Origin: Paenibacillus sp. FSL H8-0537
GTDB taxonomy: Bacteria > Bacillota > Bacilli > Paenibacillales > Paenibacillaceae
DNA length: 64,000 nt
Assembly: GCF_038051995.1 (NCBI RefSeq)
Contig: NZ_CP150290.1
Location: forward strand, 4,950,001-5,014,000
Reading direction: 5' to 3'
The notes under the pieces are model-generated. The model was not told where the DNA came from and did no database searches. It saw nothing but the letters and a program-made list of their open reading frames with translations. Below, piece after piece: positions 1-64,000 of this stretch. Within the stretch, counting starts at the first letter, position 1. The number at the start of each line of letters is the position of its first letter. The translations under genes and the position numbers were made by a program.

Positions 1-572
1 ATCATGCTGCGCTCGCGGCGCAGCTCGCTGGCAATCGCCTCGCGCAGCGGCAGATGACCTTCTATCGCCCCGTAATCCTCATACTGACGCTCCAGCAGCC
101 CTCTGACCTCTGCAAACATCGTCGTCTTCCATTCATTCTGCGGGAACAGCAGGGCATCCGCATAACCTACATCAAACGCAATGAAATCTGGCTCCTCATG
201 CACAGTCCGCTTCGTATTCCCTTTAATCTGCGGCAGCCGCAGCGCCCAAGAGGATAACGCAAGTTCACTCGCCTTGCCTTCTTGCCCATTCCTTGTTTTG
301 GTAGCTGCCGGCTTGCTGTAGGAAACGTAGGTGCCGCTTCCCCTTCCGGGCCTGACAAAACCTTCCGCATAAAGCATATCGTAAGCGGCATTGACCGAAC
401 CGCGAGACATGCCATAGCTTTCGGCAAGCCTTCTGCTGGAGGCGAGCTGCTGCCCATCCTCAAGCATCCCAGCGACAATACCTTCGCGCAACGCCAGAAA
501 AAGCGCATCCGCCTTGCGCCCTAGCTCCTCATAATACCGCTCATATGCCGCACGGCAGCGATCATCCATCAT
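1..572 (-). CDS. MocR-family (GntR HTH + aminotransferase-fold) regulator, 5' part only
   Basis: The frame reads leftwards from an ATG pair at 572/569 behind a good AGGAGG site and runs off the left edge of the window without a stop, so only about 190 residues are seen. The N-terminal ~75 residues are a GntR winged helix (ALREGIVAGML, LASSRRLAESYGMSRGSV, GSGTYVS). From about residue 120 a class I aminotransferase-like region begins (DFIAFDVGYADALLFP, YEDYGAIEGHLPLREAIA). That domain order is the MocR architecture, whose known members (PdxR, GabR) sense PLP or related ligands. It is divergent from a pyridoxamine-phosphate-oxidase-family gene at 768, a typical regulator-target arrangement. The effector is inferred, not shown. 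Confidence 0.88.
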   Translation of the reverse strand, partial: MMDDRCRAAYERYYEELGRKADALFLALREGIVAGMLEDGQQLASSRRLAESYGMSRGSVNAAYDMLYAEGFVRPGRGSGTYVSYSKPAATKTRNGQEGKASELALSSWALRLPQIKGNTKRTVHEEPDFIAFDVGYADALLFPQNEWKTTMFAEVRGLLERQYEDYGAIEGHLPLREAIASELRRERSM

Positions 573-629
573 TCAACCTCCTATGACTCTCCTGTTGCCT
601 GCTTCTTCCGTCTATTTCCATCCATTTCA

Positions 630-663
630 AAAGTGGTTCAATAAAATCAATGTAAAGTGGATC
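630..663 (+). promoter_or_regulatory. Candidate MocR operator: tandem direct repeat
   Basis: AAAGTGGTTC (630-639) and AAAGTGGATC (654-663) are direct repeats spaced 24 nt start to start in the divergent intergenic region. MocR regulators characteristically bind direct repeats, so this is a plausible shared operator for the regulator (left) and the oxidase-family gene (right). Binding is inferred from position and repeat form only. Confidence 0.5.
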
Positions 664-767
664 TTTTTATATGTCAATATTCCGTTTAAACTTGCAAATA
701 ACGAGCTGAACGCTTGGCACATCCCCTACTCAAGTTATCGCTATGGTTACGAAAGGAGCAGTCCGCT

Positions 768-1409
768 ATGCGCAGAAAAGAATTTGCAATCGGAAGTGAA
801 GATGTACAAGAGGTTAACGCCTTTTTGGAGGAAATGAGCTATGGCTTTCTAGGAACAGCCAGAGCGGATGGTGCCCCTTCCATTACCCCGCTGAATTACA
901 TTTATTTGAATGGAAACGTTTATTTTCACGGCAGCCGCGCAGGGGATAAAATGGCACTGCTCGGAGCAGATCCGCGCGTCACCTTCTGTGTGGCCAAGGA
1001 ATATGCGATCATTCCTTCCCATTTTACCGATCCGCTGATGGCCTGTCCGGCCTCCGCCTTTTTCAAATCAGTCATTATTGAGGGCACGGCATCGGTTGTC
1101 GAGGATTTGATGGAAAAAGGCGAGGCGCTGCAAGCGCTGATGATCAAGCTCCAGCCAGAAGGCGGGCATTTGCCGATTGCCGGGGATGATCCCGCCTACA
1201 GGGGCAGGCTCAAGGGAGTTGCCGTCGTGAAAATCGAGCCGCAGCAAATCAACGCGAAGTTCAAATTCGGCCAAAATGCCGATGAGCACAAACGCGAAGC
1301 TATTACAACGGGCCTGCTGGCACGCGGACGGGAGCTCGATGCGGAGACGGTCGACCTCATGCGCCGTTACTGCCCGCAACATAAGGAACAAGCTCATCCC
1401 GGCGACTAA
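768..1409 (+). CDS. Pyridoxamine 5'-phosphate oxidase-family flavoprotein (NimA-like)
   Basis: 213 residues with the split-barrel flavin-binding fold of the PNPOx/NimA family: GFLGTARADGAPSITPLNYIYLNGNVYFHG near residues 25-55, then VTFCVAKEY and an AVVKIEPQQINAKFKFGQ segment that ends the barrel. ATG 768 is preferred over the in-frame ATG at 714 because it has a GAAAGGAG site at 751-758 and starts where family members start. The family contains true PNP oxidases, haem-degrading enzymes and nitroimidazole reductases; this length and sequence resemble the NimA-like subgroup, so the substrate is open. The divergent MocR gene suggests vitamin B6-linked control. Confidence 0.8.
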   Translation: MRRKEFAIGSEDVQEVNAFLEEMSYGFLGTARADGAPSITPLNYIYLNGNVYFHGSRAGDKMALLGADPRVTFCVAKEYAIIPSHFTDPLMACPASAFFKSVIIEGTASVVEDLMEKGEALQALMIKLQPEGGHLPIAGDDPAYRGRLKGVAVVKIEPQQINAKFKFGQNADEHKREAITTGLLARGRELDAETVDLMRRYCPQHKEQAHPGD

Positions 1410-1457
1410 CCATACCCCATCCATTTGCAAGTGTGAAACTTATAAATGCTTATATCA

Positions 1458-1519
1458 AAAAAAGCCGAGCGCCCTTCTCCCCTTTGTTGTCGGGAATGAA
1501 GGCCGCACCGGCTTTTTTT
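1458..1519 (+). terminator. Possible intrinsic terminator after the oxidase-family gene
   Basis: AAAAAAGCCG at 1458-1467 pairs with CGGCTTTTTTT at 1509-1519 across a long loop. The T-run follows the stem on the plus strand. The large loop makes it weaker than a typical terminator. Confidence 0.5.
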
Positions 1520-1602
1520 ACGAACTGCTTATTATTTCGATCCGCATATTCTTACGAACTGCTTATCCTAACGAACAACTTATCCTAACGAATTTCTGAC
1601 GG

Positions 1603-2397
1603 CTAACGGATTTCCGACGGGCTCCGTCCGGTATATTGCTTGAATTGGCGGCTGAAGAAAAAAATATCGCGGTAGCCGAGAGCGTCCGCCACCTCCGTCA
1701 CATTCATGCCTGCGTGCATCAGCAGGTGCTGGGCGCGGTCAATGCGGGTGCTGATCATATACGTCTGGACCGACATGCCGATCAGCTCCTTGAATTTCAT
1801 TGAAAAATAACGCGGCGACAGCTGGGCGCGCATTGCAAGATCCTCGACCCGGTGGGCAATGCCGGGATTTTGCCGGACATAATTGGCGACCTCGTGAATC
1901 GCCTCGGTCAGCTGATTGCTCGCTTTTTTCTCCACGGGCGTTTGCTTCGTCACTCGGTCCTCCCGCAGCAGATGGATCATCAGCTGCTTCAGCACAAGGC
2001 GCGCTTCAATTTCCGCCGCATAGGTTTTGACCAAAAACAACCGCACATAACGCGACAGCATATATTCAAAATCTACCGTATCAAGCAGCTGGCGGTACCG
2101 TTCCGGCACCAGCACCGGCTCTTCTGCCGTATCAAAGTGTATGTAAGTTAGAACCAGAGGCTTCTGCGGATTATGGGTCGCACTCGTATAGTCGCCTGGA
2201 CGGAACAAGAAACAGCTTCCTTTACCCACCGGATAATGAACGCCGCCCACTTCGACTTCCCCTTCACCGCTCCATACATAAAATAAATCAAAATTAGCCA
2301 TCGGCTTTTCACGACGCTGCCATTTCCAGCCCGGCTCGCAAACGATCTTCGCGAAAGGCGGCAGCAATAAATATGCATCGGGTGATAAATGCAGCAT
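1603..2397 (-). CDS. AraC-family transcriptional regulator with N-terminal cupin
   Basis: 264 residues. The N-terminal half is a cupin-like sensor (YVWSGEGEVEVGG, HYPVGKGSCFLFRPGDY). The C-terminal ~100 residues contain two AraC helix-turn-helices (VEDLAMRAQLSPRYFSMKFKEL and VTEVADALGYRDIFFFSRQFKQYTG). Start ATG 2397 has AGGAGGG at suitable spacing. This layout is typical of sugar- or metabolite-responsive regulators of Paenibacillus. It is divergent from the aminotransferase at 2588, which may be its target, but no operator is evident. Confidence 0.9.
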   Translation of the reverse strand: MLHLSPDAYLLLPPFAKIVCEPGWKWQRREKPMANFDLFYVWSGEGEVEVGGVHYPVGKGSCFLFRPGDYTSATHNPQKPLVLTYIHFDTAEEPVLVPERYRQLLDTVDFEYMLSRYVRLFLVKTYAAEIEARLVLKQLMIHLLREDRVTKQTPVEKKASNQLTEAIHEVANYVRQNPGIAHRVEDLAMRAQLSPRYFSMKFKELIGMSVQTYMISTRIDRAQHLLMHAGMNVTEVADALGYRDIFFFSRQFKQYTGRSPSEIR

Positions 2398-2527
2398 AAA
2401 ACCCTCCTGATACGTAAGCCTATGCCGTCATCATACACCAGCGCCAAACTTTAGCGCAACCCCGGCTGGCAGTCGTCACATTTTCCAAAAAAATTTGAAT
2501 TTGAAATGGTTCTGACACGTTAAAAAA

Positions 2528-2536
2528 TGATATAAT
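2528..2536 (+). promoter_or_regulatory. Extended -10 promoter for the aminotransferase gene
   Basis: TGATATAAT is a perfect extended -10 (TGn-TATAAT), about 50 nt before the gene start at 2588. No strong -35 lies at 17 nt, which fits extended -10 use. Confidence 0.6.
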
Positions 2537-2587
2537 AGCTCCCGATAAGTATGATCAGAAAATGAATTGATTTTTCGGAAGGATGGA

Positions 2588-3892
2588 ATGAAGTTCATGA
2601 ACCCACTTGCTCAGCAGTTGAATGAGACGCTCTCCGCAGAAAGTCCGAACGTCCATGCCATGTTGTCAGCTTTAGGAAAAGCCATTTATTTCCCGAAGGA
2701 AGGCATACTTAGCCAATCCGCAGAAGCAAAGGCGAAAGCCAAGACGTTTAATGCCACAATCGGCATTGCGATCGAAGGCGGACAGCCGATGCACCTTAAG
2801 GTAATTCAGGATACGTTGACTGCTTACAATCCTAAAGATCTATATGAATATGCGCCCCCTGCGGGCAAACCTGAGCTGCGCGCAGCTTGGCTTGAGAAAA
2901 TGCTGAAAGAAAATCCTTCGCTGGAAGGCAAGCGTCTCAGCAATCCTATCGTCACGAACGCTTTAACGCATGGGCTGAGCATTGTCGCCGACCTGTTCGC
3001 AGATGCGGGCGATACCGTTATTATTCCAAATAAAAACTGGGAAAACTACGAGTTGACCTTCGGCATCCGCCGCGGCGCGGAAATCGTGGAATATCCTCTA
3101 CTTAATGATAGCAACACGTTTAACAGTGAGGGCTTGCGTGAAGCGCTGCTTGCACAGAAGGATAAAGGAAAAGCCATCGTCCTGCTTAACTTCCCGAACA
3201 ACCCGACTGGCTATACGCCAGGCCTCCAAGAAAGCGAAGAGATTGTAGCCGCTGTCAAGGACGCTGCAGATGCAGGCATTAATGTCGTTGTTGTAACCGA
3301 TGACGCTTACTTCGGCTTATTTTTCGAGGATTCGGTTCACGAGTCGCTGTTCGGCAGATTTGCCGACCTGCACCCTCGCGTTCTAGCTATCAAAATCGAC
3401 GGCGCGACGAAAGAGGATTATGTGTGGGGCTTCCGCGTCGGTTTCATTACGTACGCTGCAGCTTCGGACAAAGTATCGAATGCGCTGGAGCAGAAGACGC
3501 TCGGCATTATTCGGGCTACAATTTCCAGCGGACCGCACCCTTCGCAGACGTTTGTGCTGAAGGCTTTGCAATCGCCTGATTTTGACGTGCAGAAAGCGGA
3601 GAAATACGACATTATGAAGGGGCGTGCCAACCGCGTCAAAGCGCTGCTTGATAGCGGCCGTTATGGCGATACGCTAGCCTATTACCCGTTCAACTCCGGT
3701 TATTTCATGTGTCTCAAGCTTAGCGGCGTGTCGGCCGAGGCCGTTCGTGTGCGCCTGCTTGAGGAATACGGCATCGGTACCATTGCCCTTGGCGAGACCG
3801 ATCTTCGCGTCGCTTTCTCCTGCATTGAGGAAGCGGACTTGGAGTCGCTTTACGATACGATTTATAAAGCAGTAACCGAACTGCTCGCTTAA
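2588..3892 (+). CDS. PLP-dependent class I aminotransferase
   Basis: 434 residues of fold type I aminotransferase. PLP contacts and substrate motifs are visible: YAPPAGKPELRAAW, NFPNNPTGYTPG, VVTDDAYFGLFF, and the Schiff-base lysine region KIDGATKEDYVWGFRVGF. ATG 2588 is preferred because GGAAGG precedes it by about 5 nt; a TTG at 2567 would add seven residues without a site, and ATG 2597 is an alternative. It is monocistronic, followed by a terminator, and opposite an AraC gene. The amino donor and pathway cannot be told from the sequence. Confidence 0.87.
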   Translation: MKFMNPLAQQLNETLSAESPNVHAMLSALGKAIYFPKEGILSQSAEAKAKAKTFNATIGIAIEGGQPMHLKVIQDTLTAYNPKDLYEYAPPAGKPELRAAWLEKMLKENPSLEGKRLSNPIVTNALTHGLSIVADLFADAGDTVIIPNKNWENYELTFGIRRGAEIVEYPLLNDSNTFNSEGLREALLAQKDKGKAIVLLNFPNNPTGYTPGLQESEEIVAAVKDAADAGINVVVVTDDAYFGLFFEDSVHESLFGRFADLHPRVLAIKIDGATKEDYVWGFRVGFITYAAASDKVSNALEQKTLGIIRATISSGPHPSQTFVLKALQSPDFDVQKAEKYDIMKGRANRVKALLDSGRYGDTLAYYPFNSGYFMCLKLSGVSAEAVRVRLLEEYGIGTIALGETDLRVAFSCIEEADLESLYDTIYKAVTELLA

Positions 3893-3915
3893 CCATTTCA
3901 GCATTTCATTCCTTT

Positions 3916-3972
3916 CCCCTTGGATAGTAGCCGTGTATAATACGGTTACGGCCAAGGGGTTTATTTTGTTTT
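3916..3972 (+). terminator. Intrinsic terminator after aminotransferase
   Basis: CCCCTTGG (3916-3923) pairs with CCAAGGGG (3952-3959), with an inner CCGT/ACGG stem, followed by a T-rich run. Confidence 0.75.
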
Positions 3973-4029
3973 ATAATAAAATGAGAACAACTGAAATAGA
4001 GCATATGCTGCGTAAGGAGCTGAATAACG

Positions 4030-4749
4030 ATGTATACGATCATGATTGTCGAGGACGATGCGAAGATCGCTGAGCTTCTGCGGGCGCATATTGAGAAATA
4101 TGGCAACACAGCGGTTGTGACGACTGATTTTGCTGGCGTCTTGGAGCAATTCGAGCAGGTAAAGCCGCATATTGTGCTGATGGATATCAACCTGCCAAGC
4201 TTTGACGGGTTTTATTGGTGCCGGCAAATCCGCACCGTTTCCACCTGCCCAATTATTTTCATTTCCGCCCGCAGCGGTGAAATGGATACGGTGCGCGCCA
4301 TCGAAAATGGCGGCGACGACTATTTGACCAAGCCCTTCCATTATGAGGTCGTAATGGCGAAAATCCGCAGCCAGCTAAGGCGTGTTTATGGCGACTATGC
4401 CCAAGCTGCTGGGGAGCGGATGGTCGAGCATGCCGGATTGATTTTGTATCCCGAGCGAATGGAGCTTCATCTATCAGGACAATTTGTAGCTTTGACGAAA
4501 AAGGAAACCGTACTTGTGGAGACGCTGCTCCAGCGCTGCCAAAGGCTTGTAAGCCGGGAAACGATTTTGGAGAAACTGTGGGATGATTATACGTATGTCG
4601 ATGACAATGCGCTTAGCGTCAATATAACGCGAGTTCGCAAGAAGCTGGCTGAGCTCGGGATTGAAGGAGCGCTCGAAACGGTACGCGGCACAGGCTACCG
4701 CCTGAACGACAGCTGGACAAATGGCGATCAGCAGAGCGATCGCCGATGA
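4030..4749 (+). CDS. OmpR-family response regulator, BceR-like
   Basis: 239 residues: receiver domain with acidic pocket VEDD (8-10), phospho-acceptor Asp52 (VLMDINLP) and conserved Lys in LTKPF, then a winged-helix effector domain (TKKETVLVETLLQR, VDDNALSVNITRVRKKL, VRGTGYRL). It overlaps the following kinase start by 4 nt (ATGA). With the kinase and the ABC pair downstream this is a Bce-type antimicrobial-peptide sensing and resistance module. A matching BceR-type site lies at 6253-6266, before the transporter genes. Confidence 0.93.
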   Translation: MYTIMIVEDDAKIAELLRAHIEKYGNTAVVTTDFAGVLEQFEQVKPHIVLMDINLPSFDGFYWCRQIRTVSTCPIIFISARSGEMDTVRAIENGGDDYLTKPFHYEVVMAKIRSQLRRVYGDYAQAAGERMVEHAGLILYPERMELHLSGQFVALTKKETVLVETLLQRCQRLVSRETILEKLWDDYTYVDDNALSVNITRVRKKLAELGIEGALETVRGTGYRLNDSWTNGDQQSDRR

Positions 4750-5762
4750 AGCTTTTTTTACGGGACCAGCTTGCACTTGTATTATTTATGCTTATCCAGC
4801 TCGTCGTAGTGACCACCGTGTTCTGGCTGGATGGCTATAAAGATATGGTTATCGCCTCGTATGCTCTGCTGCTTGGCCTCTGCGTATTTATTGCTTTTCT
4901 GGCTTACCGTTATGTGACCCACCGCCGATTTTATACGCTGCTCAGCAGCACACAGACAGGTCTTGAGGAGTCAATCCAGCAGCTTGAGTCCGCTCCACTC
5001 CCTGCGTCGCTTGCCGAGCTGCTGCAGCTTCAATATCGCCACTACCAGAAACAGATTATTGAAGGCGAGCGCAAGCAGCAAAATCATCTGACCTTTATGA
5101 ACCAGTGGGTGCATCAGATGAAAACGCCGCTTTCCGTGCTGGAGCTTATGCTGTCGGAAGAAGCCGATGAGCGTAACAACAGCATGAGGGAAGAAACAGA
5201 TCGCATTCGCAAAGGGCTCGATATGGTTCTGTACGTCGCCCGGTTGGAAACGTTCGAGCAGGACTTTCAGGTGGAGAAAATTCAGTTGCGGGAGCTTGCC
5301 AACGAGGTGATTTTGGAAAACAGGCGGCTGTTTATTCGCAGCTTCGTGTACCCGGATATGCAAATCGAGGAAAATTTAGTCGTGGAGACAGACGGCAAAT
5401 GGCTGCGTTTTATTATGCAGCAGCTGATTGCCAATGCGGTCAATTATTCAGCAGGCAGCGGCGCGAAAATAACAATTAGCGGCTGCCAAAGCGAGCGTTC
5501 GGTTATCCTTGAGGTGAAGGATTATGGCGTCGGCATTCCCGCCTCTGATTTGAGCCGCATTTTCAACGCCTTTTTCACTGGGGAAAATGGGCGGGCGTTC
5601 AAGGAATCGACGGGCATGGGCCTCTACATTGTCCGAACCGTGCTCGATAAAATGAATCATGAGATCGAGGTTGAATCTAAAGTAGGAGAAGGCAGCGGCA
5701 CGACGATGCGAATTATTTTCCCCTTTGCCGCTGTTCAGTCCTTTAATCCACATACTAAGTAA
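4746..5762 (+). CDS. Intramembrane-sensing histidine kinase, BceS-like
   Basis: 338 residues. Two transmembrane helices (about residues 8-28 and 36-57) are joined by a very short external loop, the mark of intramembrane-sensing kinases that receive their signal from the partner ABC permease instead of binding ligand themselves. Phospho-acceptor His123 lies in NQWVHQMKTPLS. ATPase motifs follow: N-box QQLIANAVNYS, G1 VKDYGVGIP, and G2 STGMGLYIV. Translationally coupled to the regulator. Confidence 0.93.
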   Translation: MKLFLRDQLALVLFMLIQLVVVTTVFWLDGYKDMVIASYALLLGLCVFIAFLAYRYVTHRRFYTLLSSTQTGLEESIQQLESAPLPASLAELLQLQYRHYQKQIIEGERKQQNHLTFMNQWVHQMKTPLSVLELMLSEEADERNNSMREETDRIRKGLDMVLYVARLETFEQDFQVEKIQLRELANEVILENRRLFIRSFVYPDMQIEENLVVETDGKWLRFIMQQLIANAVNYSAGSGAKITISGCQSERSVILEVKDYGVGIPASDLSRIFNAFFTGENGRAFKESTGMGLYIVRTVLDKMNHEIEVESKVGEGSGTTMRIIFPFAAVQSFNPHTK

Positions 5763-5796
5763 TCGTGCTTTAAAGTTTTAAACGTACAAGAACCGA

Positions 5797-5836
5797 ACAA
5801 GCAGACTGTCTTAGGATGGCAATCTGCTTGTTTTTC
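5797..5836 (+). terminator. Intrinsic terminator after the two-component genes
   Basis: ACAAGCAGA (5797-5805) pairs with TCTGCTTGT (5823-5831), followed by TTTT. It lies between convergent genes. Confidence 0.75.
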
Positions 5837-5840
5837 GTAA

Positions 5841-6134
5841 TTATAAGCCTTCCACGACGATCGCTTTTCCAGTAGAGTTTGCCCATCTTATTTTTTTCAA
5901 CGGTTCGTACATTTTCGAGTTGTAAAAGGCCTCGATACTCGGTTTGTTAGGAAACTCCAAAATGACAAGTCTTTTCGGCTGCCAATCTCCTTCCATCGTC
6001 GTTACGCTGCTATCATGAACGATCGGGCGGCCCCCAAAATGTGCCATGACATCAAAAATCTTATTTTCGTATTCCTTGAAGTTTTCCGGGTTAGAAATAG
6101 CAATATCGATCACGAGATATGCGCTCAAATCCAA
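5841..6134 (-). CDS. DUF1330 family protein
   Basis: 97 residues with the dimeric alpha-beta barrel pattern of DUF1330: AYLVIDIAI at the start, HFGGRPIVHDSSVTTMEGDWQPKRLVILEFP in the middle, and AFYNSKMYEPLKKIR near the end. The first codon is TTG 6134, three bases after AAAGGAG; TTG 6128 is better spaced and equally possible. It sits between the Bce regulator genes and the Bce transporter genes on the opposite strand. The function of DUF1330 is not established. Confidence 0.82.
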   Translation of the reverse strand: MDLSAYLVIDIAISNPENFKEYENKIFDVMAHFGGRPIVHDSSVTTMEGDWQPKRLVILEFPNKPSIEAFYNSKMYEPLKKIRWANSTGKAIVVEGL

Positions 6135-6252
6135 CAGCTCCTTTCGTTGATGAGGAAGTGCAGCTTCCCCTTCCTTGCGTTCAGTATACGAACTAGAGTG
6201 GAGAATTGATCTTGCTTCCCCTATTGATACAAAAGCGGGCAGCGTTGTTATC

Positions 6253-6266
6253 TTACAAAGCTGTAA
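6253..6266 (+). promoter_or_regulatory. BceR-type operator TTACA-N4-TGTAA
   Basis: TTACA (6253-6257), AAGC spacer, TGTAA (6262-6266): an exact match to the inverted repeat TnACA-N4-TGTAA recognised by BceR-like regulators. It stands about 85 nt before the ATPase start, with a TATACT -10-like element at 6311-6316. Confidence 0.8.
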
Positions 6267-6350
6267 GGTAAATGAAAGCTGCGTTCATAGGAGCAGGCGC
6301 GGATGGGGGGTATACTGGGTTTATCGACAATCAAGCAAGGGGAGATCAAA

Positions 6351-7121
6351 TTGGAATTGCTATATGCACGAAACCTGAACAAAATTTATCCCGGCAAAGT
6401 AACCTATAAAGCGCTGACCAACATTGATTTAACGATCCAGCAAGGGGAATTCGTCGGTATTATGGGCCCTTCGGGCAGCGGCAAAACAACGCTGCTGAAC
6501 ATGGTATCGACGATCGACAAGCCCACTTCTGGCGAGCTGCGCATTGCTGGCCAAGACCCGTATGAGCTGTCACGGGAAAAGCTTGCTTTTTTCCGCCGGC
6601 GGGAGCTTGGCTTCGTCTTTCAATCGTTTAATTTGCTTGATACGCTGACGGTCAGCGAAAATATTATGCTGCCGCTCACGCTCGATGGCACAAATATCGT
6701 CCAAATGAAGCTGCGAGCCGCCTCCATCATGGAAAAACTCGGTATTGCTGAGCTTTCGGACAAACGAACGTATGAAATATCCGGCGGCCAGGCGCAGCGT
6801 ACGGCCATTGCCCGAGCACTCATCCATAACCCGAAGCTGCTGCTGGCCGACGAGCCGACAGGCAACCTCGATTCCAAATCAGCACGCGATGTCATGGAGC
6901 TGATGAGCAGGCTCAATCGCGAGGATAACACGACGATGATGCTCGTTACACATGACGCTATGGCGGCGAGCTATTGTCACCGGGTTATTTTTATTAAAGA
7001 TGGCCAGTTTTACAGTGAAGTGAATTGCGGCGACAACCGTGCAGCTTTTTATCAGAAAATTATTAATGTGCTTGCTCTGCTTGGGGGGACTGAAAATGAA
7101 TTTCCGACAGTTCGCGTTTAA
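6351..7121 (+). CDS. Bce-type ABC transporter ATP-binding protein
   Basis: 256 residues from TTG 6351, chosen because AAGGGGAG lies 5 nt before it and the protein then begins as family members do (LELLYARNLNKIYPG); an ATG at 6303 has no site. Walker A GPSGSGKTT, Q-loop FVFQSFNLL, signature ISGGQAQR, Walker B LLLADEPTGNLD, H-loop LVTHD. It overlaps the permease start by 26 nt. BceA-type ATPases power a permease that protects lipid II-cycle targets from peptide antibiotics and also drives the kinase. Confidence 0.92.
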   Translation: MELLYARNLNKIYPGKVTYKALTNIDLTIQQGEFVGIMGPSGSGKTTLLNMVSTIDKPTSGELRIAGQDPYELSREKLAFFRRRELGFVFQSFNLLDTLTVSENIMLPLTLDGTNIVQMKLRAASIMEKLGIAELSDKRTYEISGGQAQRTAIARALIHNPKLLLADEPTGNLDSKSARDVMELMSRLNREDNTTMMLVTHDAMAASYCHRVIFIKDGQFYSEVNCGDNRAAFYQKIINVLALLGGTENEFPTVRV

Positions 7122-9036
7122 TAATGTGCTGCGCCGCAAGCGGACGTATGCCGCGCATTTTATGAGCAGCTCGTTCGCGGTCATGATTTTTTTCATCTAT
7201 TCGGTGCTGCTGTATCATCCGGATTTGCAGGGGGAAATCGCTGCTAGCAGTCCAACTGCCTCTATGCTTGGCACGATGGGACTGAAAATTTCGCAATATT
7301 TAATCGTTATTTTTTCATTTCTGTTTTTGATGTATTCCGCCGGTGCCTTCCTGAAGGCGCGTAAACGTGAATTCGGCATTTTGATGCTGCTCGGCATGTC
7401 AGACAAGCAGTATCGCAGATTGATTTTTGTAGAAAATATAATCATTGGCCTCATTTCCACTGTTTTTGGAATCGGCTTTGGCATTTTGTTCACCAAGCTG
7501 TTTTTGCTTATAACCGAACGGCTGCTGGTCCTGCAGCAAGGACTCGAATTCCTCGTCCCTATCCAGAGCGTGATGATTACGGCAGGCGCTTTTTTAATCG
7601 TATTTCTGCTTCTGTCCATACTCGCGTCGCGCCTTGGGCGGAAATCTCAGCTGCTTGAGCTGATTCGTTCAGATGAGAAGCCCAAGAAGGAGCCGAAAGC
7701 TTCCGTGCTGTTATCGCTGCTCGCTGCCGTTCTTTTGCTTGCAGGCTACGGAATGGTATTTTATTTTGTACTGGGTCGCGCCTTCTCACTGACACTTCTC
7801 GCAGCCGCCATTGGCAGTGTCATATTAGGGACTTATTTTCTGTTTACACAGCTCAGCGTGTATGTGATTCGTGCACTGCGCGGACGAGAAAGCTTATTGC
7901 TGCGTAAAATCAATTTGTTGACGCTCTCCGATCTCGCTTACCGAATGAGAGACAATGCCAATATGTTTTTCATGGTGGCAACGGTAACGGCGGTTGCCTT
8001 GTGCGGCATGGGCACTTGCCTTGCGATCGGTGATCCGAATCTGTCGGAAAAAGACAACCCTTACGCTTTTATTTATGAATCCTTTGGCGGTGATAGCGAA
8101 TCTCTGGCGCAAAGTGAATTACAAACGAAGCAGCACCTGGCGTTATTGGAGCATAGACTATCAGAGGGCGGCTTTACTTTTACAAAAGGCGCTTCACACA
8201 TTAAAAACACGGAAGAATGGCAGTCGGTCATGAGTCTGTCCGAATACAATCAGCTTGCCACTGCACTCGGGTTCGCCGCCGAGACGCTAAATGTGCCCAG
8301 CGAAGCTTTTATCGCCTCAGGCAAAGTCTCGCGCGCCCAGAACGTGACGGCCTTTGAGCCCATTTTGGATTTAGGAAACGTCGCGCCAGGCGAAAAGCAG
8401 CGGAAGCTTACTGTAGTAAAGAGACTTCCTTCTTTCGTATTAAATAATTACAATGATGTTTATGTCGTTTCAGATGATTATTTCCAAGCGATGAACCGAA
8501 TGAAAGACGACACGAACCAGGTCACCTATTATTATGTCATTCCCAATTGGATCGACACGATCGGCGTGGCGCAAAGCGTTATGAAGGAAATCCCACAGGA
8601 CACGCAGGGCTATTATAATATACGGTCACTCGTAATTGAATGGTATGAATTCAAGCAGCTTAACGGGCTATTGCTTATTATAAGCGTGCTTGTGGGCGGG
8701 GTCTTTTTCACCTATGCTGTCAGCTTTATTTACTTTAGGCTGTATGCCGATTTAGAGCGGGACGAAAAGCAATACCAGATGATTAGCAAAATCGGCCTCA
8801 GCGGCAAGGAGCTGAACCGGCTGGTTACAAGGCAACTGCTCATTATGTTTTTCCTGCCCTTTGCGATTGCGCTTGTGCATGGCATCGTCGCCTTTATAAA
8901 TATTGCGCTGCTGCTCGATATCTCGATGCTGAACGCAGCGTTAATGATCTATATTAGCTTCTTCCTCCTCCAACTCGCCTATTTCCTCATGATTCGCTGG
9001 CGGTATTTGCGCCATATGCATCTCAAGCTTGCATAA
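7096..9036 (+). CDS. Bce-type ABC transporter permease (FtsX/BceB-like)
   Basis: 646 residues from ATG 7096 (GGGGGGACT before it). Ten hydrophobic helices are arranged as in BceB: one N-terminal, groups near residues 55-80, 100-190 and 210-300, and three at the C-terminus, with a large external domain of about 200 residues (about 320-530) between helices 7 and 8. That external domain is the family's peptide-recognition element. Together with the ATPase, kinase and regulator this completes a Bce module; the peptide is not predictable. Confidence 0.92.
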   Translation: MNFRQFAFNNVLRRKRTYAAHFMSSSFAVMIFFIYSVLLYHPDLQGEIAASSPTASMLGTMGLKISQYLIVIFSFLFLMYSAGAFLKARKREFGILMLLGMSDKQYRRLIFVENIIIGLISTVFGIGFGILFTKLFLLITERLLVLQQGLEFLVPIQSVMITAGAFLIVFLLLSILASRLGRKSQLLELIRSDEKPKKEPKASVLLSLLAAVLLLAGYGMVFYFVLGRAFSLTLLAAAIGSVILGTYFLFTQLSVYVIRALRGRESLLLRKINLLTLSDLAYRMRDNANMFFMVATVTAVALCGMGTCLAIGDPNLSEKDNPYAFIYESFGGDSESLAQSELQTKQHLALLEHRLSEGGFTFTKGASHIKNTEEWQSVMSLSEYNQLATALGFAAETLNVPSEAFIASGKVSRAQNVTAFEPILDLGNVAPGEKQRKLTVVKRLPSFVLNNYNDVYVVSDDYFQAMNRMKDDTNQVTYYYVIPNWIDTIGVAQSVMKEIPQDTQGYYNIRSLVIEWYEFKQLNGLLLIISVLVGGVFFTYAVSFIYFRLYADLERDEKQYQMISKIGLSGKELNRLVTRQLLIMFFLPFAIALVHGIVAFINIALLLDISMLNAALMIYISFFLLQLAYFLMIRWRYLRHMHLKLA

Positions 9037-9171
9037 TGAGGGTAATGCGTTGAAGGCTCGCAGAGCTGTATATAGCCAAAGCTTATGAATATATAGGAAA
9101 AGGGTCTTGGACGCTAACAGACGCTTTATGCAAAAATAAGGCATATTGATTTAGGCAAAGGACTGATTCGT

Positions 9172-10107
9172 ATGCTGCATTCATTTTTGCTTATCGTATA
9201 TGGCGTGTTTCTGCCGATTTCGCTGCCTGTCCTTGGAGGAGCTGCCTTGAAGCGCTGGCGGGGACTGGAGACGAAGCCCCTATCAACCATTGCCCTTTAT
9301 TTGCTCAGCCCGGCTCTTATTCTGGAGACGCTGATCAGCGCCAAGCTGTCGATGACAGATATTATTCAGACGAGCGCATTCAGCATTATTAATTTGGTCG
9401 CTCTCTGGCTCGTCGCCGTTCTCGCCTCCCGGCTGCTGCGGCTTTCTCCAGCAGACCAAGCTGGCCTCACGCTTGTATCTGTATTTACGAACTGTGTCAA
9501 CTATGGACTGCCGCTCGTGCTGCTCGCCTTCGGCCAGCTTGGGCTTGCCAAAGCATCGGTCTACGTCATCTCGCAAATGATTCTTGTCAATACCGTTGGC
9601 GTGTATTTCGCAGCCCGCTCCCATTTCTCAGTAAAAAAAGCGGTCCAATCGGTATGCAAGCTTCCCGCTTTATACGCCGTTGTGCTCGCGGTCATTATCC
9701 GGTACACAGGTATGGTTATGCCCGCGGCTGTAGAGGAAGGCCTATCAATGCTGTCCTACGCCTATGCGCCTGTCGTGCTGATTTTGCTAGGCGCACAGAT
9801 GGCCGGAGCGCGCAGCAGCAATAAAGCGACCGATTCGGTCCTGAGCAAGCCGCTCTGGACGGCTATCGCGATCCGGCTGCTGCTTTCTCCAGTCATCGCA
9901 GCCCTTCTGCTCTGGCTGCTGCAGGTAAAAGGGATGCTATTCGCCGTCCTGCTTATACTCGCCTCGATGCCGACGGCAGTCAACGCCGTTATTATGGCGG
10001 AGCAATTTGAAGCATCGCCGAAGCTCGTTTCCCGCTGTATTTTATGGACGACGCTCGCCTCCTTTATCGTGCTGCCTCTGCTGATTGTCCTGGTGCAGCC
10101 GACTTGA
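9172..10107 (+). CDS. AEC-family (auxin efflux carrier-like) transporter
   Basis: 311 residues, about ten membrane helices in two five-helix halves. Typical AEC features include the N-terminal LPVLGGAALKR loop, SVFTNCVNYGLPLVLLAFGQLGLAKASVYVI, and LASMPTAVNAVIMAEQFEASPKLVS near the end. ATG 9172 follows AAAGGA by 9 nt. Bacterial AEC proteins are proposed malate or other carboxylate permeases; the substrate here is unknown. Monocistronic. Confidence 0.88.
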   Translation: MLHSFLLIVYGVFLPISLPVLGGAALKRWRGLETKPLSTIALYLLSPALILETLISAKLSMTDIIQTSAFSIINLVALWLVAVLASRLLRLSPADQAGLTLVSVFTNCVNYGLPLVLLAFGQLGLAKASVYVISQMILVNTVGVYFAARSHFSVKKAVQSVCKLPALYAVVLAVIIRYTGMVMPAAVEEGLSMLSYAYAPVVLILLGAQMAGARSSNKATDSVLSKPLWTAIAIRLLLSPVIAALLLWLLQVKGMLFAVLLILASMPTAVNAVIMAEQFEASPKLVSRCILWTTLASFIVLPLLIVLVQPT

Positions 10108-10147
10108 CTAATTTTCCAGCTCTAATGTGCTTTAATTCAAAGTCTGA

Positions 10148-10378
10148 CGGAAAACTAATGGTGTCTCTACCAATTATAATGAAGAAACTCGTGAGAAACG
10201 TTTGCGTGAAAGAAATTGGTCAGATGAAATGATTCAAGAACACATAAACTTTGCAGAGAAATTGCTTGAAATTGCCGATAAAGAGTATAATCCACCAATG
10301 TCTACTATTGATACAACGGAAACGGATGTAAGCATCGTTGCATCACAAATAAAAGAGTGGATTCTGCGATATGTTTGA
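10148..10378 (+). pseudogene. Remnant of a small P-loop kinase-type gene (3' end)
   Basis: An open frame of 76 codons runs from a stop (TGA 10145) to TGA 10376 with no suitable start in its first half. The translation is coherent protein-like sequence (REKRLRERNWSDEMIQEHI, FAEKLLEIADKEY, then DTTETDVSIVASQIKEWI). It resembles the C-terminal helix pair and 'ID-T-V-A-I-WI' ending of small AAA/shikimate-kinase-like nucleotide kinases. The upstream ATP-binding part is absent. The DNA is markedly A+T-richer than its neighbours, which suggests decay of acquired sequence. The rest of the 10108-10531 gap holds only the terminator below. Confidence 0.5.
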
Positions 10379-10417
10379 GCTTCCTCGGGAGACGTTAGTT
10401 TAATTAACCGTCTTAAT

Positions 10418-10464
10418 AAAAAAACGTCCAAACCCACCTGTTTCAGTGGATTTGAACGTTTTTT
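10418..10464. terminator. Bidirectional intrinsic terminator
   Basis: AAAAAAACGTCCAAACCCAC (10418-10437) pairs with GTGGATTTGAACGTTTTTT (10446-10464) with two mismatches. A-run and T-run on both flanks let it serve both the plus-strand remnant and the leftward ecs genes. Confidence 0.8.
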
Positions 10465-10531
10465 CAGTTTTTTCACCGCAATACCCGGGCCCTTATCTAT
10501 AATAGGCTGCCACCCTGGCAGGTGAGGCGAT

Positions 10532-11821
10532 CTAATCTTCTTCCGCATCAGCAGCAAAAGCGCGGCGCAGTCTGAGCGGGCGAATTGTAAGCAAATAGAC
10601 GATCGCTGCAATCGGTGCTGCTGCTGCAGCAAGCAGGCAGTTGGCACGCAGCAGCATAATGCACGCAGGAAGCCACATAAGCAGGGCAATAATGAGCATC
10701 GTCCATCGGTCCAGCCGGATGAGGCTTTCCATCCTTTGCGCATCAGGAAGCGGATAAACATGCCGCCATACCGTATAACGATGCGTATGGCGAAGCCCGC
10801 CAAGCTGGGCCCCAACAATGAGCATAAATACTGCATAAGCACAGGCAGCACCCCAGCCGGACAACCAGACCGCATCCGCCATCCAATAGGCAATAAACGC
10901 GAACAAGGCGAGCAGCCTTAGCAAAATGCCTCCCATTTCCATTCGCAGCATGGAAGCCGCATATAAATAATCGTAAGTCAGAAGGCGGCGATAGGGTATA
11001 AAGTTCATGACCCAGGAAAGATATTTGCGGCCAGCTGTTCGTGATGGCATCGTAGGCACATCGATAAACAAACCGAAAAAGACATAATACCTTCTTCTCG
11101 TCGCTGCCTCTTCTTCAATTAGCCGCTCCCATGGGATGACGAATCGGCTAGGGAGCCTGTACAGCAGGGCGAATAGCAGGAGGAGCAATATTATAAAGCC
11201 TCCCGCATACAGCGGTGCACGGGTCAGCATACCCGCCCAAGCAAGCGCCGTCGCTGCCCAGCGAGCCACTCGAAACAGCATTCTCATGCCGCCCCAGGCC
11301 AGCTGCCGTTCCCGCCATGCAGCAGCTGTATTTGCTATACGAAGCACAGCCGCAGCCAAAACCAGCAGCCACATATCCGCTGGGCCGGTGCCCTGCGTGT
11401 AAATAGGCCAATAAGCAAGCAGCAGGAAGGCGCATAAAGCGACCAGAGCTATAATGCTTCGCTTAAAGGAAGATCCCCAATAACGGCGCATCGCTGATTC
11501 CTGCGGCATATGGAAGACGACATCTGCCGCCTGCAGAAAGGTGCGAAACGGGCTCCAGCAAAGCACGGGAACCAGTGCCACTATGCCAACCAGCGCGGTC
11601 GGAAAATCAGCCGGCACGTCACGAATCAGCTTAATATAACTAAACACCCCGGTAATGACAAAAAGCGAAAGAAACAGCGGGAATCCACTTTGTCCCATAT
11701 AGCGCAAATACGGCAGCGTTTCCTCGCGGAAGCTTCGGGCACGCTTTTTCCATAGCTTTTGCATCGCCTGTTCCTTCAATTGCTTCTGCTCTTGATTAGC
11801 TTCTTGCGATTTAGCCATCAT
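10532..11821 (-). CDS. ecsB: ABC transporter permease, EcsB family
   Basis: 429 residues, mostly hydrophobic, with about 8-10 membrane helices and a basic N-terminus (residues 1-38). SGFPLFLSLFVITGVFSYI, VLCWSPFRTFLQAADVVFHMP and YFVFG-like loops match EcsB-type permeases. It starts with an ATG pair at 11821/11818 overlapping the stop of the ATPase gene (ATGA), so the two are co-translated. In B. subtilis the Ecs transporter affects secretion, sporulation and intramembrane proteolysis through RasP; the exact cargo is not settled. Confidence 0.88.
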   Translation of the reverse strand: MMAKSQEANQEQKQLKEQAMQKLWKKRARSFREETLPYLRYMGQSGFPLFLSLFVITGVFSYIKLIRDVPADFPTALVGIVALVPVLCWSPFRTFLQAADVVFHMPQESAMRRYWGSSFKRSIIALVALCAFLLLAYWPIYTQGTGPADMWLLVLAAAVLRIANTAAAWRERQLAWGGMRMLFRVARWAATALAWAGMLTRAPLYAGGFIILLLLLFALLYRLPSRFVIPWERLIEEEAATRRRYYVFFGLFIDVPTMPSRTAGRKYLSWVMNFIPYRRLLTYDYLYAASMLRMEMGGILLRLLALFAFIAYWMADAVWLSGWGAACAYAVFMLIVGAQLGGLRHTHRYTVWRHVYPLPDAQRMESLIRLDRWTMLIIALLMWLPACIMLLRANCLLAAAAAPIAAIVYLLTIRPLRLRRAFAADAEED

Positions 11822-12570
11822 GGCTTGTCTCCAGCAACGAGCTTATAGAACGCATCCTCCAGCGTTCCGCCGCGCATCGCCATGCCCGCCGCTTCGCATA
11901 CATCCGCAAGCGTTCCGCTGGCAACGATGCGTCCATGATGCATCACAATAAACTTGTCGCAATAAGCTTCTACCGTAGCTAAAATATGCGAGCTCATCAA
12001 AATAGCCGAGCCGTTCTGCTTAACTTCCACAAGCCGTTCCAGCAAGGAGCGAATGCCCAGCGGGTCCAGCCCAAGAAACGGCTCGTCAATGATGTATAAT
12101 GGCGGCTCTGACAGCAGCGCGTTCATTATCATGACCTTCTGCTTCATCCCTTTAGATAGATGGGCGGCAAAAGCTCCTTTTTTCGCATTCATCTGGAACT
12201 CGTTCAACAAATCCATTCGCTTCTTTTCATATTCCTGAACAGAAACCCCGTAGGCCATTCCCGTCAGACGCAAATGCTCCTCAACCGTAAGCTCGTCGAA
12301 TAGCACCGGGGTTTCGGGCACATAGGCAAAAGCGGAGCGGTAGCGATCCGGATCTTCCTCCAGCTTGACGCCCCCAACCTTAACCTCACCCTGCTGCGGC
12401 TTCATCAAGCCGAGAATATGCTTAATTGTCGTACTTTTGCCTGCCCCATTGAGGCCAATTAAGCCGACCATTTCGCCCGGACGCAGCTGAAACGATACAT
12501 GATGCAGGACAGGACGGCGCGGACTATATCCTCCTGTCAAATCGGCAACTTCCAATACAGGCTCTATCAT
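11818..12570 (-). CDS. ecsA: ABC transporter ATP-binding protein, EcsA family
   Basis: 250 residues. Walker A GLNGAGKST, Q-loop region AYVPETPVLFDEL, signature LSKGMKQKV, Walker B LYIIDEPFLGLDPLG, and H-loop MSSHIL. The LSKGMKQK form and length match EcsA. Partner of the adjacent permease, with a 4-nt gene overlap. No dedicated terminator is visible upstream; transcription starts within 12571-12680. Confidence 0.92.
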   Translation of the reverse strand: MIEPVLEVADLTGGYSPRRPVLHHVSFQLRPGEMVGLIGLNGAGKSTTIKHILGLMKPQQGEVKVGGVKLEEDPDRYRSAFAYVPETPVLFDELTVEEHLRLTGMAYGVSVQEYEKKRMDLLNEFQMNAKKGAFAAHLSKGMKQKVMIMNALLSEPPLYIIDEPFLGLDPLGIRSLLERLVEVKQNGSAILMSSHILATVEAYCDKFIVMHHGRIVASGTLADVCEAAGMAMRGGTLEDAFYKLVAGDKP

Positions 12571-12685
12571 TATCCATTCACCTTCATACTATAAAATTAA
12601 TATCGCTTCTTCAGCATACCGAATTCGAGAGCAAAGTTCAAAATTTCCCATCCTTAGTATCTATTCAGACCCTTGCTTGTAATCC

Positions 12686-12777
12686 AGGCGAAACGGCTGT
12701 TGCCATCCATTGGCGGCGCGTTTCATTCCGAGAAATATAGAGAAAGGATAACGAAATGATTTACTTTCCTATATTTC
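12686..12777. repeat. Diverged single copy of the 98-bp repeat family
   Basis: This 92-bp stretch matches the repeat unit of the array at 59745-60136: GAAACGGCTGT, then a shortened GCGGCGCGTTTCATTCCG, then GAAATATAGAGAAAGGAT and CTTTCCTATATTTC. The last two arms form a hairpin. It lies in the 347-nt gap between ecsA and the helicase gene (12571-12917). The rest of that gap holds an imperfect TGGCGCC/GGGCGCCA inverted repeat (about 12820-12851) and no gene that I can support. Confidence 0.85.
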
Positions 12778-12917
12778 AAAAAGCCCCCGTTCCGCAATGG
12801 ATGAAGCTAAAACGGCTAGCGTGGCGCCAAGGAAAAATAGCTGGGCGCCAGCTTGCCTCTTCATACCAATTTGCTGGAAAAGGGGCTTGAATTATAATCT
12901 TGTTCTTGCTTAAAAGC

Positions 12918-14459
12918 TTACTCCTTCGTATCGCCCGACTCGCGCTTTGCTTTCAGCCATTTCGGAGCGCCTTTATCCTTGCTCTTCTTCTGGCGCTCCT
13001 GCTTGGAGAGCACCTTCGCCTTCGGTTTCGCTGGAACAGCCGCTTTCTGTGGCTCATTAGCTGCGGAGGCAGCGATTCCCGCTGTTCTCGCCCGCACTGC
13101 CCCATCTGCTTGTGCATCATTCCTGCGGCTGCCCGGCTGAACTTCGCCCCGGCGCCTCTCGCCTTGCGGAGCTTGCCCACCTGCACCTTGTCTGAACTCT
13201 CCGCGCTGCCTCTCGCCTCGCGCTCCATCACCTTGCGCTAAGTCGCCGCCTGACGCCTGACGACTCTTCGGCGCTCCCGTATAATCCGGACGTTTGAACG
13301 AGGATTTATCGTTCCGCGCTTCCTCCGGTGTAACCAGCTTGCCTCTAAGCATCGCCTTCTCCGGAAGATCAATGCCGAGCTGCTTGCGGAACTTGTCCAT
13401 AATAAAATGCTCCTGCGGCGTAACAATGGAAATAACGGTTCCCGTGCGGCCCATGCGGCCCGTCCGGCCCGCCCGATGCACATAATGATCGGCATCAAGC
13501 GCTGGCTCCAGATTGATAACGAGCGGCAAGCCTTCAATATCGAGTCCCCTCGCGGCAACGTCAGTCGCAAGCAGTAGCTGGCACGCACCTTCGCGAAAGC
13601 GTGCAAGCGTAGCAGCACGACGCTGCTTGTCAGCATCGCCATATAGCGCCTCTACCGTAAAGCCCTCATAGCTGAGCTTCGCTTCCCAGTTTGAAATCGT
13701 GTCCGTCTCATTCAAAAACAGCAACGCCGATTTTGGCTTCAGCATGCGAATGATGCGACGGGCGATATCCGGCTTGTCCCGTTTGTCGCATACGAAATAA
13801 TAATTCGTAATTGTCTCCGACACGCGATGCTCAGGGGCAACCTGAATTCGATGCGGCTCATTCATCCAGCGGCTTTCAAAGCGTGCCATCTGCTCTGGAT
13901 AAGTCGCCGAGAAAAAAGCGATTTGGCGATTTTGTCCCATAGCAAAAAGAATCGTCTCCACTTCGCGAGTCGAGCTCAGCTGGAACACTTGGTCCACTTC
14001 ATCAACGACGACCTGATTGACGGCATGCAGCTTGATTTTGCGCAGCTTAAGCAGCTCGTGAATACGTCCCGGCGTACCGATGACAATTTGCGGATGCAGC
14101 TTAAGCTTCTCTACTTGGCGCTTGAGCGCTGCGCCGCCAATTAGCTGCTGCACACGGAGGCCCAGCGGCTTCGCATAAAATTCAGCTACCCGTACAATCT
14201 GCATAGCCAGCTCCTGCGTAGGAGCAATGACGACACCCTGAATTTCTTTCGACGATGCATTCAGCTTTTGCAGCAAAGGCAGCAAATAGGCCAGCGTCTT
14301 GCCTGTTCCCGTCTGCGAACGTGCGGAAACGTCCTGCCCTCCGAGCAGTACCGGAATGGCCTCTGCTTGCACCGCAGTAGGCTCCTGAATACCCTCTTCA
14401 ACCAGCGCTTCCGCCAGCTGTTCATTTAAACCTAAATCCAACCAATTTTGCTTACTCAT
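12918..14459 (-). CDS. DEAD-box ATP-dependent RNA helicase with basic tail
   Basis: 513 residues. Q motif and motif I (SQTGTGKT), Ia (APTQELA), motif II VVDEVDQVF, so DEVD rather than DEAD, motif III FFSAT, motif V TDVAARGLDIEGL, and motif VI HRAGRTGR. After about residue 385 comes a ~125-residue low-complexity tail rich in Arg, Gly, Gln and Lys (RGERQRGEFRQG, KERQKKSKDKGAPKW), suited to non-specific RNA binding. Family members unwind structured RNA in ribosome assembly or mRNA decay. Monocistronic. Confidence 0.93.
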   Translation of the reverse strand: MSKQNWLDLGLNEQLAEALVEEGIQEPTAVQAEAIPVLLGGQDVSARSQTGTGKTLAYLLPLLQKLNASSKEIQGVVIAPTQELAMQIVRVAEFYAKPLGLRVQQLIGGAALKRQVEKLKLHPQIVIGTPGRIHELLKLRKIKLHAVNQVVVDEVDQVFQLSSTREVETILFAMGQNRQIAFFSATYPEQMARFESRWMNEPHRIQVAPEHRVSETITNYYFVCDKRDKPDIARRIIRMLKPKSALLFLNETDTISNWEAKLSYEGFTVEALYGDADKQRRAATLARFREGACQLLLATDVAARGLDIEGLPLVINLEPALDADHYVHRAGRTGRMGRTGTVISIVTPQEHFIMDKFRKQLGIDLPEKAMLRGKLVTPEEARNDKSSFKRPDYTGAPKSRQASGGDLAQGDGARGERQRGEFRQGAGGQAPQGERRRGEVQPGSRRNDAQADGAVRARTAGIAASAANEPQKAAVPAKPKAKVLSKQERQKKSKDKGAPKWLKAKRESGDTKE

Positions 14460-14485
14460 GTTCGAGTCCTCTCTTGTTCAAAACA

Positions 14486-15259
14486 CTATTTTCGATCCAG
14501 CATGCCGCCGAACAATCGGTCAATCAGACGCGGAAAAAGCTGATAAAGCTTAATGCCGAACGCCGCCGATCTCGGCAAATTAATTTCTGCCTTCCTGCGC
14601 TCAATAAGCCGCACAATGGCCTTGACTACATAGTCAGGCTTCATCATAAAGAAGCTGACATTTTTCACATAATTGCCTGACGGATCTGCCAGCGAAAAAA
14701 ACGGCGTGTCAATCGGTCCGGGATTTACCGCCGATACGACAATCCCTTTGCCCCGCAGCTCCATCCGCAGCGAATTGGTAAAGCCGAGCACCGCATGCTT
14801 CGTTGCCGTGTAGGCCGTTGACTTGGCTGAGCCGATCTTGCCTGCGAGTGAGGCAATATTTACGATATGACCGCTGCCTTGGGAAAGCATATATGGCAGC
14901 ACAGCCTTCGTGCAGCGAACGATACCCATATAATTCGTATCCATCATCTGGTCAAATTCTTCGACCGGCATCGTCTCAAAATATTCAAACTGCCCGTAAC
15001 CAGCATTATTAATCAATATATCGAGACGCCCATGCTTTTGCAGCACTGCCTGAATGACCTGCTGAACATCTTCCATGCTCGTTACATCCATCTGAAAATA
15101 GGAGCTATTGCTGCCGATTTCTGCCACATGCGCCTTCAGCTTCTCCACATTTCGTCCGGTCAGCACCACAATGGCGCCGCGCATCGCAAGCTGCTTTGCA
15201 GCAAGTGCTCCTATCCCGCTGGAAGCGCCGGAAATAAGCACAACTTTGCCATTTAACAT
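14486..15259 (-). CDS. Short-chain dehydrogenase/reductase
   Basis: 257 residues of classical SDR: cofactor motif GASSGIGALA near residue 11, NNAGYG near 88, and catalytic Ser-Tyr-Lys in IASLAGKIGSAKSTAYTATKHA (YTATK). The downstream PGPIDTPF motif is also present. The C-terminal extension ending in an R-L-F-GG basic segment is like DltE/YqjQ-type SDRs. It follows the helicase start by 26 nt on the same strand, so the two may be co-transcribed. Substrate unknown. Confidence 0.88.
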   Translation of the reverse strand: MLNGKVVLISGASSGIGALAAKQLAMRGAIVVLTGRNVEKLKAHVAEIGSNSSYFQMDVTSMEDVQQVIQAVLQKHGRLDILINNAGYGQFEYFETMPVEEFDQMMDTNYMGIVRCTKAVLPYMLSQGSGHIVNIASLAGKIGSAKSTAYTATKHAVLGFTNSLRMELRGKGIVVSAVNPGPIDTPFFSLADPSGNYVKNVSFFMMKPDYVVKAIVRLIERRKAEINLPRSAAFGIKLYQLFPRLIDRLFGGMLDRK

Positions 15260-15399
15260 CCGTCATCACCTAAAGCTAATTCTACTTGATCAGGGCATTT
15301 TAAGCAAAGAAACCTTTGTAAAACATTGCTTAGGCTTCCGCCACTTTATGATTTTGGACAATACGCTTCTGTCTCAGTACAATATTAAGGAAAGGAAGG

Positions 15400-16038
15400 A
15401 TGAGCAAAATGAAATCCTATAAGGAATTAATGGTGCCTGAGGATGCATGGGAAGAAATTCAAAGCCTTGTATCCGAAGCTGCCAATCCCGTTACCATTGT
15501 CAGCTGTTCCATTGAGGCTGGCAGGAAAACGCTGGAGCATTTGCAAGTTACGAATCGCTCCTATTTGGGGGCTATTGCCTTGGAATGCGGAGGACTGCTT
15601 GTCGATTATGGCTGGTTAAAAATATTAGGGGCAGGAAATGAGCGGCTTTCAGGCTCTTTAGCAACTTGGAACAGTCCCATCCAAAACATTTTGGTCGTAG
15701 CTTATGATATAATTGGCGGCTTCTTTGCCATTCATTCCAATAATAAAACCGTATTTTATTTGGCGCCTGACACGCTTGAATGGGAGGATACCGAGTGTAC
15801 CTATTCCGAGTTTATAGGCTGGGCGCTGAATGGCGATCTGCAATTATTTTATAAGACAATGCGCTGGGAAAGCTGGATGGCGGACTCCCAAACGCTAAAA
15901 GGAGATCAAGCCTTTTCCATTGTCCCCTACCTATGGACTGCCGAAGGGCAAAATATTGAGCAAGCATCCAAAAGGCCCGTAAGCGTACTTGAGCTGTATG
16001 AGCTGCATCAGGAAATGGGCAAATCATTAAACACTTAA
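15400..16038 (+). CDS. DUF2625 family protein
   Basis: 212 residues matching the DUF2625 pattern: LQVTNRSYLGAIALECGGLLVDYGWLKILG, GSLATWNS, DIIGGFFAIHS, FYLAPDTLEWED, YSEFIGWALNGDLQLFYKTMRW and QAFSIVPYLWTAEG. ATG 15400 overlaps a purine-rich AAGGAAAGGAAGG; the in-frame ATG at 15409 would have better spacing. No catalytic motif is known for this family. Monocistronic, soluble. Confidence 0.85.
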   Translation: MSKMKSYKELMVPEDAWEEIQSLVSEAANPVTIVSCSIEAGRKTLEHLQVTNRSYLGAIALECGGLLVDYGWLKILGAGNERLSGSLATWNSPIQNILVVAYDIIGGFFAIHSNNKTVFYLAPDTLEWEDTECTYSEFIGWALNGDLQLFYKTMRWESWMADSQTLKGDQAFSIVPYLWTAEGQNIEQASKRPVSVLELYELHQEMGKSLNT

Positions 16039-16104
16039 TCCCAGCCGTAGAAAGCCTTTTCCTCCAAAAAGATGGAAATATAATATCAGCTCTTATAAAT
16101 GCAA

Positions 16105-16126
16105 AAAAACTCCCTAAGGAGTTTTT
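16105..16126. terminator. Terminator between convergent DUF2625 and cheX
   Basis: AAAAACTCC (16105-16113), loop CTAA, GGAGTTTTT (16118-16126). It is symmetric and can act in both directions. Confidence 0.8.
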
Positions 16127-16137
16127 CGCCGTTACGA

Positions 16138-16599
16138 TTACGATGCTACCAGAACCTGAATATCCAGTTCACCAATTCCCTCCATAATGAGCGGAATGGT
16201 TAATGCTTGCTGCGCTTTAAAGCCAGCAGCAGTTGCAGACTGAATGACCTTCGGCGGTGTAATATCTACATGGACGCCCTGATTCGATAACATCGTGCTC
16301 GCATTCCCGCTAATCATGTTGCCAAGCTCAGAAATGGCGCTTCTGCCCATTTCGTCAATTTCAGAAATCGAGAAGCCGCCCATCATAGCCGATATCATCT
16401 TCATCGCTACCGATTCGCTTAGTCCAAAAACGATATCAGCGTTCATTTGTCCGTTCAGGCCGATTTGTATCCAAATGTAATTTTCAACAAATTTTACATC
16501 TTTCAAGCCTAATTGCCCTGTCGACGGCTTTATCTGGATGACCTGCTCAATTACACTTTTTGCCGCTTCAAGAAACGGATTAATATACTCAGCCTTCAT
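16138..16599 (-). CDS. cheX: Chemotaxis phosphatase CheX
   Basis: 153 residues. The CheC/CheX/FliY phosphatase signature E-x-x-N is visible in AISELGNMISGNAS. The N-terminal helix (NPFLEAAKSVIEQV) and MKMISAMMGG match CheX, and only one such signature is present, as in CheX, rather than two as in CheC. CheX dephosphorylates CheY-P. No other motility gene is near, so it is an isolated gene. Its promoter has a TATAAT -10 on the minus strand (16650-16655). Confidence 0.88.
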   Translation of the reverse strand: MKAEYINPFLEAAKSVIEQVIQIKPSTGQLGLKDVKFVENYIWIQIGLNGQMNADIVFGLSESVAMKMISAMMGGFSISEIDEMGRSAISELGNMISGNASTMLSNQGVHVDITPPKVIQSATAAGFKAQQALTIPLIMEGIGELDIQVLVAS

Positions 16600-16649
16600 A
16601 ACGGGAATACGCTCCTTTTCGACAAAGATCGCGATTTTTTATATTCCTC

Positions 16650-16655
16650 ATTATA
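16650..16655 (-). promoter_or_regulatory. -10 element of cheX
   Basis: Minus-strand TATAAT about 50 nt before the start at 16599. No convincing -35 was seen. Confidence 0.4.
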
Positions 16656-16834
16656 CTTTTAAAAATAGGACAAGTATACTATTTTTATCATTTTTGAACC
16701 TTAAGACCTATGAGTTTGTGTTCATTTTCAAATGCTTTATAAGGGAATTTCGAGGATTTTCGCACCAAATTTATGGACCTAGTTAATTTTCGGATATAAA
16801 GTACTAGATGAACACAGCGATACACAATCAAGGC

Positions 16835-17836
16835 TTATATAGCTTGTGCCTGATTTGCATGAGCCTTGCGGTAACGGATTCTAAGCAGCCGCAGCCGTTC
16901 ATACAGCATATCCACCTGTTCATGCTTCAAGCCCTCTGCTCCATATACTTGCTGAAGCACGGGCTTCAAGTAGCGGTCGCCCGACTGCTCGAACGTTTCC
17001 CAGACAAGCTGCTGCTCGGATTCCGGCATATGCAGCAGCTCGCGTGCAACAAGCGGCTCAACATCATATCCTTCAGCTTCAAGCTGCTCGATTCTGTCCA
17101 TTATTTCCCTGCGTGACAGCTCGAGGCTGGCGCCTAGCTGCTCCAGCGTCTCCTCGCTGTTCAAACAGCTGAGAATCCGCTTTTTCTGCAGCTGCTTGTC
17201 CATCTCGTTTTTGAATTTTACTTCCTTCTGCTTATACAGCCACCTTGTAAAATCAGACTTGTCCAGCAGCTGCTCTACCCAGTCAAGCGGAAAGCTTGTT
17301 TCACGGGCATGCTTATCTGTAATCGCCAAAATTTCAGCTCCATATCGATTTTGCTTGCTCTCTCCCCACCCGGGAATTTGCAGCAGTTCTTCGGCCGTAT
17401 GCGGTACAAACGTGCTGAACATCCACAGCATCCGATTCGTTGCAATGAGGTAAGCCGACCTCTTCTCTCCTCCTGCTTTCACCCTGCGCCAATCTCTTAA
17501 TTGTTCAAACAAGTCTTGATCCGCGTTCAGTTCGCCATAACACTGCACCATTGCCTGCAAGCTGCCCATTCCCGAATGGCGCCGGCCTTCCAGCATAGAT
17601 TCAACGACCGGCGTAAAGCCCTCTCCCATTCGTACCGCCACGCCATGGCGAAAGGCGAGCAGCATGTCCTCCCAGGAAACGCCTTCATACCAGACATCAG
17701 GCGCAGCTGCCGTATGCTCGCCATCGACCCATAGTACTGACCAAATGCCCTCCTGTTCGCAAATCGACAATTGGGCGGTATGTACGCCCTCCTCCATCGA
17801 GGATTTTTCAAATGTGTTCAAAAAGAAAATTTGCAT
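16835..17836 (-). CDS. HRDC-domain protein
   Basis: 333 residues. The middle (about 100-180) is an HRDC-like helical domain: LFEQLRDWRRVKAG, SAYLIATNRMLWMFSTFVP, AEELLQIPGWGESKQNRYGAEIL. HRDC modules bind nucleic acid in RecQ and RNase D. The N-terminal ~95 residues (beta-rich) and the charged C-terminal ~150 residues (with SLELSRREIMDRIEQLEAEGYDV, a possible winged-helix) are not assignable. No helicase or nuclease domain is present. Its mRNA leader contains a full terminator hairpin (see 17881-17930), suggesting attenuation. Confidence 0.75.
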   Translation of the reverse strand: MQIFFLNTFEKSSMEEGVHTAQLSICEQEGIWSVLWVDGEHTAAAPDVWYEGVSWEDMLLAFRHGVAVRMGEGFTPVVESMLEGRRHSGMGSLQAMVQCYGELNADQDLFEQLRDWRRVKAGGEKRSAYLIATNRMLWMFSTFVPHTAEELLQIPGWGESKQNRYGAEILAITDKHARETSFPLDWVEQLLDKSDFTRWLYKQKEVKFKNEMDKQLQKKRILSCLNSEETLEQLGASLELSRREIMDRIEQLEAEGYDVEPLVARELLHMPESEQQLVWETFEQSGDRYLKPVLQQVYGAEGLKHEQVDMLYERLRLLRIRYRKAHANQAQAI

Positions 17837-17880
17837 CTTTCATCTCTCCCTGGCTGCTCCAATTTCAAATAAAAGGACAT

Positions 17881-17930
17881 AAAAAAAGCACCTCCCCATA
17901 GCTCATCCAGAGCCATAGAGAGGTGCTTCC
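17881..17930 (-). terminator. Terminator/attenuator hairpin in the HRDC-gene leader
   Basis: On the minus strand AAGCACCTC and GAGGTGCTT form a perfect 9-bp stem that continues inward (TCTATGGCT with AGCTATGGG) to about 18 pairs, followed by seven T. It lies between a good promoter (17957-17985) and the HRDC start at 17836, so transcripts for that gene must pass it. Confidence 0.8.
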
Positions 17931-17956
17931 TCACGTTCAAATATTCGATTAGCAGT

Positions 17957-17985
17957 ATATTATCATATGCTTTTCAATCTGACAA
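17957..17985 (-). promoter_or_regulatory. Sigma-A promoter for the HRDC-gene leader
   Basis: Minus strand TTGTCA (-35, plus 17980-17985), exactly 17 nt, then TAATAT (-10, plus 17957-17962). The predicted transcript starts near 17950 and runs into the hairpin at 17881-17930. Confidence 0.65.
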
Positions 17986-18091
17986 GCTTTTATATACGGA
18001 TACAGCAGTTGCTTTATAAACTGCATGATGCCCTTCGAACAGGGAACAATGAAAGCGCAGGTATTGCAAATGCAAAATGGAAGGAGAAAGG

Positions 18092-18385
18092 ATGATCCAC
18101 ATGGACGGTTTTACCGAAGAGGACCGCAAGCGCTCAACCGATGTCTCAACCGTAGAATCACAGCGAAATGACCTGGTGCCGGAGGAGTTTCCAGAAGGGC
18201 CTTACGCAGCGGAGAGACCCGGTCTGCCGCTTGGTAAAAGCTCGCCATGGCGCAAAGATCAGCGCCCTAACAACCGTTTCAGCTATGAAAACCGCGCTCT
18301 GCATGCAGATTTGAAACGCGACTATCCTGGAGCAGATGACGAATTTGTGCTCTCCACTGAGACAGAAGAAGAGGAACAGAACTAG
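18092..18385 (+). CDS. Small acidic hypothetical protein
   Basis: 97 hydrophilic residues from ATG 18092, chosen because AAGGAG lies 5 nt before it; ATG 18077 would overlap that site. No domain is recognised and no hydrophobic segment is present. The sequence is rich in Asp, Glu, Arg and Pro (EEFPEGPYAAERPGLPLG, SPWRKDQRPNNRFSYENR), ends with an acidic run (TETEEEEQN) and looks disordered. A strong terminator follows. Confidence 0.65.
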   Translation: MIHMDGFTEEDRKRSTDVSTVESQRNDLVPEEFPEGPYAAERPGLPLGKSSPWRKDQRPNNRFSYENRALHADLKRDYPGADDEFVLSTETEEEEQN

Positions 18386-18453
18386 AAAGGCAAATTTTGC
18401 TCAAGCCCATTCAACGAATTTGCCGCACAAACGCCTGCTCGCCAGGTATGAAA

Positions 18454-18491
18454 AAAAGGTTCAGCGAGACCTCGTCTCGCTGAACCTTTTT
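18454..18491. terminator. Bidirectional intrinsic terminator
   Basis: AAAAAGGTTCAGCGAGAC (18454-18471 region) and GTCTCGCTGAACCTTTTT pair perfectly around a 3-nt loop. It serves the small plus-strand gene and the minus-strand glycosidase gene. Confidence 0.92.
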
Positions 18492-18583
18492 GGCTGTTGC
18501 CGCTTCAAGGCAGGCCGTATTTTTTATGTCATGCTGCCATGTTGTGCTCTCTTTCTGTCAATTAAACAGCTTTCAAGCAACCT

Positions 18584-19993
18584 TTACCATTTCGGCAAGG
18601 AGCTGAATACAAGCGCATTGCTGAGCTCGCGTCCGGCAGGCGTAATTTGCTTGCCATTCGCATACAAGCCGGAAGATGCGCCGCCATCCAAATTCATTGC
18701 CTGCTTAGCACCCAGGCTGACCATAATTTGTCCCCATTGCTTTATGGTCGCAGCCGGAACCGTAACCAGCAAAATCGAGCCATCGTTCATTATCGCAATT
18801 CCGCTTCGTGCGCCAGAGTCAGTTAAAATTTTCGGGCTGACAAAACCTTCGTTCGCTGGATCAACGGCCAGCTTGCCATCCTTCACTAGGCGCGGGCCCG
18901 CACCAATTGCGGTATGCACCTCGCTCCAGTCAATCGCTTTGCCGGAAACATCGTTATAGCTGACGGTATAGTCAACGTAGCTGCCTTTTTGGAAACGGCT
19001 CGCCAAATGCTCCTCCTCCCCTGTAAAGAAGAGAACATACCCGTCCTTTGGAATATCGACATTCGTATTTTTGCTAACCTTCGTTACGATACCCTTGCTG
19101 ACCGTTACGGCTGAGCCTGTGGTCATTCCGATTTTGCTGCCGCGTTTCGGCGTATACATAATGGCAGCTGTTCTGCCTGGAGTAGGTGTCCGATTAACGA
19201 AATACACATACCAGCTTTGTGAGGATTTCCCGGGGCTGCTTACTTTGCCGCTCATCTTCACCTGCAGCGTATCCATAAGAGCCGAGCCGTCCCATTGAAA
19301 GCCAATACTCGTTCCTGTATTTCCAATATGCTCGACAACGCCATCGCTAATGATGTTGCCATAAGGCTCAGGAATTCCGCCATACGATTCAAAATACGTG
19401 CCATTAATGGCTGCTGCTGCATTGTACAGGGAAGCAATTCCAGATAAGCCCTGCGTCAACCCGACTGTCCTGCTAGGCAGGCCTGCTGTAACGGGCATCC
19501 CTTTAGGAATCGCCACGGTTTGAACGGTGAAGGAACGTCCCCCTGCGGACACGCGCTTCGAAGCCGCCACAGCCTTGTAAGAAGTTGATGCTGCACGGAT
19601 CGTTACTGGCAGCTCAAGCTTGCCCTTATAGGAAGCGGAGGTCACATGAACGCGAATTTTAGTTTTCCCTGCGGAGACAGGGATAATAACGCCATCGCTG
19701 TTCACGCGCGCTACCGCGCCATTGCCTGATTCATATCGCAGCGTCACCTGCTCTGACAGCTTCAGCTTTGCGAGCAGCGGCAGCCTTTCATTAAGAGCAA
19801 CCGTTACGGCTGATGCTGGGTACGTAATCGTCACATTTTTGACAGTTGATTGTGCTTCAGCTGCATACGCCGAACCTCCAAAATTGTAGGCCATTTCTCC
19901 GCCTGCTGAGCTTAGCAGCAGAAGCGACGCGCCTCCGACTAAGACTGTGCGATGCATACTTTTTTTCCATGATGACTGGTTTAATGATTTCAT
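18584..19993 (-). CDS. Secreted phosphodiester glycosidase (NAGPA domain) with Ig-like repeat
   Basis: 469 residues. A Sec signal peptide occupies residues 1-45 (basic start, TVLVGGASLLLLSSAGG, cleavage after SAYAAEA). Residues about 50-130 look like a bacterial Ig-like (BIG2) domain (VNSDGVIIPVSAGKTKIRVHVTSA). The rest is the phosphodiester glycosidase / NAGPA fold: AAINGTYFESYGG, GAGPRLVKDGKL, ARSGIAIMNDGSILLVTV, AMNLDGGASSGLYANG. These enzymes cleave sugar-1-phosphodiesters, often on cell-wall or extracellular polymers. Followed by a strong terminator. Confidence 0.88.
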   Translation of the reverse strand: MKSLNQSSWKKSMHRTVLVGGASLLLLSSAGGEMAYNFGGSAYAAEAQSTVKNVTITYPASAVTVALNERLPLLAKLKLSEQVTLRYESGNGAVARVNSDGVIIPVSAGKTKIRVHVTSASYKGKLELPVTIRAASTSYKAVAASKRVSAGGRSFTVQTVAIPKGMPVTAGLPSRTVGLTQGLSGIASLYNAAAAINGTYFESYGGIPEPYGNIISDGVVEHIGNTGTSIGFQWDGSALMDTLQVKMSGKVSSPGKSSQSWYVYFVNRTPTPGRTAAIMYTPKRGSKIGMTTGSAVTVSKGIVTKVSKNTNVDIPKDGYVLFFTGEEEHLASRFQKGSYVDYTVSYNDVSGKAIDWSEVHTAIGAGPRLVKDGKLAVDPANEGFVSPKILTDSGARSGIAIMNDGSILLVTVPAATIKQWGQIMVSLGAKQAMNLDGGASSGLYANGKQITPAGRELSNALVFSSLPKW

Positions 19994-20066
19994 TGTTGTT
20001 TCTAGTCCTCCCTAGCTATGTCCAAAATTAGGCTCTTATACCTATATCGGCAGAACTAGGGAACAA

Positions 20067-20084
20067 TTGAACCATTTGGTCCAA
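20067..20084. promoter_or_regulatory. Imperfect inverted repeat upstream of the glycosidase gene
   Basis: TTGAACC-ATTT-GGTCCAA, a 7+7 inverted repeat with one mismatch, 74 nt before the glycosidase start and next to the downstream end of an AraC-type regulator gene. Possible operator. Confidence 0.3.
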
Positions 20085-20124
20085 CTTTGTTTATGCCTTT
20101 TTTTAAAATAGATCGCTTTCCTCA

Positions 20125-21942
20125 TCATTTCGAATGGACTCGATGTATGTTCCGATATTCTCCGGGAGGAATTTCTTGTATCTTTTTGAATGCTCTGTAG
20201 AATGAAATGACGTTCTGATAACCAATTTGCTCCGCAATGGATTGAATCGGTTCATCCGTCTCCGATAATAATCGTTTCGCATATTCAAGCCTGACTCTCA
20301 GAACGTAATCAATGAATTTTTCGCCCAGTTCTTCCTTAAAAAGCTGGCTTAATGAACTGGGCTGAAGTTTAAGATAGGCGCTAACACCCGTAAGAGAAAG
20401 AAGGGGATCGGCGAAATTCATATCGATGTAGCTTTTGGCTTGGAAAGCGATAACATGATGTCTTCTAGCCTGACGATCTTGATCTGCACTAGCTTCGAAT
20501 GCCAGCATCGTACTCATAAGCTCTTTCTCAAGCTCATCCAAAGTTTCTGACTGAGCCCAAAGCTCTGTAAACTTATAAAGGAATTCATTCCTCCATAGCT
20601 GTTGAATTCCCGGATTCAATACGTTGATTTCTTTCTCCATCTGCATCACAAAGCTTTTAACGAACGCCAACATCTCATGTTTATCAAATCTCATCTCTCT
20701 TAGCTGCTTGAACAGTTGTGTCAGTTTTTTATTACAATCGCATTCATTTTTGCGGAACGAGTGTACAATATTTTCTATAGCTTGCAAATAGGCATAATTG
20801 TCCAGACTGATTTTTCCTGAGCTTACCCGATTATCTATCAACGTATTCGTTCCAAAAACAGGCTTTAAAGAAACATTCTCCTTCGCATTGCGATACGATT
20901 CCGCGATTGTCTCAATGCTATCTGAATCAGCTCCAATCCCTATCGTTACCGTCAACTCCAGATTGTGCAAAATCCAGGATTGAAATTCACTCGCAAGCTC
21001 TATTGCTGGTTTCGCAACTGATAATTCTGATTTGCATTGATGAACAACAAACGCGATACGATTTGGCTCCATCCAAGCATGCCAAACAAAAATCTTACAC
21101 TGCTCTCCTAAATCGTGAAATGCGTTTTCTATTATAAATTTGAGTAGATGCTGATCTTTGGGATTATACTTTTCCGTGAAACGTGTGTAGTAATCTATTT
21201 CAACTATGATGACACTGAGGCGATCGAATAGATACGGCATATTAAGAGCTTTCATTTGGGTCTCGAACTGCTTGTCAGTCAAGACCTGCTGCCCTGACAG
21301 CAAATCATAAAATAGACGTTGCTGGCGAAGCAGACTGTATTCCTTAAACAAGCTTTCATAATCTAGGGACTTCTTAAGAAGCTGATCCAATGCCATCTCA
21401 ATGAACGTAAATTCATTATTCGTATTTTTAATGCCTACTTCCTCACTTTGTCTGATGGAGTATTGCCCCAGCTTATTAAGGATGGATTGAGTCGGTTTAT
21501 AGCGAATATGTTTTACAAGAGTAAATCCAACAAGAATCATTAAGATACTAATGAACACTATTAACATCCATCTGCCTGAAAATACAGAAAGCGTTGTGTC
21601 ATTTATGTCAACCGCCCTACTTGAATAGAGCTTCCAGTTTGTATACTTGGAATTAACGATAGTCATAGAGTCAGCATTATTCGAATTTGCATGATCAAAA
21701 TTTATATTACCTATTAATCCCAATGAGTTTGAATCGCTATCTTTGGATGATTGAAGGGAGTATGCGCCTAAATCGGGAATCATTCGTTGTTCAGCTTCAA
21801 TGGCTTGATTAATCTCAATATTTTTATTATTGGAATTTTGATGTGACACTCCGATAAACATGAATAAAAAGGAAATAATCACTATAGATACAATGAAAAT
21901 ATATAATAATATCAATTGGTAATAATCATTTATCCTCATCAT
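20125..21942 (-). CDS. Membrane-anchored AraC-type regulator (YesN-like) with reduced sensor
   Basis: 605 residues from ATG 21942, chosen because GGAGGTG precedes it by 6 nt (the ATG at 21957 overlaps that site). TM1 is residues 10-31 and TM2 residues 125-146, with only ~93 external residues between them. A long cytoplasmic region follows, with a GGDEF-like degenerate module (VIIVEIDYYTRFTEKYN, VTIGIGADSDSIETIAESYRNAKE). The C-terminus has two AraC helix-turn-helices (LTGVSAYLKLQPSSLSQLF, IQSIAEQIGYQNVISFYRAF). Relatives usually carry a ~250-residue Cache sensor; only its tail (NWKLYSSRAVD) remains. A+T-rich. Signal unknown. Confidence 0.87.
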   Translation of the reverse strand: MMRINDYYQLILLYIFIVSIVIISFLFMFIGVSHQNSNNKNIEINQAIEAEQRMIPDLGAYSLQSSKDSDSNSLGLIGNINFDHANSNNADSMTIVNSKYTNWKLYSSRAVDINDTTLSVFSGRWMLIVFISILMILVGFTLVKHIRYKPTQSILNKLGQYSIRQSEEVGIKNTNNEFTFIEMALDQLLKKSLDYESLFKEYSLLRQQRLFYDLLSGQQVLTDKQFETQMKALNMPYLFDRLSVIIVEIDYYTRFTEKYNPKDQHLLKFIIENAFHDLGEQCKIFVWHAWMEPNRIAFVVHQCKSELSVAKPAIELASEFQSWILHNLELTVTIGIGADSDSIETIAESYRNAKENVSLKPVFGTNTLIDNRVSSGKISLDNYAYLQAIENIVHSFRKNECDCNKKLTQLFKQLREMRFDKHEMLAFVKSFVMQMEKEINVLNPGIQQLWRNEFLYKFTELWAQSETLDELEKELMSTMLAFEASADQDRQARRHHVIAFQAKSYIDMNFADPLLSLTGVSAYLKLQPSSLSQLFKEELGEKFIDYVLRVRLEYAKRLLSETDEPIQSIAEQIGYQNVISFYRAFKKIQEIPPGEYRNIHRVHSK

Positions 21943-22024
21943 AGCAAACACCTCCATTATGCGGACCGTCTAATATAATCTCTTTACCAATTATACATAA
22001 TATGAAAAAAAAAGATAAGATGGG

Positions 22025-22057
22025 CATCTATAGTTTACGCTTAGTAAACTATAGATG
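22025..22057. promoter_or_regulatory. Perfect 14-bp inverted repeat upstream of the membrane regulator
   Basis: CATCTATAGTTTAC (22025-22038), GCTTA, GTAAACTATAGATG (22044-22057): a perfect palindrome 83 nt before the start at 21942. No T-run follows on either strand, so an operator is more likely than a terminator. Confidence 0.5.
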
Positions 22058-22147
22058 ATTTTCAGTTATTAGATGTAACATAATGGCGTTCCTATGAAGA
22101 GTATTGTCGTTCGCATGTGTCGGATAACGGATAAGGTGCCAACAAAA

Positions 22148-22170
22148 AACGCCCCATAAAATGGGACGTT
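22148..22170 (-). terminator. Terminator at the end of the phosphoramidate operon
   Basis: On the minus strand AACGTCCCAT-TTT-ATGGGGCGTT is followed by TTTTTG. It lies 10 nt after the last gene of the operon (stop at 22180). Confidence 0.8.
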
Positions 22171-22179
22171 AGGCAAGGC

Positions 22180-22989
22180 TCAATAATAGGGTTCTATCCA
22201 ACTTGTATTCATCATGGTAGCTGCGCGATCCCGATTTGGTGAAACGCCATAATAACGTTTATAAATGGAGCCGAATTGGGAACTGGATACATAGCCTATG
22301 GAGTGAGCGATTTCTTTCATTTTCATATTCGTGCTTCGAACAAACACACTAGCCTTTCTCATACGAATCTGCTGCAAATGCTGCATCGGGGATACTTGAT
22401 ACACTCTCGTATATACGCTGCTCAAATAAACGGGATGGCAGCCTACTAATTTCGAAAGGTCGTGAAGCGTAAGCGGCTTCTCATAATGAAGCAGCATATA
22501 GCGATATACGAAACTTATTCGTTTGTCGATCTGTTCAGAAGACCTTCGGGCTGATTCCATTGCGCATACTTTTCTTTTCGGATTCGACTGGATGAATAAT
22601 TGTAGATACCGCTCTAATACATGGATATCCTGTTCAGTCTGAACAGGATTTTTCAATAGCTGCTGTGCTAATTCCCGATCAGCGGGTTTAATGATTGATA
22701 TGGTCCACTCGGCTTCCTCGTCTGTGCGTTCACCTTCAATATTGCAGACAATCCCTTTATAGCTAATCGTAGGTTCGTGCTGCGGCACAATGCACAGTGG
22801 CCCTGAGGCAAGCAGAAGCTCCTCCTTACCTAAAGAAATGGATTGCTGCTCCTGCATAAGCTCCATTGGATTGAGCGCAAGCAGCAGCATGATTTGATCC
22901 CCATGGATCAGCTGTAAGGGTCGTTGCGACTTTCTGTTCATCGTAATCGACTGCTGAGATATTAAGGAATAGAATTGAATCTTTAACAT
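22180..22989 (-). CDS. AraC-family regulator, last gene of the phosphoramidate cluster
   Basis: 269 residues from ATG 22989 (GGGGGA 8 nt before; a TTG at 23016 is possible but poorly placed). The N-terminal part is an unassigned beta-rich sensor (QRPLQLIHGDQIMLLLALN). The C-terminal ~100 residues have two AraC HTH motifs (LHDLSKLVGCHPVYLSSVYTRV, MKEIAHSIGYVSSSQFGSIYKRYYG). It lies 34 nt after the kinase gene on the same strand and ends at a terminator. By position it is the probable cluster-specific regulator. Confidence 0.85.
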   Translation of the reverse strand: MLKIQFYSLISQQSITMNRKSQRPLQLIHGDQIMLLLALNPMELMQEQQSISLGKEELLLASGPLCIVPQHEPTISYKGIVCNIEGERTDEEAEWTISIIKPADRELAQQLLKNPVQTEQDIHVLERYLQLFIQSNPKRKVCAMESARRSSEQIDKRISFVYRYMLLHYEKPLTLHDLSKLVGCHPVYLSSVYTRVYQVSPMQHLQQIRMRKASVFVRSTNMKMKEIAHSIGYVSSSQFGSIYKRYYGVSPNRDRAATMMNTSWIEPYY

Positions 22990-23023
22990 AACCTCATTCC
23001 CCCGTCTCTCCGCCAAATCCCGA

Positions 23024-23539
23024 TTATTCAGGCAGCTTCAAGATTTGTGTAACAATTGCATCTAAAGAAGCAGATGCCTCATTAACGACAATTAGATCAG
23101 GTTGCGATGGTTCTTCAAAATCCATATCCATACCAACAACCTCCTGTACCTGTCCGTTCAAAGCCCCCGTATACAGCTCCTTCTGATTACGAGCTATTAG
23201 CGTATCTTTGGATACTTGCAGGTAGATTTCATAGTAATGTGAAATATTTTCCTTATTCCATGCCCGGCAGGAATGGAACATAGAGATCGTCGCGCACACC
23301 ACATCCAATCCTTGCAAAGCCAGCATCCTGCACATCCTTGCATTACGCATGGCACTTGCATGTCGGTCAGCAATAGAGTAGCCAAGATCATGGCCGAAAG
23401 CCTCTCTTAACATATCGCCGTCAAGAAAAACAACCGCATCGCTTTGTGCCTTCAACCGAGTATATACCTGTTTACCTATTGTGGTTTTTCCTGATCCCGC
23501 CAGTCCTGTAATCCAAAAAACACGGCCTGATTCGTTCAA
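23024..23539 (-). CDS. APS-kinase-fold kinase, probable CDP-phosphoramidate 3'-kinase (Cj1415-like)
   Basis: 171 residues. P-loop GLAGSGKTTIG, then LDGDMLREAFGHDLGYSIADRHASAMRN as in adenylylsulfate kinases. The region that in APS kinases reads IS-P-R-DR is here ISMFHSCRAWNKEN, and no sulfate-activation gene is nearby. C. jejuni Cj1415 is an APS-kinase homologue that phosphorylates the 3'-hydroxyl of cytidine diphosphoramidate, and the three other enzymes of that pathway lie in this same operon. TTG start 23539 overlaps the previous stop (TTGA). A true APS kinase making PAPS for the sulfotransferase-like domain is the main alternative. Confidence 0.75.
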   Translation of the reverse strand: MNESGRVFWITGLAGSGKTTIGKQVYTRLKAQSDAVVFLDGDMLREAFGHDLGYSIADRHASAMRNARMCRMLALQGLDVVCATISMFHSCRAWNKENISHYYEIYLQVSKDTLIARNQKELYTGALNGQVQEVVGMDMDFEEPSQPDLIVVNEASASLDAIVTQILKLPE

Positions 23540-24597
23540 CTTGTTTCCCCCACGGCTCTATTCAAGCAATCTAGCAGCTGCATTAGAAGCTCACTTTCTT
23601 TCAAGCAAGCATCCAAATATGGCCGCATAGTCAATGCATAGGCTTGTGCATCCGGCCGATCCGGCTTGATATAGTATTGAATGACTTTCGATCGAATTAA
23701 CGCCCAATTATCATACAGATCAGTAAAACCCTTTTGCAATTCCTCATAATCATTACGACCAAATACACCTTGATTTTGCAAATAGTCAACAAGCATCAGA
23801 TTGCGCTTCTGGTAAAATAACGAGTATGACAGTCGGTGACTCATATTGGAGTGCAGATCATTGGCAGAGAGGGTAATCTCGCTAAAATGATCGCGAAAGT
23901 ACTCCAATACACCTAGACCTCTCATTGTTGTCGTTTCCTCCGAAGCTACAGATTCACCGTAGAGCTGTTTACCAATATTCGACTGGATGATCCTGTAAGG
24001 CGACTGCGTATCCAGTTGTTCCTTAATGATGCGCAACCCCAATCCAAACAACTGATCTGTGGGAATGGAGTCATAGGAAAGCCGGAAATCCTGGTAGCTT
24101 AATTCATGCTTAACGATCTTTCCTGGCGGAACGCAGTCCTCCACCATATAGAAAGTGGATAACTCGTCGCTATACCCATAGACCAAAACGGGATGAATCA
24201 ATTCGGCTTTACGGCATTCGGGGCAGAAGGGAAAATGGAAACGATTCAATCGCAGAATACAATACGTCCCCTCATTCAAATAACCTTTGACGAGCTCGAC
24301 AGCATCGGTATCTCTGTAGAGTGGCAAATCAACCTGCTGAATATATTCATCTAATAGCGCGTTTGACAAGTTCCTTGTAACATATGGGAGCAGTATGCCA
24401 TTCTCTTGTTTATACTTGTAAACTACGTCGGTAATTACTTCACGCCTCGGAATCTCTATTTCGTATTGCGATGTAATGAGAGGGACCAAGCTTTCGAATG
24501 CCGAATCCCTCGTCATTAGAATGGCGATAACATTATTCCAGTAGCAATCAATTCGGTTCGTGTTATAGGGTTCTAAATCCAGTTTGAACACCGTCAT
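23536..24597 (-). CDS. BtrH-like / cysteine-peptidase-fold acyltransferase candidate
   Basis: 353 residues, soluble. The N-terminal half is similar in layout to the BtrH N-terminal family: an early cysteine (Cys18 in NRIDCYWNNV), a variable helical part, then a beta-rich region with a candidate histidine in LIHPVLVYGYSDE and YMVEDC. The C-terminal ~130 residues are helical and unassigned. In butirosin synthesis BtrH transfers an acyl group from an acyl carrier protein to the aminoglycoside. With two ACPs in this operon, a role in off-loading or transferring the acyl chain is reasonable. Assignment is tentative: catalytic residues are guessed from position. Confidence 0.5.
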   Translation of the reverse strand: MTVFKLDLEPYNTNRIDCYWNNVIAILMTRDSAFESLVPLITSQYEIEIPRREVITDVVYKYKQENGILLPYVTRNLSNALLDEYIQQVDLPLYRDTDAVELVKGYLNEGTYCILRLNRFHFPFCPECRKAELIHPVLVYGYSDELSTFYMVEDCVPPGKIVKHELSYQDFRLSYDSIPTDQLFGLGLRIIKEQLDTQSPYRIIQSNIGKQLYGESVASEETTTMRGLGVLEYFRDHFSEITLSANDLHSNMSHRLSYSLFYQKRNLMLVDYLQNQGVFGRNDYEELQKGFTDLYDNWALIRSKVIQYYIKPDRPDAQAYALTMRPYLDACLKESELLMQLLDCLNRAVGETS

Positions 24598-24611
24598 TCC
24601 CTCCTTCCGGT

Positions 24612-25349
24612 TTATAGCCTGTCTCCATACTTGTTCTCATAGAGCAACAGGTCTGATTCGTGATCAACTTCTAACCATAGTCCGCGATAAGGAATTGCCT
24701 TAATGGCAATCCCCTGTTCGATTAATCCGGCTAGCAAAGCCGTCAAATCCATGCGCTCCACTAGACTTTGATCCTGCAAGGAGAGAAATTGTTGAATCAT
24801 CAGCCACCCCTTTGGCGAAATACGGAGCAACCCCATGAATTGCCCTTCCACCTCCTGAAGAGATGTTGGCCTGCCGCCGATTTCAATAACTCGGCTGTCG
24901 CTTCCCAGTCTGAACGTTTCGGCATCGCTTAACGGATTAAGGAATCGGTCTTCCCACAAGGGAAGCCAGTTAATATTGTAAGGAATGACAATATCGTCAT
25001 CTTCATCTGCGCGCAGCATAAGCTCAATAACATCAGACGTATAGACGATATCGGTATAGCTAACGATGCAAGGCTCTCGCTCCAGCCAATCGGAAGCACA
25101 GCACAGACTGGTAAGCATATTCGTTTGTTCCCATTCCCTATTCTCGAAGTATGTTGCTCCAGCCACTTGTATCCTACCAGCCATATATCCGCGGACGATC
25201 GCGATATCGCGGATGGAAGCCTCGCGAAGCGCTTCAAGCTGTCGATCAATTAATCGTTTGCCTAGCAGCATAGTGCGGCATTTCGGCTCATGCAGGGTAT
25301 GGGAGCCTAACCTGCTTCCACGTCCTGCCGCCAATAGAATAGCTTTCAT
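24612..25349 (-). CDS. Nucleotidyltransferase, probable CTP:phosphoglutamine cytidylyltransferase (Cj1416-like)
   Basis: 245 residues from ATG 25349, which starts the protein at the canonical MKAILLAAGRGSRLG; ATG 25388 would add 13 residues and overlap the upstream gene. The glycine-rich nucleotide loop is followed by EPKCRTMLLGKRLI. The metal site region CIVSYTDIVY and the late LWLEVDHESDLLLYE follow the LicC/phosphocholine cytidylyltransferase pattern. C. jejuni Cj1416 belongs to this family and makes CDP-L-glutamine from L-glutamine phosphate and CTP. Presence of glutamine kinase and amidohydrolase genes in the same operon favours that reaction over choline activation (no choline kinase here). 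Confidence 0.78.
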   Translation of the reverse strand: MKAILLAAGRGSRLGSHTLHEPKCRTMLLGKRLIDRQLEALREASIRDIAIVRGYMAGRIQVAGATYFENREWEQTNMLTSLCCASDWLEREPCIVSYTDIVYTSDVIELMLRADEDDDIVIPYNINWLPLWEDRFLNPLSDAETFRLGSDSRVIEIGGRPTSLQEVEGQFMGLLRISPKGWLMIQQFLSLQDQSLVERMDLTALLAGLIEQGIAIKAIPYRGLWLEVDHESDLLLYENKYGDRL

Positions 25350-25366
25350 CTCATGCAACCCGCTTC

Positions 25367-26146
25367 CTATATCGCTTGGACTGTCCAAGCTCTTGTCTTG
25401 TAAGGCACCTCAATTTCATCAATCTGGCTTAAGCATAGGCTGATCTCGTCCATAATCTTCTCGAACAGAATCTGCCCCGCTTGCACTTGAATATCATTTA
25501 CCGAACGCCAAGCGTTCAAATAACGTTCCTTTGTCATAACAACGGTATGCGGAGCCTCCATAAATATTAAGCGTCCGAAATGCCCCGTAGATAAAAGCGC
25601 CTCCTCGACGCCGCTCATGTGGCTCTGCGAGCCTGATGAAACACGTTTTAAATCAGGGACATAGTGTCTTACTATGCTTTCAATCTGCTGCTGCAGTTCA
25701 TTTCGCTCAATATCCCGCGGATTCCATAAAGCAGTAAAATGCCCCCCTTCTTTCAGGATACGATGAAACTCGCTTAACGCTTGCTTTTGATCTGTCCAAT
25801 GAAAGGAAGATGCCATAAACACCCAGTTTACCGAATCATTCGCCAAGCCCGTTTCCTCCGCAAAACCTTTTTGCCAAGCAAACTGCTTATTGCAAGTATC
25901 CAGACGAATACCTTCTTCCCGCATTGCATCGTTAGGCTCGACAGCTACCCCCCTCATCCCGAGCTTGGCCAGTATTTCGGTTAGCTTCCCCGTTCCCGCA
26001 CCTACGTCTGCAGTCACAAAACCCTCGCTAGCTGCTCCCGTATGCGACATCAGCGCATGTAGAATATCTTCCGAATAACCTGGTCTGTTGACATATTGTT
26101 TGGCCAGCAAAGTAAAATCACCGTGCATCATCTTATTCATATTCAT
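25367..26146 (-). CDS. SAM-dependent class I methyltransferase
   Basis: 259 residues. SAM-binding motif I is TADVGAGTGKLTEIL, the acidic post-I strand is GVAVEPNDAM, and motif IV is VNWVFMASSFHWTDQKQAL. The start ATG 26146 overlaps the previous stop (ATGA); ATG 26140 has better spacing from GGAGGA. By context it may methylate the phosphoramidate oxygen, as proposed for the methyltransferases of the Campylobacter MeOPN locus, or the acyl product. The substrate is inferred only from neighbours. Confidence 0.82.
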   Translation of the reverse strand: MNMNKMMHGDFTLLAKQYVNRPGYSEDILHALMSHTGAASEGFVTADVGAGTGKLTEILAKLGMRGVAVEPNDAMREEGIRLDTCNKQFAWQKGFAEETGLANDSVNWVFMASSFHWTDQKQALSEFHRILKEGGHFTALWNPRDIERNELQQQIESIVRHYVPDLKRVSSGSQSHMSGVEEALLSTGHFGRLIFMEAPHTVVMTKERYLNAWRSVNDIQVQAGQILFEKIMDEISLCLSQIDEIEVPYKTRAWTVQAI

Positions 26147-26745
26147 TCTCCTCCAAATAAATGTTTTATCATGCTCATATCGCTTGGTTCAAACGGCATT
26201 TCCCGTTCTGGATGCCACATAATTCCTTTGATGCTGGCATGCTTGTGCATGACCGCCTCAATGATCCCGTCGGCAGCCCTTGCGGTTACAACGAGCTTCT
26301 CCACAGTCTTTCGAGATCCGTAGCAGTGATAGCTGTTCTTGCTCAAGCTGCCTTCATTTGTGTGCACAGCATGATGCACCGCAACATGGCCCTCGATCCT
26401 CTCCAGTTCGATGCCCCAAAAATCCTGAAGCATTTGCATACCTCTACATACGCCCAGCAAGGGTTTGCCGCTGTCACATGCATATTGAATGAGAAATCGC
26501 TCTACCTCATCCCTCTCCGGTGAACTCCCGCCATACGTTAGCAGATCGTTGCCTCCCGTCATAATCACGCCTCGGATCGGCAGACTTCGTATCATCTCCT
26601 GCACCGTTGGCAAATGATTGGGCAACAGAATCGGCATATAGCCGCAGTTGGCTAAAAGGTTGATCCAGCTTTGGTCAATAGCGTCTCTTCGCTCACCGCG
26701 GCTCGCTACCTCTTCGACACGCATCGTAATGCCAATCATAATCAT
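26143..26745 (-). CDS. Class I glutamine amidotransferase-fold hydrolase, probable gamma-glutamyl-CDP-amidate hydrolase (Cj1417-like)
   Basis: 200 residues from ATG 26745, which overlaps the previous stop (ATGA). Catalytic nucleophile Cys in PLLGVCRGMQML, His-Glu of the triad in GIMWHPERE, and the oxyanion glycines in IMTGGNDLL. This is the PuuD-like gamma-glutamyl hydrolase branch. C. jejuni Cj1417 uses this fold to hydrolyse CDP-L-glutamine to CDP-phosphoramidate and glutamate. Its position directly after the glutamine kinase-like gene fits that role. Polyamine catabolism is the alternative but no puu-type partner is present. Confidence 0.8.
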   Translation of the reverse strand: MIMIGITMRVEEVASRGERRDAIDQSWINLLANCGYMPILLPNHLPTVQEMIRSLPIRGVIMTGGNDLLTYGGSSPERDEVERFLIQYACDSGKPLLGVCRGMQMLQDFWGIELERIEGHVAVHHAVHTNEGSLSKNSYHCYGSRKTVEKLVVTARAADGIIEAVMHKHASIKGIMWHPEREMPFEPSDMSMIKHLFGGE

Positions 26746-29078
26746 TGAATGATCCTCATGTTTTTCCCCGCGCAATCGATGGCAAGCACCTTGGCATTGC
26801 CGTAGTGGTTATACAAATTTTCTCCTACTCCGATTACGGCGGGAATCGAAAGCTCTCCAGCACGAATCGCCATATGTGAATTGACGCCTCCGTACATGGT
26901 TACTAGGCCAGCAATTCCTTTGGAAAAAATCCAGTCATAACCGGGATCGGCACTCGGAAGAAATAAAATGCTTCCCCGCAAGCTTTCATGATCCTCATTT
27001 GAGAATGCAATCTTGCTGGTGACCTGATTCATTGTAATAAAATTCGGCTCAAGCTCCGGTTGACTGAATAACCATACATTAGAGGGCTCGGTGATCAATG
27101 GCGGCAGCTCCAACTGCAAGGTTGCCTCATATCTTTGTCTGCCAGCCCTAACACTATCCAGCAGCAAGCCCTGTATATCGCAATCTGACTCATAAGCCCG
27201 CTTGATTACCTCGATATTGGCAAAGGAAGCCTCCTCCTTCGAAATGCCGTATTCCTCCGCCAATTGGCCGAATAGCCGAATCGCCTCGCTCAAGCTTTTT
27301 GTAAATACAAACTTGGAATATTCCCTTCCCTCAATCGCAGTCTTAAAAAAGTCGAATAGTCCAAGCACATTTCCATCTAAGAGACCGTGCTCTATCAGCA
27401 AAGCTTGAATTCGTTTATATTGAGCAAGCGAAAGAGTGAAGGAAGGCTTCTCTATGACACGATCACGGTCAAGCTCACGCGACGAGGAAAATTCAAAATA
27501 CTGCTCCGGTGCTTCATCATAACGAAGTGAACAGATCTCGTAGGTTCCAGGTCGTAAATGACCATATTTAGCTAGAAAATCGTCCATAGCTAGCTGAGCG
27601 TAATCAATACTAATTTGAGTACTGACTGTCTCTAGACTGCTCATATAACGATGGTAGTCGCTTTCCGATAATATCCCGATGGAGACGAGGGATCGAAGCA
27701 TTTGTACGGCTACGAAGCCCCCTCTTGCCAGCCCGGCGAATGGCAGCGTACCATAGCGCTTGCAATCCTCTAGCAGCCAATAAATTTTCGACACCTTGTC
27801 GATTGAACTGGCGAGAAGCTCCGAACGCCTTGCTTCCAGCTCGTTGATTTTACTCAGATCATTTTGCAATAAACCATTTTCAGTACATACGATATGGTTC
27901 GTAAGATCCTTCAGACAAAGACTAAGCTGCTTCAATTCCGGCTTAGTGAATCCGTGCTCATAAAGAATTTCTAGTCTCGTGTCCAGATCGAAGGTAAAAC
28001 AAGAAAATATGATCTCAAACTCGACCTTGTCATGATTTTGCGGGTTATCAATTAAGCTTTGCATATAATAATTCAAGAGCTTCTCGCTTAATTCGGCATC
28101 TAGCTCCTTTGGCAAAAAGGAGTTGAAGCTGACTCTTACATCGATATATGGAAAACCACCAAGATCAATGAGTAAAGGAAAGCTCCTGACATTCTTATAG
28201 CCATATTGACTCCGCTGATAGGCCCAGATGCTGTCAGTCACTAATTCTTTGTACAGCGATAGCGCGAGCGGCCGGGGACGAATGCCGATTATTTCGGCTG
28301 GATTCCAGTCCGGCATGACACCATAGACCGTTTTGTGTCCATAAAGGTAGGGCTGCCTCGCTTGACCTTGTCCTACTTTGTCATAGATCCGTTTTAGTAT
28401 CGCAAATTGTTGATCAAGGCTTGCTAATTCGCAGGTTAATAACAAAGGCCGAACCTGAAAGAGATACAGCTTGCCTGCCTTGTCCACTGCAAACTCAATA
28501 TCGAGCCTAGGTGTCCCGAATATTTGCTCTAGTTCATCCATCAAATCTATAACTTGACCCAGTGTCCTCCCCGCAGGCAGCGGCGACCCTCTGAAATAAT
28601 GATAGGTTTTGAGATGATTGGTCGTACCCGAGGTGACAGCATCGGTCGCACCGCTCACGTCATCATAGTTGATCACGATATAATTGCCGCCATTATTAGG
28701 ATTTACTCCAAAAGCAACCCCGCTGATTGCGACATCTGGAAGCATCGGTTGTATGAATACATGATGGACCGGATCTTCATCTTGATAGGATGCCAGCACC
28801 CTGTTAACTGCCTGTATGACTTCGCTCTCTCCATTTACGTTAAGAACCGAATCATAGCATCCTGCATAGGAAGCGGTAGTCCCATCCTCCCAGGCCGCAC
28901 TGCTTCGTACAATTAGTGGCGCCCCCGACCATGAAAGCTGCTTCAGACTTTCTAAAACCTCAGATTGCTGATAACGCCACTCATATGCAGTAAATTGAAG
29001 CTGGGGTAGAACGATTGCACACTTGACTAGTCTCTCAAGCCTCTCCAACGTTTCTGATTTTGTACCAAATAGGATCAA
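26742..29078 (-). CDS. PEP-synthase-like phosphotransferase, probable L-glutamine kinase (Cj1418-like)
   Basis: 778 residues. The N-terminal ~220 residues are a pyruvate phosphate dikinase-type ATP-grasp domain (PLIVRSSAAWEDGTTASYAG, VFIQPMLPDVAISGVAF, LDIEFAVDKAGKLYLFQVRP). A long middle region follows. The C-terminal phosphohistidine domain has TMYGGVNSHMAIRAGELSIPAVIG, with the catalytic His at about residue 735. No C-terminal PEP/pyruvate TIM barrel is present, so it is not PEP synthase. Order and size match Cj1418, which phosphorylates the amide nitrogen of L-glutamine. TTG start 29078; the ribosome site is weak. Confidence 0.83.
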   Translation of the reverse strand: MILFGTKSETLERLERLVKCAIVLPQLQFTAYEWRYQQSEVLESLKQLSWSGAPLIVRSSAAWEDGTTASYAGCYDSVLNVNGESEVIQAVNRVLASYQDEDPVHHVFIQPMLPDVAISGVAFGVNPNNGGNYIVINYDDVSGATDAVTSGTTNHLKTYHYFRGSPLPAGRTLGQVIDLMDELEQIFGTPRLDIEFAVDKAGKLYLFQVRPLLLTCELASLDQQFAILKRIYDKVGQGQARQPYLYGHKTVYGVMPDWNPAEIIGIRPRPLALSLYKELVTDSIWAYQRSQYGYKNVRSFPLLIDLGGFPYIDVRVSFNSFLPKELDAELSEKLLNYYMQSLIDNPQNHDKVEFEIIFSCFTFDLDTRLEILYEHGFTKPELKQLSLCLKDLTNHIVCTENGLLQNDLSKINELEARRSELLASSIDKVSKIYWLLEDCKRYGTLPFAGLARGGFVAVQMLRSLVSIGILSESDYHRYMSSLETVSTQISIDYAQLAMDDFLAKYGHLRPGTYEICSLRYDEAPEQYFEFSSSRELDRDRVIEKPSFTLSLAQYKRIQALLIEHGLLDGNVLGLFDFFKTAIEGREYSKFVFTKSLSEAIRLFGQLAEEYGISKEEASFANIEVIKRAYESDCDIQGLLLDSVRAGRQRYEATLQLELPPLITEPSNVWLFSQPELEPNFITMNQVTSKIAFSNEDHESLRGSILFLPSADPGYDWIFSKGIAGLVTMYGGVNSHMAIRAGELSIPAVIGVGENLYNHYGNAKVLAIDCAGKNMRIIQ

Positions 29079-29098
29079 TCCACTCTCACCCAGCTCCC

Positions 29099-31873
29099 CT
29101 AGCGCACGGCATTTTCCACTTGACGCTCAGACAATAATTGGACTTGATATTCCAATCTGTCGGTGTCGCCAAGCTCATGCTCTTCTGCGAGTAATTTCAT
29201 GCATAGACGATGCACCATCGTACGAATAATGGCAGGGTTCTCTAAGAACTCTCCATATTGCTTCTCGAACTTAAACGGGAATGCCAAGAGCTCCCTCAGA
29301 TTATCGTAGTTGTAATAGTCGTGTCCGGAATATCCCCATGCCTGGTATTTAATCCGAAGCATGCTCTCAAGCCTGAATTTGTCGAATGAAGACAATAGCT
29401 CATCATAAGATTTCGAGATGGTACGAGTATTAAATCCGGAAACAACCTCCGATGATAAGGAGTTCCACCATTTCATGCCGCCAAACGTGCTGTGAAGCAA
29501 GCTTTCGTTCCATTCAATGCCCAGATGCTTGCATATCAGCTCAAGAGTAGCCTCCGGCTTTACATGCAAATCCTCTAGCTTCACCAAATACGTCCGATCT
29601 GCCCAGCGTGCTGCTACAGGGATGCCGTGGAACAGCGCTTGCAGCTGAAAGCATAGGTTGTAGATACTCGCTTTGCCGGCATGCAATTGGTAGTTCAACG
29701 CAGATGCAAACGCTATAACGGGATTGCGAATCATATGAAATAATTTAGCATAGGGAAAAAGCTCAATAAGCTGCTCCGTCTCCGCGACACTCGTTGCGAA
29801 GTGAATGCCCCCTTCAATAATGACCGGAAGCTCCGAGGTGAAGTCATAGGCTCTTCCCAGCGCGCAGGATGCCGCAAGCTGTACGGCTTGGTAGAAAAAG
29901 GTTCTATCCATCAGATCAGACGTCTCCGTGATTTCCAAAAATTCCTTCTTAAATCGAATTCGTTCAATCGTGAAAATCTGATCTCTGCCTTCCCCTAAGG
30001 CGCACATCCCGTTCTGCTTCGGTTCTTCAAGAATGCAGCCCTCGTTGAATTCGTCAGGGAACGTCTGGAATATCGCCTCAACGATTTCCTCCTTGTCCAT
30101 GCTCCCTTCACTCGGTTTGATCGTTGATTGCCACAGCTTAAAAATTTCCATACCGTTCAACATCGTTAAAATAATATTCGGATGACCGTCCAATAGACTT
30201 TTCATCAAATGCGTGCCGCTTCTGCCATAGCAATAAATACTGACCACTTTGTTTAATGAAGCCGCATAGTCTCTCTTCGTGAATGCAGCGCGCTCCATGA
30301 GGATGTGAATACGCGTAAGATCTTCCTCAATCCTCAGCCTAGTTTCACTAGAGACTGTAGAACGTTTCGCTCTCCTATAGAGATCACCCGCTTCCAGCAG
30401 ACGGCCTTGTTTTTCGTATAAAGCTCCAAGCTCCAGCAGTAGGGATACCTTCTGAGGCTCCTGGTACAGCTGCTTTTGCAGCCGCTCCTCCTCATGCTTA
30501 AGCAAATGGGGGTTTATCCGAATCAACTTGCCCGTCGAAGTTCTTGGAAGCTTGCTTGTCCAAAAAAACCTTCTCGGCACTTTATAATCGGCCATCTGCT
30601 CTCGGCACCATTCCAGCAAGCTGGATTCCTGTAATGACTCCTGCAGCTCGACATGAGCTTCAATAATCTCGTTGTCCTCTGACAAACAGACCAGCGCATC
30701 TCGGATTTTGGGGTGATGCTTCAGCTTAAGCTCGATCTCCTGGAGGTTCACTTTAAGTCCGCCGATAATCTTAATACTGTCAGTTCGCCCAGCTAAATAT
30801 AAAAGCTGCTCCTCGTTTATGGAGCCCGTATCCGATGTATTGAACCATCCCTCGCTCCATCTTTCGTTCACGATGCGAGGCAGATAGGGAGATTCCGGCA
30901 ATGCCGCCAGCACTTCATTGTTCTTAATCCGCAAGCTTACTCCCGGCAGTAGGCGACCAACACTCTCCGGATTTTTGCCATCCCAGTCCATGGTTAGCAC
31001 GCCAGTCTCGCTCGTCCCGTATTGCTGGCCGATCCTGACTCCAAATCTATCGTGAAAAGCTTGATACACCTCTAGAGAGAGCGCTTCCCCTGCGGAAATA
31101 GCATGCTTAAGCTCAGGGAGCGACTCCGTCCCGGGCACCTGTCCTAATAATTTATAGTGGAATGGCACGCCATACATCACCGAAATTTTTTCCTCCCGAA
31201 GTGTCTGAAGGATGGATTGGCTTTGGTGACTTCGCGGAAAATATAAGCAAGCCCCTGTGAATAACGTCAGCAGCAATCCATTAAGCAAACCAAATGTATG
31301 CGTAAGCGGAGACAAGGCCAACACACGATCATCGCGTGATAGTAAAGGTTCAGCTGTCAATTTATGCAAATCGCCAAGAATCGCTTCTGCTGTTCTACCG
31401 ATTGCTTTCGGCTTGCCCGTAGAGCCTGATGTGAACAATTGAAGCACGTTTTCGGGCTCGCAGTCCTTACTATGCTGGAGCTTCACGATTTCGAAGGAAA
31501 CTTCTTCAGTAAAGCTTGCTAGCGGATGACTCTGATCGGCTGAGCAAATATGATAGTGTGGACCATATTCCTGGAGCAGCGCCTCGGTTTCCGTCCGTTT
31601 CAAACGGCTGTCCAGCAGCATCGCCTGAGCCCCTTGCTTCCATATGGCAAATAATAAATAAACAAAGGTCAGGGAGCTTTTGACTTGCAGTGCAATGAGA
31701 TCCCCTTCCTTAACGCCTGCTTCCGACAGCCGCAGCCGTCCACTTTCGATTTCCTCGAAAAGCTGTCCATACGTTACGGAAGAAGAAAATTTCATGGCCA
31801 ATCGAGAGGGCTCTGCTGTGTTTGAAATCAACGCCTGATAGAATGCTTGCTTATTGACTGAGCTTAATAGCAT
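29099..31873 (-). CDS. Adenylate-forming acyl ligase fused to sulfotransferase-fold domain
   Basis: 924 residues from ATG 31873 (GGAGGAGG five bases before; ATG 31894 would include that site). Residues about 1-450 form a complete ANL enzyme: LFTSGSTGKPKAIGR, GQQYGTSETG, FNTSDTGSI and the catalytic Lys in RTSTGKLIR. Residues about 450-530 are helical, TPR-like (LLLELGALYEKQGRLLEAGDLYRRA). The rest is a sulfotransferase fold: nucleotide loop IYCYGRSGTHLMKSLLDGHP and 3'-phosphate motif HMIRNPVIAFASALNY. The ligase presumably loads an acid onto one of the ACPs. The second domain should bind a 3'-phosphonucleotide donor: PAPS classically, or here perhaps 3'-phospho-CDP-amidate. Confidence 0.85.
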   Translation of the reverse strand: MLLSSVNKQAFYQALISNTAEPSRLAMKFSSSVTYGQLFEEIESGRLRLSEAGVKEGDLIALQVKSSLTFVYLLFAIWKQGAQAMLLDSRLKRTETEALLQEYGPHYHICSADQSHPLASFTEEVSFEIVKLQHSKDCEPENVLQLFTSGSTGKPKAIGRTAEAILGDLHKLTAEPLLSRDDRVLALSPLTHTFGLLNGLLLTLFTGACLYFPRSHQSQSILQTLREEKISVMYGVPFHYKLLGQVPGTESLPELKHAISAGEALSLEVYQAFHDRFGVRIGQQYGTSETGVLTMDWDGKNPESVGRLLPGVSLRIKNNEVLAALPESPYLPRIVNERWSEGWFNTSDTGSINEEQLLYLAGRTDSIKIIGGLKVNLQEIELKLKHHPKIRDALVCLSEDNEIIEAHVELQESLQESSLLEWCREQMADYKVPRRFFWTSKLPRTSTGKLIRINPHLLKHEEERLQKQLYQEPQKVSLLLELGALYEKQGRLLEAGDLYRRAKRSTVSSETRLRIEEDLTRIHILMERAAFTKRDYAASLNKVVSIYCYGRSGTHLMKSLLDGHPNIILTMLNGMEIFKLWQSTIKPSEGSMDKEEIVEAIFQTFPDEFNEGCILEEPKQNGMCALGEGRDQIFTIERIRFKKEFLEITETSDLMDRTFFYQAVQLAASCALGRAYDFTSELPVIIEGGIHFATSVAETEQLIELFPYAKLFHMIRNPVIAFASALNYQLHAGKASIYNLCFQLQALFHGIPVAARWADRTYLVKLEDLHVKPEATLELICKHLGIEWNESLLHSTFGGMKWWNSLSSEVVSGFNTRTISKSYDELLSSFDKFRLESMLRIKYQAWGYSGHDYYNYDNLRELLAFPFKFEKQYGEFLENPAIIRTMVHRLCMKLLAEEHELGDTDRLEYQVQLLSERQVENAVR

Positions 31874-32675
31874 GGCAGCCTCCTCCGAATTCATAATCGT
31901 AGATAATAACCGGGGTGGCTACTTCTCTTTTTTTCAATTGATCGACGGCTATAACCAAATCCACTAGCCCTTGATTGCCGGCAAACGGTCGTACAGGCAG
32001 CTCGGTACCTAAAGGCTCAGTCAAGCTTTCGACTGCTTCAATATAGATATAAGGCTCCTCGTCAGTATCTGAAAAAACATCTCCCTCGACGCTCTCTAGT
32101 AAGAGAGAGATGGCATGATCGCATGATCGCAAAGACGGCTCTGAAGGAGCAAGCTCCGCAAGCAGTTCGTCAGAGCGGCTGCTTTGCAGCTCCACACCAA
32201 TGACCAGTACCTGCTCAACATCTGGTTGATCCATGTAGATAGCAGCTAGATCGAGCAAGGAGACAAGTCCATTCCCGAAGTGGCTGATCGCTGATATCAT
32301 ACCGGTAAAGCCAAATGGTTTGGAAGCGTAGCCAAGAATAGAATTAGGAACAGATTGATAGAACAATAAAGGATTATGGACTTTGCCTTGCAGCAAATTC
32401 TGACTTGCCCGATCTGCAGTAGCCGTATCGCCAAATGCACTGCCGAGTAGAATCGCCAGCTTCTGATGCGAGCGAATCATCCCCGAATCCACATGTTTTT
32501 TCAAAATCTGATACACCATGGGATTGAAGGCGGATTCAATAAATCCGGGGACGGGTTCTATGTCAATCGACCGGCTTGGTTCTTCCGCCGCTCTAAGCAT
32601 ATCCGAGTAATCAGCAAGACCTTCGATGGAATGCCCCCATGGACCTAAGCATTCAGTCGCTGTCACCTTCAGCAT
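31851..32675 (-). CDS. Ketosynthase-like protein without nucleophile (chain-length-factor-like)
   Basis: 274 residues, thiolase-like. AILLGSAFGDTATADRASQNLL, FYQSVPNSILGYASKPFGFTG and VLVIGVELQSSRSDELLAEL correspond to the N-terminal half of a ketosynthase. In the segment where the nucleophile should be (AISHFGNG, residues 129-136) there is no cysteine. The protein is about 120 residues shorter than a full KS. It starts 4 nt after the intact KS with a GGAGGGGGG site, so a heterodimer like KS-CLF or the Ketoacyl-synt_2 proteins of aryl polyene clusters is likely. Confidence 0.7.
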   Translation of the reverse strand: MLKVTATECLGPWGHSIEGLADYSDMLRAAEEPSRSIDIEPVPGFIESAFNPMVYQILKKHVDSGMIRSHQKLAILLGSAFGDTATADRASQNLLQGKVHNPLLFYQSVPNSILGYASKPFGFTGMISAISHFGNGLVSLLDLAAIYMDQPDVEQVLVIGVELQSSRSDELLAELAPSEPSLRSCDHAISLLLESVEGDVFSDTDEEPYIYIEAVESLTEPLGTELPVRPFAGNQGLVDLVIAVDQLKKREVATPVIIYDYEFGGGCHAIKLSQ

Positions 32676-32678
32676 AAA

Positions 32679-33848
32679 TTATCCCCCCTCCACCCATTTT
32701 TGTAGAACAATCGCCGTATTGTTGCCTCCGAAGGATGCATTTAAATTAATAATCTTGTTCAGTTGATTCTTCCTTGGAGAATTCGGTACATAGTCCAAGT
32801 CACAATGGGGATCCTGCTGTTCATAGCCCACTGTGGGCGGAATCGTATTGTGCTTCATCGCCAAGATAGAAAGAGCCGTCTCAACCGCTCCAGTGCCTTC
32901 CAGAATATGTCCCGTCATCGTCTTCGTCGATGAGATCGGTGTATCATAAGCCTTTGCACCAAATGCTTGCTTGATCGCCGCCGTTTCTGCACGGTCATTA
33001 AGAGGAGTCCCCGTTCCATGAGCATGAATATAATCTATTTCTTCCTTTTGAATAGAGGCTGCGGCCAATGCCCTCTCAATGGCAAGTGCCATGCCGGTTC
33101 CATCAGGGTGAGGCTGGCACACATGGAAGGCATCGCAGGATAACCCCCAGCCAAGTATTTCGGCCAAAATCGTAGCTCCGCGCTTCTGGGCATGCTCCAG
33201 ACTTTCGAGCAGAAGCATAGCGCCGCCATCCCCGAGCAGCATGCCTGATCGATTGGACGAAAATGCCCTTACGCGACCGTCCGAAGCAAAGGTGCGGCCT
33301 GAATTAAACTTCGCAAACATCTCCTCCGTTACAAGAGAATATCCGCCGCAAAGTGCTGTTTCCGATTGTCCTCTATTAATAATCTCGTAAGCGACGCCTA
33401 TTGCGTTGCTGGATGCAATACAAGCATTGTTTAAACTTATTTTTTTTCTGTGGCCCTTAACTCGGTACAGGTCAGCTAATACCTTCAAATGGTAGGATGG
33501 CAGAAATTCCGATATCGGTATAACTGATTGTTGACCGGAGGACTTCAACCTCCAGTACTGTTGAAGCGCATTGTAATCGCCTTGCAGGCCGAGTACGATG
33601 GACGATTCCGATAAATCATTTATGCCGGAGGAAGCAACGGCCTCCTCGGCCAAGCGTAACCCCAGTTCGAGCAGGCTTCCCTTGAAATCGGATTCGGCTG
33701 CGAAAGCAGACCGGAAAGGTGTGCTATCGAAGCGTGTAACCGGCCTAAAAAGATGCTCTCCCGCCAGTACGCTCCTCTTAACAGCTTCTTCTCCAAATCC
33801 GTTTGGAACCATTATACCGATTCCCGTTACCACTACCCGATTTCTCAT
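32679..33848 (-). CDS. Beta-ketoacyl-ACP synthase (FabF-like)
   Basis: 389 residues from ATG 33848 (AAAGGGG six bases before; ATG 33866 overlaps that site). The triad is complete: Cys143 in LNNACIASSNAIG, His in YIHAHGTGTPLND (about 277), and His in TKTMTGHILEGTGAVE (about 311). C-terminal LNASFGGNNTAIVLQ is standard. It is more divergent than housekeeping FabF around the nucleophile (usually TACA) and sits with two ACPs and a CLF-like partner, so it belongs to secondary metabolism rather than to membrane lipid synthesis. Confidence 0.88.
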   Translation of the reverse strand: MRNRVVVTGIGIMVPNGFGEEAVKRSVLAGEHLFRPVTRFDSTPFRSAFAAESDFKGSLLELGLRLAEEAVASSGINDLSESSIVLGLQGDYNALQQYWRLKSSGQQSVIPISEFLPSYHLKVLADLYRVKGHRKKISLNNACIASSNAIGVAYEIINRGQSETALCGGYSLVTEEMFAKFNSGRTFASDGRVRAFSSNRSGMLLGDGGAMLLLESLEHAQKRGATILAEILGWGLSCDAFHVCQPHPDGTGMALAIERALAAASIQKEEIDYIHAHGTGTPLNDRAETAAIKQAFGAKAYDTPISSTKTMTGHILEGTGAVETALSILAMKHNTIPPTVGYEQQDPHCDLDYVPNSPRKNQLNKIINLNASFGGNNTAIVLQKWVEGG

Positions 33849-33862
33849 CGCGCACCCCTTTC

Positions 33863-34138
33863 TCACATCATGTTTGTATGCCTCTCAATCATTACTCCCT
33901 TCTCCTGAATGAGCCGGTAAATGGATGTGATAGAGTCGAAGCGCTCGTAGTCCTCGTCTTCAAGCTGCAAACAGATTTGATTGCGATGCTCAAGCATATC
34001 GAGAAACCATATGAGGCATAAAGAGTCCATCATAATAAGTGAATCATCGTTCATCTCATCTGGCCTTGAGACGAACAACTGATTCTCTAGCAGTAGACTT
34101 TTGATTGCCTCCTTGCTAATCAGCGGACTCTCACTCAT
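33863..34138 (-). CDS. Acyl carrier protein
   Basis: 91 residues, acidic. The phosphopantetheine attachment motif is MDSLCLIWFLDML with Ser39. The start overlaps the previous stop (ATGA). Divergent from housekeeping AcpP but with the right helix lengths; second ACP of the operon. Confidence 0.75.
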   Translation of the reverse strand: MSESPLISKEAIKSLLLENQLFVSRPDEMNDDSLIMMDSLCLIWFLDMLEHRNQICLQLEDEDYERFDSITSIYRLIQEKGVMIERHTNMM

Positions 34139-34944
34139 ACAGCATTGACTCGCTCATGCAGAGTGCCAATCAGTTGTCCGACGGTATACCCGCCAATTTG
34201 AATGAGCTCGCTATCGGCTATAGTCAAGCCGAACTGCGTCTCTATTCTGGCAGCAAGCTCGATAATTTGAATAGAGTCCAGCTCAAGCCCGTTGTCCCCA
34301 AGTGGCATTGTCTCGTCAACCTCGCCTTGATTCATCTGTATATTCATCTGCCTGGTGATCATATTCATCACTTCATCGAACATTTGTTGTCTGTTCATCC
34401 TATCGTGGTCCCCTTCCTCATCCATAAATGGCTGGGTCGATTTGGTATTCATTCGGATCATATCTGGATTAAAATATTCAATGAGATGCACGCCGCTTTC
34501 CTGAAATGGAGGAAAAGTCATCTTATATTCCTTGAATGGAACCCGGCGATGCTCTTGAAATCGAAGGCGATATGGTTGATCAAATAAATCCACGGCCTCG
34601 GCTGTAAGCCGCCAGCCATACTGAACCATACTTCGAATATCACGAGTATGGCTTACTCTGAGCACATGACCGATTCCCTCCTTCTTACTCATAATCTGCT
34701 CCAGCAGCGTAGAGGGAACGTAGGCCGGATCAATTAAAACGATGTTCTGCGATACATAACGTTTATCCCTCTCCGTAATCAGGAACGACTCGCGCAAGAT
34801 CTTCCCTCCGGATACATGAGATTGACTCGCAACAATAGGCCGCAGCCGATCCATCGTTATAACCTCGAGCAAATCCGTAGTACGGCTGTTTGAGGTCACA
34901 AGCATTTGCAAGATAATCCACTTCAATTGATTTTGGTCTTCCAA
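34135..34944 (-). CDS. Chorismate-lyase-like domain fused to acyl carrier protein
   Basis: 269 residues from TTG 34944, backed by a perfect AAAGGAGGTGA seven or eight bases upstream. Residues about 10-165 resemble the chorismate pyruvate-lyase/UTRA-like fold (ILRESFLITERDKRYVSQNI, VPSTLLEQIMSKKEGIGHVLR, DIRSMVQYGWR). Residues about 185-269 are an ACP with the attachment Ser224 in GLELDSIQIIELAARIE. First gene of the operon. If the first domain is an active lyase it would supply 4-hydroxybenzoate as a starter directly on a carrier protein; an inactive binding or transfer role is also possible. Confidence 0.7.
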   Translation of the reverse strand: MEDQNQLKWIILQMLVTSNSRTTDLLEVITMDRLRPIVASQSHVSGGKILRESFLITERDKRYVSQNIVLIDPAYVPSTLLEQIMSKKEGIGHVLRVSHTRDIRSMVQYGWRLTAEAVDLFDQPYRLRFQEHRRVPFKEYKMTFPPFQESGVHLIEYFNPDMIRMNTKSTQPFMDEEGDHDRMNRQQMFDEVMNMITRQMNIQMNQGEVDETMPLGDNGLELDSIQIIELAARIETQFGLTIADSELIQIGGYTVGQLIGTLHERVNAV

Positions 34945-35089
34945 ATTGTATTCACCTCCTTTCGTTACTCGTTAATAGCTGAAATCACATAATGTATCCA
35001 CATTTTAAGGTTCTGTTGTAGGTGTGAGCGGTTCGTGGTATTTTTAATGCAAAGACGGAAAGATCAAAGATTAATAGGAGCGATCAAAC

Positions 35090-36367
35090 ATGGTGCAAAG
35101 AGTAAAACGATTTTTATCTGCGTCCGATTTTTTCGGCAACAAGTTTATTCGCGTCATTCTGATATCCAGTCTGTTTCTGCAAATTGGCGTCTGGATGCGT
35201 AACTTTGCCATTCTACTGTTCGTTATGGAAATGACGAATAACGATACCGTTGCCGTGTCACTGCTCTATGTGGCCGAATTTGCACCGATTCTCATCTTCT
35301 CTGTCATCGGCGGAACGTTTGCGGATCGTTGGAAACCTAAAAAAACCATGATTTACTGTGATTTGCTCAGTGCCCTATCGCTGCTGGCCATCCTGGCGGC
35401 CTTAATCGCAGGCTCATGGAAAGCAATATTCTTCACGACGCTGCTATCCGCGGTTCTATCGCAATTCTCGCAGCCCTCCGGAATGAAACTATTTAAGCAG
35501 CATGTGCCGGAGGAGCATATTCAGACAGGCATGGCGATGTACCAAACGTTGATTAGCATCTTTGTGGTCATAGGCCCGGTATTTGGAACTTTCGTTTATA
35601 GCGCATACGGCATTAACGTTTCCCTCGCATTAGTAGCCATCGCATTTGTTTTGTCGGCCATCACTTTAACCTTGCTGCCACCAGACAAGCAGGACAAAAC
35701 CGGGAACAAAAGGGATTCCTTCTGGCTTGAATTACGCGGCGGCTTTACATATGTATTTCAAAATCCGGCACTTCGTTTGCTTGGCATCGCTTACGGCCTA
35801 GGAGGACTTGCGGTCGGTATCATTCAGCCGCTCGGCATTTTCATCGTCGTTGATCAGCTGCAATTGGATAAAGAATATTATCAGTGGTTTGCCAGTACCA
35901 ATGTTGTAGCAACCATTGCTGGAGGTTTGCTCGTTGTAGGAATCTCGAAGCTTGTACCCTCTCAGAAAATTTTAGCCATCGGCAATCTCTTCAGCGCCTT
36001 CTCCGTGATCGGCATGGGATTTTCAACCCTTCTCTCCTTATCTCTGGCGATGCAGTTCATTCGCGGTTTTGTCCTCCCCTTCATACAAGTGGGAATTAAC
36101 TCCATTGTCATGAAAACGACGGATGAAGCTTATGTCGGAAGAGTTAACGGAGCTTTTGGCCCGATCTTCATGGGCTCCATGGTACTCATGACCATGGTTT
36201 CCGGATGGCTTAGCACGTTCCTGCCATTAGCCTTCATGTACCTATGCTCAGGCATTGCGTTTATTGTCTCCACAGTTGTCATCTCTCTGATGTTTCGTTT
36301 GAAGCTTCAGATCAACCCAATTGCCGATATCGCTAGCAATAATCAACAAAAAACCCAATCCATGTAA
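35090..36367 (+). CDS. MFS transporter, probable exporter of the cluster product
   Basis: 425 residues with about 12 membrane helices, of the macrolide/multidrug efflux branch of MFS (LLYVAEFAPILIFSVIGGTFADRWKPKKTM is the loop 2-3 motif; FSQPSGMKLFKQHVPEEH follows). ATG 35090 has AGGAG nine bases upstream. It is divergent from the biosynthetic operon with a 145-nt shared control region. Export and self-protection is the natural inference. Confidence 0.82.
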   Translation: MVQRVKRFLSASDFFGNKFIRVILISSLFLQIGVWMRNFAILLFVMEMTNNDTVAVSLLYVAEFAPILIFSVIGGTFADRWKPKKTMIYCDLLSALSLLAILAALIAGSWKAIFFTTLLSAVLSQFSQPSGMKLFKQHVPEEHIQTGMAMYQTLISIFVVIGPVFGTFVYSAYGINVSLALVAIAFVLSAITLTLLPPDKQDKTGNKRDSFWLELRGGFTYVFQNPALRLLGIAYGLGGLAVGIIQPLGIFIVVDQLQLDKEYYQWFASTNVVATIAGGLLVVGISKLVPSQKILAIGNLFSAFSVIGMGFSTLLSLSLAMQFIRGFVLPFIQVGINSIVMKTTDEAYVGRVNGAFGPIFMGSMVLMTMVSGWLSTFLPLAFMYLCSGIAFIVSTVVISLMFRLKLQINPIADIASNNQQKTQSM

Positions 36368-36603
36368 CGACTATACCGTTTCGGCCCATTCTAATGATAT
36401 TATCTATATTTTACGGATTAACATTTATTAGATTGAGAGGATTCACCTTTTTTCAGCCTTTACCATTTTTTAATAATAGCTCTGTTCCCCTTTGATATTG
36501 GGCTGTTCACAGGTGTTTCCTTGCACAAATCAAACAGACCCATGCTCTACTGCATGTTCTGAACGGCTACATTCATGTTTAATGCGATCTATAAAAAACA
36601 TAA

Positions 36604-36634
36604 AAAGGCTATCGAGATGTCCTCGATAGCCTTT
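36604..36634 (-). terminator. Terminator after the exonuclease gene
   Basis: AAAGGCTATCGAG and CTCGATAGCCTTT pair perfectly around a 5-nt loop, with T-rich sequence on the minus-strand 3' side. The remainder of 36368-36603 shows no gene. Confidence 0.88.
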
Positions 36635-36653
36635 AGCATTCGCTAGTTAGTCT

Positions 36654-37514
36654 TTAACCGATCATTTTTAATAAAGAGGTTAGCCTATATTTTTCAAATA
36701 AAATTTCTGCTGATTCCAAATTCACCTTCCATAAACACTCTTCGAGGGAGCATTCAATTGGAACCTCAATGTTAATTCTCGCAAGCGTTCTTGAAAGATG
36801 CAACATCTCTAAATCAGACTCGATTTTCGCTTTTACACTTTTCGGTAAATGGTTTAAATTACTTAATATACCGTCGATTGACTCGTATTCGCTCAGTAAT
36901 TTAAGTGCGGTTTTTTCCCCTATTCCCTTTACTCCGGGGTAATTATCACTTGTATCCCCTGTAAGACCCTTCATCTCGATGACCTGAAAAGGATAAATAC
37001 CTTTATCAGCTTTCAGAAAATCTAAATCATAAACAGCATAGTTGGATCTGCCCTTCTTCATGATGACTACATGAATGCGCTCAGATACCAACTGGAGCAT
37101 GTCTTGATCCCCAGTGAGGATATATACGTGGCCTAACTGACTTAGCTTTTGAGACACGGTACCTATGCAATCATCCGCTTCATAGCCTTCAATACCGATA
37201 TTCGGAATTTCAAGAGCTGCTACAATATCCTTAACCAAAGAAAACTGCGGTACTAAGTCTTCAGGAGCTTCTGGTCGGTTAGCTTTATAACCAGAGTAAA
37301 GGTCCGTTCGAAATGTCTTCCTTCCCATATCCCAGCAGCAAACCACATGGGTAGGTTGGAATTGGTTGATTGCGTCAAAAAGGTATTGTAAGAACCCATA
37401 TATTGCGTTTGTTGGGGTCCCGTCTTCAATGCGCCTAGGACTATACGACTGAGCAAAGAATGCTCTAAAAAGAAGAGCCATTCCATCCACTATAAGAATC
37501 TTATTTTCATTCAT
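36654..37514 (-). CDS. Stand-alone 5'-3' exonuclease (Pol I N-terminal domain-like)
   Basis: 286 residues from ATG 37514 (GGGAAGGG ten bases before). PIN/FEN-type nuclease: ILIVDGMALLFRAFFA, CCWDMGRKTFRTDLYSGYKANR, EGYEADDCIGTVS, ILTGDQDMLQLVS, then the helix-hairpin-helix GLTGDTSDNYPGVKGIGEKTA. These carry the acidic metal ligands of the family. B. subtilis has a similar free-standing protein (YpcP) that backs up Pol I in removing RNA primers. A+T-rich compared with the genes to its right. Confidence 0.88.
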   Translation of the reverse strand: MNENKILIVDGMALLFRAFFAQSYSPRRIEDGTPTNAIYGFLQYLFDAINQFQPTHVVCCWDMGRKTFRTDLYSGYKANRPEAPEDLVPQFSLVKDIVAALEIPNIGIEGYEADDCIGTVSQKLSQLGHVYILTGDQDMLQLVSERIHVVIMKKGRSNYAVYDLDFLKADKGIYPFQVIEMKGLTGDTSDNYPGVKGIGEKTALKLLSEYESIDGILSNLNHLPKSVKAKIESDLEMLHLSRTLARINIEVPIECSLEECLWKVNLESAEILFEKYRLTSLLKMIG

Positions 37515-37589
37515 AATAAAAAGCCCTTCCCTAGTTGAATACGACCTGTACATATTGTATCATAGAGCACTCTTATTAGAAGGGTTCTT

Positions 37590-38825
37590 CTATGTTATTG
37601 AACGTTGCTGCACACGTGCTTCGCCGCGAATAAAACGGCCAATGCGCTCCGCTGCCTCAAGCAGCCGCGCCTCATCAACCACAAGCGCCAGACGCACATA
37701 ACCTTCACCCTCGCTGCCGAATGCTTCGCCTGGAATGACCGCTACGCCCGTCTGTTCGAGCAGTTCACGGGCAATCAGACGCGACGTCCAAGGCCCATCC
37801 GGATGCGTCCACTCCATAGCTGGCAGCGCTGCCCAAATAAACATCGTCGCTTTAGGCTTCTCCACCTGCCAGCCTCTCGCACCAAGAGCGTCGATGAAAA
37901 CATCGCGGCGGCGCTCATACAGCTGCCCCACTTTAGGAGGAGCCGCCTTGGACATCGCTTCTTTCAACGCCGCAACGCCCGCCTCCTGCACGACGGCAAA
38001 GATGCCGTAATCAATATTTTCCTTTAGTTCGCGCAGCGCGCCAACCGCTTCCCGATTGCCTGTCACAAAGCCGATGCGGCAGCCAGCCATATTGAAGCTC
38101 TTCGATAAGGAATGAATTTCAATTGCGCGCTCCATCGCCCCACCAGCGGCAAGAATGCTGGGCGGCTCAAAGCCGTCAAACGCCATTTCAGAATAGGCGG
38201 CATCGTTTATAACGAGCACGTCATATTTACGAGCTTTGTCCAGCACCTTGTCAAATAGCGACATATCCGCTACAGCAGATACCGGATTCCCTGGATAGTT
38301 GAGCAAAATAAACCGGGCACGCCGCCACTCCTCTTCCGTGATGGCCTCCACATCAGGCAAGAATCCGCCCGCCGCCGTCAGCGGATAAAAAATCGGCTTT
38401 ACACCGGCAATTGCAAGCGAGCCTGCATAAATCGGATAACCCGGATTCGGCAGCAGAACCTCGTCCTCCGCGTTGCAGATCGCCATCGCCAAATGAGCCA
38501 GTCCATCCTGCGAGCCCATTAAAGAAAGCATTTCCGCATCCGCATCTACCTGCACGCCAAAGCGAAATGCCATCCATTCCGCTGCCGTTTTGCGAAAAGC
38601 ATCACTGCCCCTCGTGCCCATATAGCCATATTGATCTGGGCGAAGCGCAGCAGCGCCGAGAGCTTGCATGACGGCCTCTGAAGGCGGCTTGTCCGGACTG
38701 CCGATATCTAAATCAATCACATCCATGCCTGAAGCTCTAGCCTGCTTCTTCCACTGAATGACCTCGGCAAAAATAGAAGAGCCCAGCTCATCCAGCCGAT
38801 TGGAACGCCACTTTCCTGTTGTCAT
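37590..38825 (-). CDS. PLP-dependent aminotransferase (class I/II)
   Basis: 411 residues from ATG 38825, where the protein aligns with family starts; upstream in-frame ATGs overlap the preceding gene. Fold type I aminotransferase with MGSQDGLAHLAMAICN, NPGYPIYAGSLAIAG, LNYPGNPVSAVAD, INDAAYSEMAFDG and the PLP lysine in IHSLSKSFNMAGCRIGF. It resembles LL-diaminopimelate or aspartate aminotransferases of Firmicutes; the true substrate is uncertain. It follows the thioredoxin-fold gene by 7 nt, so the two share an operon. Confidence 0.87.
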   Translation of the reverse strand: MTTGKWRSNRLDELGSSIFAEVIQWKKQARASGMDVIDLDIGSPDKPPSEAVMQALGAAALRPDQYGYMGTRGSDAFRKTAAEWMAFRFGVQVDADAEMLSLMGSQDGLAHLAMAICNAEDEVLLPNPGYPIYAGSLAIAGVKPIFYPLTAAGGFLPDVEAITEEEWRRARFILLNYPGNPVSAVADMSLFDKVLDKARKYDVLVINDAAYSEMAFDGFEPPSILAAGGAMERAIEIHSLSKSFNMAGCRIGFVTGNREAVGALRELKENIDYGIFAVVQEAGVAALKEAMSKAAPPKVGQLYERRRDVFIDALGARGWQVEKPKATMFIWAALPAMEWTHPDGPWTSRLIARELLEQTGVAVIPGEAFGSEGEGYVRLALVVDEARLLEAAERIGRFIRGEARVQQRSIT

Positions 38826-38832
38826 CCTGCCC

Positions 38833-39216
38833 TCACCCATTCCATTCCTGTTCATATTGCTCTTCTTTAAAGCCAACCGTCGCTTTCGTGCCATCTGTCG
38901 CAATCGGGCGTTTAATCAGCATGCCATTTGAAGCCAGCAGAGCAAGCTGCTCCTCCTCGCTCATGGAAGCTAGCTTGTCCTTCAGCCCAAGCTCGCGATA
39001 TACGTCTCCAGAGGTGTTAAAAAACTTCTTCAGCGCAAGTCCGCTGAGCTTGACCAGCTCTTTAAGCTGCTCAGCTGTAGGTGTCTCCTCCACAATATGC
39101 TTCAGCTCCAGCTGATTGCCTTTCGCCTGCAGTGATTTCACCGCATTGCGGCATGTTCCGCATTTGGGATATTGATAGACGGTTATCGTCCCCGCTTGCC
39201 ATGTATTTGCACTCAT
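38833..39216 (-). CDS. ArsC/Spx-family thioredoxin-fold protein
   Basis: 127 residues. The redox motif CGTC is in QYPKCGTCRNAVKSL, followed by the ArsC-family pattern HIVEETPTAEQL, LKKFFNTSGDVYRELGLKDKL and the cis-Pro region LIKRPI. The pattern is closer to YffB/YusI arsenate-reductase-like proteins than to the global regulator Spx (which has CTSC). Role unknown. Located between RluA and an aminotransferase on the same strand. Confidence 0.85.
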   Translation of the reverse strand: MSANTWQAGTITVYQYPKCGTCRNAVKSLQAKGNQLELKHIVEETPTAEQLKELVKLSGLALKKFFNTSGDVYRELGLKDKLASMSEEEQLALLASNGMLIKRPIATDGTKATVGFKEEQYEQEWNG

Positions 39217-39246
39217 AGTCGGTTCTCCTCCTTCCGGCTTGCATCC

Positions 39247-40236
39247 TTACTTTTGCTCCAGCAATTGCTCCAGCAGCTTGAGCTGCTCTGGCAGCTCGGC
39301 GCGCCACTCCATCCATTGACCCGTCATCGGGTGCGTCAGGCCCAGCATCTCCGCATGCAGAGCTTGCCTGCCAGCTGCTTCCTCCCACGCTGCGCATAGT
39401 TCCTCCGCTTCTGGCGGCAGTCCGTACATGGCATCGCCTATCAACGGGCAGCCGATATATTTCATATGCACGCGAATTTGGTGCGTGCGTCCTGTTTCCA
39501 GCCGCAGACGAACAAGGGATGCAGCGCCATCCCCATACTCCGCCGCAACCTCATAATGCGTGACCGAGGGATAGCCAGCCGGCGTCACAATCCGGACATG
39601 CGGCGAATCTGGATCACGGTTAATCGGCTCATTAATCGTACCTGCCTGCTCGGAAGGAACACCATATACGAAAGCCGCATAACGCTTCGTAATGGCATCT
39701 GCCTGGAGCTGGTCGGATAATTGCTGGTGAATATACGGGCTCTTCGCAACGACAACAAGCCCTGAGGTATCCTCATCCAAGCGATTTACCGGGCGGAAGC
39801 GCACCCTTTCGCCACGTTCCCGCCAATGATGCACAACGCCATTTGCCAGCGTCCCCGTGTAATGCCCATGCGTTGGATGCACGACAATGCCCGGCGGCTT
39901 ATTGAGAATGAGCAAATGCTCATCCTCAAACACAATTTGGAGCGGGATTAGCTCCGGCAAAATATCTTCCGATATCTCTTTCTCCATCCGAATGCGAATG
40001 ATATCCTCTTCCGCAACAGTCGCGGTCGTATAGACACGCTGCTCATTGACCGTAATGCCATGTTCCGTCAGCTTGACTCGCGACAGCAGGCTGCGCGATA
40101 CGCCAAGCCTTCGCTCCACTATGGCGCGTACGGACTTCCCCGCATCCTCCGCCCTCACGACGACAATCAGCGGCTTATAATAATTAGCATCCATATCCAT
40201 TATTCCATCGGTATTCATCAAATCGCCCGCATCCAT
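39247..40236 (-). CDS. RluA-family pseudouridine synthase
   Basis: 329 residues. An S4-like N-terminal RNA-binding segment (GVSRSLLSRVKLTEHGITVNEQRV) is followed by the catalytic domain: ILNKPPGIVVHPTHGHYTGTLAN, PVNRLDEDTSGLVVVAKS (catalytic Asp in RLD), and LRLETGRTHQIRVHMKYIGCPLIGD. RluD-type enzymes modify 23S rRNA. The annotated ATG overlaps the stop of pduO (TAATG); a start at an in-frame ATG 13-15 codons in is also possible. Confidence 0.92.
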   Translation of the reverse strand: MDAGDLMNTDGIMDMDANYYKPLIVVVRAEDAGKSVRAIVERRLGVSRSLLSRVKLTEHGITVNEQRVYTTATVAEEDIIRIRMEKEISEDILPELIPLQIVFEDEHLLILNKPPGIVVHPTHGHYTGTLANGVVHHWRERGERVRFRPVNRLDEDTSGLVVVAKSPYIHQQLSDQLQADAITKRYAAFVYGVPSEQAGTINEPINRDPDSPHVRIVTPAGYPSVTHYEVAAEYGDGAASLVRLRLETGRTHQIRVHMKYIGCPLIGDAMYGLPPEAEELCAAWEEAAGRQALHAEMLGLTHPMTGQWMEWRAELPEQLKLLEQLLEQK

Positions 40237-40808
40237 TATTTTTTCCGTTTCCGGAACACTTCCTTGCTTCTAATATATTCGGTATCCGGAACGCCGAGCT
40301 TGGCGTTCGCTACACGCGCGGCTGCAAAAAAGAAATCCGAAAGGCGATTCAAATATTTCGTCACCTCTGGGTTAGCTGGATGATCCGCAGCCAGCGTCAC
40401 GACACGGCGCTCGGCCCGGCGGCAAACGGTGCGACAAACATGCAGCAGTGACGACAGCGGACTTCCCCCAGGCAAAATAAACCGAGTAATTTCCGGCGCC
40501 TCCGTAATATATACATCAATAACCTGCTCCAGCCGCTCTGCCGGTTCCGGCGTCACTTTAAGCGGTGCTCCCGGCCTCGCATAAGCAAGGTCAGATCCGC
40601 AATCGAACAGCTCCTGCTGAATATCGACCAGCAGTGCTGCCATCTCTGCTAGCTGCTCATGCTGTGCAGCTTCTGCAGCCGCCTGCCCAACGAAGCAGTT
40701 CAGCTCATCAATCGTGCCATAGGCTTCTACCCGAATATCATCCTTGCGGACACGTCCGCCAATTAAGGCCGTTTCTCCACTATCTCCCGTACGCGTATAT
40801 AATCTCAT
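40236..40808 (-). CDS. pduO: Cob(I)alamin adenosyltransferase, PduO type
   Basis: 190 residues. Typical N-terminus LYTRTGDSGETALIGGRVRKDDIRVEAYGTIDELN (ATP-binding), then FILPGGSPLSSLLHVCRTVCRRAERRV and LNRLSDFFFAAAR. The enzyme transfers the adenosyl group of ATP to cob(I)alamin, making coenzyme B12. Co-transcribed with the RluA gene through a stop-start overlap. No other cobalamin gene lies in the window. Confidence 0.93.
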   Translation of the reverse strand: MRLYTRTGDSGETALIGGRVRKDDIRVEAYGTIDELNCFVGQAAAEAAQHEQLAEMAALLVDIQQELFDCGSDLAYARPGAPLKVTPEPAERLEQVIDVYITEAPEITRFILPGGSPLSSLLHVCRTVCRRAERRVVTLAADHPANPEVTKYLNRLSDFFFAAARVANAKLGVPDTEYIRSKEVFRKRKK

Positions 40809-40926
40809 GGCTCAACCTTGCCCCTTTCATTACACTGCCGTCTGTTTTTAAAAAGCTACTATACACTATACCATAAACGGCCACTCCTGCCGAAGCATTC
40901 CCGGAGAATCTGCCCGTGTGCGGCAC

Positions 40927-40962
40927 AAAAAAGCGGCATTCCAGCTCGAACTGGAACACCGC
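40927..40962 (-). terminator. Terminator after the alanine transaminase-like gene
   Basis: Minus strand GCGG-tg-TTCCAG, loop TTCGAG, CTGGAA-tg-CCGC, followed by TTTTTT. Confidence 0.8.
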
Positions 40963-41021
40963 CTATCGTTCAAAAATTTCCATATAAAAAGCTTCAGAAC
41001 GCTGCTCTTCGGATTTCCCGT

Positions 41022-42239
41022 TTATCCCTGCCTCAGCTTATGGACAAAGCCGCCAATGCGATCGAGCGCTTCAGCCAAGTTCGAAACAGAGGTTGCATAG
41101 GAACAGCGCAAATGCCCTTCGCCGCCAAGGCCAAACACATCGCCCGGAACAGCTGCTACGCCGCCTTCCTCAAGCAGGCGTTCGGCAAATTTTTCGGATG
41201 TAAGCCCCGTCGCCTTAACTGAAGGAAATGCATAAAACGCCCCCTCCGGCTCATGGCATTCCAGCCCGATATCACGGAAGCCCTTCACAACAAGGCGGCG
41301 ACGCTGATTGTAAGCATCAACCATCCGGTCTTTCTCTTCCAAGCCTCTGGTCAACGCTTCTACACCAGCATATTGTGCCATTGCCGGAGCACACATGACC
41401 GTATATTGGTGAATTTTCAGCATCGCGGCAATGAGATCCGGATGTCCGCAAGCATAGCCAAGCCGCCAGCCCGTCATCGCAAATGCCTTCGAGAAGCCGC
41501 TGACGAGAATAGTACGATCCCGCATGCCCGGCATCGCCGAGAAGCTGCAATGCTTTGTTCCATAAGTAAGCTCGGCATAAATTTCATCTGAAATGACAAT
41601 CAGATCATTATCCTCGACCACCTTGGCAATCGGGAGCCAATCCTCATAAGTCATAATGCCGCCAGTCGGATTGCTCGGGTAACATAAAATAAGCACCTTG
41701 GAGCGCGGCGTAATAACCGCTTCCAGCGACTCAGCCGTAAGCTTGAATTTGTCTTTGGCGAACGTCTCAATGCCAACGGGAACACCGCCGCCCAGCGCAG
41801 TTATAGGAGAATAGGAAATATAGCAAGGTTCAGGAATTAAAATTTCATCACCTGGCACAATGAGTGCCCGCAGCGCCAAATCAATGGCTTCACTGCCGCC
41901 AACAGTTACGAGAATTTCATTTGCCGGATCATACGGCGTCTGGAATTGGTCATTTAAATATTGGCCGATCGCTTCGCGCAGGGCAGGCAGGCCCGCATTG
42001 GACGTATACTGCGTCTTGCCTCGTTCCAGCGAATAAACTGCCGCTTCACGAACATGCCATGGCGTAATAAAATCCGGCTCGCCAACGCCAAGAGTAATAA
42101 CATCTTTACGTGTATTAACCAAATCAAAAAAACGGCGAATACCCGATGGTTTAATATTTTGGACAGAAGGGGTCAAATAGTCGGTCATCGCTTGACGCTT
42201 CACCTTCGTCCGTACCAGCTCTTCCTCTTCTTTAATCAT
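41022..42239 (-). CDS. alaT: Aminotransferase, alanine transaminase AlaT-like
   Basis: 405 residues from ATG 42239 (AAGAGGTGA then 5 nt); ATG 42248 abuts the site. Class I aminotransferase: VGEPDFITPWHVREAA, YTSNAGLPALREAIG, LCYPSNPTGGIMT, ISDEIYAELTYG, and the PLP lysine in VSGFSKAFAMTGWRLGY. It directly follows an Lrp-type regulator, as alaT follows alaR in B. subtilis (yugH/yugG), which is the basis of the symbol. PatA-type aminotransferases are very similar, so the amino donor is not certain. Confidence 0.82.
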   Translation of the reverse strand: MIKEEEELVRTKVKRQAMTDYLTPSVQNIKPSGIRRFFDLVNTRKDVITLGVGEPDFITPWHVREAAVYSLERGKTQYTSNAGLPALREAIGQYLNDQFQTPYDPANEILVTVGGSEAIDLALRALIVPGDEILIPEPCYISYSPITALGGGVPVGIETFAKDKFKLTAESLEAVITPRSKVLILCYPSNPTGGIMTYEDWLPIAKVVEDNDLIVISDEIYAELTYGTKHCSFSAMPGMRDRTILVSGFSKAFAMTGWRLGYACGHPDLIAAMLKIHQYTVMCAPAMAQYAGVEALTRGLEEKDRMVDAYNQRRRLVVKGFRDIGLECHEPEGAFYAFPSVKATGLTSEKFAERLLEEGGVAAVPGDVFGLGGEGHLRCSYATSVSNLAEALDRIGGFVHKLRQG

Positions 42240-42251
42240 CACATTCACCTC

Positions 42252-42743
42252 TTACGGCGAAATCATCAAACGATCGTCACCCTCATGCTCCTCGAAGATA
42301 ATTCCATCCTGTTTATATTTTTTCAAAATAAAGTTTGTCTTTGTCGATAATACAGCATCGATTGGAGACAGCTTATTCGATACGAAGGAGGCAACCTCCT
42401 TCAAGTTTTTACCCTCAATCTCGACAAGCAGATCATAGGCTCCGGACATCAAATAAACGGATTTCACTTCCGGATATAAGTAAATGCGCTCGGCAATGCC
42501 TTCGAAGCCGCGTCCGCGCTCAGGTGTAATTTGCACCTCAATCAGCGCCGTTACCTTCTCGTCATCCACCTTGCTCCAGTTCACGATAGTCGCGTATTTG
42601 ACAATAATATGATTATGTTCAAGCTCGGCTATTGCCTGCTTTACTTCCTCAGCGGGAGCACCTAGCAAAGTGGCGATTAAATCGGCATCACGTCTGGCGT
42701 CTTCCTTGAGCAGCTCCAATACTTTGAGTTGCAATTCGTTCAT
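42252..42743 (-). CDS. alaR: Lrp/AsnC-family regulator, AlaR-like
   Basis: 163 residues from ATG 42743 (GGAAGGAG six bases before; ATG 42746 is adjacent). The N-terminal winged helix (VLELLKEDARRDADLIATLLGAPAEEVKQAI) is followed by the RAM ligand-binding domain (VTALIEVQI, VYLMSGAYDLLVEIEG). It lies 12 nt before the aminotransferase gene on the same strand. B. subtilis AlaR activates alaT in response to alanine; similar control is inferred from synteny. Confidence 0.85.
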   Translation of the reverse strand: MNELQLKVLELLKEDARRDADLIATLLGAPAEEVKQAIAELEHNHIIVKYATIVNWSKVDDEKVTALIEVQITPERGRGFEGIAERIYLYPEVKSVYLMSGAYDLLVEIEGKNLKEVASFVSNKLSPIDAVLSTKTNFILKKYKQDGIIFEEHEGDDRLMISP

Positions 42744-42822
42744 CATATACTCCTTCCAGCAAACCTGAAGTTATTAACCTTCATATTACAACGAATCCGG
42801 GCTTCCTGCAAAGAAAAAAACA

Positions 42823-42842
42823 AAAGACCCCGAAGGGTCTTT
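42823..42842 (-). terminator. Terminator after the CotF-like gene
   Basis: AAAGACCC-CGAA-GGGTCTTT with T-rich minus-strand 3' flank; overlaps the stop codon of the coat gene at 42841. Confidence 0.85.
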
Positions 42843-43248
42843 ACATGTAGTAGGGCTGATGGGAATTTTGCTGGTTGTGCTGTTGCTGCTGCTGTGCCAT
42901 ATGGCCGTATTCAGCATGCATCGCCTGCGACTGGCTGCCCATACGCTGCTGCAAAAATTGCGATGTTTTTTGCTGGGTTTGCTGATACTCCTTTATCTGC
43001 TTGTCGATCTCCTGTCTAAGAACAGGCGATGCCGTGCTGTACATGTTTTGCGACTGCATCACTTGATACAGTTCACCCTGCATTTTCAGCGTGCTGTTCA
43101 GCAGGTTCGTAAACATTTGCCTTATAGACGGACAAGCAGCCTCTGTGGCCCCCGTCGCATATTCACGGGTTACGCGTTTCAAGTCACTAAGTACGGTGTA
43201 GGCCAGATCCTCTTCTGGCAAAAACGATTGCGCGTATTGCTGTTGCAT
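42841..43248 (-). CDS. Spore coat protein, CotF family
   Basis: 135 residues. The helical ferritin-like CotF pattern is visible: EEDLAYTVLSDLKRVTREYATGATEAACPSIRQMFTNLLNSTL, then QGELYQVMQSQNMY. The C-terminus is Gln-, His- and Met-rich (HMAQQQQQHNQQNSHQPYY), common in coat proteins. It follows a 74-residue partner gene by 36 nt. Expected in the coat of spores formed late in the mother cell. Confidence 0.85.
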   Translation of the reverse strand: MQQQYAQSFLPEEDLAYTVLSDLKRVTREYATGATEAACPSIRQMFTNLLNSTLKMQGELYQVMQSQNMYSTASPVLRQEIDKQIKEYQQTQQKTSQFLQQRMGSQSQAMHAEYGHMAQQQQQHNQQNSHQPYYM

Positions 43249-43284
43249 CTCTTTTTCCTCCTTATGTCTAGTTGCCGAATGTGC

Positions 43285-43509
43285 TTACTGCTGGGGCTGG
43301 GTCGGCGCCATGCTTTGATGCTGCTGAAGCGTATGCATCAACGTCAGGTAATGCTGTTGATGGGTATTCAGCATTTGGGAGCACACTTGGCGAAGCTGCT
43401 GATTGCTTGCCCCGATAGAAACGGCTGTGCATTGCTTGATCAGCAAATCCTCGTTGGACATCGAATCGACTATATACTCGAGTTCTTTCGCCGTCATTGG
43501 CTGTAACAT
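43285..43509 (-). CDS. Small spore-coat-associated protein (CotF operon partner)
   Basis: 74 residues with a helical pattern related to the CotF family N-terminus (TAKELEYIVDSMSNEDLLIKQCTAVS) and a Gln/His/Met-rich end. Such short proteins often precede cotF-like genes in Paenibacillus and Bacillus. AGGAGG lies before ATG 43509. No enzymatic role is visible. Confidence 0.75.
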   Translation of the reverse strand: MLQPMTAKELEYIVDSMSNEDLLIKQCTAVSIGASNQQLRQVCSQMLNTHQQHYLTLMHTLQQHQSMAPTQPQQ

Positions 43510-43719
43510 CGAATTTCCTCCTTCTGAACTATCGTTTGATTGGATACATGCTTACATGCTCGCAAGCGAATCTCATAGCTCCGCTCGGCTGACAGGATGT
43601 CAACTCTTTCGTATTATGGATCAGTCTCCCACTAATTATGTACGGGTGCATCCCCTATTTTTACAATGCCGTCCACTAGGCTTATCTGCGTGCTTGTCCA
43701 CAACGGCGTTAATCATGCA

Positions 43720-43759
43720 AAAGTGCCTATCCCCTCTTCGCAAGGTCAATAGGCACTTT
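43720..43759 (-). terminator. Terminator after the 221-residue coat-like gene
   Basis: AAAGTGCCTAT and ATAGGCACTTT form an 11-bp perfect stem with an 18-nt loop. A short T-run follows on the minus strand. Confidence 0.6.
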
Positions 43760-43798
43760 CACCTTCAACATACAGCTTACGGAAGACTGAACGGACCT

Positions 43799-44464
43799 TT
43801 AGGGCAAATGAACGGTTTTCACATGATCAAAATGTAAAAATACCGAAGCCCCGCTCGCGGTAGACAGCTCAAGCATGCTTTGATCAATCGCTTTAAGGAC
43901 GCCCGTTTTATTTGAATTTTCGCCTAAATCGAGTACGACAAATTCACCCATCAGCTTGCGCAGCTGCTGATCGAACGTTCGCGACAAAGTGACTGGAGAT
44001 GGCCTTAATGGAAACTGCTCAGGAGTCAGCCTGTATGGCGTGACATCGGGGTTGTAGGGAATTAAATATTTCAGATGGTGCAAAGACACCATAACCGTGT
44101 GGTAAATCGGGGAATAAAACACGAAATAATCATTCATAACTGTCGTAACGTAGCCATGGATCGATTGATTCCCGGTAATGTACAGCTCGGAAAACATTCC
44201 TTTGGCATTCATTAAAATTTTGCGGTAAGAGACCTTTTCATTGTAGGCTTCAAAGGGCAGTTCCGGCACCTCGAATGGGTCATACTTGTGATTGGACAGA
44301 CGAAGCTGCTGCAAATGAATGAGCGGGACATAAATAAATTGCAAACCCGTATGCAGCACTAAAATATCCTGCCCAAATTCAATCAGCTTGCCACGAATGG
44401 AAGCAACTTTTCCCGATATGTCCAGCTCTATTTGCTGGTCAAGCAGCGGATGGCGATTTTTCAC
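43799..44464 (-). CDS. CotB-like spore coat protein (DUF2642-type beta repeats)
   Basis: 221 residues, no signal peptide or membrane helix. Three SH3-like beta segments appear: VASIRGKLIEFGQDILVLHTGLQFIYVPLIHLQQL, then IHGYVTTVMNDYFVFYSPIYHTVMVSLHHLKYL, and LMGEFVVLDLGENSNKTGVL. They repeat the pattern 'G..V....DY...Y.......V...H'. The same pattern occurs in the neighbouring 253-residue protein, so both are assigned to the CotB/DUF2642 group. Confidence 0.65.
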   Translation of the reverse strand: MKNRHPLLDQQIELDISGKVASIRGKLIEFGQDILVLHTGLQFIYVPLIHLQQLRLSNHKYDPFEVPELPFEAYNEKVSYRKILMNAKGMFSELYITGNQSIHGYVTTVMNDYFVFYSPIYHTVMVSLHHLKYLIPYNPDVTPYRLTPEQFPLRPSPVTLSRTFDQQLRKLMGEFVVLDLGENSNKTGVLKAIDQSMLELSTASGASVFLHFDHVKTVHLP

Positions 44465-44499
44465 AGTATCTCTCTCCTTTCTGCCGACTTTTTTAAAGG

Positions 44500-44537
44500 A
44501 ATACCGGGCTTCGGCATCAAGTGCCTGACCCGGTATT
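44500..44537 (-). terminator. Terminator after the repeat-rich CotB-like gene
   Basis: AATACCGGG and CCCGGTATT pair; on the minus strand the stem is followed by CCTTTAAAAAAG. Moderate. Confidence 0.55.
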
Positions 44538-44576
44538 TCATTAGCGTCTAATGCGTTGTGCCGTTCTCACAAAACG

Positions 44577-45338
44577 TTAATTTCTTTTGCCAGAGCGGTT
44601 TCCGTTTTTGTTTCCGCTTTTATTGCGGTTTTTGTTTCCTCCGGTGTTCGATCCACCTGTGCGATTTTTATCTCCTCCGTTGTTCGATCCACCTGTACGG
44701 TTATTATTCCCTCCGTTGTTCGATCCACCTGTACGGTTATTATTCCCTCCGGAACGGTCACCACGGGAAGTGTTTTGTCCGAGCTGCTTAATTGTTTTAA
44801 TGTGGAACAATTGAATTTGAACGACTTCACGGTTTACGACCAACAATAAAGATGTGCTGCCAACTTCAGCGATAAAGCCTTCGATTTTCTCCGGACCGCC
44901 CCAGTTGATTTGCACAAATTTTTGGTTAAGTGCACGGATAACGCCGATGAAGCTGGAAGCCTGAATATATTGGGGAGTGTGGCCTTTGCTTTTGTCGCTA
45001 GGGAAATCCGTAATGCTCTTCACATGGCTCGAGCTCACATAAACAATGCCTTCCTTTGTCCAAAGCACTAGATAGTCATTTTTCACGGCAACTAGCGTAC
45101 CTTGGAGGGATTCTGGACCACCACGGTTGATTTTTACATATTGTCCAACGAGGCCCTCGAGAAATGTTTTAGTTCCATTGCCTTTCGAGCTTTTGTGTTG
45201 GTTGCTTTTGTGTTGGTTGCTTTTGTGTTGGCTGCTTTTGTGTTGGCTGCTTTTGTGTTGGTTGCTTTTATGGTGGTGGTTCATATTGCCCGAGTTTCTA
45301 TCCTGTTCTCCACTTACATAGTTGCAGCAATAATTCAT
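44577..45338 (-). CDS. CotB-like spore coat protein with Ser/Lys/His and Asn/Gly repeats
   Basis: 253 residues in three parts. Residues about 20-52 are six or so five-residue repeats (HKSNQ/HKSSQ). Residues about 58-185 carry two DUF2642/CotB-type beta segments (VGQYVKINRGGPESLQGTLVAVKNDYLVLW, and FVQINWGGPEKIEGFIAEVGS). The C-terminal ~65 residues are low-complexity Asn/Gly/Arg repeats (NNRTGGSNNGG) ending in basic KSGNKNGNRSGK. The DNA shows matching 15-nt and ~33-nt tandem repeats. It is divergent from cotH, whose product phosphorylates serines of CotB/CotG-type repeats, so this protein is a candidate substrate. Confidence 0.8.
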   Translation of the reverse strand: MNYCCNYVSGEQDRNSGNMNHHHKSNQHKSSQHKSSQHKSNQHKSNQHKSSKGNGTKTFLEGLVGQYVKINRGGPESLQGTLVAVKNDYLVLWTKEGIVYVSSSHVKSITDFPSDKSKGHTPQYIQASSFIGVIRALNQKFVQINWGGPEKIEGFIAEVGSTSLLLVVNREVVQIQLFHIKTIKQLGQNTSRGDRSGGNNNRTGGSNNGGNNNRTGGSNNGGDKNRTGGSNTGGNKNRNKSGNKNGNRSGKRN

Positions 45339-45613
45339 AATAAAATCCCTCCAAATGTTTAATGTGCCATGCTAGATTTACATGCAATCTTAAACGCTAT
45401 TCATTCTGTTCCTGCTTGCTCTTATCACCTTGGCCTGAGTAGCGAGCATCCCTCCAGTGCTTGATGCCGTTCATCTGTCATGGGAGACGATTTATAATAC
45501 ATTTATATGTATCCCTCATATAAGAGGTACTAGATTAATAACTATTTATTAAAGGTATAAGCATATAACTAGAAAAGATTCATAGAGTCGCTGCTCCGAC
45601 AGTAGCAAAATAC

Positions 45614-45679
45614 CCTGCGGCAGAATAAGGTAAATCAGCAAAAGCCTATCTGAGGACGATAGGCGGATCTGCCCGCAGG
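45614..45679 (+). promoter_or_regulatory. cotH leader hairpin overlapping the ribosome site
   Basis: CCTGCGGCAGA (45614-45624) can pair with TCTGCCCGCAGG (45668-45679), whose end overlaps the AGGAGGTGG ribosome site. Inside, GCCTATC and GATAGGC (45644-45664) form a second stem. The 45339-45613 part of this 354-nt gap is A+T-rich; no further gene is visible. Confidence 0.45.
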
Positions 45680-45692
45680 AGGTGGAAGCCCC

Positions 45693-46817
45693 ATGTCAAC
45701 CCAAACGCTGCCGATTCGTGAAATTACGATTGAACCTGATCATTTGCAGGAGCTGCAGGAGGATTCCTGGAGCCATACGTTCCAGCCAGTTCAGCTGGAT
45801 ATGAATGGACAATCGAGAGAAGCCACTTTCGGCTTTCGCGGCGGCCATACGAGGAACTATTTTAAAAAATCCTATGAAGTCAGAACGAAAGCCGGTTTGA
45901 CGCTGCATTGGAACGCCGAGTTTGATGATCCTTCGATGATTCGCAATGCGCTGTCCTTCCAGTTTTTTAATCAGATTGGCGTGCCATCACCGCGTACCCG
46001 GCATATTTGGCTCGTCATTAATGGCGCCCCTCAAGGCGTCTATTTAGAGATAGAATCCGTCGATCCCAGATTTTTTCGCAAAAGAGGCATTGGCTGCCGC
46101 TCCATTATTTATGCGGTCAACGACAGCGCAAACTTCAGCCTTATTGATCCCATTACGGAGCGAAGGAAGCAATCCCTCTTTGACGGCTATGAGCTTGTAT
46201 CGGGACTCGCCACCTCCGAGCTGCGGCTAATCCGCTTCGTCAGAGGCATTAACAGCAAGCGCAAAACCCGGCTGCAATGGAGCTCTTGGGCGGAAAAGCA
46301 TCTTGATGTCGATCAATATTTGCTCTGGCTCGCTGGAGCCGTGCTTACGGGAAACTATGATGGCTTCGATCAAAATTATGCGCTTTATGTGCATGCAAAA
46401 ACGGGAAAATACCGGATGATGCCTTGGGATTATGAGGGAACATGGGGAAGAAATTGCTACGGCAAGCCGTGTGGAAGTGATCTGGTGCGGATTGAAGGCT
46501 ACAATACGTTGACGGACAAACTGCTGGCCATTCCGGCCTATAAACGCAAATACCGCTCCATCCTGCTCCGGCTGCTGCAAACAGCATTTACGGAGGAACA
46601 GGTGGAGCGGACAGTGAGCGCGATGTACAGCAAGCTGACACCAGCCATTCAAGAGGATTACACAAGAAAAAGCAGCTTTAATACGTATTTGAGCGAGCCA
46701 GACTTCATATTGAATTATGTGAAGGAAAGGCGCGCTATTATCAGACACGCTTTAAAAAGCTGGAAGCTCACGCAGAAGACAGCAGATGTAGCCGCCCTTA
46801 AAGTTAAAATTCATTAA
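45693..46817 (+). CDS. cotH: Spore coat protein kinase CotH
   Basis: 374 residues. CotH kinase-fold features: FGFRGGHTRNYFKKSYEVRTK (the substrate/Lys loop), RNALSFQFFNQIGVPSPRTRHIWLVING, GVYLEIESVDPRFFRKRG, and the catalytic region VLTGNYDGFDQNYALY with the metal-binding YRMMPWDYEGTWG. AGGAGG at 45677-45682 is 10 nt before the ATG. CotH phosphorylates CotB and CotG and organises the outer coat. It is divergent from a CotB-like gene with a Ser-rich repeat. Confidence 0.9.
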   Translation: MSTQTLPIREITIEPDHLQELQEDSWSHTFQPVQLDMNGQSREATFGFRGGHTRNYFKKSYEVRTKAGLTLHWNAEFDDPSMIRNALSFQFFNQIGVPSPRTRHIWLVINGAPQGVYLEIESVDPRFFRKRGIGCRSIIYAVNDSANFSLIDPITERRKQSLFDGYELVSGLATSELRLIRFVRGINSKRKTRLQWSSWAEKHLDVDQYLLWLAGAVLTGNYDGFDQNYALYVHAKTGKYRMMPWDYEGTWGRNCYGKPCGSDLVRIEGYNTLTDKLLAIPAYKRKYRSILLRLLQTAFTEEQVERTVSAMYSKLTPAIQEDYTRKSSFNTYLSEPDFILNYVKERRAIIRHALKSWKLTQKTADVAALKVKIH

Positions 46818-46827
46818 GGCTTCTTTT

Positions 46828-47745
46828 TTAAAATAACTCCATGCTGAGGTATCGCTCGCCTGTATCAGGCGCGATGCAGAGCACCCTGCTGCCGACTCCA
46901 AGCCGGCGAGCCACCTGAAAAGCCGCCCAAACGGCAGCTCCTGAAGAAGGTCCGAGCAGCAAGCCTTCCTGACGGGCAAGCGCCTTCATCATAGAGATTG
47001 CATCGTCATCCGCCGCCTGAATGATTTCATCATAGATGGAAACATTCAGTATAGTGGGCACGAAGCCGGGGCTTGTGCCCACCAGCTTATGCGGCCCAGG
47101 CACCCCGCCAGACAAAACGGGCGATCCCATAGGCTCCACAACCGCAATATGCAAATTCGGAAGTGCGGCTTTCAGCGTCTCACCCGTTCCAGTGATGGTG
47201 CCGCCCGTTCCTGAACAGGCGACAAAAGCATCAAGCCGTCCTTCCATCTGCTGCAAAATCTCCGTTGCTGTCGTACCGCGATGGGCATCGGGGTTTGCTT
47301 TATTTTCAAACTGATTCGGAATAAAGCTGCCTGGAATGTGCTGAGCCAGCTCCTGCGCCTTGGCAATCGCACCAGGCATCCGCTCGGCCGCTGGCGTCAA
47401 TACCACTTCCGCGCCATAGGCACGAAGCAGCTTAATGCGCTCCTGAGACATATTGTCCGGCATGATTAAAATGAGCTTGTAGCCTTTAGCCGCCGCCCCC
47501 ATGGCCAGTCCAATGCCCGTGTTGCCGCTTGTTGGTTCTATAATCGTGGAGCCCGGCTTAATTTGGCCGCTAAGCTCTCCAGCTTGAATGAGGGAGGCTG
47601 CCGCACGATCCTTAACGCTGCCGCTTGGATTAAAATATTCCAGCTTCACGAAGACATCTCCGCAGCCTTTCTCCGCCAGACGGTTCAGCTTCACAACCGG
47701 CGTCTCGCCCACTAAATCAATAATGCTTGATACGATTTTCGGCAT
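46828..47745 (-). CDS. cysK: Cysteine synthase (O-acetylserine sulfhydrylase)
   Basis: 305 residues from ATG 47745 (AGGAGG ten bases before; ATG 47769 overlaps no site). Fold type II PLP enzyme: the PLP lysine is in FNPSGSVKDRAAASLI, the substrate loop is TSGNTGIGLAMG, and the phosphate loop is SGTGGTITGTGETL. C-terminal GLLLGPSSGAAVWAA and VLCIAPDTGERYLS are standard. It makes cysteine from O-acetylserine and sulfide. It follows the MFS gene by 31 nt on the same strand. Confidence 0.9.
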   Translation of the reverse strand: MPKIVSSIIDLVGETPVVKLNRLAEKGCGDVFVKLEYFNPSGSVKDRAAASLIQAGELSGQIKPGSTIIEPTSGNTGIGLAMGAAAKGYKLILIMPDNMSQERIKLLRAYGAEVVLTPAAERMPGAIAKAQELAQHIPGSFIPNQFENKANPDAHRGTTATEILQQMEGRLDAFVACSGTGGTITGTGETLKAALPNLHIAVVEPMGSPVLSGGVPGPHKLVGTSPGFVPTILNVSIYDEIIQAADDDAISMMKALARQEGLLLGPSSGAAVWAAFQVARRLGVGSRVLCIAPDTGERYLSMELF

Positions 47746-47775
47746 AATTGTTAATCCTCCTGCTTCCATGAATCA

Positions 47776-49110
47776 TCATGTCTCTTGCTTTGTCTCTTGT
47801 TCCAATAATGGACGCATCATCCACCAGCCAATAATAGGCACCGAGCCGACTACGAACAGCAGCCAGACGACCGCAAGCGGAGAATGATTTTGCGTCAGCA
47901 CGATCAAATATCCGCTTAGTCCAAGCACCCGTCCAAACGTCAATCCCGCTTCCCGCAAAACGATAAATTCTTCGCGTTCCCCACCGCTGGATTGTGATTC
48001 CCCAATTAAATCAAACACCCTTGAAGTCATCGGTATAATGTAGAGCGGCATAAAAATCGACGTCCCAATACCGAATAACAATAAATTTGTAAAATTCACC
48101 TCGTAAAACAAAGGCAATATGACCAGTCCATTCATGACCGTCCCGACTAGCATAGCCCGTTTGCGATTGCGCGGGGACAGACGCTTGCCGACCAGCCAAA
48201 AGCTGAGTAGCGCAACGAAAGACGTAATGAGCGTAAAACTGCCCAGCTTGGCCTCATTCTGGGTGGCGATATAGACGGTCAAGCCGACTAAAAAAAGAAA
48301 TACACCTTCCCGTACGCCTTGAGCAACGACAGCTGGCAGCATTCTGCGCCACGGATTGCCGGGAATGACAAGCTGCTGAAAGCCATGCGTCCAACTGTAT
48401 CGCCTGCCATCCTGCTTACGTTTCTTCAGCCAGAAGCTCAGCACAACCGAAATGGCCAGTATGACAAGCGATGCCGTAAATATAATCTGATAGCCGCGCT
48501 CGCCGCTCATTGAGGTAATAAGCAGGCCCGATACCCAAGGCGCCAAAATCCCCGCACCTGACCCAAGCAAGCCTGACCAGCCATTAAAGCGGTCGCGATT
48601 GTCCGGCTCGGTAATTTCAAAATAAATGACATCAAATGCGACCCAAAACAAGCCCAGCGCTACGCCATTCAATAGGCCGAGCGGGATAATATAGCTCGTC
48701 GCCAGCTTGCCGAGCATGAGCACTGTGAAATAAAAAGCCCCCGACAGCACGATGCCTGTGCGGAGACTGTTCATTTTATTATATTCTTTAACCCATTTTC
48801 CCGCCAGCCAAAAGGTAATGCCGCACGTTACATACTGGCACATCGTAAACCAGCCGACCAGCATATAGGAGGAACTGGCTTTCCATAAGTAGATGGGCAC
48901 GAACGTTCCTGAGAGCGCAAGCGCAATGCCGAATAGCGCTTGAACAGCCAGAAGCAATATCGCCTGACGATCCAATACACCGCCCGTTGGCGCTCTTCCC
49001 AGCATGGCTGGGCGGCTAAATGGCCCGAGTGGCATCGACGCTTTCATTCGTGTTTTTGCCCCAGTGCCATTACTAGCACCAGTTCCGAATTCACCTTTGT
49101 TCTGTTTCAT
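47776..49110 (-). CDS. MFS transporter
   Basis: 444 residues from ATG 49110 (GGGGAAGGGG site); an ORF extension to 49224 lacks one. About 12 membrane helices. A hydrophilic N-terminal ~50 residues precedes TM1 (LLLAVQALFGIALALSGTFVPIYLW). The central loop carries WLKKRKQDGRRYSW. It resembles uncharacterised YqgE/Bcr-type Firmicute transporters. Substrate unknown; possibly co-transcribed with cysK. Confidence 0.82.
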   Translation of the reverse strand: MKQNKGEFGTGASNGTGAKTRMKASMPLGPFSRPAMLGRAPTGGVLDRQAILLLAVQALFGIALALSGTFVPIYLWKASSSYMLVGWFTMCQYVTCGITFWLAGKWVKEYNKMNSLRTGIVLSGAFYFTVLMLGKLATSYIIPLGLLNGVALGLFWVAFDVIYFEITEPDNRDRFNGWSGLLGSGAGILAPWVSGLLITSMSGERGYQIIFTASLVILAISVVLSFWLKKRKQDGRRYSWTHGFQQLVIPGNPWRRMLPAVVAQGVREGVFLFLVGLTVYIATQNEAKLGSFTLITSFVALLSFWLVGKRLSPRNRKRAMLVGTVMNGLVILPLFYEVNFTNLLLFGIGTSIFMPLYIIPMTSRVFDLIGESQSSGGEREEFIVLREAGLTFGRVLGLSGYLIVLTQNHSPLAVVWLLFVVGSVPIIGWWMMRPLLEQETKQET

Positions 49111-49332
49111 TTTCGTACCCCTTCCCCGGCAGCCGTCTGCAAAGGCTAGCTTGCTGTCCCGTCCGGCTTGCTGCCCCTGCATTTGTATAGGTGCTATATA
49201 AGCTTCCCTACTTGCGTCAGGCACATGCCGCTAATGCTGCTGGCATTTATAGGCTGGAGGTAGAAAAAAACCGGAGCAAGCGCAGTGACCTCGGCAAATC
49301 AGGTCAAAACCGCGTTGTCCGGCTGTTTGAGT

Positions 49333-49863
49333 TTAATCTTCAGAAGCGAGTGCCTTCAGCATTCCTTCTCGGTCATTGCCGCTTAGCTGAGTAGCTGTAT
49401 GGAAGCATGATGGGCACACATATAACTTGAGCTCAAATGGCGGCTGAAGCAAGGGCTGTCCCAATGCAGGATGCAGCGTTGGCTCGAAAGAGCCTGCTGC
49501 TAATGCCATCTTGCCTGCTTCCAGCATATATTCCCGGCAGGAAGGACATTCCGGCGCTTCCTCCTGCTCATTGATGATTTGCTGCACTTTGCCTTGCGCT
49601 CCAATCCAGTCGCGGTGCGTTCTGCTGAAGCCGTCATCTGCCTCATCCCAGCCACCGCCTGATTCCTGACCGCTGCCGTCTTCTTGCTCCCACTCTGGCT
49701 TTTCTTCCTCATCATCCTCATCACGGTCATTATCGACGCCAAATTGCAGCGTGCGGTAGCCAGCCAACTCATTTTCACAATGTGGACAATGCTTCTCGGG
49801 ACCTATTTCTTCATCCCATACGATTTCCGTCAAACACCACGGACATACAACTTGCTCTTCCAT
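49333..49863 (-). CDS. Zinc-ribbon protein of unknown function
   Basis: 176 residues with two Cys4 zinc-binding ribbons: CPWC...CPHC at residues 8-29 and CPSC...CPSC near 115 and 155. The middle is a highly acidic, probably disordered linker (DRDEDDEEEKPEWEQEDGSGQ). ATG 49863 overlaps a TGCCCCCC/GGGGGGCA site on the minus strand. No enzyme motif. It follows the 26-codon gene and a DUF350 gene on the same strand, so these probably form one operon. Confidence 0.8.
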   Translation of the reverse strand: MEEQVVCPWCLTEIVWDEEIGPEKHCPHCENELAGYRTLQFGVDNDRDEDDEEEKPEWEQEDGSGQESGGGWDEADDGFSRTHRDWIGAQGKVQQIINEQEEAPECPSCREYMLEAGKMALAAGSFEPTLHPALGQPLLQPPFELKLYVCPSCFHTATQLSGNDREGMLKALASED

Positions 49864-49880
49864 CCTTGATTGCCCCCCAT

Positions 49881-49961
49881 TTAATTGTTGATTACGTAAT
49901 AAACCCCGATGCTAAAAAAAACAATGGCTAATGCTAGCAATGTTCCCCATAAATATTTCAT
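49881..49961 (-). CDS. 26-residue single-pass membrane peptide
   Basis: ATG 49961 follows AGGAGGAACGAC, an excellent ribosome site. The product is 26 residues: MKYLW, a hydrophobic run GTLLALAIVFFSIGVYYVI of about 19 residues, then NN and stop TAA. It lies 17 nt after the zinc-ribbon gene's start side and 17 nt after the DUF350 stop, in line with both. The strong site, clean membrane helix and operon position support a real small protein; no homologue was checked. Confidence 0.65.
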   Translation of the reverse strand: MKYLWGTLLALAIVFFSIGVYYVINN

Positions 49962-49978
49962 GTCGTTCCTCCTGCAAT

Positions 49979-50401
49979 CTAGCTCACGATGGCACCGCCA
50001 ATGACATACGAAAGTGAAACGGAAATAACCATAGCAATCAAGCCTACAGCCCGGTTGTCGCGCGCAATTTCATCATCGATGCGAAATACCGGCGTTAAAA
50101 ACTCAAATAGAAAATAAGCGCCAAGCAAAATAAGGAAACCAAATGCGCCCCAAATCATGCTTTGGTAAATGGAATCATTCGCTTCAATCGAAAATCTGAA
50201 AATATTGCATATGCCGAAAATTTTCCCGCCCGTCGCCATCGCTACAGCAACGTTGCCGTTTTTAATTTCTTTCCAGCAGTTGTAACGGGTAACAACCTCG
50301 AACACCCATAAAAAAACGAGAAGCGAGAGAACCACAATGGATATATAAAGCAGCATTGCCAAATAGGAATTGCCAAGCAGCACATCGACCTCATTGCTCA
50401 T
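49979..50401 (-). CDS. DUF350 membrane protein
   Basis: 140 residues, four membrane helices (about 15-38, 58-72, 82-102, 118-138). The DUF350 motif is visible in EIKNGNVAVAMATGGKIFGIC and EIARDNRAVGLIAM. DUF350 proteins are of unknown function, often near potassium channel-like, spermidine synthase-like or zinc-ribbon genes. First gene of the probable three-gene operon. Confidence 0.87.
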   Translation of the reverse strand: MSNEVDVLLGNSYLAMLLYISIVVLSLLVFLWVFEVVTRYNCWKEIKNGNVAVAMATGGKIFGICNIFRFSIEANDSIYQSMIWGAFGFLILLGAYFLFEFLTPVFRIDDEIARDNRAVGLIAMVISVSLSYVIGGAIVS

Positions 50402-50472
50402 GCGTTACCCTCCTTTAACTAAATCGCAAAAATCTTTCGGCAGCTGCGGCATAGACGCCGCAGTGCGCCTAG

Positions 50473-52851
50473 TTAGTTAAGCTCAGCAACCGTAACACCG
50501 GCTCCGCCTTCGCCATAGTTGCCCAAGCGGTATTTTTTCACATGGCTGTGCTTGCGCAAATATTGCTGTATGCCTGAACGCAGCACGCCCGTGCCATGCC
50601 CGTGAATAATATAAACCTGCCCGATGCCCGAGAGGAAAGATTCATCGAGAAATTGATCAACCTCCATGAGTGCTTCCTCTAAATTCGAGCCTCTGAGGTC
50701 AAGCTCCATTTTCACATTTTCATCTCTGGAGCGTTTTACACTAGCTGCCTGCTTAGGCTGCTGCTTCAGCGGGGCAGCTGGCTTAATCAGCTCCATATCG
50801 GCAATGGCTACCTTCATCTTCATTATGCCGAGCTGAACGGTCGCATCCGCCCCATGCACCTCGATGATAAGCCCCTTCTGATTCAAGCTGTAGACCATTA
50901 CCTCGTCACCGGCTTCGATTTTGCGAGCAGCCTTCTGTTGTGCCGCGTTTGAAGGTCGATTTTGCTTCTTGTGCAGCTCAGGCACCGCTTCATCCAGCTT
51001 GCGGCGAGCATCAATAAGCTTATGCTCCTTGACTGAAGCGCCTTCCTCCAATGCCAGCTTGCGCAGATCCGAAATAATCTTCTCGGCCTCCAGACGCGCT
51101 TTTGCAACTGCCTCGCGCGCTTGCTCCTGAGCCTTCTCGAGCATTTTGTCACGCTGTTCCTCAAACTTGCGCAGCTCCGCCTCATGCCGTCCACGCTGCT
51201 TCTCCATATCCTGCCTCAGCGACTGCGCCGTCTGACGTTCGCTTTCTGCATTCAAGCGGTCCGCTTCGAGCGAAGCGATCATATTCTCAACTCGCTGATC
51301 CTCTTCGCTGACTTCGCCGCGCGCATGATCGATGATTGTTTTGCTTAGGCCAAGCCGCTCTGCGATCGCAAAGGCATTGCTTCGGCCCGGTACCCCTACA
51401 AGCAAGCGGTAGGTTGGGCTGAGTGTGGCAATATCAAATTCCATGCTTGCGTTAATGACCCCTTTGCGATTGTAAGCATACGCTTTAAGCTCGCTGTAGT
51501 GGGTCGTTGCAATAATACGGCTGCCCAGGCTATGAATATGCTCCAGCAGCGCAATTGCCAGTGCCGAGCCTTCTGCTGGGTCGGTGCCCGCGCCAAGCTC
51601 ATCGAGCAGGACAAGGCTTTTCGCCGTCATTGTTTTCAAAATACGAACAATATTAACCAAATGGCTGGAAAACGTACTCAGGCTCTGCTCAATGCTCTGC
51701 TCATCACCGATATCGGCATAAATGGCGTCAAACACACAAAGCTGGCTGCCGTCCTCTACCGGAACGAACAAACCGGACATGCTCATCAGGCTGAGCAAAC
51801 CTACTGTTTTAAGGGAGACGGTTTTACCGCCTGTATTTGGTCCCGTTACGATAATGGCTGTGTATGTATTGCCCAGCTCAACATCAATGGGAACGATTTT
51901 GTCCGCCGCAATGAGCGGGTGGCGTCCTCTTTTGATTTTCAGAAAGCCTCGATCATTCATGCGTGGCAGCGTAGCCTTCATCTCATGCCCAAGACGCGCC
52001 TTGGCAAAAGCAAAATCCAGCTTGCCGAGCAGCTCTTGATTATACAATAAATCCTCGACATGCTCAGCCGCTTTAGCGGTTAGCATTTGCAAAATTTTCT
52101 CGATTTCACGCAGCTCTGCCGCTCTCAGCTCACGCAGCTTATTGTTCATGACAACCGTTGCTTCCGGCTCAATAAATAGCGTAGCGCCTGAGCCGGACTG
52201 ATCATGCACAATGCCGCCAAAATGCGAGCGATATTCCTGCTTCACTGGAATGACATAACGGTCGCTGCGCAGCGTAATAATGGCGTCCTGGAGCATTTTC
52301 TGCACGGAGGAAGAACGAATCATTTGCTCCAGCTTCTCGCGGATGCGCGATTCTCCTCCACGAAGCTCCTTGCGAATCGAAGCGAGCTGGACGCTAGCGC
52401 TATCCATAACCTCACCCTGATCGTCAATGCAGTCAAAAATCGCGTCCTCGAGCTCCTTGTGCTCGCTGAGCTGGTCAGACGTTTCATGCAGCAAAGGAAT
52501 CGGATCATCATCATGCAGATTTTCCAGATGCCGCTTTACCCGCCTAGCCCCTCTCGACGTCGAGGCAATTTCCATCAACTCCACCGGATTCAATGTTCCA
52601 CCGATACGCGATCTGTGAAGTGAGCTGCTGATGTTGGTAATACCGCCAAATGGCGGATTGCCCTTGAGACGGTCCGCCTTATAAGCCTCGTCCGTCGCCT
52701 GCAGCATCAGCTTAACCATCTCCAAATCAGAGCTTGGAGCAAGCTTCTCCGCTTCCTCCTTGCCGAGCGATGTTGCTGCGTGCAAAGTCAATTTATGTAT
52801 AATTTTGTGAAATTCAAGTGTTGTTAATATTTTACTATCCAAGCGTAACAC
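50473..52851 (-). CDS. mutS2: MutS2 ATPase/endonuclease
   Basis: 792 residues. N-terminal clamp-like domains are followed by the MutS ATPase: Walker A VTGPNTGGKTVSLKT, Walker B LVLLDELGAGTDPAEG, and IATTHYSELKAYA. A coiled-coil with a KOW-like region follows, and the C-terminal Smr nuclease domain (LDLRGSNLEEALMEVDQFL, IIHGHGTGVLRSGIQQYL). Length is the family norm. Bacillus MutS2 is implicated in recombination control and in rescue of collided ribosomes. Lies in the usual zapA-mutS2 neighbourhood. Confidence 0.95.
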   Translation of the reverse strand: MLRLDSKILTTLEFHKIIHKLTLHAATSLGKEEAEKLAPSSDLEMVKLMLQATDEAYKADRLKGNPPFGGITNISSSLHRSRIGGTLNPVELMEIASTSRGARRVKRHLENLHDDDPIPLLHETSDQLSEHKELEDAIFDCIDDQGEVMDSASVQLASIRKELRGGESRIREKLEQMIRSSSVQKMLQDAIITLRSDRYVIPVKQEYRSHFGGIVHDQSGSGATLFIEPEATVVMNNKLRELRAAELREIEKILQMLTAKAAEHVEDLLYNQELLGKLDFAFAKARLGHEMKATLPRMNDRGFLKIKRGRHPLIAADKIVPIDVELGNTYTAIIVTGPNTGGKTVSLKTVGLLSLMSMSGLFVPVEDGSQLCVFDAIYADIGDEQSIEQSLSTFSSHLVNIVRILKTMTAKSLVLLDELGAGTDPAEGSALAIALLEHIHSLGSRIIATTHYSELKAYAYNRKGVINASMEFDIATLSPTYRLLVGVPGRSNAFAIAERLGLSKTIIDHARGEVSEEDQRVENMIASLEADRLNAESERQTAQSLRQDMEKQRGRHEAELRKFEEQRDKMLEKAQEQAREAVAKARLEAEKIISDLRKLALEEGASVKEHKLIDARRKLDEAVPELHKKQNRPSNAAQQKAARKIEAGDEVMVYSLNQKGLIIEVHGADATVQLGIMKMKVAIADMELIKPAAPLKQQPKQAASVKRSRDENVKMELDLRGSNLEEALMEVDQFLDESFLSGIGQVYIIHGHGTGVLRSGIQQYLRKHSHVKKYRLGNYGEGGAGVTVAELN

Positions 52852-53042
52852 TCCTCTCGCCCTTATATTATAGCCGAATCAGCGCTTTGATGCACGACAT
52901 GACGTTACCTTCCATACATGTTCCGGCGAAAACTGGCTACAATACGAAGGAATCAGAATATCCTGCCTGGTTGACGTGCAAAATCAGTTGACTATCACAG
53001 GCCGTACTGAAGGGTTTTAAATCATCTAAGGAGGTTGTGTAC

Positions 53043-53420
53043 ATGAGCTTTCTAGGGCATGTCGTTCGGTTCATCGTAGCAGCTCTTGTGTTAATGCTTG
53101 TGGGCTTGCTTGTGCCACAATTCAGCGTAGGCGGTTTTTGGAGCGCTTTAATGCTGGCTATCGTCATTGCCGTGCTGGGCTGGATTATCGAAGCGATTTT
53201 TGGCAAAAAGGTTACACCGTTTGGACGGGGCATCGTCGGCTTCATCGCCAGCGTCGTCGTCATCTGGATCGCCCAATTCATCGTCAGCGGCGTTTCAGTC
53301 ACTTGGCTCGGTGCCATTCTGGCTGCGCTCGTTATCGGGATTATCGACTTGTTCATTCCCGTCAGCACGCCATATGAAGCCGGACGCTCCGATCACGACC
53401 GCCGCAGCAGCGACCATTAA
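53043..53420 (+). CDS. Phage-holin-like small membrane protein (YvlD family)
   Basis: 125 residues from ATG 53043 behind AAGGAGGTTG. Four hydrophobic helices (VVRFIVAALVLMLVGLLVPQF, LMLAIVIAVLGWIIEAIFG, GIVGFIASVVVIWIAQFIV, LGAILAALVIGIIDLFIP) match the Phage_holin_4_2/YvlD group. The short polar tail is basic-acidic. Family members are stress-related membrane proteins rather than true holins. Monocistronic. Confidence 0.85.
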   Translation: MSFLGHVVRFIVAALVLMLVGLLVPQFSVGGFWSALMLAIVIAVLGWIIEAIFGKKVTPFGRGIVGFIASVVVIWIAQFIVSGVSVTWLGAILAALVIGIIDLFIPVSTPYEAGRSDHDRRSSDH

Positions 53421-53464
53421 TGAATTAATCGCTTTGCGTCATCAGCGGAAGCCACGTGCTTGTC

Positions 53465-53508
53465 AGCCCTTTCCTGTCGCTCCTTGAGTGATGGGCAAGG
53501 GCTTTTTC
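53465..53508 (+). terminator. Terminator after the YvlD-like gene
   Basis: AGCCCTT pairs with AAGGGCT, followed by TTTT; long loop. Moderate. Confidence 0.55.
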
Positions 53509-53634
53509 ATCAAGCCATTCAACAATTTGTCACCTTCTGATGCTGTCAGTTTGGGAAAATTGGGTTACAATAATAGCGATGCGAAAAAAAATTCCGAATT
53601 ATAAAGCGTGTAAGCAGAAAGGGAGCCGAACAAG

Positions 53635-54006
53635 ATGAAAAAGTGGATTTTTCTTGCTGCCGTGATGTGCCTTGTTGCAATCATTGCCGCATGCGGGACA
53701 AGCGGGGGAGCAAGCGAAGCGGGCGGCGTTATAGATACAGATGCCAGTGCCGCCGAAGTCATTGTCAAAGCAAAGAGCTGGGAATTTGAGCAAACCGAAT
53801 ATAAGATCAAGCAGGGCGAGGCCGTTAACCTTAAGCTTGAATCAACGGATGGCGTCCATGGCATCCAAGTTACCAAAACCGATATTACGATTCCAAACAA
53901 TAAATCCAAAACCATTTCGCTAAAAGCTGGCGAATACACAATCGTATGCAACGTGCCGTGTGGTACAGGCCATACTAAAATGCAAGCGAAGCTTATTGTT
54001 GAATAA
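53635..54006 (+). CDS. Lipoprotein with a CuA-type cupredoxin domain
   Basis: 123 residues. A lipoprotein signal (basic start, hydrophobic core, lipobox IAAC with Cys20) is followed by a Gly/Ala/Ser linker and a cupredoxin domain of about 85 residues. The CuA ligand set of cytochrome oxidase subunit II is complete in pattern: His75 in DGVHGIQV, then Cys105, Cys109, His113 and Met116 in CNVPCGTGHTKM. There are no membrane helices and no other oxidase genes, so this is a free-standing electron-transfer or copper-handling protein on the outer face of the membrane. Followed by a strong terminator. Confidence 0.85.
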   Translation: MKKWIFLAAVMCLVAIIAACGTSGGASEAGGVIDTDASAAEVIVKAKSWEFEQTEYKIKQGEAVNLKLESTDGVHGIQVTKTDITIPNNKSKTISLKAGEYTIVCNVPCGTGHTKMQAKLIVE

Positions 54007-54044
54007 ATGGATTTGAATTGGGGCTTCTTGAATCCCGCAACCAG

Positions 54045-54086
54045 CCGCCAGTGCTCACCTTTGTGTGAACACTGGCGGTTTTATTG
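54045..54086 (+). terminator. Intrinsic terminator after the CuA lipoprotein
   Basis: CCGCCAGTG (54045-54053) pairs with CACTGGCGG (54069-54077), followed by TTTTATTGTTTTT. From 54087 to 54377 no supportable gene is seen. Confidence 0.88.
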
Positions 54087-54377
54087 TTTTTGCTTGAAAA
54101 AAATAGTAATCAGACATGAGCAAAAGAACAAGCCACAGCCATGGATGAAATGATAAAGTCTTGGGCTGGCGCCGAATTTGATGCACGCATAAAACATGGC
54201 GATGTGTTTATGATTTTTCCGATAATGGACTGAAATATCATTTTTCTTTTGCTGCTCTTTAAGAAAAATTGATAACTGCCGCACTTTCGCTTCCCGCTTC
54301 CCTTTGATAAGATGGTCATGATAGCTAAAAGTTAGCGCTTACGATTTTTTCTTGCAAAAGCCGAAGGGAGTGATACG

Positions 54378-55058
54378 ATGAGCCTTTTAAATGGGCGTGT
54401 GGCAATGGTAAGCGGCGCAGGCAGCGGGCTCGGAAGAGCCGCTTCTCTATCGTTCGCAAAAGAAGGCGCAGAGGTCGTACTGCTTGGCCGTCGTTTGAAC
54501 AAGCTCGAAGAAACCTTTGAGGCGATAAAGAAAGCTACCGGACGGGAAGCGCTTGTTATACCTACGGATATCACCAACGAACAGCAAATAAAGCAAGCGG
54601 TAACTCTAGCTGTCGACAAATGGGGTAAAATTGACATTTTACTCAATAATGCCGCTGTGCTGGAGTCTGGCCATGTCATTGAGCTGACTTCAGAAAACTG
54701 GCATACGCAGGTCGCTACCAATTTGACAGGACCCTTTTATTTATCCAGAGCTGTCATTCCCTTTATGCGCAAAGAACGCTATGGACGCATCATTAATATT
54801 ACGTCGGGCCTTTCCTGGAACGGTGCCGGAGGATATGGCGCCTACAGTGCAGCCAAAGCTGGCCTTGAGTCGCTAACCCGGACTCTAGCTGATGAAGAAC
54901 ATGAATATGGCATTCTCATTAATTTATACAACCCTGGCACGCTTCGCACCGAAATGCATGCCACGGGCAAGGACCCGGCAGTTGTCACACCCGATTTGCT
55001 GCGGCTCGCAAGCCTGCCTCGCGGCGGGCCAACAGGCAGTACGGTCAGCTATGGTTAA
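54378..55058 (+). CDS. Short-chain dehydrogenase/reductase
   Basis: 226 residues. Cofactor motif SGAGSGLGRAA near residue 12, LLNNAAVL near 88, and catalytic Ser-Tyr-Lys in INITSGLSWNGAGGYGAYSAAKAG. The C-terminus is short but has a PGTLRTEMH segment. It resembles FabG/GlcDH-type classical SDRs. ATG 54378 follows GAAGGGAG by 7 nt. Substrate unknown; monocistronic with a perfect terminator after it. Confidence 0.87.
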   Translation: MSLLNGRVAMVSGAGSGLGRAASLSFAKEGAEVVLLGRRLNKLEETFEAIKKATGREALVIPTDITNEQQIKQAVTLAVDKWGKIDILLNNAAVLESGHVIELTSENWHTQVATNLTGPFYLSRAVIPFMRKERYGRIINITSGLSWNGAGGYGAYSAAKAGLESLTRTLADEEHEYGILINLYNPGTLRTEMHATGKDPAVVTPDLLRLASLPRGGPTGSTVSYG

Positions 55059-55080
55059 TTAGGTGAGACGCTATTAATAA

Positions 55081-55137
55081 AAATCCCATGAAAGAAGCAC
55101 GGGCAATGGCTCGCTGCTTCTTTCATGGGATTTTTTT
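55081..55137. terminator. Strong bidirectional terminator
   Basis: ATCCCATGAAAGAAGCA and TGCTTCTTTCATGGGAT form a perfect 17-bp stem with T-runs on both strands. Confidence 0.92.
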
Positions 55138-55160
55138 GCGCCTACGCAGCGCGATATGCA

Positions 55161-55212
55161 AAAAAATCCGTTTATCTTAGCTTTTCCGGCACACCGGGCT
55201 GGATAAACGGAT
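55161..55212 (-). terminator. Terminator of the giant zapA-type gene
   Basis: ATCCGTTTATC (55166-55176) and GATAAACGGAT (55202-55212) pair, with an inner CCGG stem; on the minus strand TTTTTT follows. Confidence 0.8.
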
Positions 55213-55225
55213 CATTTGTCATAGG

Positions 55226-58200
55226 CTAGCTTTGCTCGATTAGCTCAATCCATTCATTGTATTCGTTTTGCAGCAAGGAGTACTCATGTGCCAGCTTGCC
55301 GTGCTCGATAGAAAGCTTCTCATGCTCTGCTCTGAGCTGCTCCGTCGATTGAACGGCCTCAGACCATTCCAGTTCAAGCTGCTGCCTGCGTTGATCAACT
55401 TGCTCGCTCTGCTGGACTGCCGCAGCGGCTTGCGCCAAAGCTGCCTCCAGCTGCTCCTTCAAATGCCCCTCGCCAGCTTGCCGCTCGGACTCCGCCGCAA
55501 CCATACGGTTAATTTCATCTGTCAATTGCTCGGAGTGCTTGCGCTCTTGCTCCATTTGCTCATCCAGTTCCTGCTGTTTATGAAGTAAAGCCTCGAGCTG
55601 CTGAGCTGCAATTCGCTCTCGTGCCGCAATCAATTCAAGCTGCTCTGTAAGCTCCTGCTCATGCCTTGCCAGCTGTCCCAGCCTTTCGTCCATCTCCAGC
55701 TCATGGAACTCTGCCTGTTCTACTTTTGCCTGAAGCTCCTCCAGCTTGCTTTGCCAAGCAGCCTGTTCATCCTTGCGGTGCTGCTGCGCTCTCAGCTCCT
55801 GTTCACGGTAAAGCTCGTCGAACTGCTGCTTCTGCTGCTCTATTAGACTAGCATATTCAGCTTGCTTCTCGTGAAGCTGCTTCCTTAACTCCGAGCAATC
55901 ACGTTCCAGCTGCTCTGACTGCTCCAGTTGTTCAAGCTTCAACAACTCCAGCTGATCGGCAAAATCCTGCTTGAGCTGGCTCGCAACCTCATCGCGCTGC
56001 TGTTCCAGCATAGCAAGCTGCCGCTGATGCTCCTGTGCAAGCTCTGCTTGAACAGCTTCACTTTCCCGCTGCTTGGCTTCGAGCGCTTGTTCCTGCTCAC
56101 GAAGCTTGAGCGTAAGCTCTGCCTGAGCAGCATCGCCCTCACGCTTCCTTGCCTCCAGTGCTTGCTGCTGCTCACGAAGCTGCAGCTCAAGCGCTTCACG
56201 CTCTTCTTCAAGCTGGATTTCGAACTCCAGCTGTTTTTCTTCCGCATTGTTTTTCCATTCTTCATGAAGCCGCGCTTGGGCCTCAAGCTGCTGTTCAAAT
56301 GCCATAAGCCGCTCTCGATACTGCTGCTCCTGCTCACTTCTAGCCTGCTCATAGTGAGCTTGACGATCTTGCTGCAGCTGCTGAAGCTTGCTGAGCTCTT
56401 CCTCCAGCTCCATAACACGCAATTCAGCCTCATCCGCTTTAGCCGCTTCATTCGCCAAATATTTAGCCTGCTCAGCGATTTGCGCTTCTGCTTCCTTTAA
56501 TCGATTGCCTAGCTGCGCACGCGTCTCGGCATGCTGCTCATTTATGACATGCAGCTCGTCCAACTGCTGGCGAATTTCGCCAAGCTCCGCGTCACGCTCC
56601 AGGCGCTCTTGCTCTAGAACTGCAAGGGAGGAGCGCAATGCTTCTTCCTGTTCCATAGCCTGCAACAAGTGGTCATCTGCCACGGTAATACGCTGTTCAA
56701 GCGCAGCTTTTTCCTTGGCAGCTTTCTCTTGAAGCTCGGCAACAGCTGTTTGCATCTTAGCCCGTTCTTCTTCCCAATTTTTATATCGCAGCGCGAGATC
56801 AGCCTTCAAGGCTTGCTCCTGCTCCGTTAACTCTTTCATATGTGTGGAAACCAGTTTTTCGACATTAGCCGATGCTTCCGCAAGCAGACGCTGCTCATGC
56901 TCGTCAAGCTGCTGCTGCTGCTGCTGCGCCGCACTAGACAGCTCCAGCTTCCATTCCTCTTCACGCTGCTCATGCTTCGCCTGCCAGCTCTGCTCCAGCT
57001 GTATGACACGCTCAGCTAGCTGATGTGCAGCAAGCTCTAGCGCTTGGGCTTTAGCTGCACGCTCAGCAGACAACACCGCTTCCGCTTCTTCAAGCAGCTC
57101 TGCCGCCGTTGCCTGCTCGCGTTGCAATTCTGCTTGAGCTGAAGCTTCCAGTTCCGCTAGCTTCGCAGCCGCTTCTGCACGTTCGAGTTCGACGCGAGCT
57201 CGCGCTGCTGCTTCGGCTTCTGCCACCTTCGCTGCTGCTTCCGCTTGCTCGCGTGCAAGCCTCTCGTCTGCGGCACTCTTCTCCTCCGCAAGCTTCAATG
57301 CTGCATCAGCCTGCTCATGCTCCAATTGCTCCTGCAAAGCTTTCTCGACCTCAGCAAGCCTAGCCAATGCTTGGGAACGTACGCGCTCCAGTTGCGCTTG
57401 TGCAGACGCTTCCGCCTCTGTCAAAAGCTCCGTAGCTGCCGCACGTTCTTGCTCCAGCGCCTTTTCCGCTGCTGCTTTTGCTTCAAGCAGCTTCACTTCA
57501 GCTACTGCCCGTTCACGCTCCAGTTGCTCCTCGGCAGCTTGCACTGCCGCTTCTGCTGCTGCAAGCTTGGCCGCCGCTTCCTCACGCTCGCGCTTCAGCA
57601 GCTCTTCCGCGACGTTCTGCGCTTCTGCGAGTTTCGCAGCAGCAGCTTCGCGCTCCCGCGCAACCTCTCTTGCCGCGATGCTTCTTGCTTCGCTGGCTAT
57701 GGCCTCGGCTTCCGCCAGTTTTGCAGCTGCTTCGGCACGTTCGCGCTCCAACTGCTCCTGAGCAGAAGCTTCCGCCTCCGTCAACAGCTCCGTCGCTGCC
57801 GCGCGTTCCTGCTCTAGCTCCGCTTTTGCTTCCAGCAGCTTCGCTTCCGCCTCTGCCTGCTCGCGTTCCTGCTTCGCCTTCGCAGCCGCTTCTGCTGCCG
57901 CCAAGCTTGCAGCCGCTTCCGCGCGCGTCTCCGCAAGCGCTGCTTCCGCTCTGCTCCGCACTTCCGCCAGCCCCGCGGCGGCTGCCTCGCGCTCCTGCGC
58001 AAGCTGCTCCTCGGCGATGATTTCCGCCTCGATCAGCTTTTCCTCTACTTCCGCTATTTTCGCTGCCGTCTCGGAAATTTTCGCTTCCGCTTCGGTCAGC
58101 TTCGCTGCAGCTTCAGCACGTTCACGCGCAAGCATCGCTTCTGCCCCACTCTGCGCTTCTGCAAGCTTCGCTGCCGCTGCTTCACGCTCTCTCGCAAGCT

Positions 58201-59626
58201 GCTCCTGCGCAGAGGCTTCAGCTTCGTTCAGCTTTTCAACCACTTCCGCGAGCCGCTCTGCCGCTTCGGCGCGCTCGCGCTCCAGCTGCTCCTCGGCGAT
58301 GATTTCCGCCTCGATCAGCTTTTCGGCTGCTTCCGCACGCTCCCGCTCTAGCTCCGCTGACGCAGCGCTTTTCGCTTCCGCCAGCTTCGCTTCTGCTTCC
58401 GCACGCTCCCGCTCAAGCTCCTCTAACGCCGCGCTCTTCGCCTCCGCCAGCTTCGCTTCTGCTTCCGCACGCTCCCGCTCAAGCTCCGCTGACGCTGCGC
58501 TCTTCGCCTCCGCCAGCTTCGCTTCTGCTTCCGCACACTCCCGCTCAAGCTCCTCTAACGCCGCGCTCTTCGCCTCCGCCAGCTTCGCTTCTGCTTCCGC
58601 ACGCTCCCGCTCAAGCTCCTCTGACGCTGCGCTCTTCGCCTCCGCAAGCTTCGCTTCTGCTTCTACTCGCTCCCACTCTAGCGCCTCATCTGCTGCGCTC
58701 TTCGCCTCCGCCAGCTTCGTTTCTGCTTCCGCACGCTCCCGCTCAAGCTCCTCTGACGCTGCGCTCTTCGCCTCCGCAAGCTTCGCTTCTGCTTCTACTC
58801 GCTCCCACTCTAGCGCCTCATCTGCTGCGCTCTTCGCCTCCGCCAGCTTCGTTTCTAATACACCAAGCTTCGCTTCCGCTTCCGCGCGCTCTCGTTCCAG
58901 CAGCTCTTCCGCGACGATTTCCGCTTCAATCAGCTTTTCGGCTGCTTCCGCCAGCTTCGCAGCCGCAGCAACACGCTCGCGCGCCACCTGCTCCTCGGCA
59001 GCAGCCTCGGCTTCCGCAAGCTTTTCCGCTGCACTAGCCTGCTCCCGCGCAAGCGCGCCTTCAAGCGTCAGCTTCTGGGCAGCAAGCGTCTCCGACGCTT
59101 CCTCGCGCTGACGCGCAAGCGCTTCCGATGCTTCCTGCTGCTGTGCTGCCAGCCGCTCGTCCGCTTCCGCCAGCATATCCTTCAGCTGATTTTCCGCTTG
59201 AGCAAGCGCATGAATCAGTTCCTCGGCGGCCTTCTTTTTCGCCTGCTCCAGCTCTGATTCAAAAACCTCCTGCAGCTCCTGCAGATCGATTTCCGCCTTT
59301 ACCTGCAAAGCCTGGTACTCCTCGCGCAAGCTTGTCATCATCCCTTGGAGCTCACCAAGCTGCTCGGCAAGCACTAGCCGCTTCGCCTCAGCATCATGCA
59401 GCGACTCATTGTCGCGTCGCAGGCGAAACACTTCCTCGGTCATCTGCACAGCTGCAAGCACTGCGATTCTTGGCAAATCCAGCTGTGGATAACCTTTGGC
59501 AATTTTATTCATGCTATCATCTATCATTCCGGCAATACGCCGCATATATTCTGAGTTGGAATGGCCCTTCAAACGATATTGATGCCCATATATATCAACG
59601 GTTACTACAGTTTGCTCAGTATCCAT
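55226..59626 (-). CDS. Giant ZapA-domain coiled-coil protein
   Basis: 1466 residues. Residues 1-70 are a recognisable ZapA cell-division domain (VTVDIYGHQYRLKG, YMRRIAGMIDDSMNKIA, LDLPRIAVLAAVQMTEEVFRLR). Everything after, about 1390 residues, is an uninterrupted Ala/Glu/Leu/Gln/Lys/Arg-rich helix. Residues about 260-415 are near-exact 22-residue repeats (LAEAKSAASEELERERAEAE). Ordinary ZapA is about 90 residues. The position next to pheT and mutS2 is the normal zapA locus, so this is probably the species' ZapA with an extreme extension. ATG 59626 has AGGAGG ten bases upstream. One reading frame is open throughout, so it is not an assembly of two genes. Confidence 0.88.
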   Translation of the reverse strand: MDTEQTVVTVDIYGHQYRLKGHSNSEYMRRIAGMIDDSMNKIAKGYPQLDLPRIAVLAAVQMTEEVFRLRRDNESLHDAEAKRLVLAEQLGELQGMMTSLREEYQALQVKAEIDLQELQEVFESELEQAKKKAAEELIHALAQAENQLKDMLAEADERLAAQQQEASEALARQREEASETLAAQKLTLEGALAREQASAAEKLAEAEAAAEEQVARERVAAAAKLAEAAEKLIEAEIVAEELLERERAEAEAKLGVLETKLAEAKSAADEALEWERVEAEAKLAEAKSAASEELERERAEAETKLAEAKSAADEALEWERVEAEAKLAEAKSAASEELERERAEAEAKLAEAKSAALEELERECAEAEAKLAEAKSAASAELERERAEAEAKLAEAKSAALEELERERAEAEAKLAEAKSAASAELERERAEAAEKLIEAEIIAEEQLERERAEAAERLAEVVEKLNEAEASAQEQLAREREAAAAKLAEAQSGAEAMLARERAEAAAKLTEAEAKISETAAKIAEVEEKLIEAEIIAEEQLAQEREAAAAGLAEVRSRAEAALAETRAEAAASLAAAEAAAKAKQEREQAEAEAKLLEAKAELEQERAAATELLTEAEASAQEQLERERAEAAAKLAEAEAIASEARSIAAREVAREREAAAAKLAEAQNVAEELLKREREEAAAKLAAAEAAVQAAEEQLERERAVAEVKLLEAKAAAEKALEQERAAATELLTEAEASAQAQLERVRSQALARLAEVEKALQEQLEHEQADAALKLAEEKSAADERLAREQAEAAAKVAEAEAAARARVELERAEAAAKLAELEASAQAELQREQATAAELLEEAEAVLSAERAAKAQALELAAHQLAERVIQLEQSWQAKHEQREEEWKLELSSAAQQQQQQLDEHEQRLLAEASANVEKLVSTHMKELTEQEQALKADLALRYKNWEEERAKMQTAVAELQEKAAKEKAALEQRITVADDHLLQAMEQEEALRSSLAVLEQERLERDAELGEIRQQLDELHVINEQHAETRAQLGNRLKEAEAQIAEQAKYLANEAAKADEAELRVMELEEELSKLQQLQQDRQAHYEQARSEQEQQYRERLMAFEQQLEAQARLHEEWKNNAEEKQLEFEIQLEEEREALELQLREQQQALEARKREGDAAQAELTLKLREQEQALEAKQRESEAVQAELAQEHQRQLAMLEQQRDEVASQLKQDFADQLELLKLEQLEQSEQLERDCSELRKQLHEKQAEYASLIEQQKQQFDELYREQELRAQQHRKDEQAAWQSKLEELQAKVEQAEFHELEMDERLGQLARHEQELTEQLELIAARERIAAQQLEALLHKQQELDEQMEQERKHSEQLTDEINRMVAAESERQAGEGHLKEQLEAALAQAAAAVQQSEQVDQRRQQLELEWSEAVQSTEQLRAEHEKLSIEHGKLAHEYSLLQNEYNEWIELIEQS
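58381..58842 (-). repeat. 66-bp tandem repeats inside the ZapA-type gene
   Basis: Seven consecutive 66-bp units start at 58381, 58447, 58513, 58579, 58645, 58711 and 58777. The 132-bp block 58579-58710 recurs as 58711-58842 with only one difference that I can see, a sign of recent duplication. Each unit encodes 22 residues, that is two 11-residue (hendecad) turns. Confidence 0.9.
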
Positions 59627-59744
59627 AAAGCATTATCCTCCTATAGGTGTTTCTCGCTCCCTTATCAATCAGCAGGATGGTTTCCCCAATCCTTATATAG
59701 AAGAACATATCACATAGAGTCTTATATTATAGTTGTATTATAGC

Positions 59745-60136
59745 AAGGTGAAACGGCTGTCGCCATCCTTTGGCGGCGCGGCGCGTTTCAGTCCGAGAAA
59801 TATAGAGAAGGGATAGAAACATCATATCCTTTCCTATATTTCAAGGTGAAACGGCTGTCGCCATCCTTTGGCGGCGCGGCGCGTTTCAGTCCGAGAAATA
59901 TAGAGAAGGGATAGAAACATCGTATCCTTTCCTATATTTCAAGGTGAAACGGCTGTCGCCATCCTTTGGCGGTGCGGCGCGTTTCAGTCCGAGAAATATA
60001 GAGAAGGGATAGAAACATCATATCCTTTCCTATATTTCAAGGTGAAACGGCTGTCGCCATCCTTTGGCAGCTCGGCGCGTTTCATTCCAGGAAATATAGA
60101 GAAGGGATAGCTTTAAAATATACCTTCCTATATTTC
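59745..60136. repeat. Four tandem copies of a 98-bp palindromic repeat
   Basis: Units begin at 59745, 59843, 59941 and 60039, exactly 98 bp each. Units 1-3 differ by one or two bases; unit 4 is more diverged. Each contains GAAACG...CGTTTC with inner GCC/GGC arms, and a second hairpin formed by GAAATATAGAGAAGGGAT and ATCCTTTCCTATATTTC. A diverged copy is at 12686-12777. Apart from this array and the pheT terminator the 59627-60400 gap holds no supportable gene. Confidence 0.95.
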
Positions 60137-60340
60137 AAATATAAGTGTAACCGACTGCTTCTGTCTCAGACATGAAGCTTTTCTCATCTTTATATTTCAG
60201 CCCAAAATCCAACACAGACTCGCAAGCAACTATTTATCCATGTTTCAACTAGCAAAAAGAACAAGTTTTGATGACAAAACGACGCGGGCATCTGCCCTGG
60301 AAAAACCGTCCAAAGGCCTGCTCCTGCTCAAAAACAAAGC

Positions 60341-60384
60341 AAAAAGCCGTATCGATAGTCCACAAGGAACTATTTCGATACGGC
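60341..60384 (-). terminator. Terminator of the pheST operon
   Basis: GCCGTATCG (60346-60354) and CGATACGGC (60376-60384) pair, with an inner AGT/ACT; TTTTTGC follows on the minus strand. Confidence 0.85.
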
Positions 60385-60400
60385 GTGGAAGGTTTCCTGC

Positions 60401-62845
60401 CTATTTTCTTAATTCTGCTGCAAAAGATTGTTCTAATCCAGCGACGACCTTGGCATGCAGCTCAGTCACTTCTTCATCGGTCAATGTGCGTTCTGCATGA
60501 CGGTATACGAGCGAAAGCGCTACGCTCTTTTTGCCTGCTCCCAGCTTCTCGCCCGTGAAGACGTCGAACACGCGTACAGACTCCAGCAGCTCGCCAGCCG
60601 TTTGCCATGCAAGGGCAGTCAGCTCGCCTGCAGGCACACTCATATCCAGCACAACAGCAATGTCACGCTGCATAGCCGGATAACGTGGAAGCGCCTTGTA
60701 GACGATTTCGTCTCCTGCCAGCTGATAAAGCGGCGCAAGCTCGATTTCCAGCACATACGTATCCGCCAAATCGCTTTCCAACTGCAGCGTTGGGTGAAGC
60801 TGACCAACATAGCCGATGACTTCTGTTCCATGCTCGGTTTCCAGCTGAACAGCCGCCGTTCTTCCCGGGTGAAAGTGCTCCGGCTGCGCCGCGGCATAGC
60901 TTACCTTATCAGTCATGCCAAGTACGGCAAACACCGTTTCCAGAACGCCCTTGGCATCATAAAAATCAACAGCAGCAGCCTTGCGGTTCCACTGCGGCTC
61001 TACACGGTTTCCTGTCAGCAATGCCGCGAAGCGATGCTTCTCCTGAGGAAGACGTGTCAGCTTCTCTTCTTCTGTATGGAACACGCTGCCGATTTCAAAA
61101 ATGACAGCCGACTCGTTTTTGCGATTGCGGTTATAAGCTGCTGTCTCCAGCAGCTGCGCAATCAGCGTCGTCCGCAGCACGCTGCGCTCCTCGCTCATCG
61201 GCATCGACAGCTTCACAGCCTTCGTCGATTCACCCGACAAAGCAGGGAACAGCTGTGTCCGCTCAGGACCTGTGAACGAGTAGCTGATGACTTCGTGCAG
61301 GCCAGCATCCGACAGACGCTTGCGCAGCTCGCGGCGAATCGCTTGCGGCTTCGTCAGTGCACCTGGCGTTACATCGCCGAAAATCGGTGTAGTCGGAATG
61401 TTGTCATAGCCATAAAGGCGGGCAACCTCCTCAATTAAATCCACATCATACGAAATGTCGCCGCGACGCGATGGCACTTCCACTTGAAATACGTCTTCCT
61501 CGCTAACGCTGTAGCCGAAGCTTAGACGATTCAGAATCGTTTGCACTTCAAGGCTGGACAGTTCGGTGCCGAGGTAGCGGTTGATTTTAGCCAAGGCTAC
61601 TTCAACGATTTGCTGCTTCGCCGGAGCTGTCGTCACCTCCACGATGCCCTCTGTAGCGAGTCCGCCTGCAAGCTCCGTAATCAAGGCTGCTGCACGGTTT
61701 AACGCCGGAATAACGCGGCCCGGGTCCACTTCCTTCTCGAAGCGAATGCTGGATTCTGAGCGAAGGCCAAATTGGCGCGATGTTTTGCGAACCGTGCCAC
61801 CATCAAATCTAGCCGATTCCAGCAAAATATTAACCGTATCACCCGTTACCTCAGAACTCGCTCCACCCATCACTCCTGCAAGCGCGATTGGCTTCTCCCC
61901 GTCTGTAATGACGAGCATTTGCGGCTCTAGGCGGCGCTCTTGGTCATCTAGCGTAAGCATCGTTTCGCCTTCATGCGCCAAACGCACATCGATCCGTCCA
62001 CTTTTCACCTGATCTGCATCAAAGGCGTGAAGCGGCTGGCCATATTCCAGCAGAACAAAGTTCGTTACGTCAACGACGTTGTTAATCGGGCGAATGCCTG
62101 CGGCAATAAGACGGTTTTGCAGCCATAACGGCGACTCGCCAATTTTCACGCCTTTAATGTAACGCGCACTATAGTGGAAGCACTGCTCAGGCGCGCTGAT
62201 CGTAACTTGAACATGACTGTCTGTGCGCTCGGAAGCGTGAGCAATAACCGGCTCAGGAATACGTACCTCGCGGCCGGTCAATGCGCCGATTTCATACGCT
62301 GTGCCGATTACGCTGAGGCAATCCGAACGGTTCGGCGTCAAGTCGAGCTCCAGCACCTCATCGTTGAGCCCAAGCACGTCAGCGATCGGCGTTCCGATTA
62401 CCGTATGCGGCGGCAATACGAGAATGCCTTCCTGCTGCTCCTTCGGCAGCAGCTTGTCATTAATGCCAAGCTCTTTCGCCGAGCAGATCATGCCCTGCGA
62501 TTCTACGCCGCGCAGCTTTGCGCGCTTTATATGCAAGTCGCCAGGCAGCTTTGCTCCAACGGTAGCGACTGGAACGAGCTGTCCCGCTTCGACATTTTTG
62601 GCTCCGCATACGATTTGCAGCTCTTCGCCTGTGCCTACATCTACTTTGCACACGTTCAGCTTATCCGCATCCGGATGCTTCTCGCGCGATTTGACATAGC
62701 CGACAACGACGCCTGTCACTCCCTTATTGCGGGATTCCACCTCGTCGATCTCAATGCCTCCGCGCGTCATTTTTTCGGCAAGCTCTGCGCCCGTAAAGCC
62801 AGATAAATCAACATATTCATTCAACCATTGATATGAAATTTTCAT
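60401..62845 (-). CDS. pheT: Phenylalanyl-tRNA synthetase beta subunit
   Basis: 814 residues, usual length. Domains in order: B1, then the tRNA-binding (EMAP-like) domain (VVGYVKSREKHPDADKLNVCKV), B3/B4 editing domain (LDLTPNRSDCLSVIG), B5 (FEKEVDPGRVIPALNRAA follows), the catalytic-like core, and a C-terminal ferredoxin-like anticodon-binding domain (RYPAMQRDIAVVLD, FTGEKLGAGKKSVALSLVY). With PheS it forms the heterotetramer that charges tRNA-Phe. It starts 25 nt after pheS. Confidence 0.97.
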   Translation of the reverse strand: MKISYQWLNEYVDLSGFTGAELAEKMTRGGIEIDEVESRNKGVTGVVVGYVKSREKHPDADKLNVCKVDVGTGEELQIVCGAKNVEAGQLVPVATVGAKLPGDLHIKRAKLRGVESQGMICSAKELGINDKLLPKEQQEGILVLPPHTVIGTPIADVLGLNDEVLELDLTPNRSDCLSVIGTAYEIGALTGREVRIPEPVIAHASERTDSHVQVTISAPEQCFHYSARYIKGVKIGESPLWLQNRLIAAGIRPINNVVDVTNFVLLEYGQPLHAFDADQVKSGRIDVRLAHEGETMLTLDDQERRLEPQMLVITDGEKPIALAGVMGGASSEVTGDTVNILLESARFDGGTVRKTSRQFGLRSESSIRFEKEVDPGRVIPALNRAAALITELAGGLATEGIVEVTTAPAKQQIVEVALAKINRYLGTELSSLEVQTILNRLSFGYSVSEEDVFQVEVPSRRGDISYDVDLIEEVARLYGYDNIPTTPIFGDVTPGALTKPQAIRRELRKRLSDAGLHEVISYSFTGPERTQLFPALSGESTKAVKLSMPMSEERSVLRTTLIAQLLETAAYNRNRKNESAVIFEIGSVFHTEEEKLTRLPQEKHRFAALLTGNRVEPQWNRKAAAVDFYDAKGVLETVFAVLGMTDKVSYAAAQPEHFHPGRTAAVQLETEHGTEVIGYVGQLHPTLQLESDLADTYVLEIELAPLYQLAGDEIVYKALPRYPAMQRDIAVVLDMSVPAGELTALAWQTAGELLESVRVFDVFTGEKLGAGKKSVALSLVYRHAERTLTDEEVTELHAKVVAGLEQSFAAELRK

Positions 62846-62869
62846 CGCTTTGCTCCCCTTCCTTTCCTG

Positions 62870-63901
62870 CTACATTTTCGCGAATTGTTGTAAAAACCGA
62901 AGATCGTTCGTATAGAAATGACGAATATCGTCAATGCCGTATTTCAGCAGCGCAATGCGCTCTACACCCATGCCGAAAGCGAATCCGCTAACTTCATTCG
63001 GGTCGTAGCCGCCCATCTCCAGTACGCGTGGATGAACCATGCCGCAGCCGAGAATTTCCAGCCAGCCCGTCTGCTTGCACATCCGGCAGCCATGTCCGCC
63101 GCATTGCGCGCAGCTTACGTCAACCTCCGCACTTGGCTCCGTGAATGGGAAGAAGCTTGGACGAAGACGGATTTGCGTTTGCGAGCCGAACATTTGCTGG
63201 GCAAATTGCAGCAGTGTGCCTTTTAGATCACTCATGCGAATGTTAGGCGCAATAACGAGCCCTTCAATTTGATTGAATTGAAAGGAATGCGTCGCATCGT
63301 CATCATCTCGGCGGTATACTTTGCCTGGACAAATAACTTTGATCGGCTTGCCCTTCATTTCCTGCATTGTTCTCACTTGAACCGGGGATGTTTGCGTACG
63401 CATCAAAATATCATCCGTAATGTAAAACGAATCCTGCATGTCGCGCGCCGGATGGTTTTTCGGCAAGTTCAGCGCCTCGAAGTTGTAATAATCCGTCTCC
63501 ACTTCCGGTCCTTCCGCAATCGTATAGCCTAGTCCGATGAAAATATCTTCGATTTCCTGTGCTACCTTGTTAAGCGGATGTACGGCTCCAGTTGGCAATG
63601 CTTTGCCCGGCAGCGTCACATCAATCGTCTCGCCGCGCAAGCGAGCTTCCGTCTCGGCTTGCTGGAATATCGCCTGCTTCTCTTCGATAACGGCTTCAAT
63701 CGCCGCACGCACATCATTGCCGACTTGGCCGATAATTGGACGCTCTTCTGCGCTAAGTCCGCCCATGCCGCGCAAAATTTCAGTGAGCGCGCCTTTTTTC
63801 CCTAAATATTTTACCCGCAGATCGTTAAGCACTTGCGGATTGTCTACCTGCTGCAGCTCCTGCAGCGCTTCGCCGCGCAAAGCCTCCAAACGTTCCTTCA
63901 T
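62870..63901 (-). CDS. pheS: Phenylalanyl-tRNA synthetase alpha subunit
   Basis: 343 residues. An N-terminal coiled coil is followed by the class II catalytic core: motif 1 region [44 protein letters not shown], motif 2 [22 protein letters not shown], and motif 3 [18 protein letters not shown]. It is controlled by the T-box leader directly upstream and co-transcribed with pheT. Confidence 0.97.
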
Positions 63902-63929
63902 CTGATGCTCGCCTCCTCATTCTTTTGAA

Positions 63930-64000
63930 CAAACAAAAAAGGCCCCTTCTTCCCGCAAGGGACGAAAGAACCGTGGTACCACCCTAATTCGAACAATCTG
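63930..64000 (-). ncRNA. T-box riboswitch leader of pheST (3' part, cut by window end)
   Basis: On the minus strand AGGGTGGTACCACGG (about 63971-63985) is the conserved T-box sequence that reads the uncharged tRNA 3' end. It is followed by a terminator hairpin (TCGTCCC, TTGC, GGGAAGA and continuing G-rich arm) and TTTTTT at 63931-63940. Stem I with the specifier codon lies beyond the window; Phe is inferred from the genes. Confidence 0.9.

Follow-up and report, generated by a model that had tools for sequence, protein, structure and literature searches.

A Paenibacillus gene cluster that appears to specify an exported aromatic small molecule carrying a P-N group

Organization and conservation of the gene cluster

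The window analysed here is a stretch of 64,000 nucleotides of Paenibacillus sp. FSL H8-0537 (contig NZ_CP150290.1). On its minus strand, from 34944 to 22180, it holds 12 genes that overlap or lie no more than 20 bp apart, and the gene of an MFS exporter is placed divergently (Table 1). From the ACP1 gene to the AraC gene the successive gaps are -4, -4, 3, -44, 20, -34, -4, -22, 14, -4 and 7 bp; judged by this layout, the 12 minus-strand genes are one transcription unit. The open reading frames (ORFs) placed here by the initial annotation are all present, and the operon that it described is borne out, as are the AraC regulator and the divergent exporter.

Table 1. Features of the cluster, in positions of the window
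Feature	Coordinates	Strand	Basis
MFS exporter (425 aa), divergent	35090..36367	+	PF07690 E 1e-32
Chorismate-lyase-fold domain, N-terminal part of 269-aa protein	34435..34944	-	AF2 and Foldseek; PF01947 of homologs
ACP1 carrier domain, LDSI motif	34135..34398	-	PF00550 E 1e-6
ACP2 carrier (91 aa), DSL motif	33863..34138	-	MDSL/LDSL Ser invariant
Ketosynthase KS1	32679..33866	-	PF02801/PF00109
KS2, putative divergent KS-like partner (274 aa)	31851..32675	-	position; marginal ortholog match
Acyl/aryl-adenylate ligase domain, LigST residues 1-460	30515..31894	-	PF00501 E 1e-48
Sulfotransferase-fold domain, LigST ~residues 541-880	29255..30274	-	PF13469 E 2e-11
Glutamine kinase (778 aa)	26742..29078	-	NF004508 931 bits; PPDK_N and PEP-utilizers mobile domain only
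Predicted gamma-glutamyl-CDP-amidate hydrolase	26143..26775	-	NF045546 124.6 bits, below cut-off 250
SAM methyltransferase	25367..26146	-	PF08241 (Methyltransf_11) E 1e-14
Phosphoglutamine cytidylyltransferase-like NTP transferase	24612..25388	-	PF12804 (NTP_transf_3) E 9e-18
BtrH/CtaG/CcbD-like Cys-acyltransferase	23536..24597	-	PF14399 E 7e-5, below cut-off
Predicted CDP-phosphoramidate kinase, APS-kinase superfamily	23024..23539	-	NF004041 192 bits
AraC-type regulator	22180..23016	-	PF12833 E 4e-15

The block keeps its synteny in six other genomes, and for this reason its arrangement is not a matter of chance. One of its products (29099-31894, minus strand) is a fusion of a ligase with a Sulfotransfer_3 (PF13469) domain, here called LigST, which is found in 7 of 394 host-family genomes with the cluster alongside every time. 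The six LigST genomes besides the window were examined gene by gene, and the composition of the cluster is the same in all of them, locus L007 being cut by the end of its contig. The exporter gene occupies the same divergent place in L006, L032, L093, L094 and L095; the AraC gene was found in L006, L093, L095 and G035 (L108), and was not found in the contig-cut L007 or in L032. As the initial annotation had stated, the cluster and its near flanks (ORFs listed over 18-42 kb of the window) hold no capsule genes; likewise, no malonyl transferase, ketoreductase or dehydratase is encoded within the operon. No earlier description of such a cluster was found in the literature searched.

The phosphoramidate donor pathway

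The initial annotation had assigned four enzymes of the operon to the Campylobacter jejuni phosphoramidate route. For two of these, the score exceeds an NCBIfam cut-off. The glutamine kinase exceeds that of NF004508 (501 bits) by a wide margin, and we take Cj1418 to be a member of this family; its His735 is invariant in 23 sequences including that of the window. An identity as phosphoenolpyruvate synthase was rejected, given that PEP_synth yields 69 bits against a cut-off of 740 and that the protein lacks PF02896, presumably the C-terminal PEP-binding TIM-barrel domain of that enzyme. The second is the kinase, whose best model is NF004041 (cut-off 127; named adenylyl-sulfate kinase, at subfamily level) and which reaches 115 bits on the apsK equivalog, under the cut-off of 138.7. 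It has the motif ISMFH..R.WN where the three APS kinases of the genome have [IV]SP, and the tree gives no settled separation between them. The hydrolase stays below its cut-off; nonetheless NF045546 (gamma-glutamyl-CDP-amidate hydrolase) is the best of 19 models, the next scoring 46 bits, and the motifs GVCRGMQ and MWHPER are invariant in seven sequences. The cytidylyltransferase is assigned by fold and position, NTP_transf_3 being its sole match and no family-specific model recognizing it. By model scores, none of the four has PEP synthase, the apsK equivalog or PuuD as its best match, the misassignments against which the initial annotation had warned, though the kinase model itself bears the adenylyl-sulfate kinase name. 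Two start sites may need revision: that of the hydrolase may lie about 10 codons further in, like those of the L007 and L032 orthologs, and that of the cytidylyltransferase is perhaps codon 14 (25349), where the L006 and L095 relatives begin; the L093 and L094 relatives have a longer ORF.

All four donor genes occur together in the window and in the six relatives, and the sequence evidence for the pathway is strong. By analogy with Campylobacter, where Cj1418, Cj1417, Cj1416 and Cj1415 are the counterparts of the glutamine kinase, hydrolase, cytidylyltransferase and kinase, these enzymes would start from Gln, ATP and CTP and yield CDP-phosphoramidate 3'-phosphate. The methyltransferase, also noted initially, is confirmed as an operon member and probably O-methylates the phosphoramidate.

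Relatives of the glutamine kinase are encoded in at least 584 genome stretches (589 pattern-matched stretches among the matches listed), hence the pathway is not specific to Campylobacter; within the host family they occur in 12 of 388 genomes. The enzyme is widespread, contrary to a passage of one review (PMC9561416) that terms it C. jejuni-specific. Its surroundings were surveyed with tblastn in 80 loci among the matches listed, where relatives of the hydrolase (77/80), the cytidylyltransferase (75/80), the kinase (65/80) and the methyltransferase (61/80) lie nearby, with all five genes in 56/80. Some glutamine kinase loci elsewhere hold, judged by eye, glycosyltransferase or flagellar-looking ORFs.

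Such neighbours, and the position of the group on the capsule in Campylobacter, would suit an operon that places phosphoramidate and an aromatic acyl group on a surface or wall polymer instead of a free small molecule. We hold this to be very improbable: no glycosyltransferase, flippase or polymerase domain turned up when the 13 cluster proteins were scanned with Pfam, the cluster contains two carriers, a KS pair, a ligase and an MFS exporter, and the six relatives (with L007 contig-cut) repeat this composition. The same partners and the exporter support the small-molecule reading of the initial annotation, which was right in outline but missed the step linking its two halves.

Enzymes for an aromatic acyl group

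The 269-aa protein (34135-34944, minus strand) combines a chorismate-lyase-fold domain with a carrier. An AF2 model of the former (pLDDT 87) matches DUF98 2nwi best in Foldseek (E 1e-8), followed by GntR-type domains and E. coli chorismate lyase 1g81/1fw9 (E 3e-3 to 6e-3); in L006, L032 and L095 the domain is an ORF of its own. As such it is a candidate for supplying the aromatic acid. The window domain does not reach PF01947 ('Chorismate pyruvate-lyase Rv2949c-like'), nor do two cluster orthologs (P0123 and P0127), and the fold is common to GntR effector domains; it might thus be a non-lyase, such as a binding domain, with the ligase loading some other acid. As to the latter, the solved structures nearest to the ligase domain are MenE, oxalyl and feruloyl ligases; its 45 matches include benzoate and 4-chlorobenzoate ligases, but fatty-acyl, malonyl and NRPS ligases as well. 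On the other hand, three of the eight homologs scanned (P0138, P0145 and P0150) pass PF01947, other homologs carry the names 4-hydroxybenzoate synthetase or chorismate pyruvate-lyase, Arg51, Arg104 and Glu156 are invariant in 27 sequences including the window, and the domain is fused to a carrier that would accept its product. A non-lyase is accordingly judged fairly unlikely.

Both ACPs of the initial annotation stand as carriers, although the larger was not recognized as containing the lyase-fold domain as well. The Ser of the ACP1 DSI motif and that of the ACP2 MDSL/LDSL motif are each invariant in seven sequences including the window; the window copy of ACP2 has no Pfam match, and the L006 copy matches PF00550 weakly (13.9 bits, below cut-off). 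Of the KS pair, KS1 is well founded: its Cys149/His283/His320 triad is invariant in six sequences and FabF is its higher-scoring model. KS2 has neither a Pfam match nor the active-site Cys, and its similarity to the KS1 profile is not detectable (hhalign probability 0.2); its KS fold is backed by the marginal PF13723 match of one ortholog, L006 (25.6 bits against 25), the two others scanned, L032 and L007, falling below. Judged by position, KS2 would be chain-length-factor-like.

The BtrH-like protein scores 23.4 on PF14399, below the cut-off of 29.7, but a low-confidence AF2 model (pLDDT 60) matches AziU3, CcbD and CtaG (best E 6e-8, 3e-5 and 9e-5), and Cys18/His135/Asp154 are invariant in six sequences. 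CcbD forms an amide from a carrier-bound acyl group, and cinnamoylphosphoramide is an N-acyl phosphoramide. From the fold likeness to these amide-forming enzymes, it could be supposed that the BtrH-like enzyme joins a carrier-bound aryl acyl group to the P-N nitrogen, giving a cinnamoylphosphoramide-like N-acyl phosphoramide; an amide-forming role is proposed for CtaG in a section of PMC6772006, and cinnamoylphosphoramide appears as a Streptomyces natural product in an excerpt of PMC6429109. This outcome is decidedly unlikely, as it leaves the CDP-phosphoramidate kinase and the sulfotransferase-like domain unexplained unless they act elsewhere, and Campylobacter carries the group on sugar oxygens, as described in part of PMC9561416.

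The sulfotransferase-fold domain

The partner list of the initial annotation was incomplete: it contained the acyl ligase, which is confirmed, and overlooked the sulfotransferase-fold domain fused to it, just as it overlooked the chorismate-lyase-fold domain. The fused domain scores 44.9 bits on PF13469 (cut-off 27) and retains a GRSGT loop and an RNP motif, which we take to be the 5'/3' phosphate-binding motifs of sulfotransferases. Its nearest solved structures, weakly matched (best E 0.003), are of the PAPS type, among them the Ols PKS sulfotransferase and TPST. The three APS kinases of the genome make PAPS available, so that this domain could be a sulfotransferase of the ordinary, PAPS-using kind; in that case the product would carry sulfate as well as phosphoramidate, and a different protein would be the phosphoramidate transferase.

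The genomic distribution of the domain speaks against this. Among 388 host-family genomes, its relatives (E 1e-6) occur in nine, all belonging to the 12 with glutamine kinase, and always within 1.6 kb of that gene (co-occurrence P 4e-16, ignoring shared ancestry, with 7 of the 9 being the same fused gene); at G307, which is among these nine, the hydrolase was the sole further core gene found adjoining (E 1e-5). Of the 80 glutamine kinase loci among the matches listed, 32 contain 41 sulfotransferase-like ORFs, close beside core genes in loci of several phyla: 41/41 share the strand of their nearest core gene and 34/41 are no more than 1 kb away, against 254/331 and 58/331 for control ORFs of the same 32 loci. 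Moreover, the only other unassigned transferase of the operon is the BtrH-like enzyme. An ordinary sulfotransferase is therefore, in our judgement, unlikely, and there is good evidence for the sulfotransferase-fold domain as a candidate phosphoramidate transferase. Ten standalone sulfotransferase-like proteins were scanned, of which four pass the PF13469 cut-off, five fall below it and one has no match, as holds for the ORF of L100. A sulfotransferase-like ORF was not found in 48 of the 80 loci (among the matches listed, within each stretch), nor a relative of the domain in three of the 12 genomes of the family that encode glutamine kinase; consequently, other transferases must exist.

Proposed pathway

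We lean slightly towards a pathway in which the operon makes an exported aromatic small molecule with an (O-methyl) phosphoramidate, running from chorismate through loading, transfer and release to export; the structure of the product is inferred. The lyase-fold domain would convert chorismate to 4-hydroxybenzoate, which the ligase would load on ACP1, with a possible single extension by KS1/KS2 using malonyl-ACP2. Meanwhile the phosphoramidate would be O-methylated by the operon's methyltransferase. The sulfotransferase-fold domain, for which genomic linkage was demonstrated, would bind the PAPS-like 3'-phosphonucleotide donor and place the (methyl)phosphoramidate on one of the oxygens in the aryl or acyl chain, the phenol being the simplest site. 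The BtrH/CtaG-like enzyme may then pass the carrier-bound acyl group on to an acceptor, either an amine or an alcohol, after which the product would leave through the MFS protein. CDP-phosphoramidate 3'-phosphate is the likely transfer donor according to a portion of PMC11800397.

A broader proposal, to which we give a little less than an even chance, is that 3'-phospho-CDP-(methyl)phosphoramidate serves bacteria as a general donor for group transfer, a counterpart of PAPS used by a separate branch of sulfotransferase-fold enzymes, and that in one lineage the fusion of such a transferase to an aryl ligase gave rise to the first natural product that is a thiotemplated aryl O-methyl-phosphoramidate.

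Significance and comparison with known systems

The phosphoramidate tag is a rare phosphorus-nitrogen group, so far familiar chiefly as a decoration of the Campylobacter sugar coat. This soil Paenibacillus appears to have a complete cluster for an exported aromatic small molecule carrying a P-N group, and the cluster suggests that natural products with a P-N group include a new class; in the portion of PMC6429109 drawn on here, few such products are listed and a route to P-N is described for fosfazinomycins and the Campylobacter capsule only, phosphagens apart. As reported in part of PMC11800397, the methylation and transfer enzymes of Campylobacter are known from genetics only or unassigned: Cj1419/Cj1420 have no assigned function, and the group is lost when Cj1421/Cj1422 are deleted. 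With its candidate transferase domain and a probably small acceptor, the Paenibacillus cluster opens the transfer step to testing. A product of the aryl O-methyl phosphoramidate type would be similar to some synthetic phosphoramidates; bioactivity is not claimed for the product, because, according to an excerpt of PMC3907429, larvae injected with MeOPN sugars or capsule were not killed, while biosynthesis mutants were less lethal.

Compared via family models, the MeOPN system of C. jejuni (Cj1415-Cj1418; transferases Cj1421/Cj1422) and this cluster have in common the four clustered enzyme families and a methyltransferase gene. In contrast to Campylobacter, here the capsule genes are absent, the partners are a lyase, a ligase, carriers, a KS pair, a Cys-acyltransferase and an exporter, and the candidate transferase is the sulfotransferase-fold domain fused to the ligase. 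The closthioamide (cta) cluster of Ruminiclostridium cellulolyticum, in which HBA comes from chorismate and is handled by a ligase, carriers and, as proposed, CtaG (PMC6772006, in part), would be alike in 4-hydroxybenzoate, ligase loading, two carriers and a CtaG-type transferase, a likeness seen here by fold and family, with the CtaG match coming from the pLDDT 60 model. It differs in that the Paenibacillus cluster has no ATP-grasp beta-alanine loader and has the KS pair and the P-N donor pathway instead; in addition, Pfam reported no domain of the CtaC thioamide synthetase (AANH) family in any of the 13 proteins scanned. With regard to the AmcF-type ketosynthase/acyltransferase pair of cispentacin, KS1 reaches 209 bits on AmcF, below the cut-off of 325, and scores higher on FabF (301 bits). 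The CurM ST (curacin) and Ols ST (olefin synthase) sulfotransferases work in carrier-protein pathways. They share the fold with the LigST domain at weak similarity (E 0.34 and 0.003, respectively), whereas the donor proposed here is CDP-phosphoramidate, not PAPS.

Architecture and conservation of the cluster

The cluster is formed by 12 genes, each neighboring pair overlapping or separated by at most 20 bp, together with an exporter gene (see Table). The fusion of a ligase with a sulfotransferase-fold (ST) domain, LigST, was found in 3 of 51 genomes of the genus, in 7 of 394 genomes of the family (3 of its 19 genera), and in only 1 of 398 genomes of the phylum, the one that holds the window; at least nine relatives at E 1e-50 were present among 7987 candidate proteins scored. 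The full gene set occurs in loci L093, L095 and L006, as well as in genome G035 (L094 and L108). In L032 the AraC gene is missing from the cluster, and none was found in L007, a stretch that starts inside the lyase gene and leaves the MFS region outside; by coordinates, L006, L007 and L032 coincide with the sites in G330, G349 and G352. Two further genes lie next to the block in the window, a second regulator and a glycosidase-domain gene; L093 carries, on the matching side of its cluster, an ORF with a start like that of this second regulator.

Table. Location of the features discussed; G- and L-numbers denote genomes and loci around relatives.
Feature	Location	Description
Window	G000:C1:4950001-5014000	Within a 7.0 Mb single-contig genome
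Twelve-gene block	34944 to 22180, minus	lyase-ACP1, ACP2, KS1, KS2, LigST, glutamine kinase, hydrolase, methyltransferase, cytidylyltransferase, BtrH-like, CDP-phosphoramidate kinase, AraC
LigST	29099-31894	Ligase-sulfotransferase fusion
MFS gene	35090-36367	Divergent from the block
Second AraC-type regulator	20125-21957	610 aa (weak GGDEF_2, HTH_18), directly beyond the cluster
Phosphodiester glycosidase (NAGPA) domain protein	18584-19993	Near the cluster, left out of it
Lyase and ACP ORFs	L006:3761-4639	Stop to next start, 0 bp
Lyase and ACP ORFs	L032:4098-4922	Stop to next start, 69 bp
Lyase and ACP ORFs	L095:14521-15408	Stop to next start, 0 bp
Tandem ST-like ORFs	L015:988-7713	Gut Firmicutes
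Tandem ST-like ORFs	L016:5765-9215	Gut Firmicutes
Tandem ST-like ORFs	L023:6721-9871	Gut Firmicutes
Glutamine kinase match	G073:C8:1088942-1091315	Two overlapping pieces, different frames
Divergent core	L101:7130-14602	
Divergent core	L102:8058-15541	

The predicted donor pathway and its distribution

According to one report, Cj1415-Cj1418 convert glutamine, ATP and CTP into CDP-phosphoramidate 3'-phosphate, the likely donor (PMC11800397). The initial annotation had recognized four enzymes of this C. jejuni type, and its reading of the gene at 26742 as a glutamine kinase is supported: with NF004508 (cut-off 501) the product reaches 931 bits, versus 69 bits with the PEP synthase model, which rules out a PEP synthase. 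It has the ATP-binding and mobile His domains only, its His735 is invariant in 23 sequences including that of the window, and the genome has no second copy (next-best match, 54 bits). The next enzyme is a candidate CDP-phosphoramidate kinase: it is over the NF004041 cut-off and under that of apsK, and carries ISMFH..R.WN where the three APS kinases of the genome have [IV]SP; in a tree obtained with a quick method these three require 2 changes, a single clade of the three being acceptable as well (AU p 0.80). The best-scoring model for the hydrolase is gamma-glutamyl-CDP-amidate hydrolase, at half the cut-off of that model, with the motifs GVCRGMQ and MWHPER invariant in 7 sequences, and the cytidylyltransferase matches a general model only; its assignment, and that of the donor genes, is supported by the linkage of the core relatives in 80 loci around glutamine kinase. 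Taken together, a CDP-phosphoramidate donor pathway is very probably present in the cluster.

At least 584 glutamine kinase relatives were found among 589 pattern-matched stretches. In the 80 named loci, which cover up to 10 kb per side (30 are shorter than 20 kb), tblastn detected relatives of the hydrolase in 77, of the cytidylyltransferase in 75, of the kinase in 65, of the methyltransferase in 61 (at 1e-4, a threshold that may count unrelated methyltransferases) and of all five in 56. Their titles name Firmicutes, Proteobacteria, Acidobacteria, Planctomycetes, Verrucomicrobia, spirochaetes and others, hence the donor pathway extends far beyond Campylobacter. Glutamine kinase relatives are also carried by 14 plasmid records (H1-H14, from Azospirillum, Vibrio alfacsensis, Cupriavidus and others) and by an unannotated phage-labelled faecal record (MT837632.1), and the match in genome G073 is in two pieces. 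In four Pseudomonas loci (L017, L026, L034 and L035) the core genes accompany ORFs that by eye resemble flagellar hook and rod proteins, and the core may there serve the decoration of flagellin glycans. L101 and L102 hold a divergent core, with identities of 37-39% for glutamine kinase and 34-35% for the kinase, adjoined by a protein of approx. 600 residues that contains a Sulfatase-fold domain (PF00884) and may be a transferase of a different type; no ST-like ORF was recognized in these two loci.

The sulfotransferase-fold domain as a candidate transferase

LigST is not a ligase only, since residues 553-797 form a C-terminal Sulfotransfer_3 domain (E 2e-11) with GRSGT and RNP motifs. The predicted donor is a 3'-phosphonucleotide like PAPS, and therefore a sulfotransferase fold would be natural for the transferase. 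A profile of this domain, whose training set came from these same loci, detected 41 ORFs, spread over 32 of the 80. Each of the 41 shares its strand with the core gene nearest to it, versus 254 of 331 control ORFs, and 34 lie within 1 kb of a core gene, versus 58 of 331; the controls are non-overlapping ORFs of at least 150 aa from the 32 ST-positive loci, some of them spurious. Of 388 genomes of the host family, 12 have glutamine kinase and 9 have ST relatives (E 1e-6), and all 9 are within the 12 (hypergeometric 4e-16, kinship ignored), with the ST match never more than 1.6 kb from that of glutamine kinase. Seven of these carry the fused LigST, a fusion that would place the transferase with the substrate of the ligase; the others are G267 (L100) and G307 (L107), and the latter has ORFs for the ST, hydrolase and kinase that directly adjoin one another. 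Among the core genes, which were compared over the 80 non-independent loci, the methyltransferase is associated with ST-like ORFs (30/32 versus 31/48 loci, p 0.003, one of four tests), the CDP kinase not significantly so (29/32 versus 36/48, p 0.14), nor the hydrolase or the cytidylyltransferase (p 1.0 each).

Several observations count against this role. No ST-like ORF is present within the stretch covered in 48 of the 80 loci, and 3 of the 12 family genomes with glutamine kinase have no ST relative. The domain gave no match at 1e-4 on plasmids, although the 14 records mentioned have the kinase, which argues against a linkage to the donor there. Of ten ST-like proteins scanned, five fell under the Pfam cut-off and one gave no match. 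Furthermore, with three APS kinases encoded in the genome, PAPS is at the disposal of the cell. Nevertheless, the ST domain is probably the phosphoramidate transferase. In three gut Firmicutes loci, two or three consecutive ST-like ORFs, some exceeding 800 aa, are found beside the core, an arrangement that would suit the decoration of more than one acceptor site.

The proposed starter unit and its carrier

The two ACPs and the acyl ligase initially annotated are indeed present; what was missed is the fusion of the ligase to Sulfotransfer_3 and a chorismate-lyase-fold domain at the N-terminus of the larger ACP, which is thus not an ACP only, as revealed by homologs, PF01947 matches and a fold model. 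A Pfam scan of this domain from the window gave no match. Some of its 46 homologs are named chorismate pyruvate-lyase or 4-hydroxybenzoate synthetase; three of eight scanned passed PF01947, and two cluster orthologs among the eight had no match. The model of the domain (pLDDT 87) is closest to the DUF98 structure 2nwi (E 1e-8), after which come GntR-type effector domains and the product-bound chorismate lyase of E. coli (E 3e-3 to 6e-3). In L006, L032 and L095, a lyase ORF is followed in the same frame by an ACP ORF with a stop codon between, and these are read as two genes each. The closest solved structures of the ligase half are MenE and the oxalyl- and feruloyl-CoA ligases; its 45 matches include benzoate and 4-chlorobenzoate ligases, and also fatty-acyl, malonyl and NRPS ligases, which suggests that it may act on an aryl acid. 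A starter of 4-hydroxybenzoate is likely.

KS1 has the catalytic Cys, His and His. KS2 lacks the active-site Cys and is too divergent for firm placement; a profile comparison with KS1 gave no support, and a comparison with solved structures gave zero matches. In the BtrH-like protein Cys18, His135 and Asp154 are invariant. Its profile found nothing below E 0.6 among solved structures; the 14 matches of its low-confidence model (59.9) at E 1e-3 or below are all entries of AziU3, CcbD or CtaG. From the titles of the entries, CcbD acts on carrier-bound acyl groups, and AziU3 also works with these. At 1e-4, just three of the 80 loci, each from Paenibacillus, gave relatives of the KS, ACP and BtrH-like proteins.

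Proposed pathway and comparison with closthioamide

The gene set, its conservation, the domain identities at the strengths stated, and the fact that the ST fold is linked in genomes to the donor pathway are established at the level of sequence. On this basis, the donor enzymes would form CDP-phosphoramidate 3'-phosphate, the methyltransferase would methylate the phosphoramidate, 4-hydroxybenzoate would be the starter, and the phosphoramidate group would be transferred onto the phenol or another oxygen before release to an acceptor and export. An exported aromatic phosphoramidate metabolite is, as a whole, a proposal that we favor slightly. Glutamine kinase papers since 2017, searched by title and the start of the abstract, contained no description of a cluster of such composition; this does not prove absence, given that most subscription papers are outside the coverage. 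Among the matches listed, the papers on glutamine kinase, phosphoramidate and gene clusters were work on the Campylobacter capsule, reviews and unrelated papers. Judged from their sequences, all the enzymes belong to known families, with KS2 unplaced, and as far as these searches show it is the gene combination and the proposed use of the donor that are new. In the closthioamide pathway, a ligase loads chorismate-derived 4-hydroxybenzoate on a carrier, and CtaG was proposed to move it (PMC6772006). Unlike that pathway, the cluster has no thioamide enzyme; at the level of fold and family, it has the same kinds of parts.
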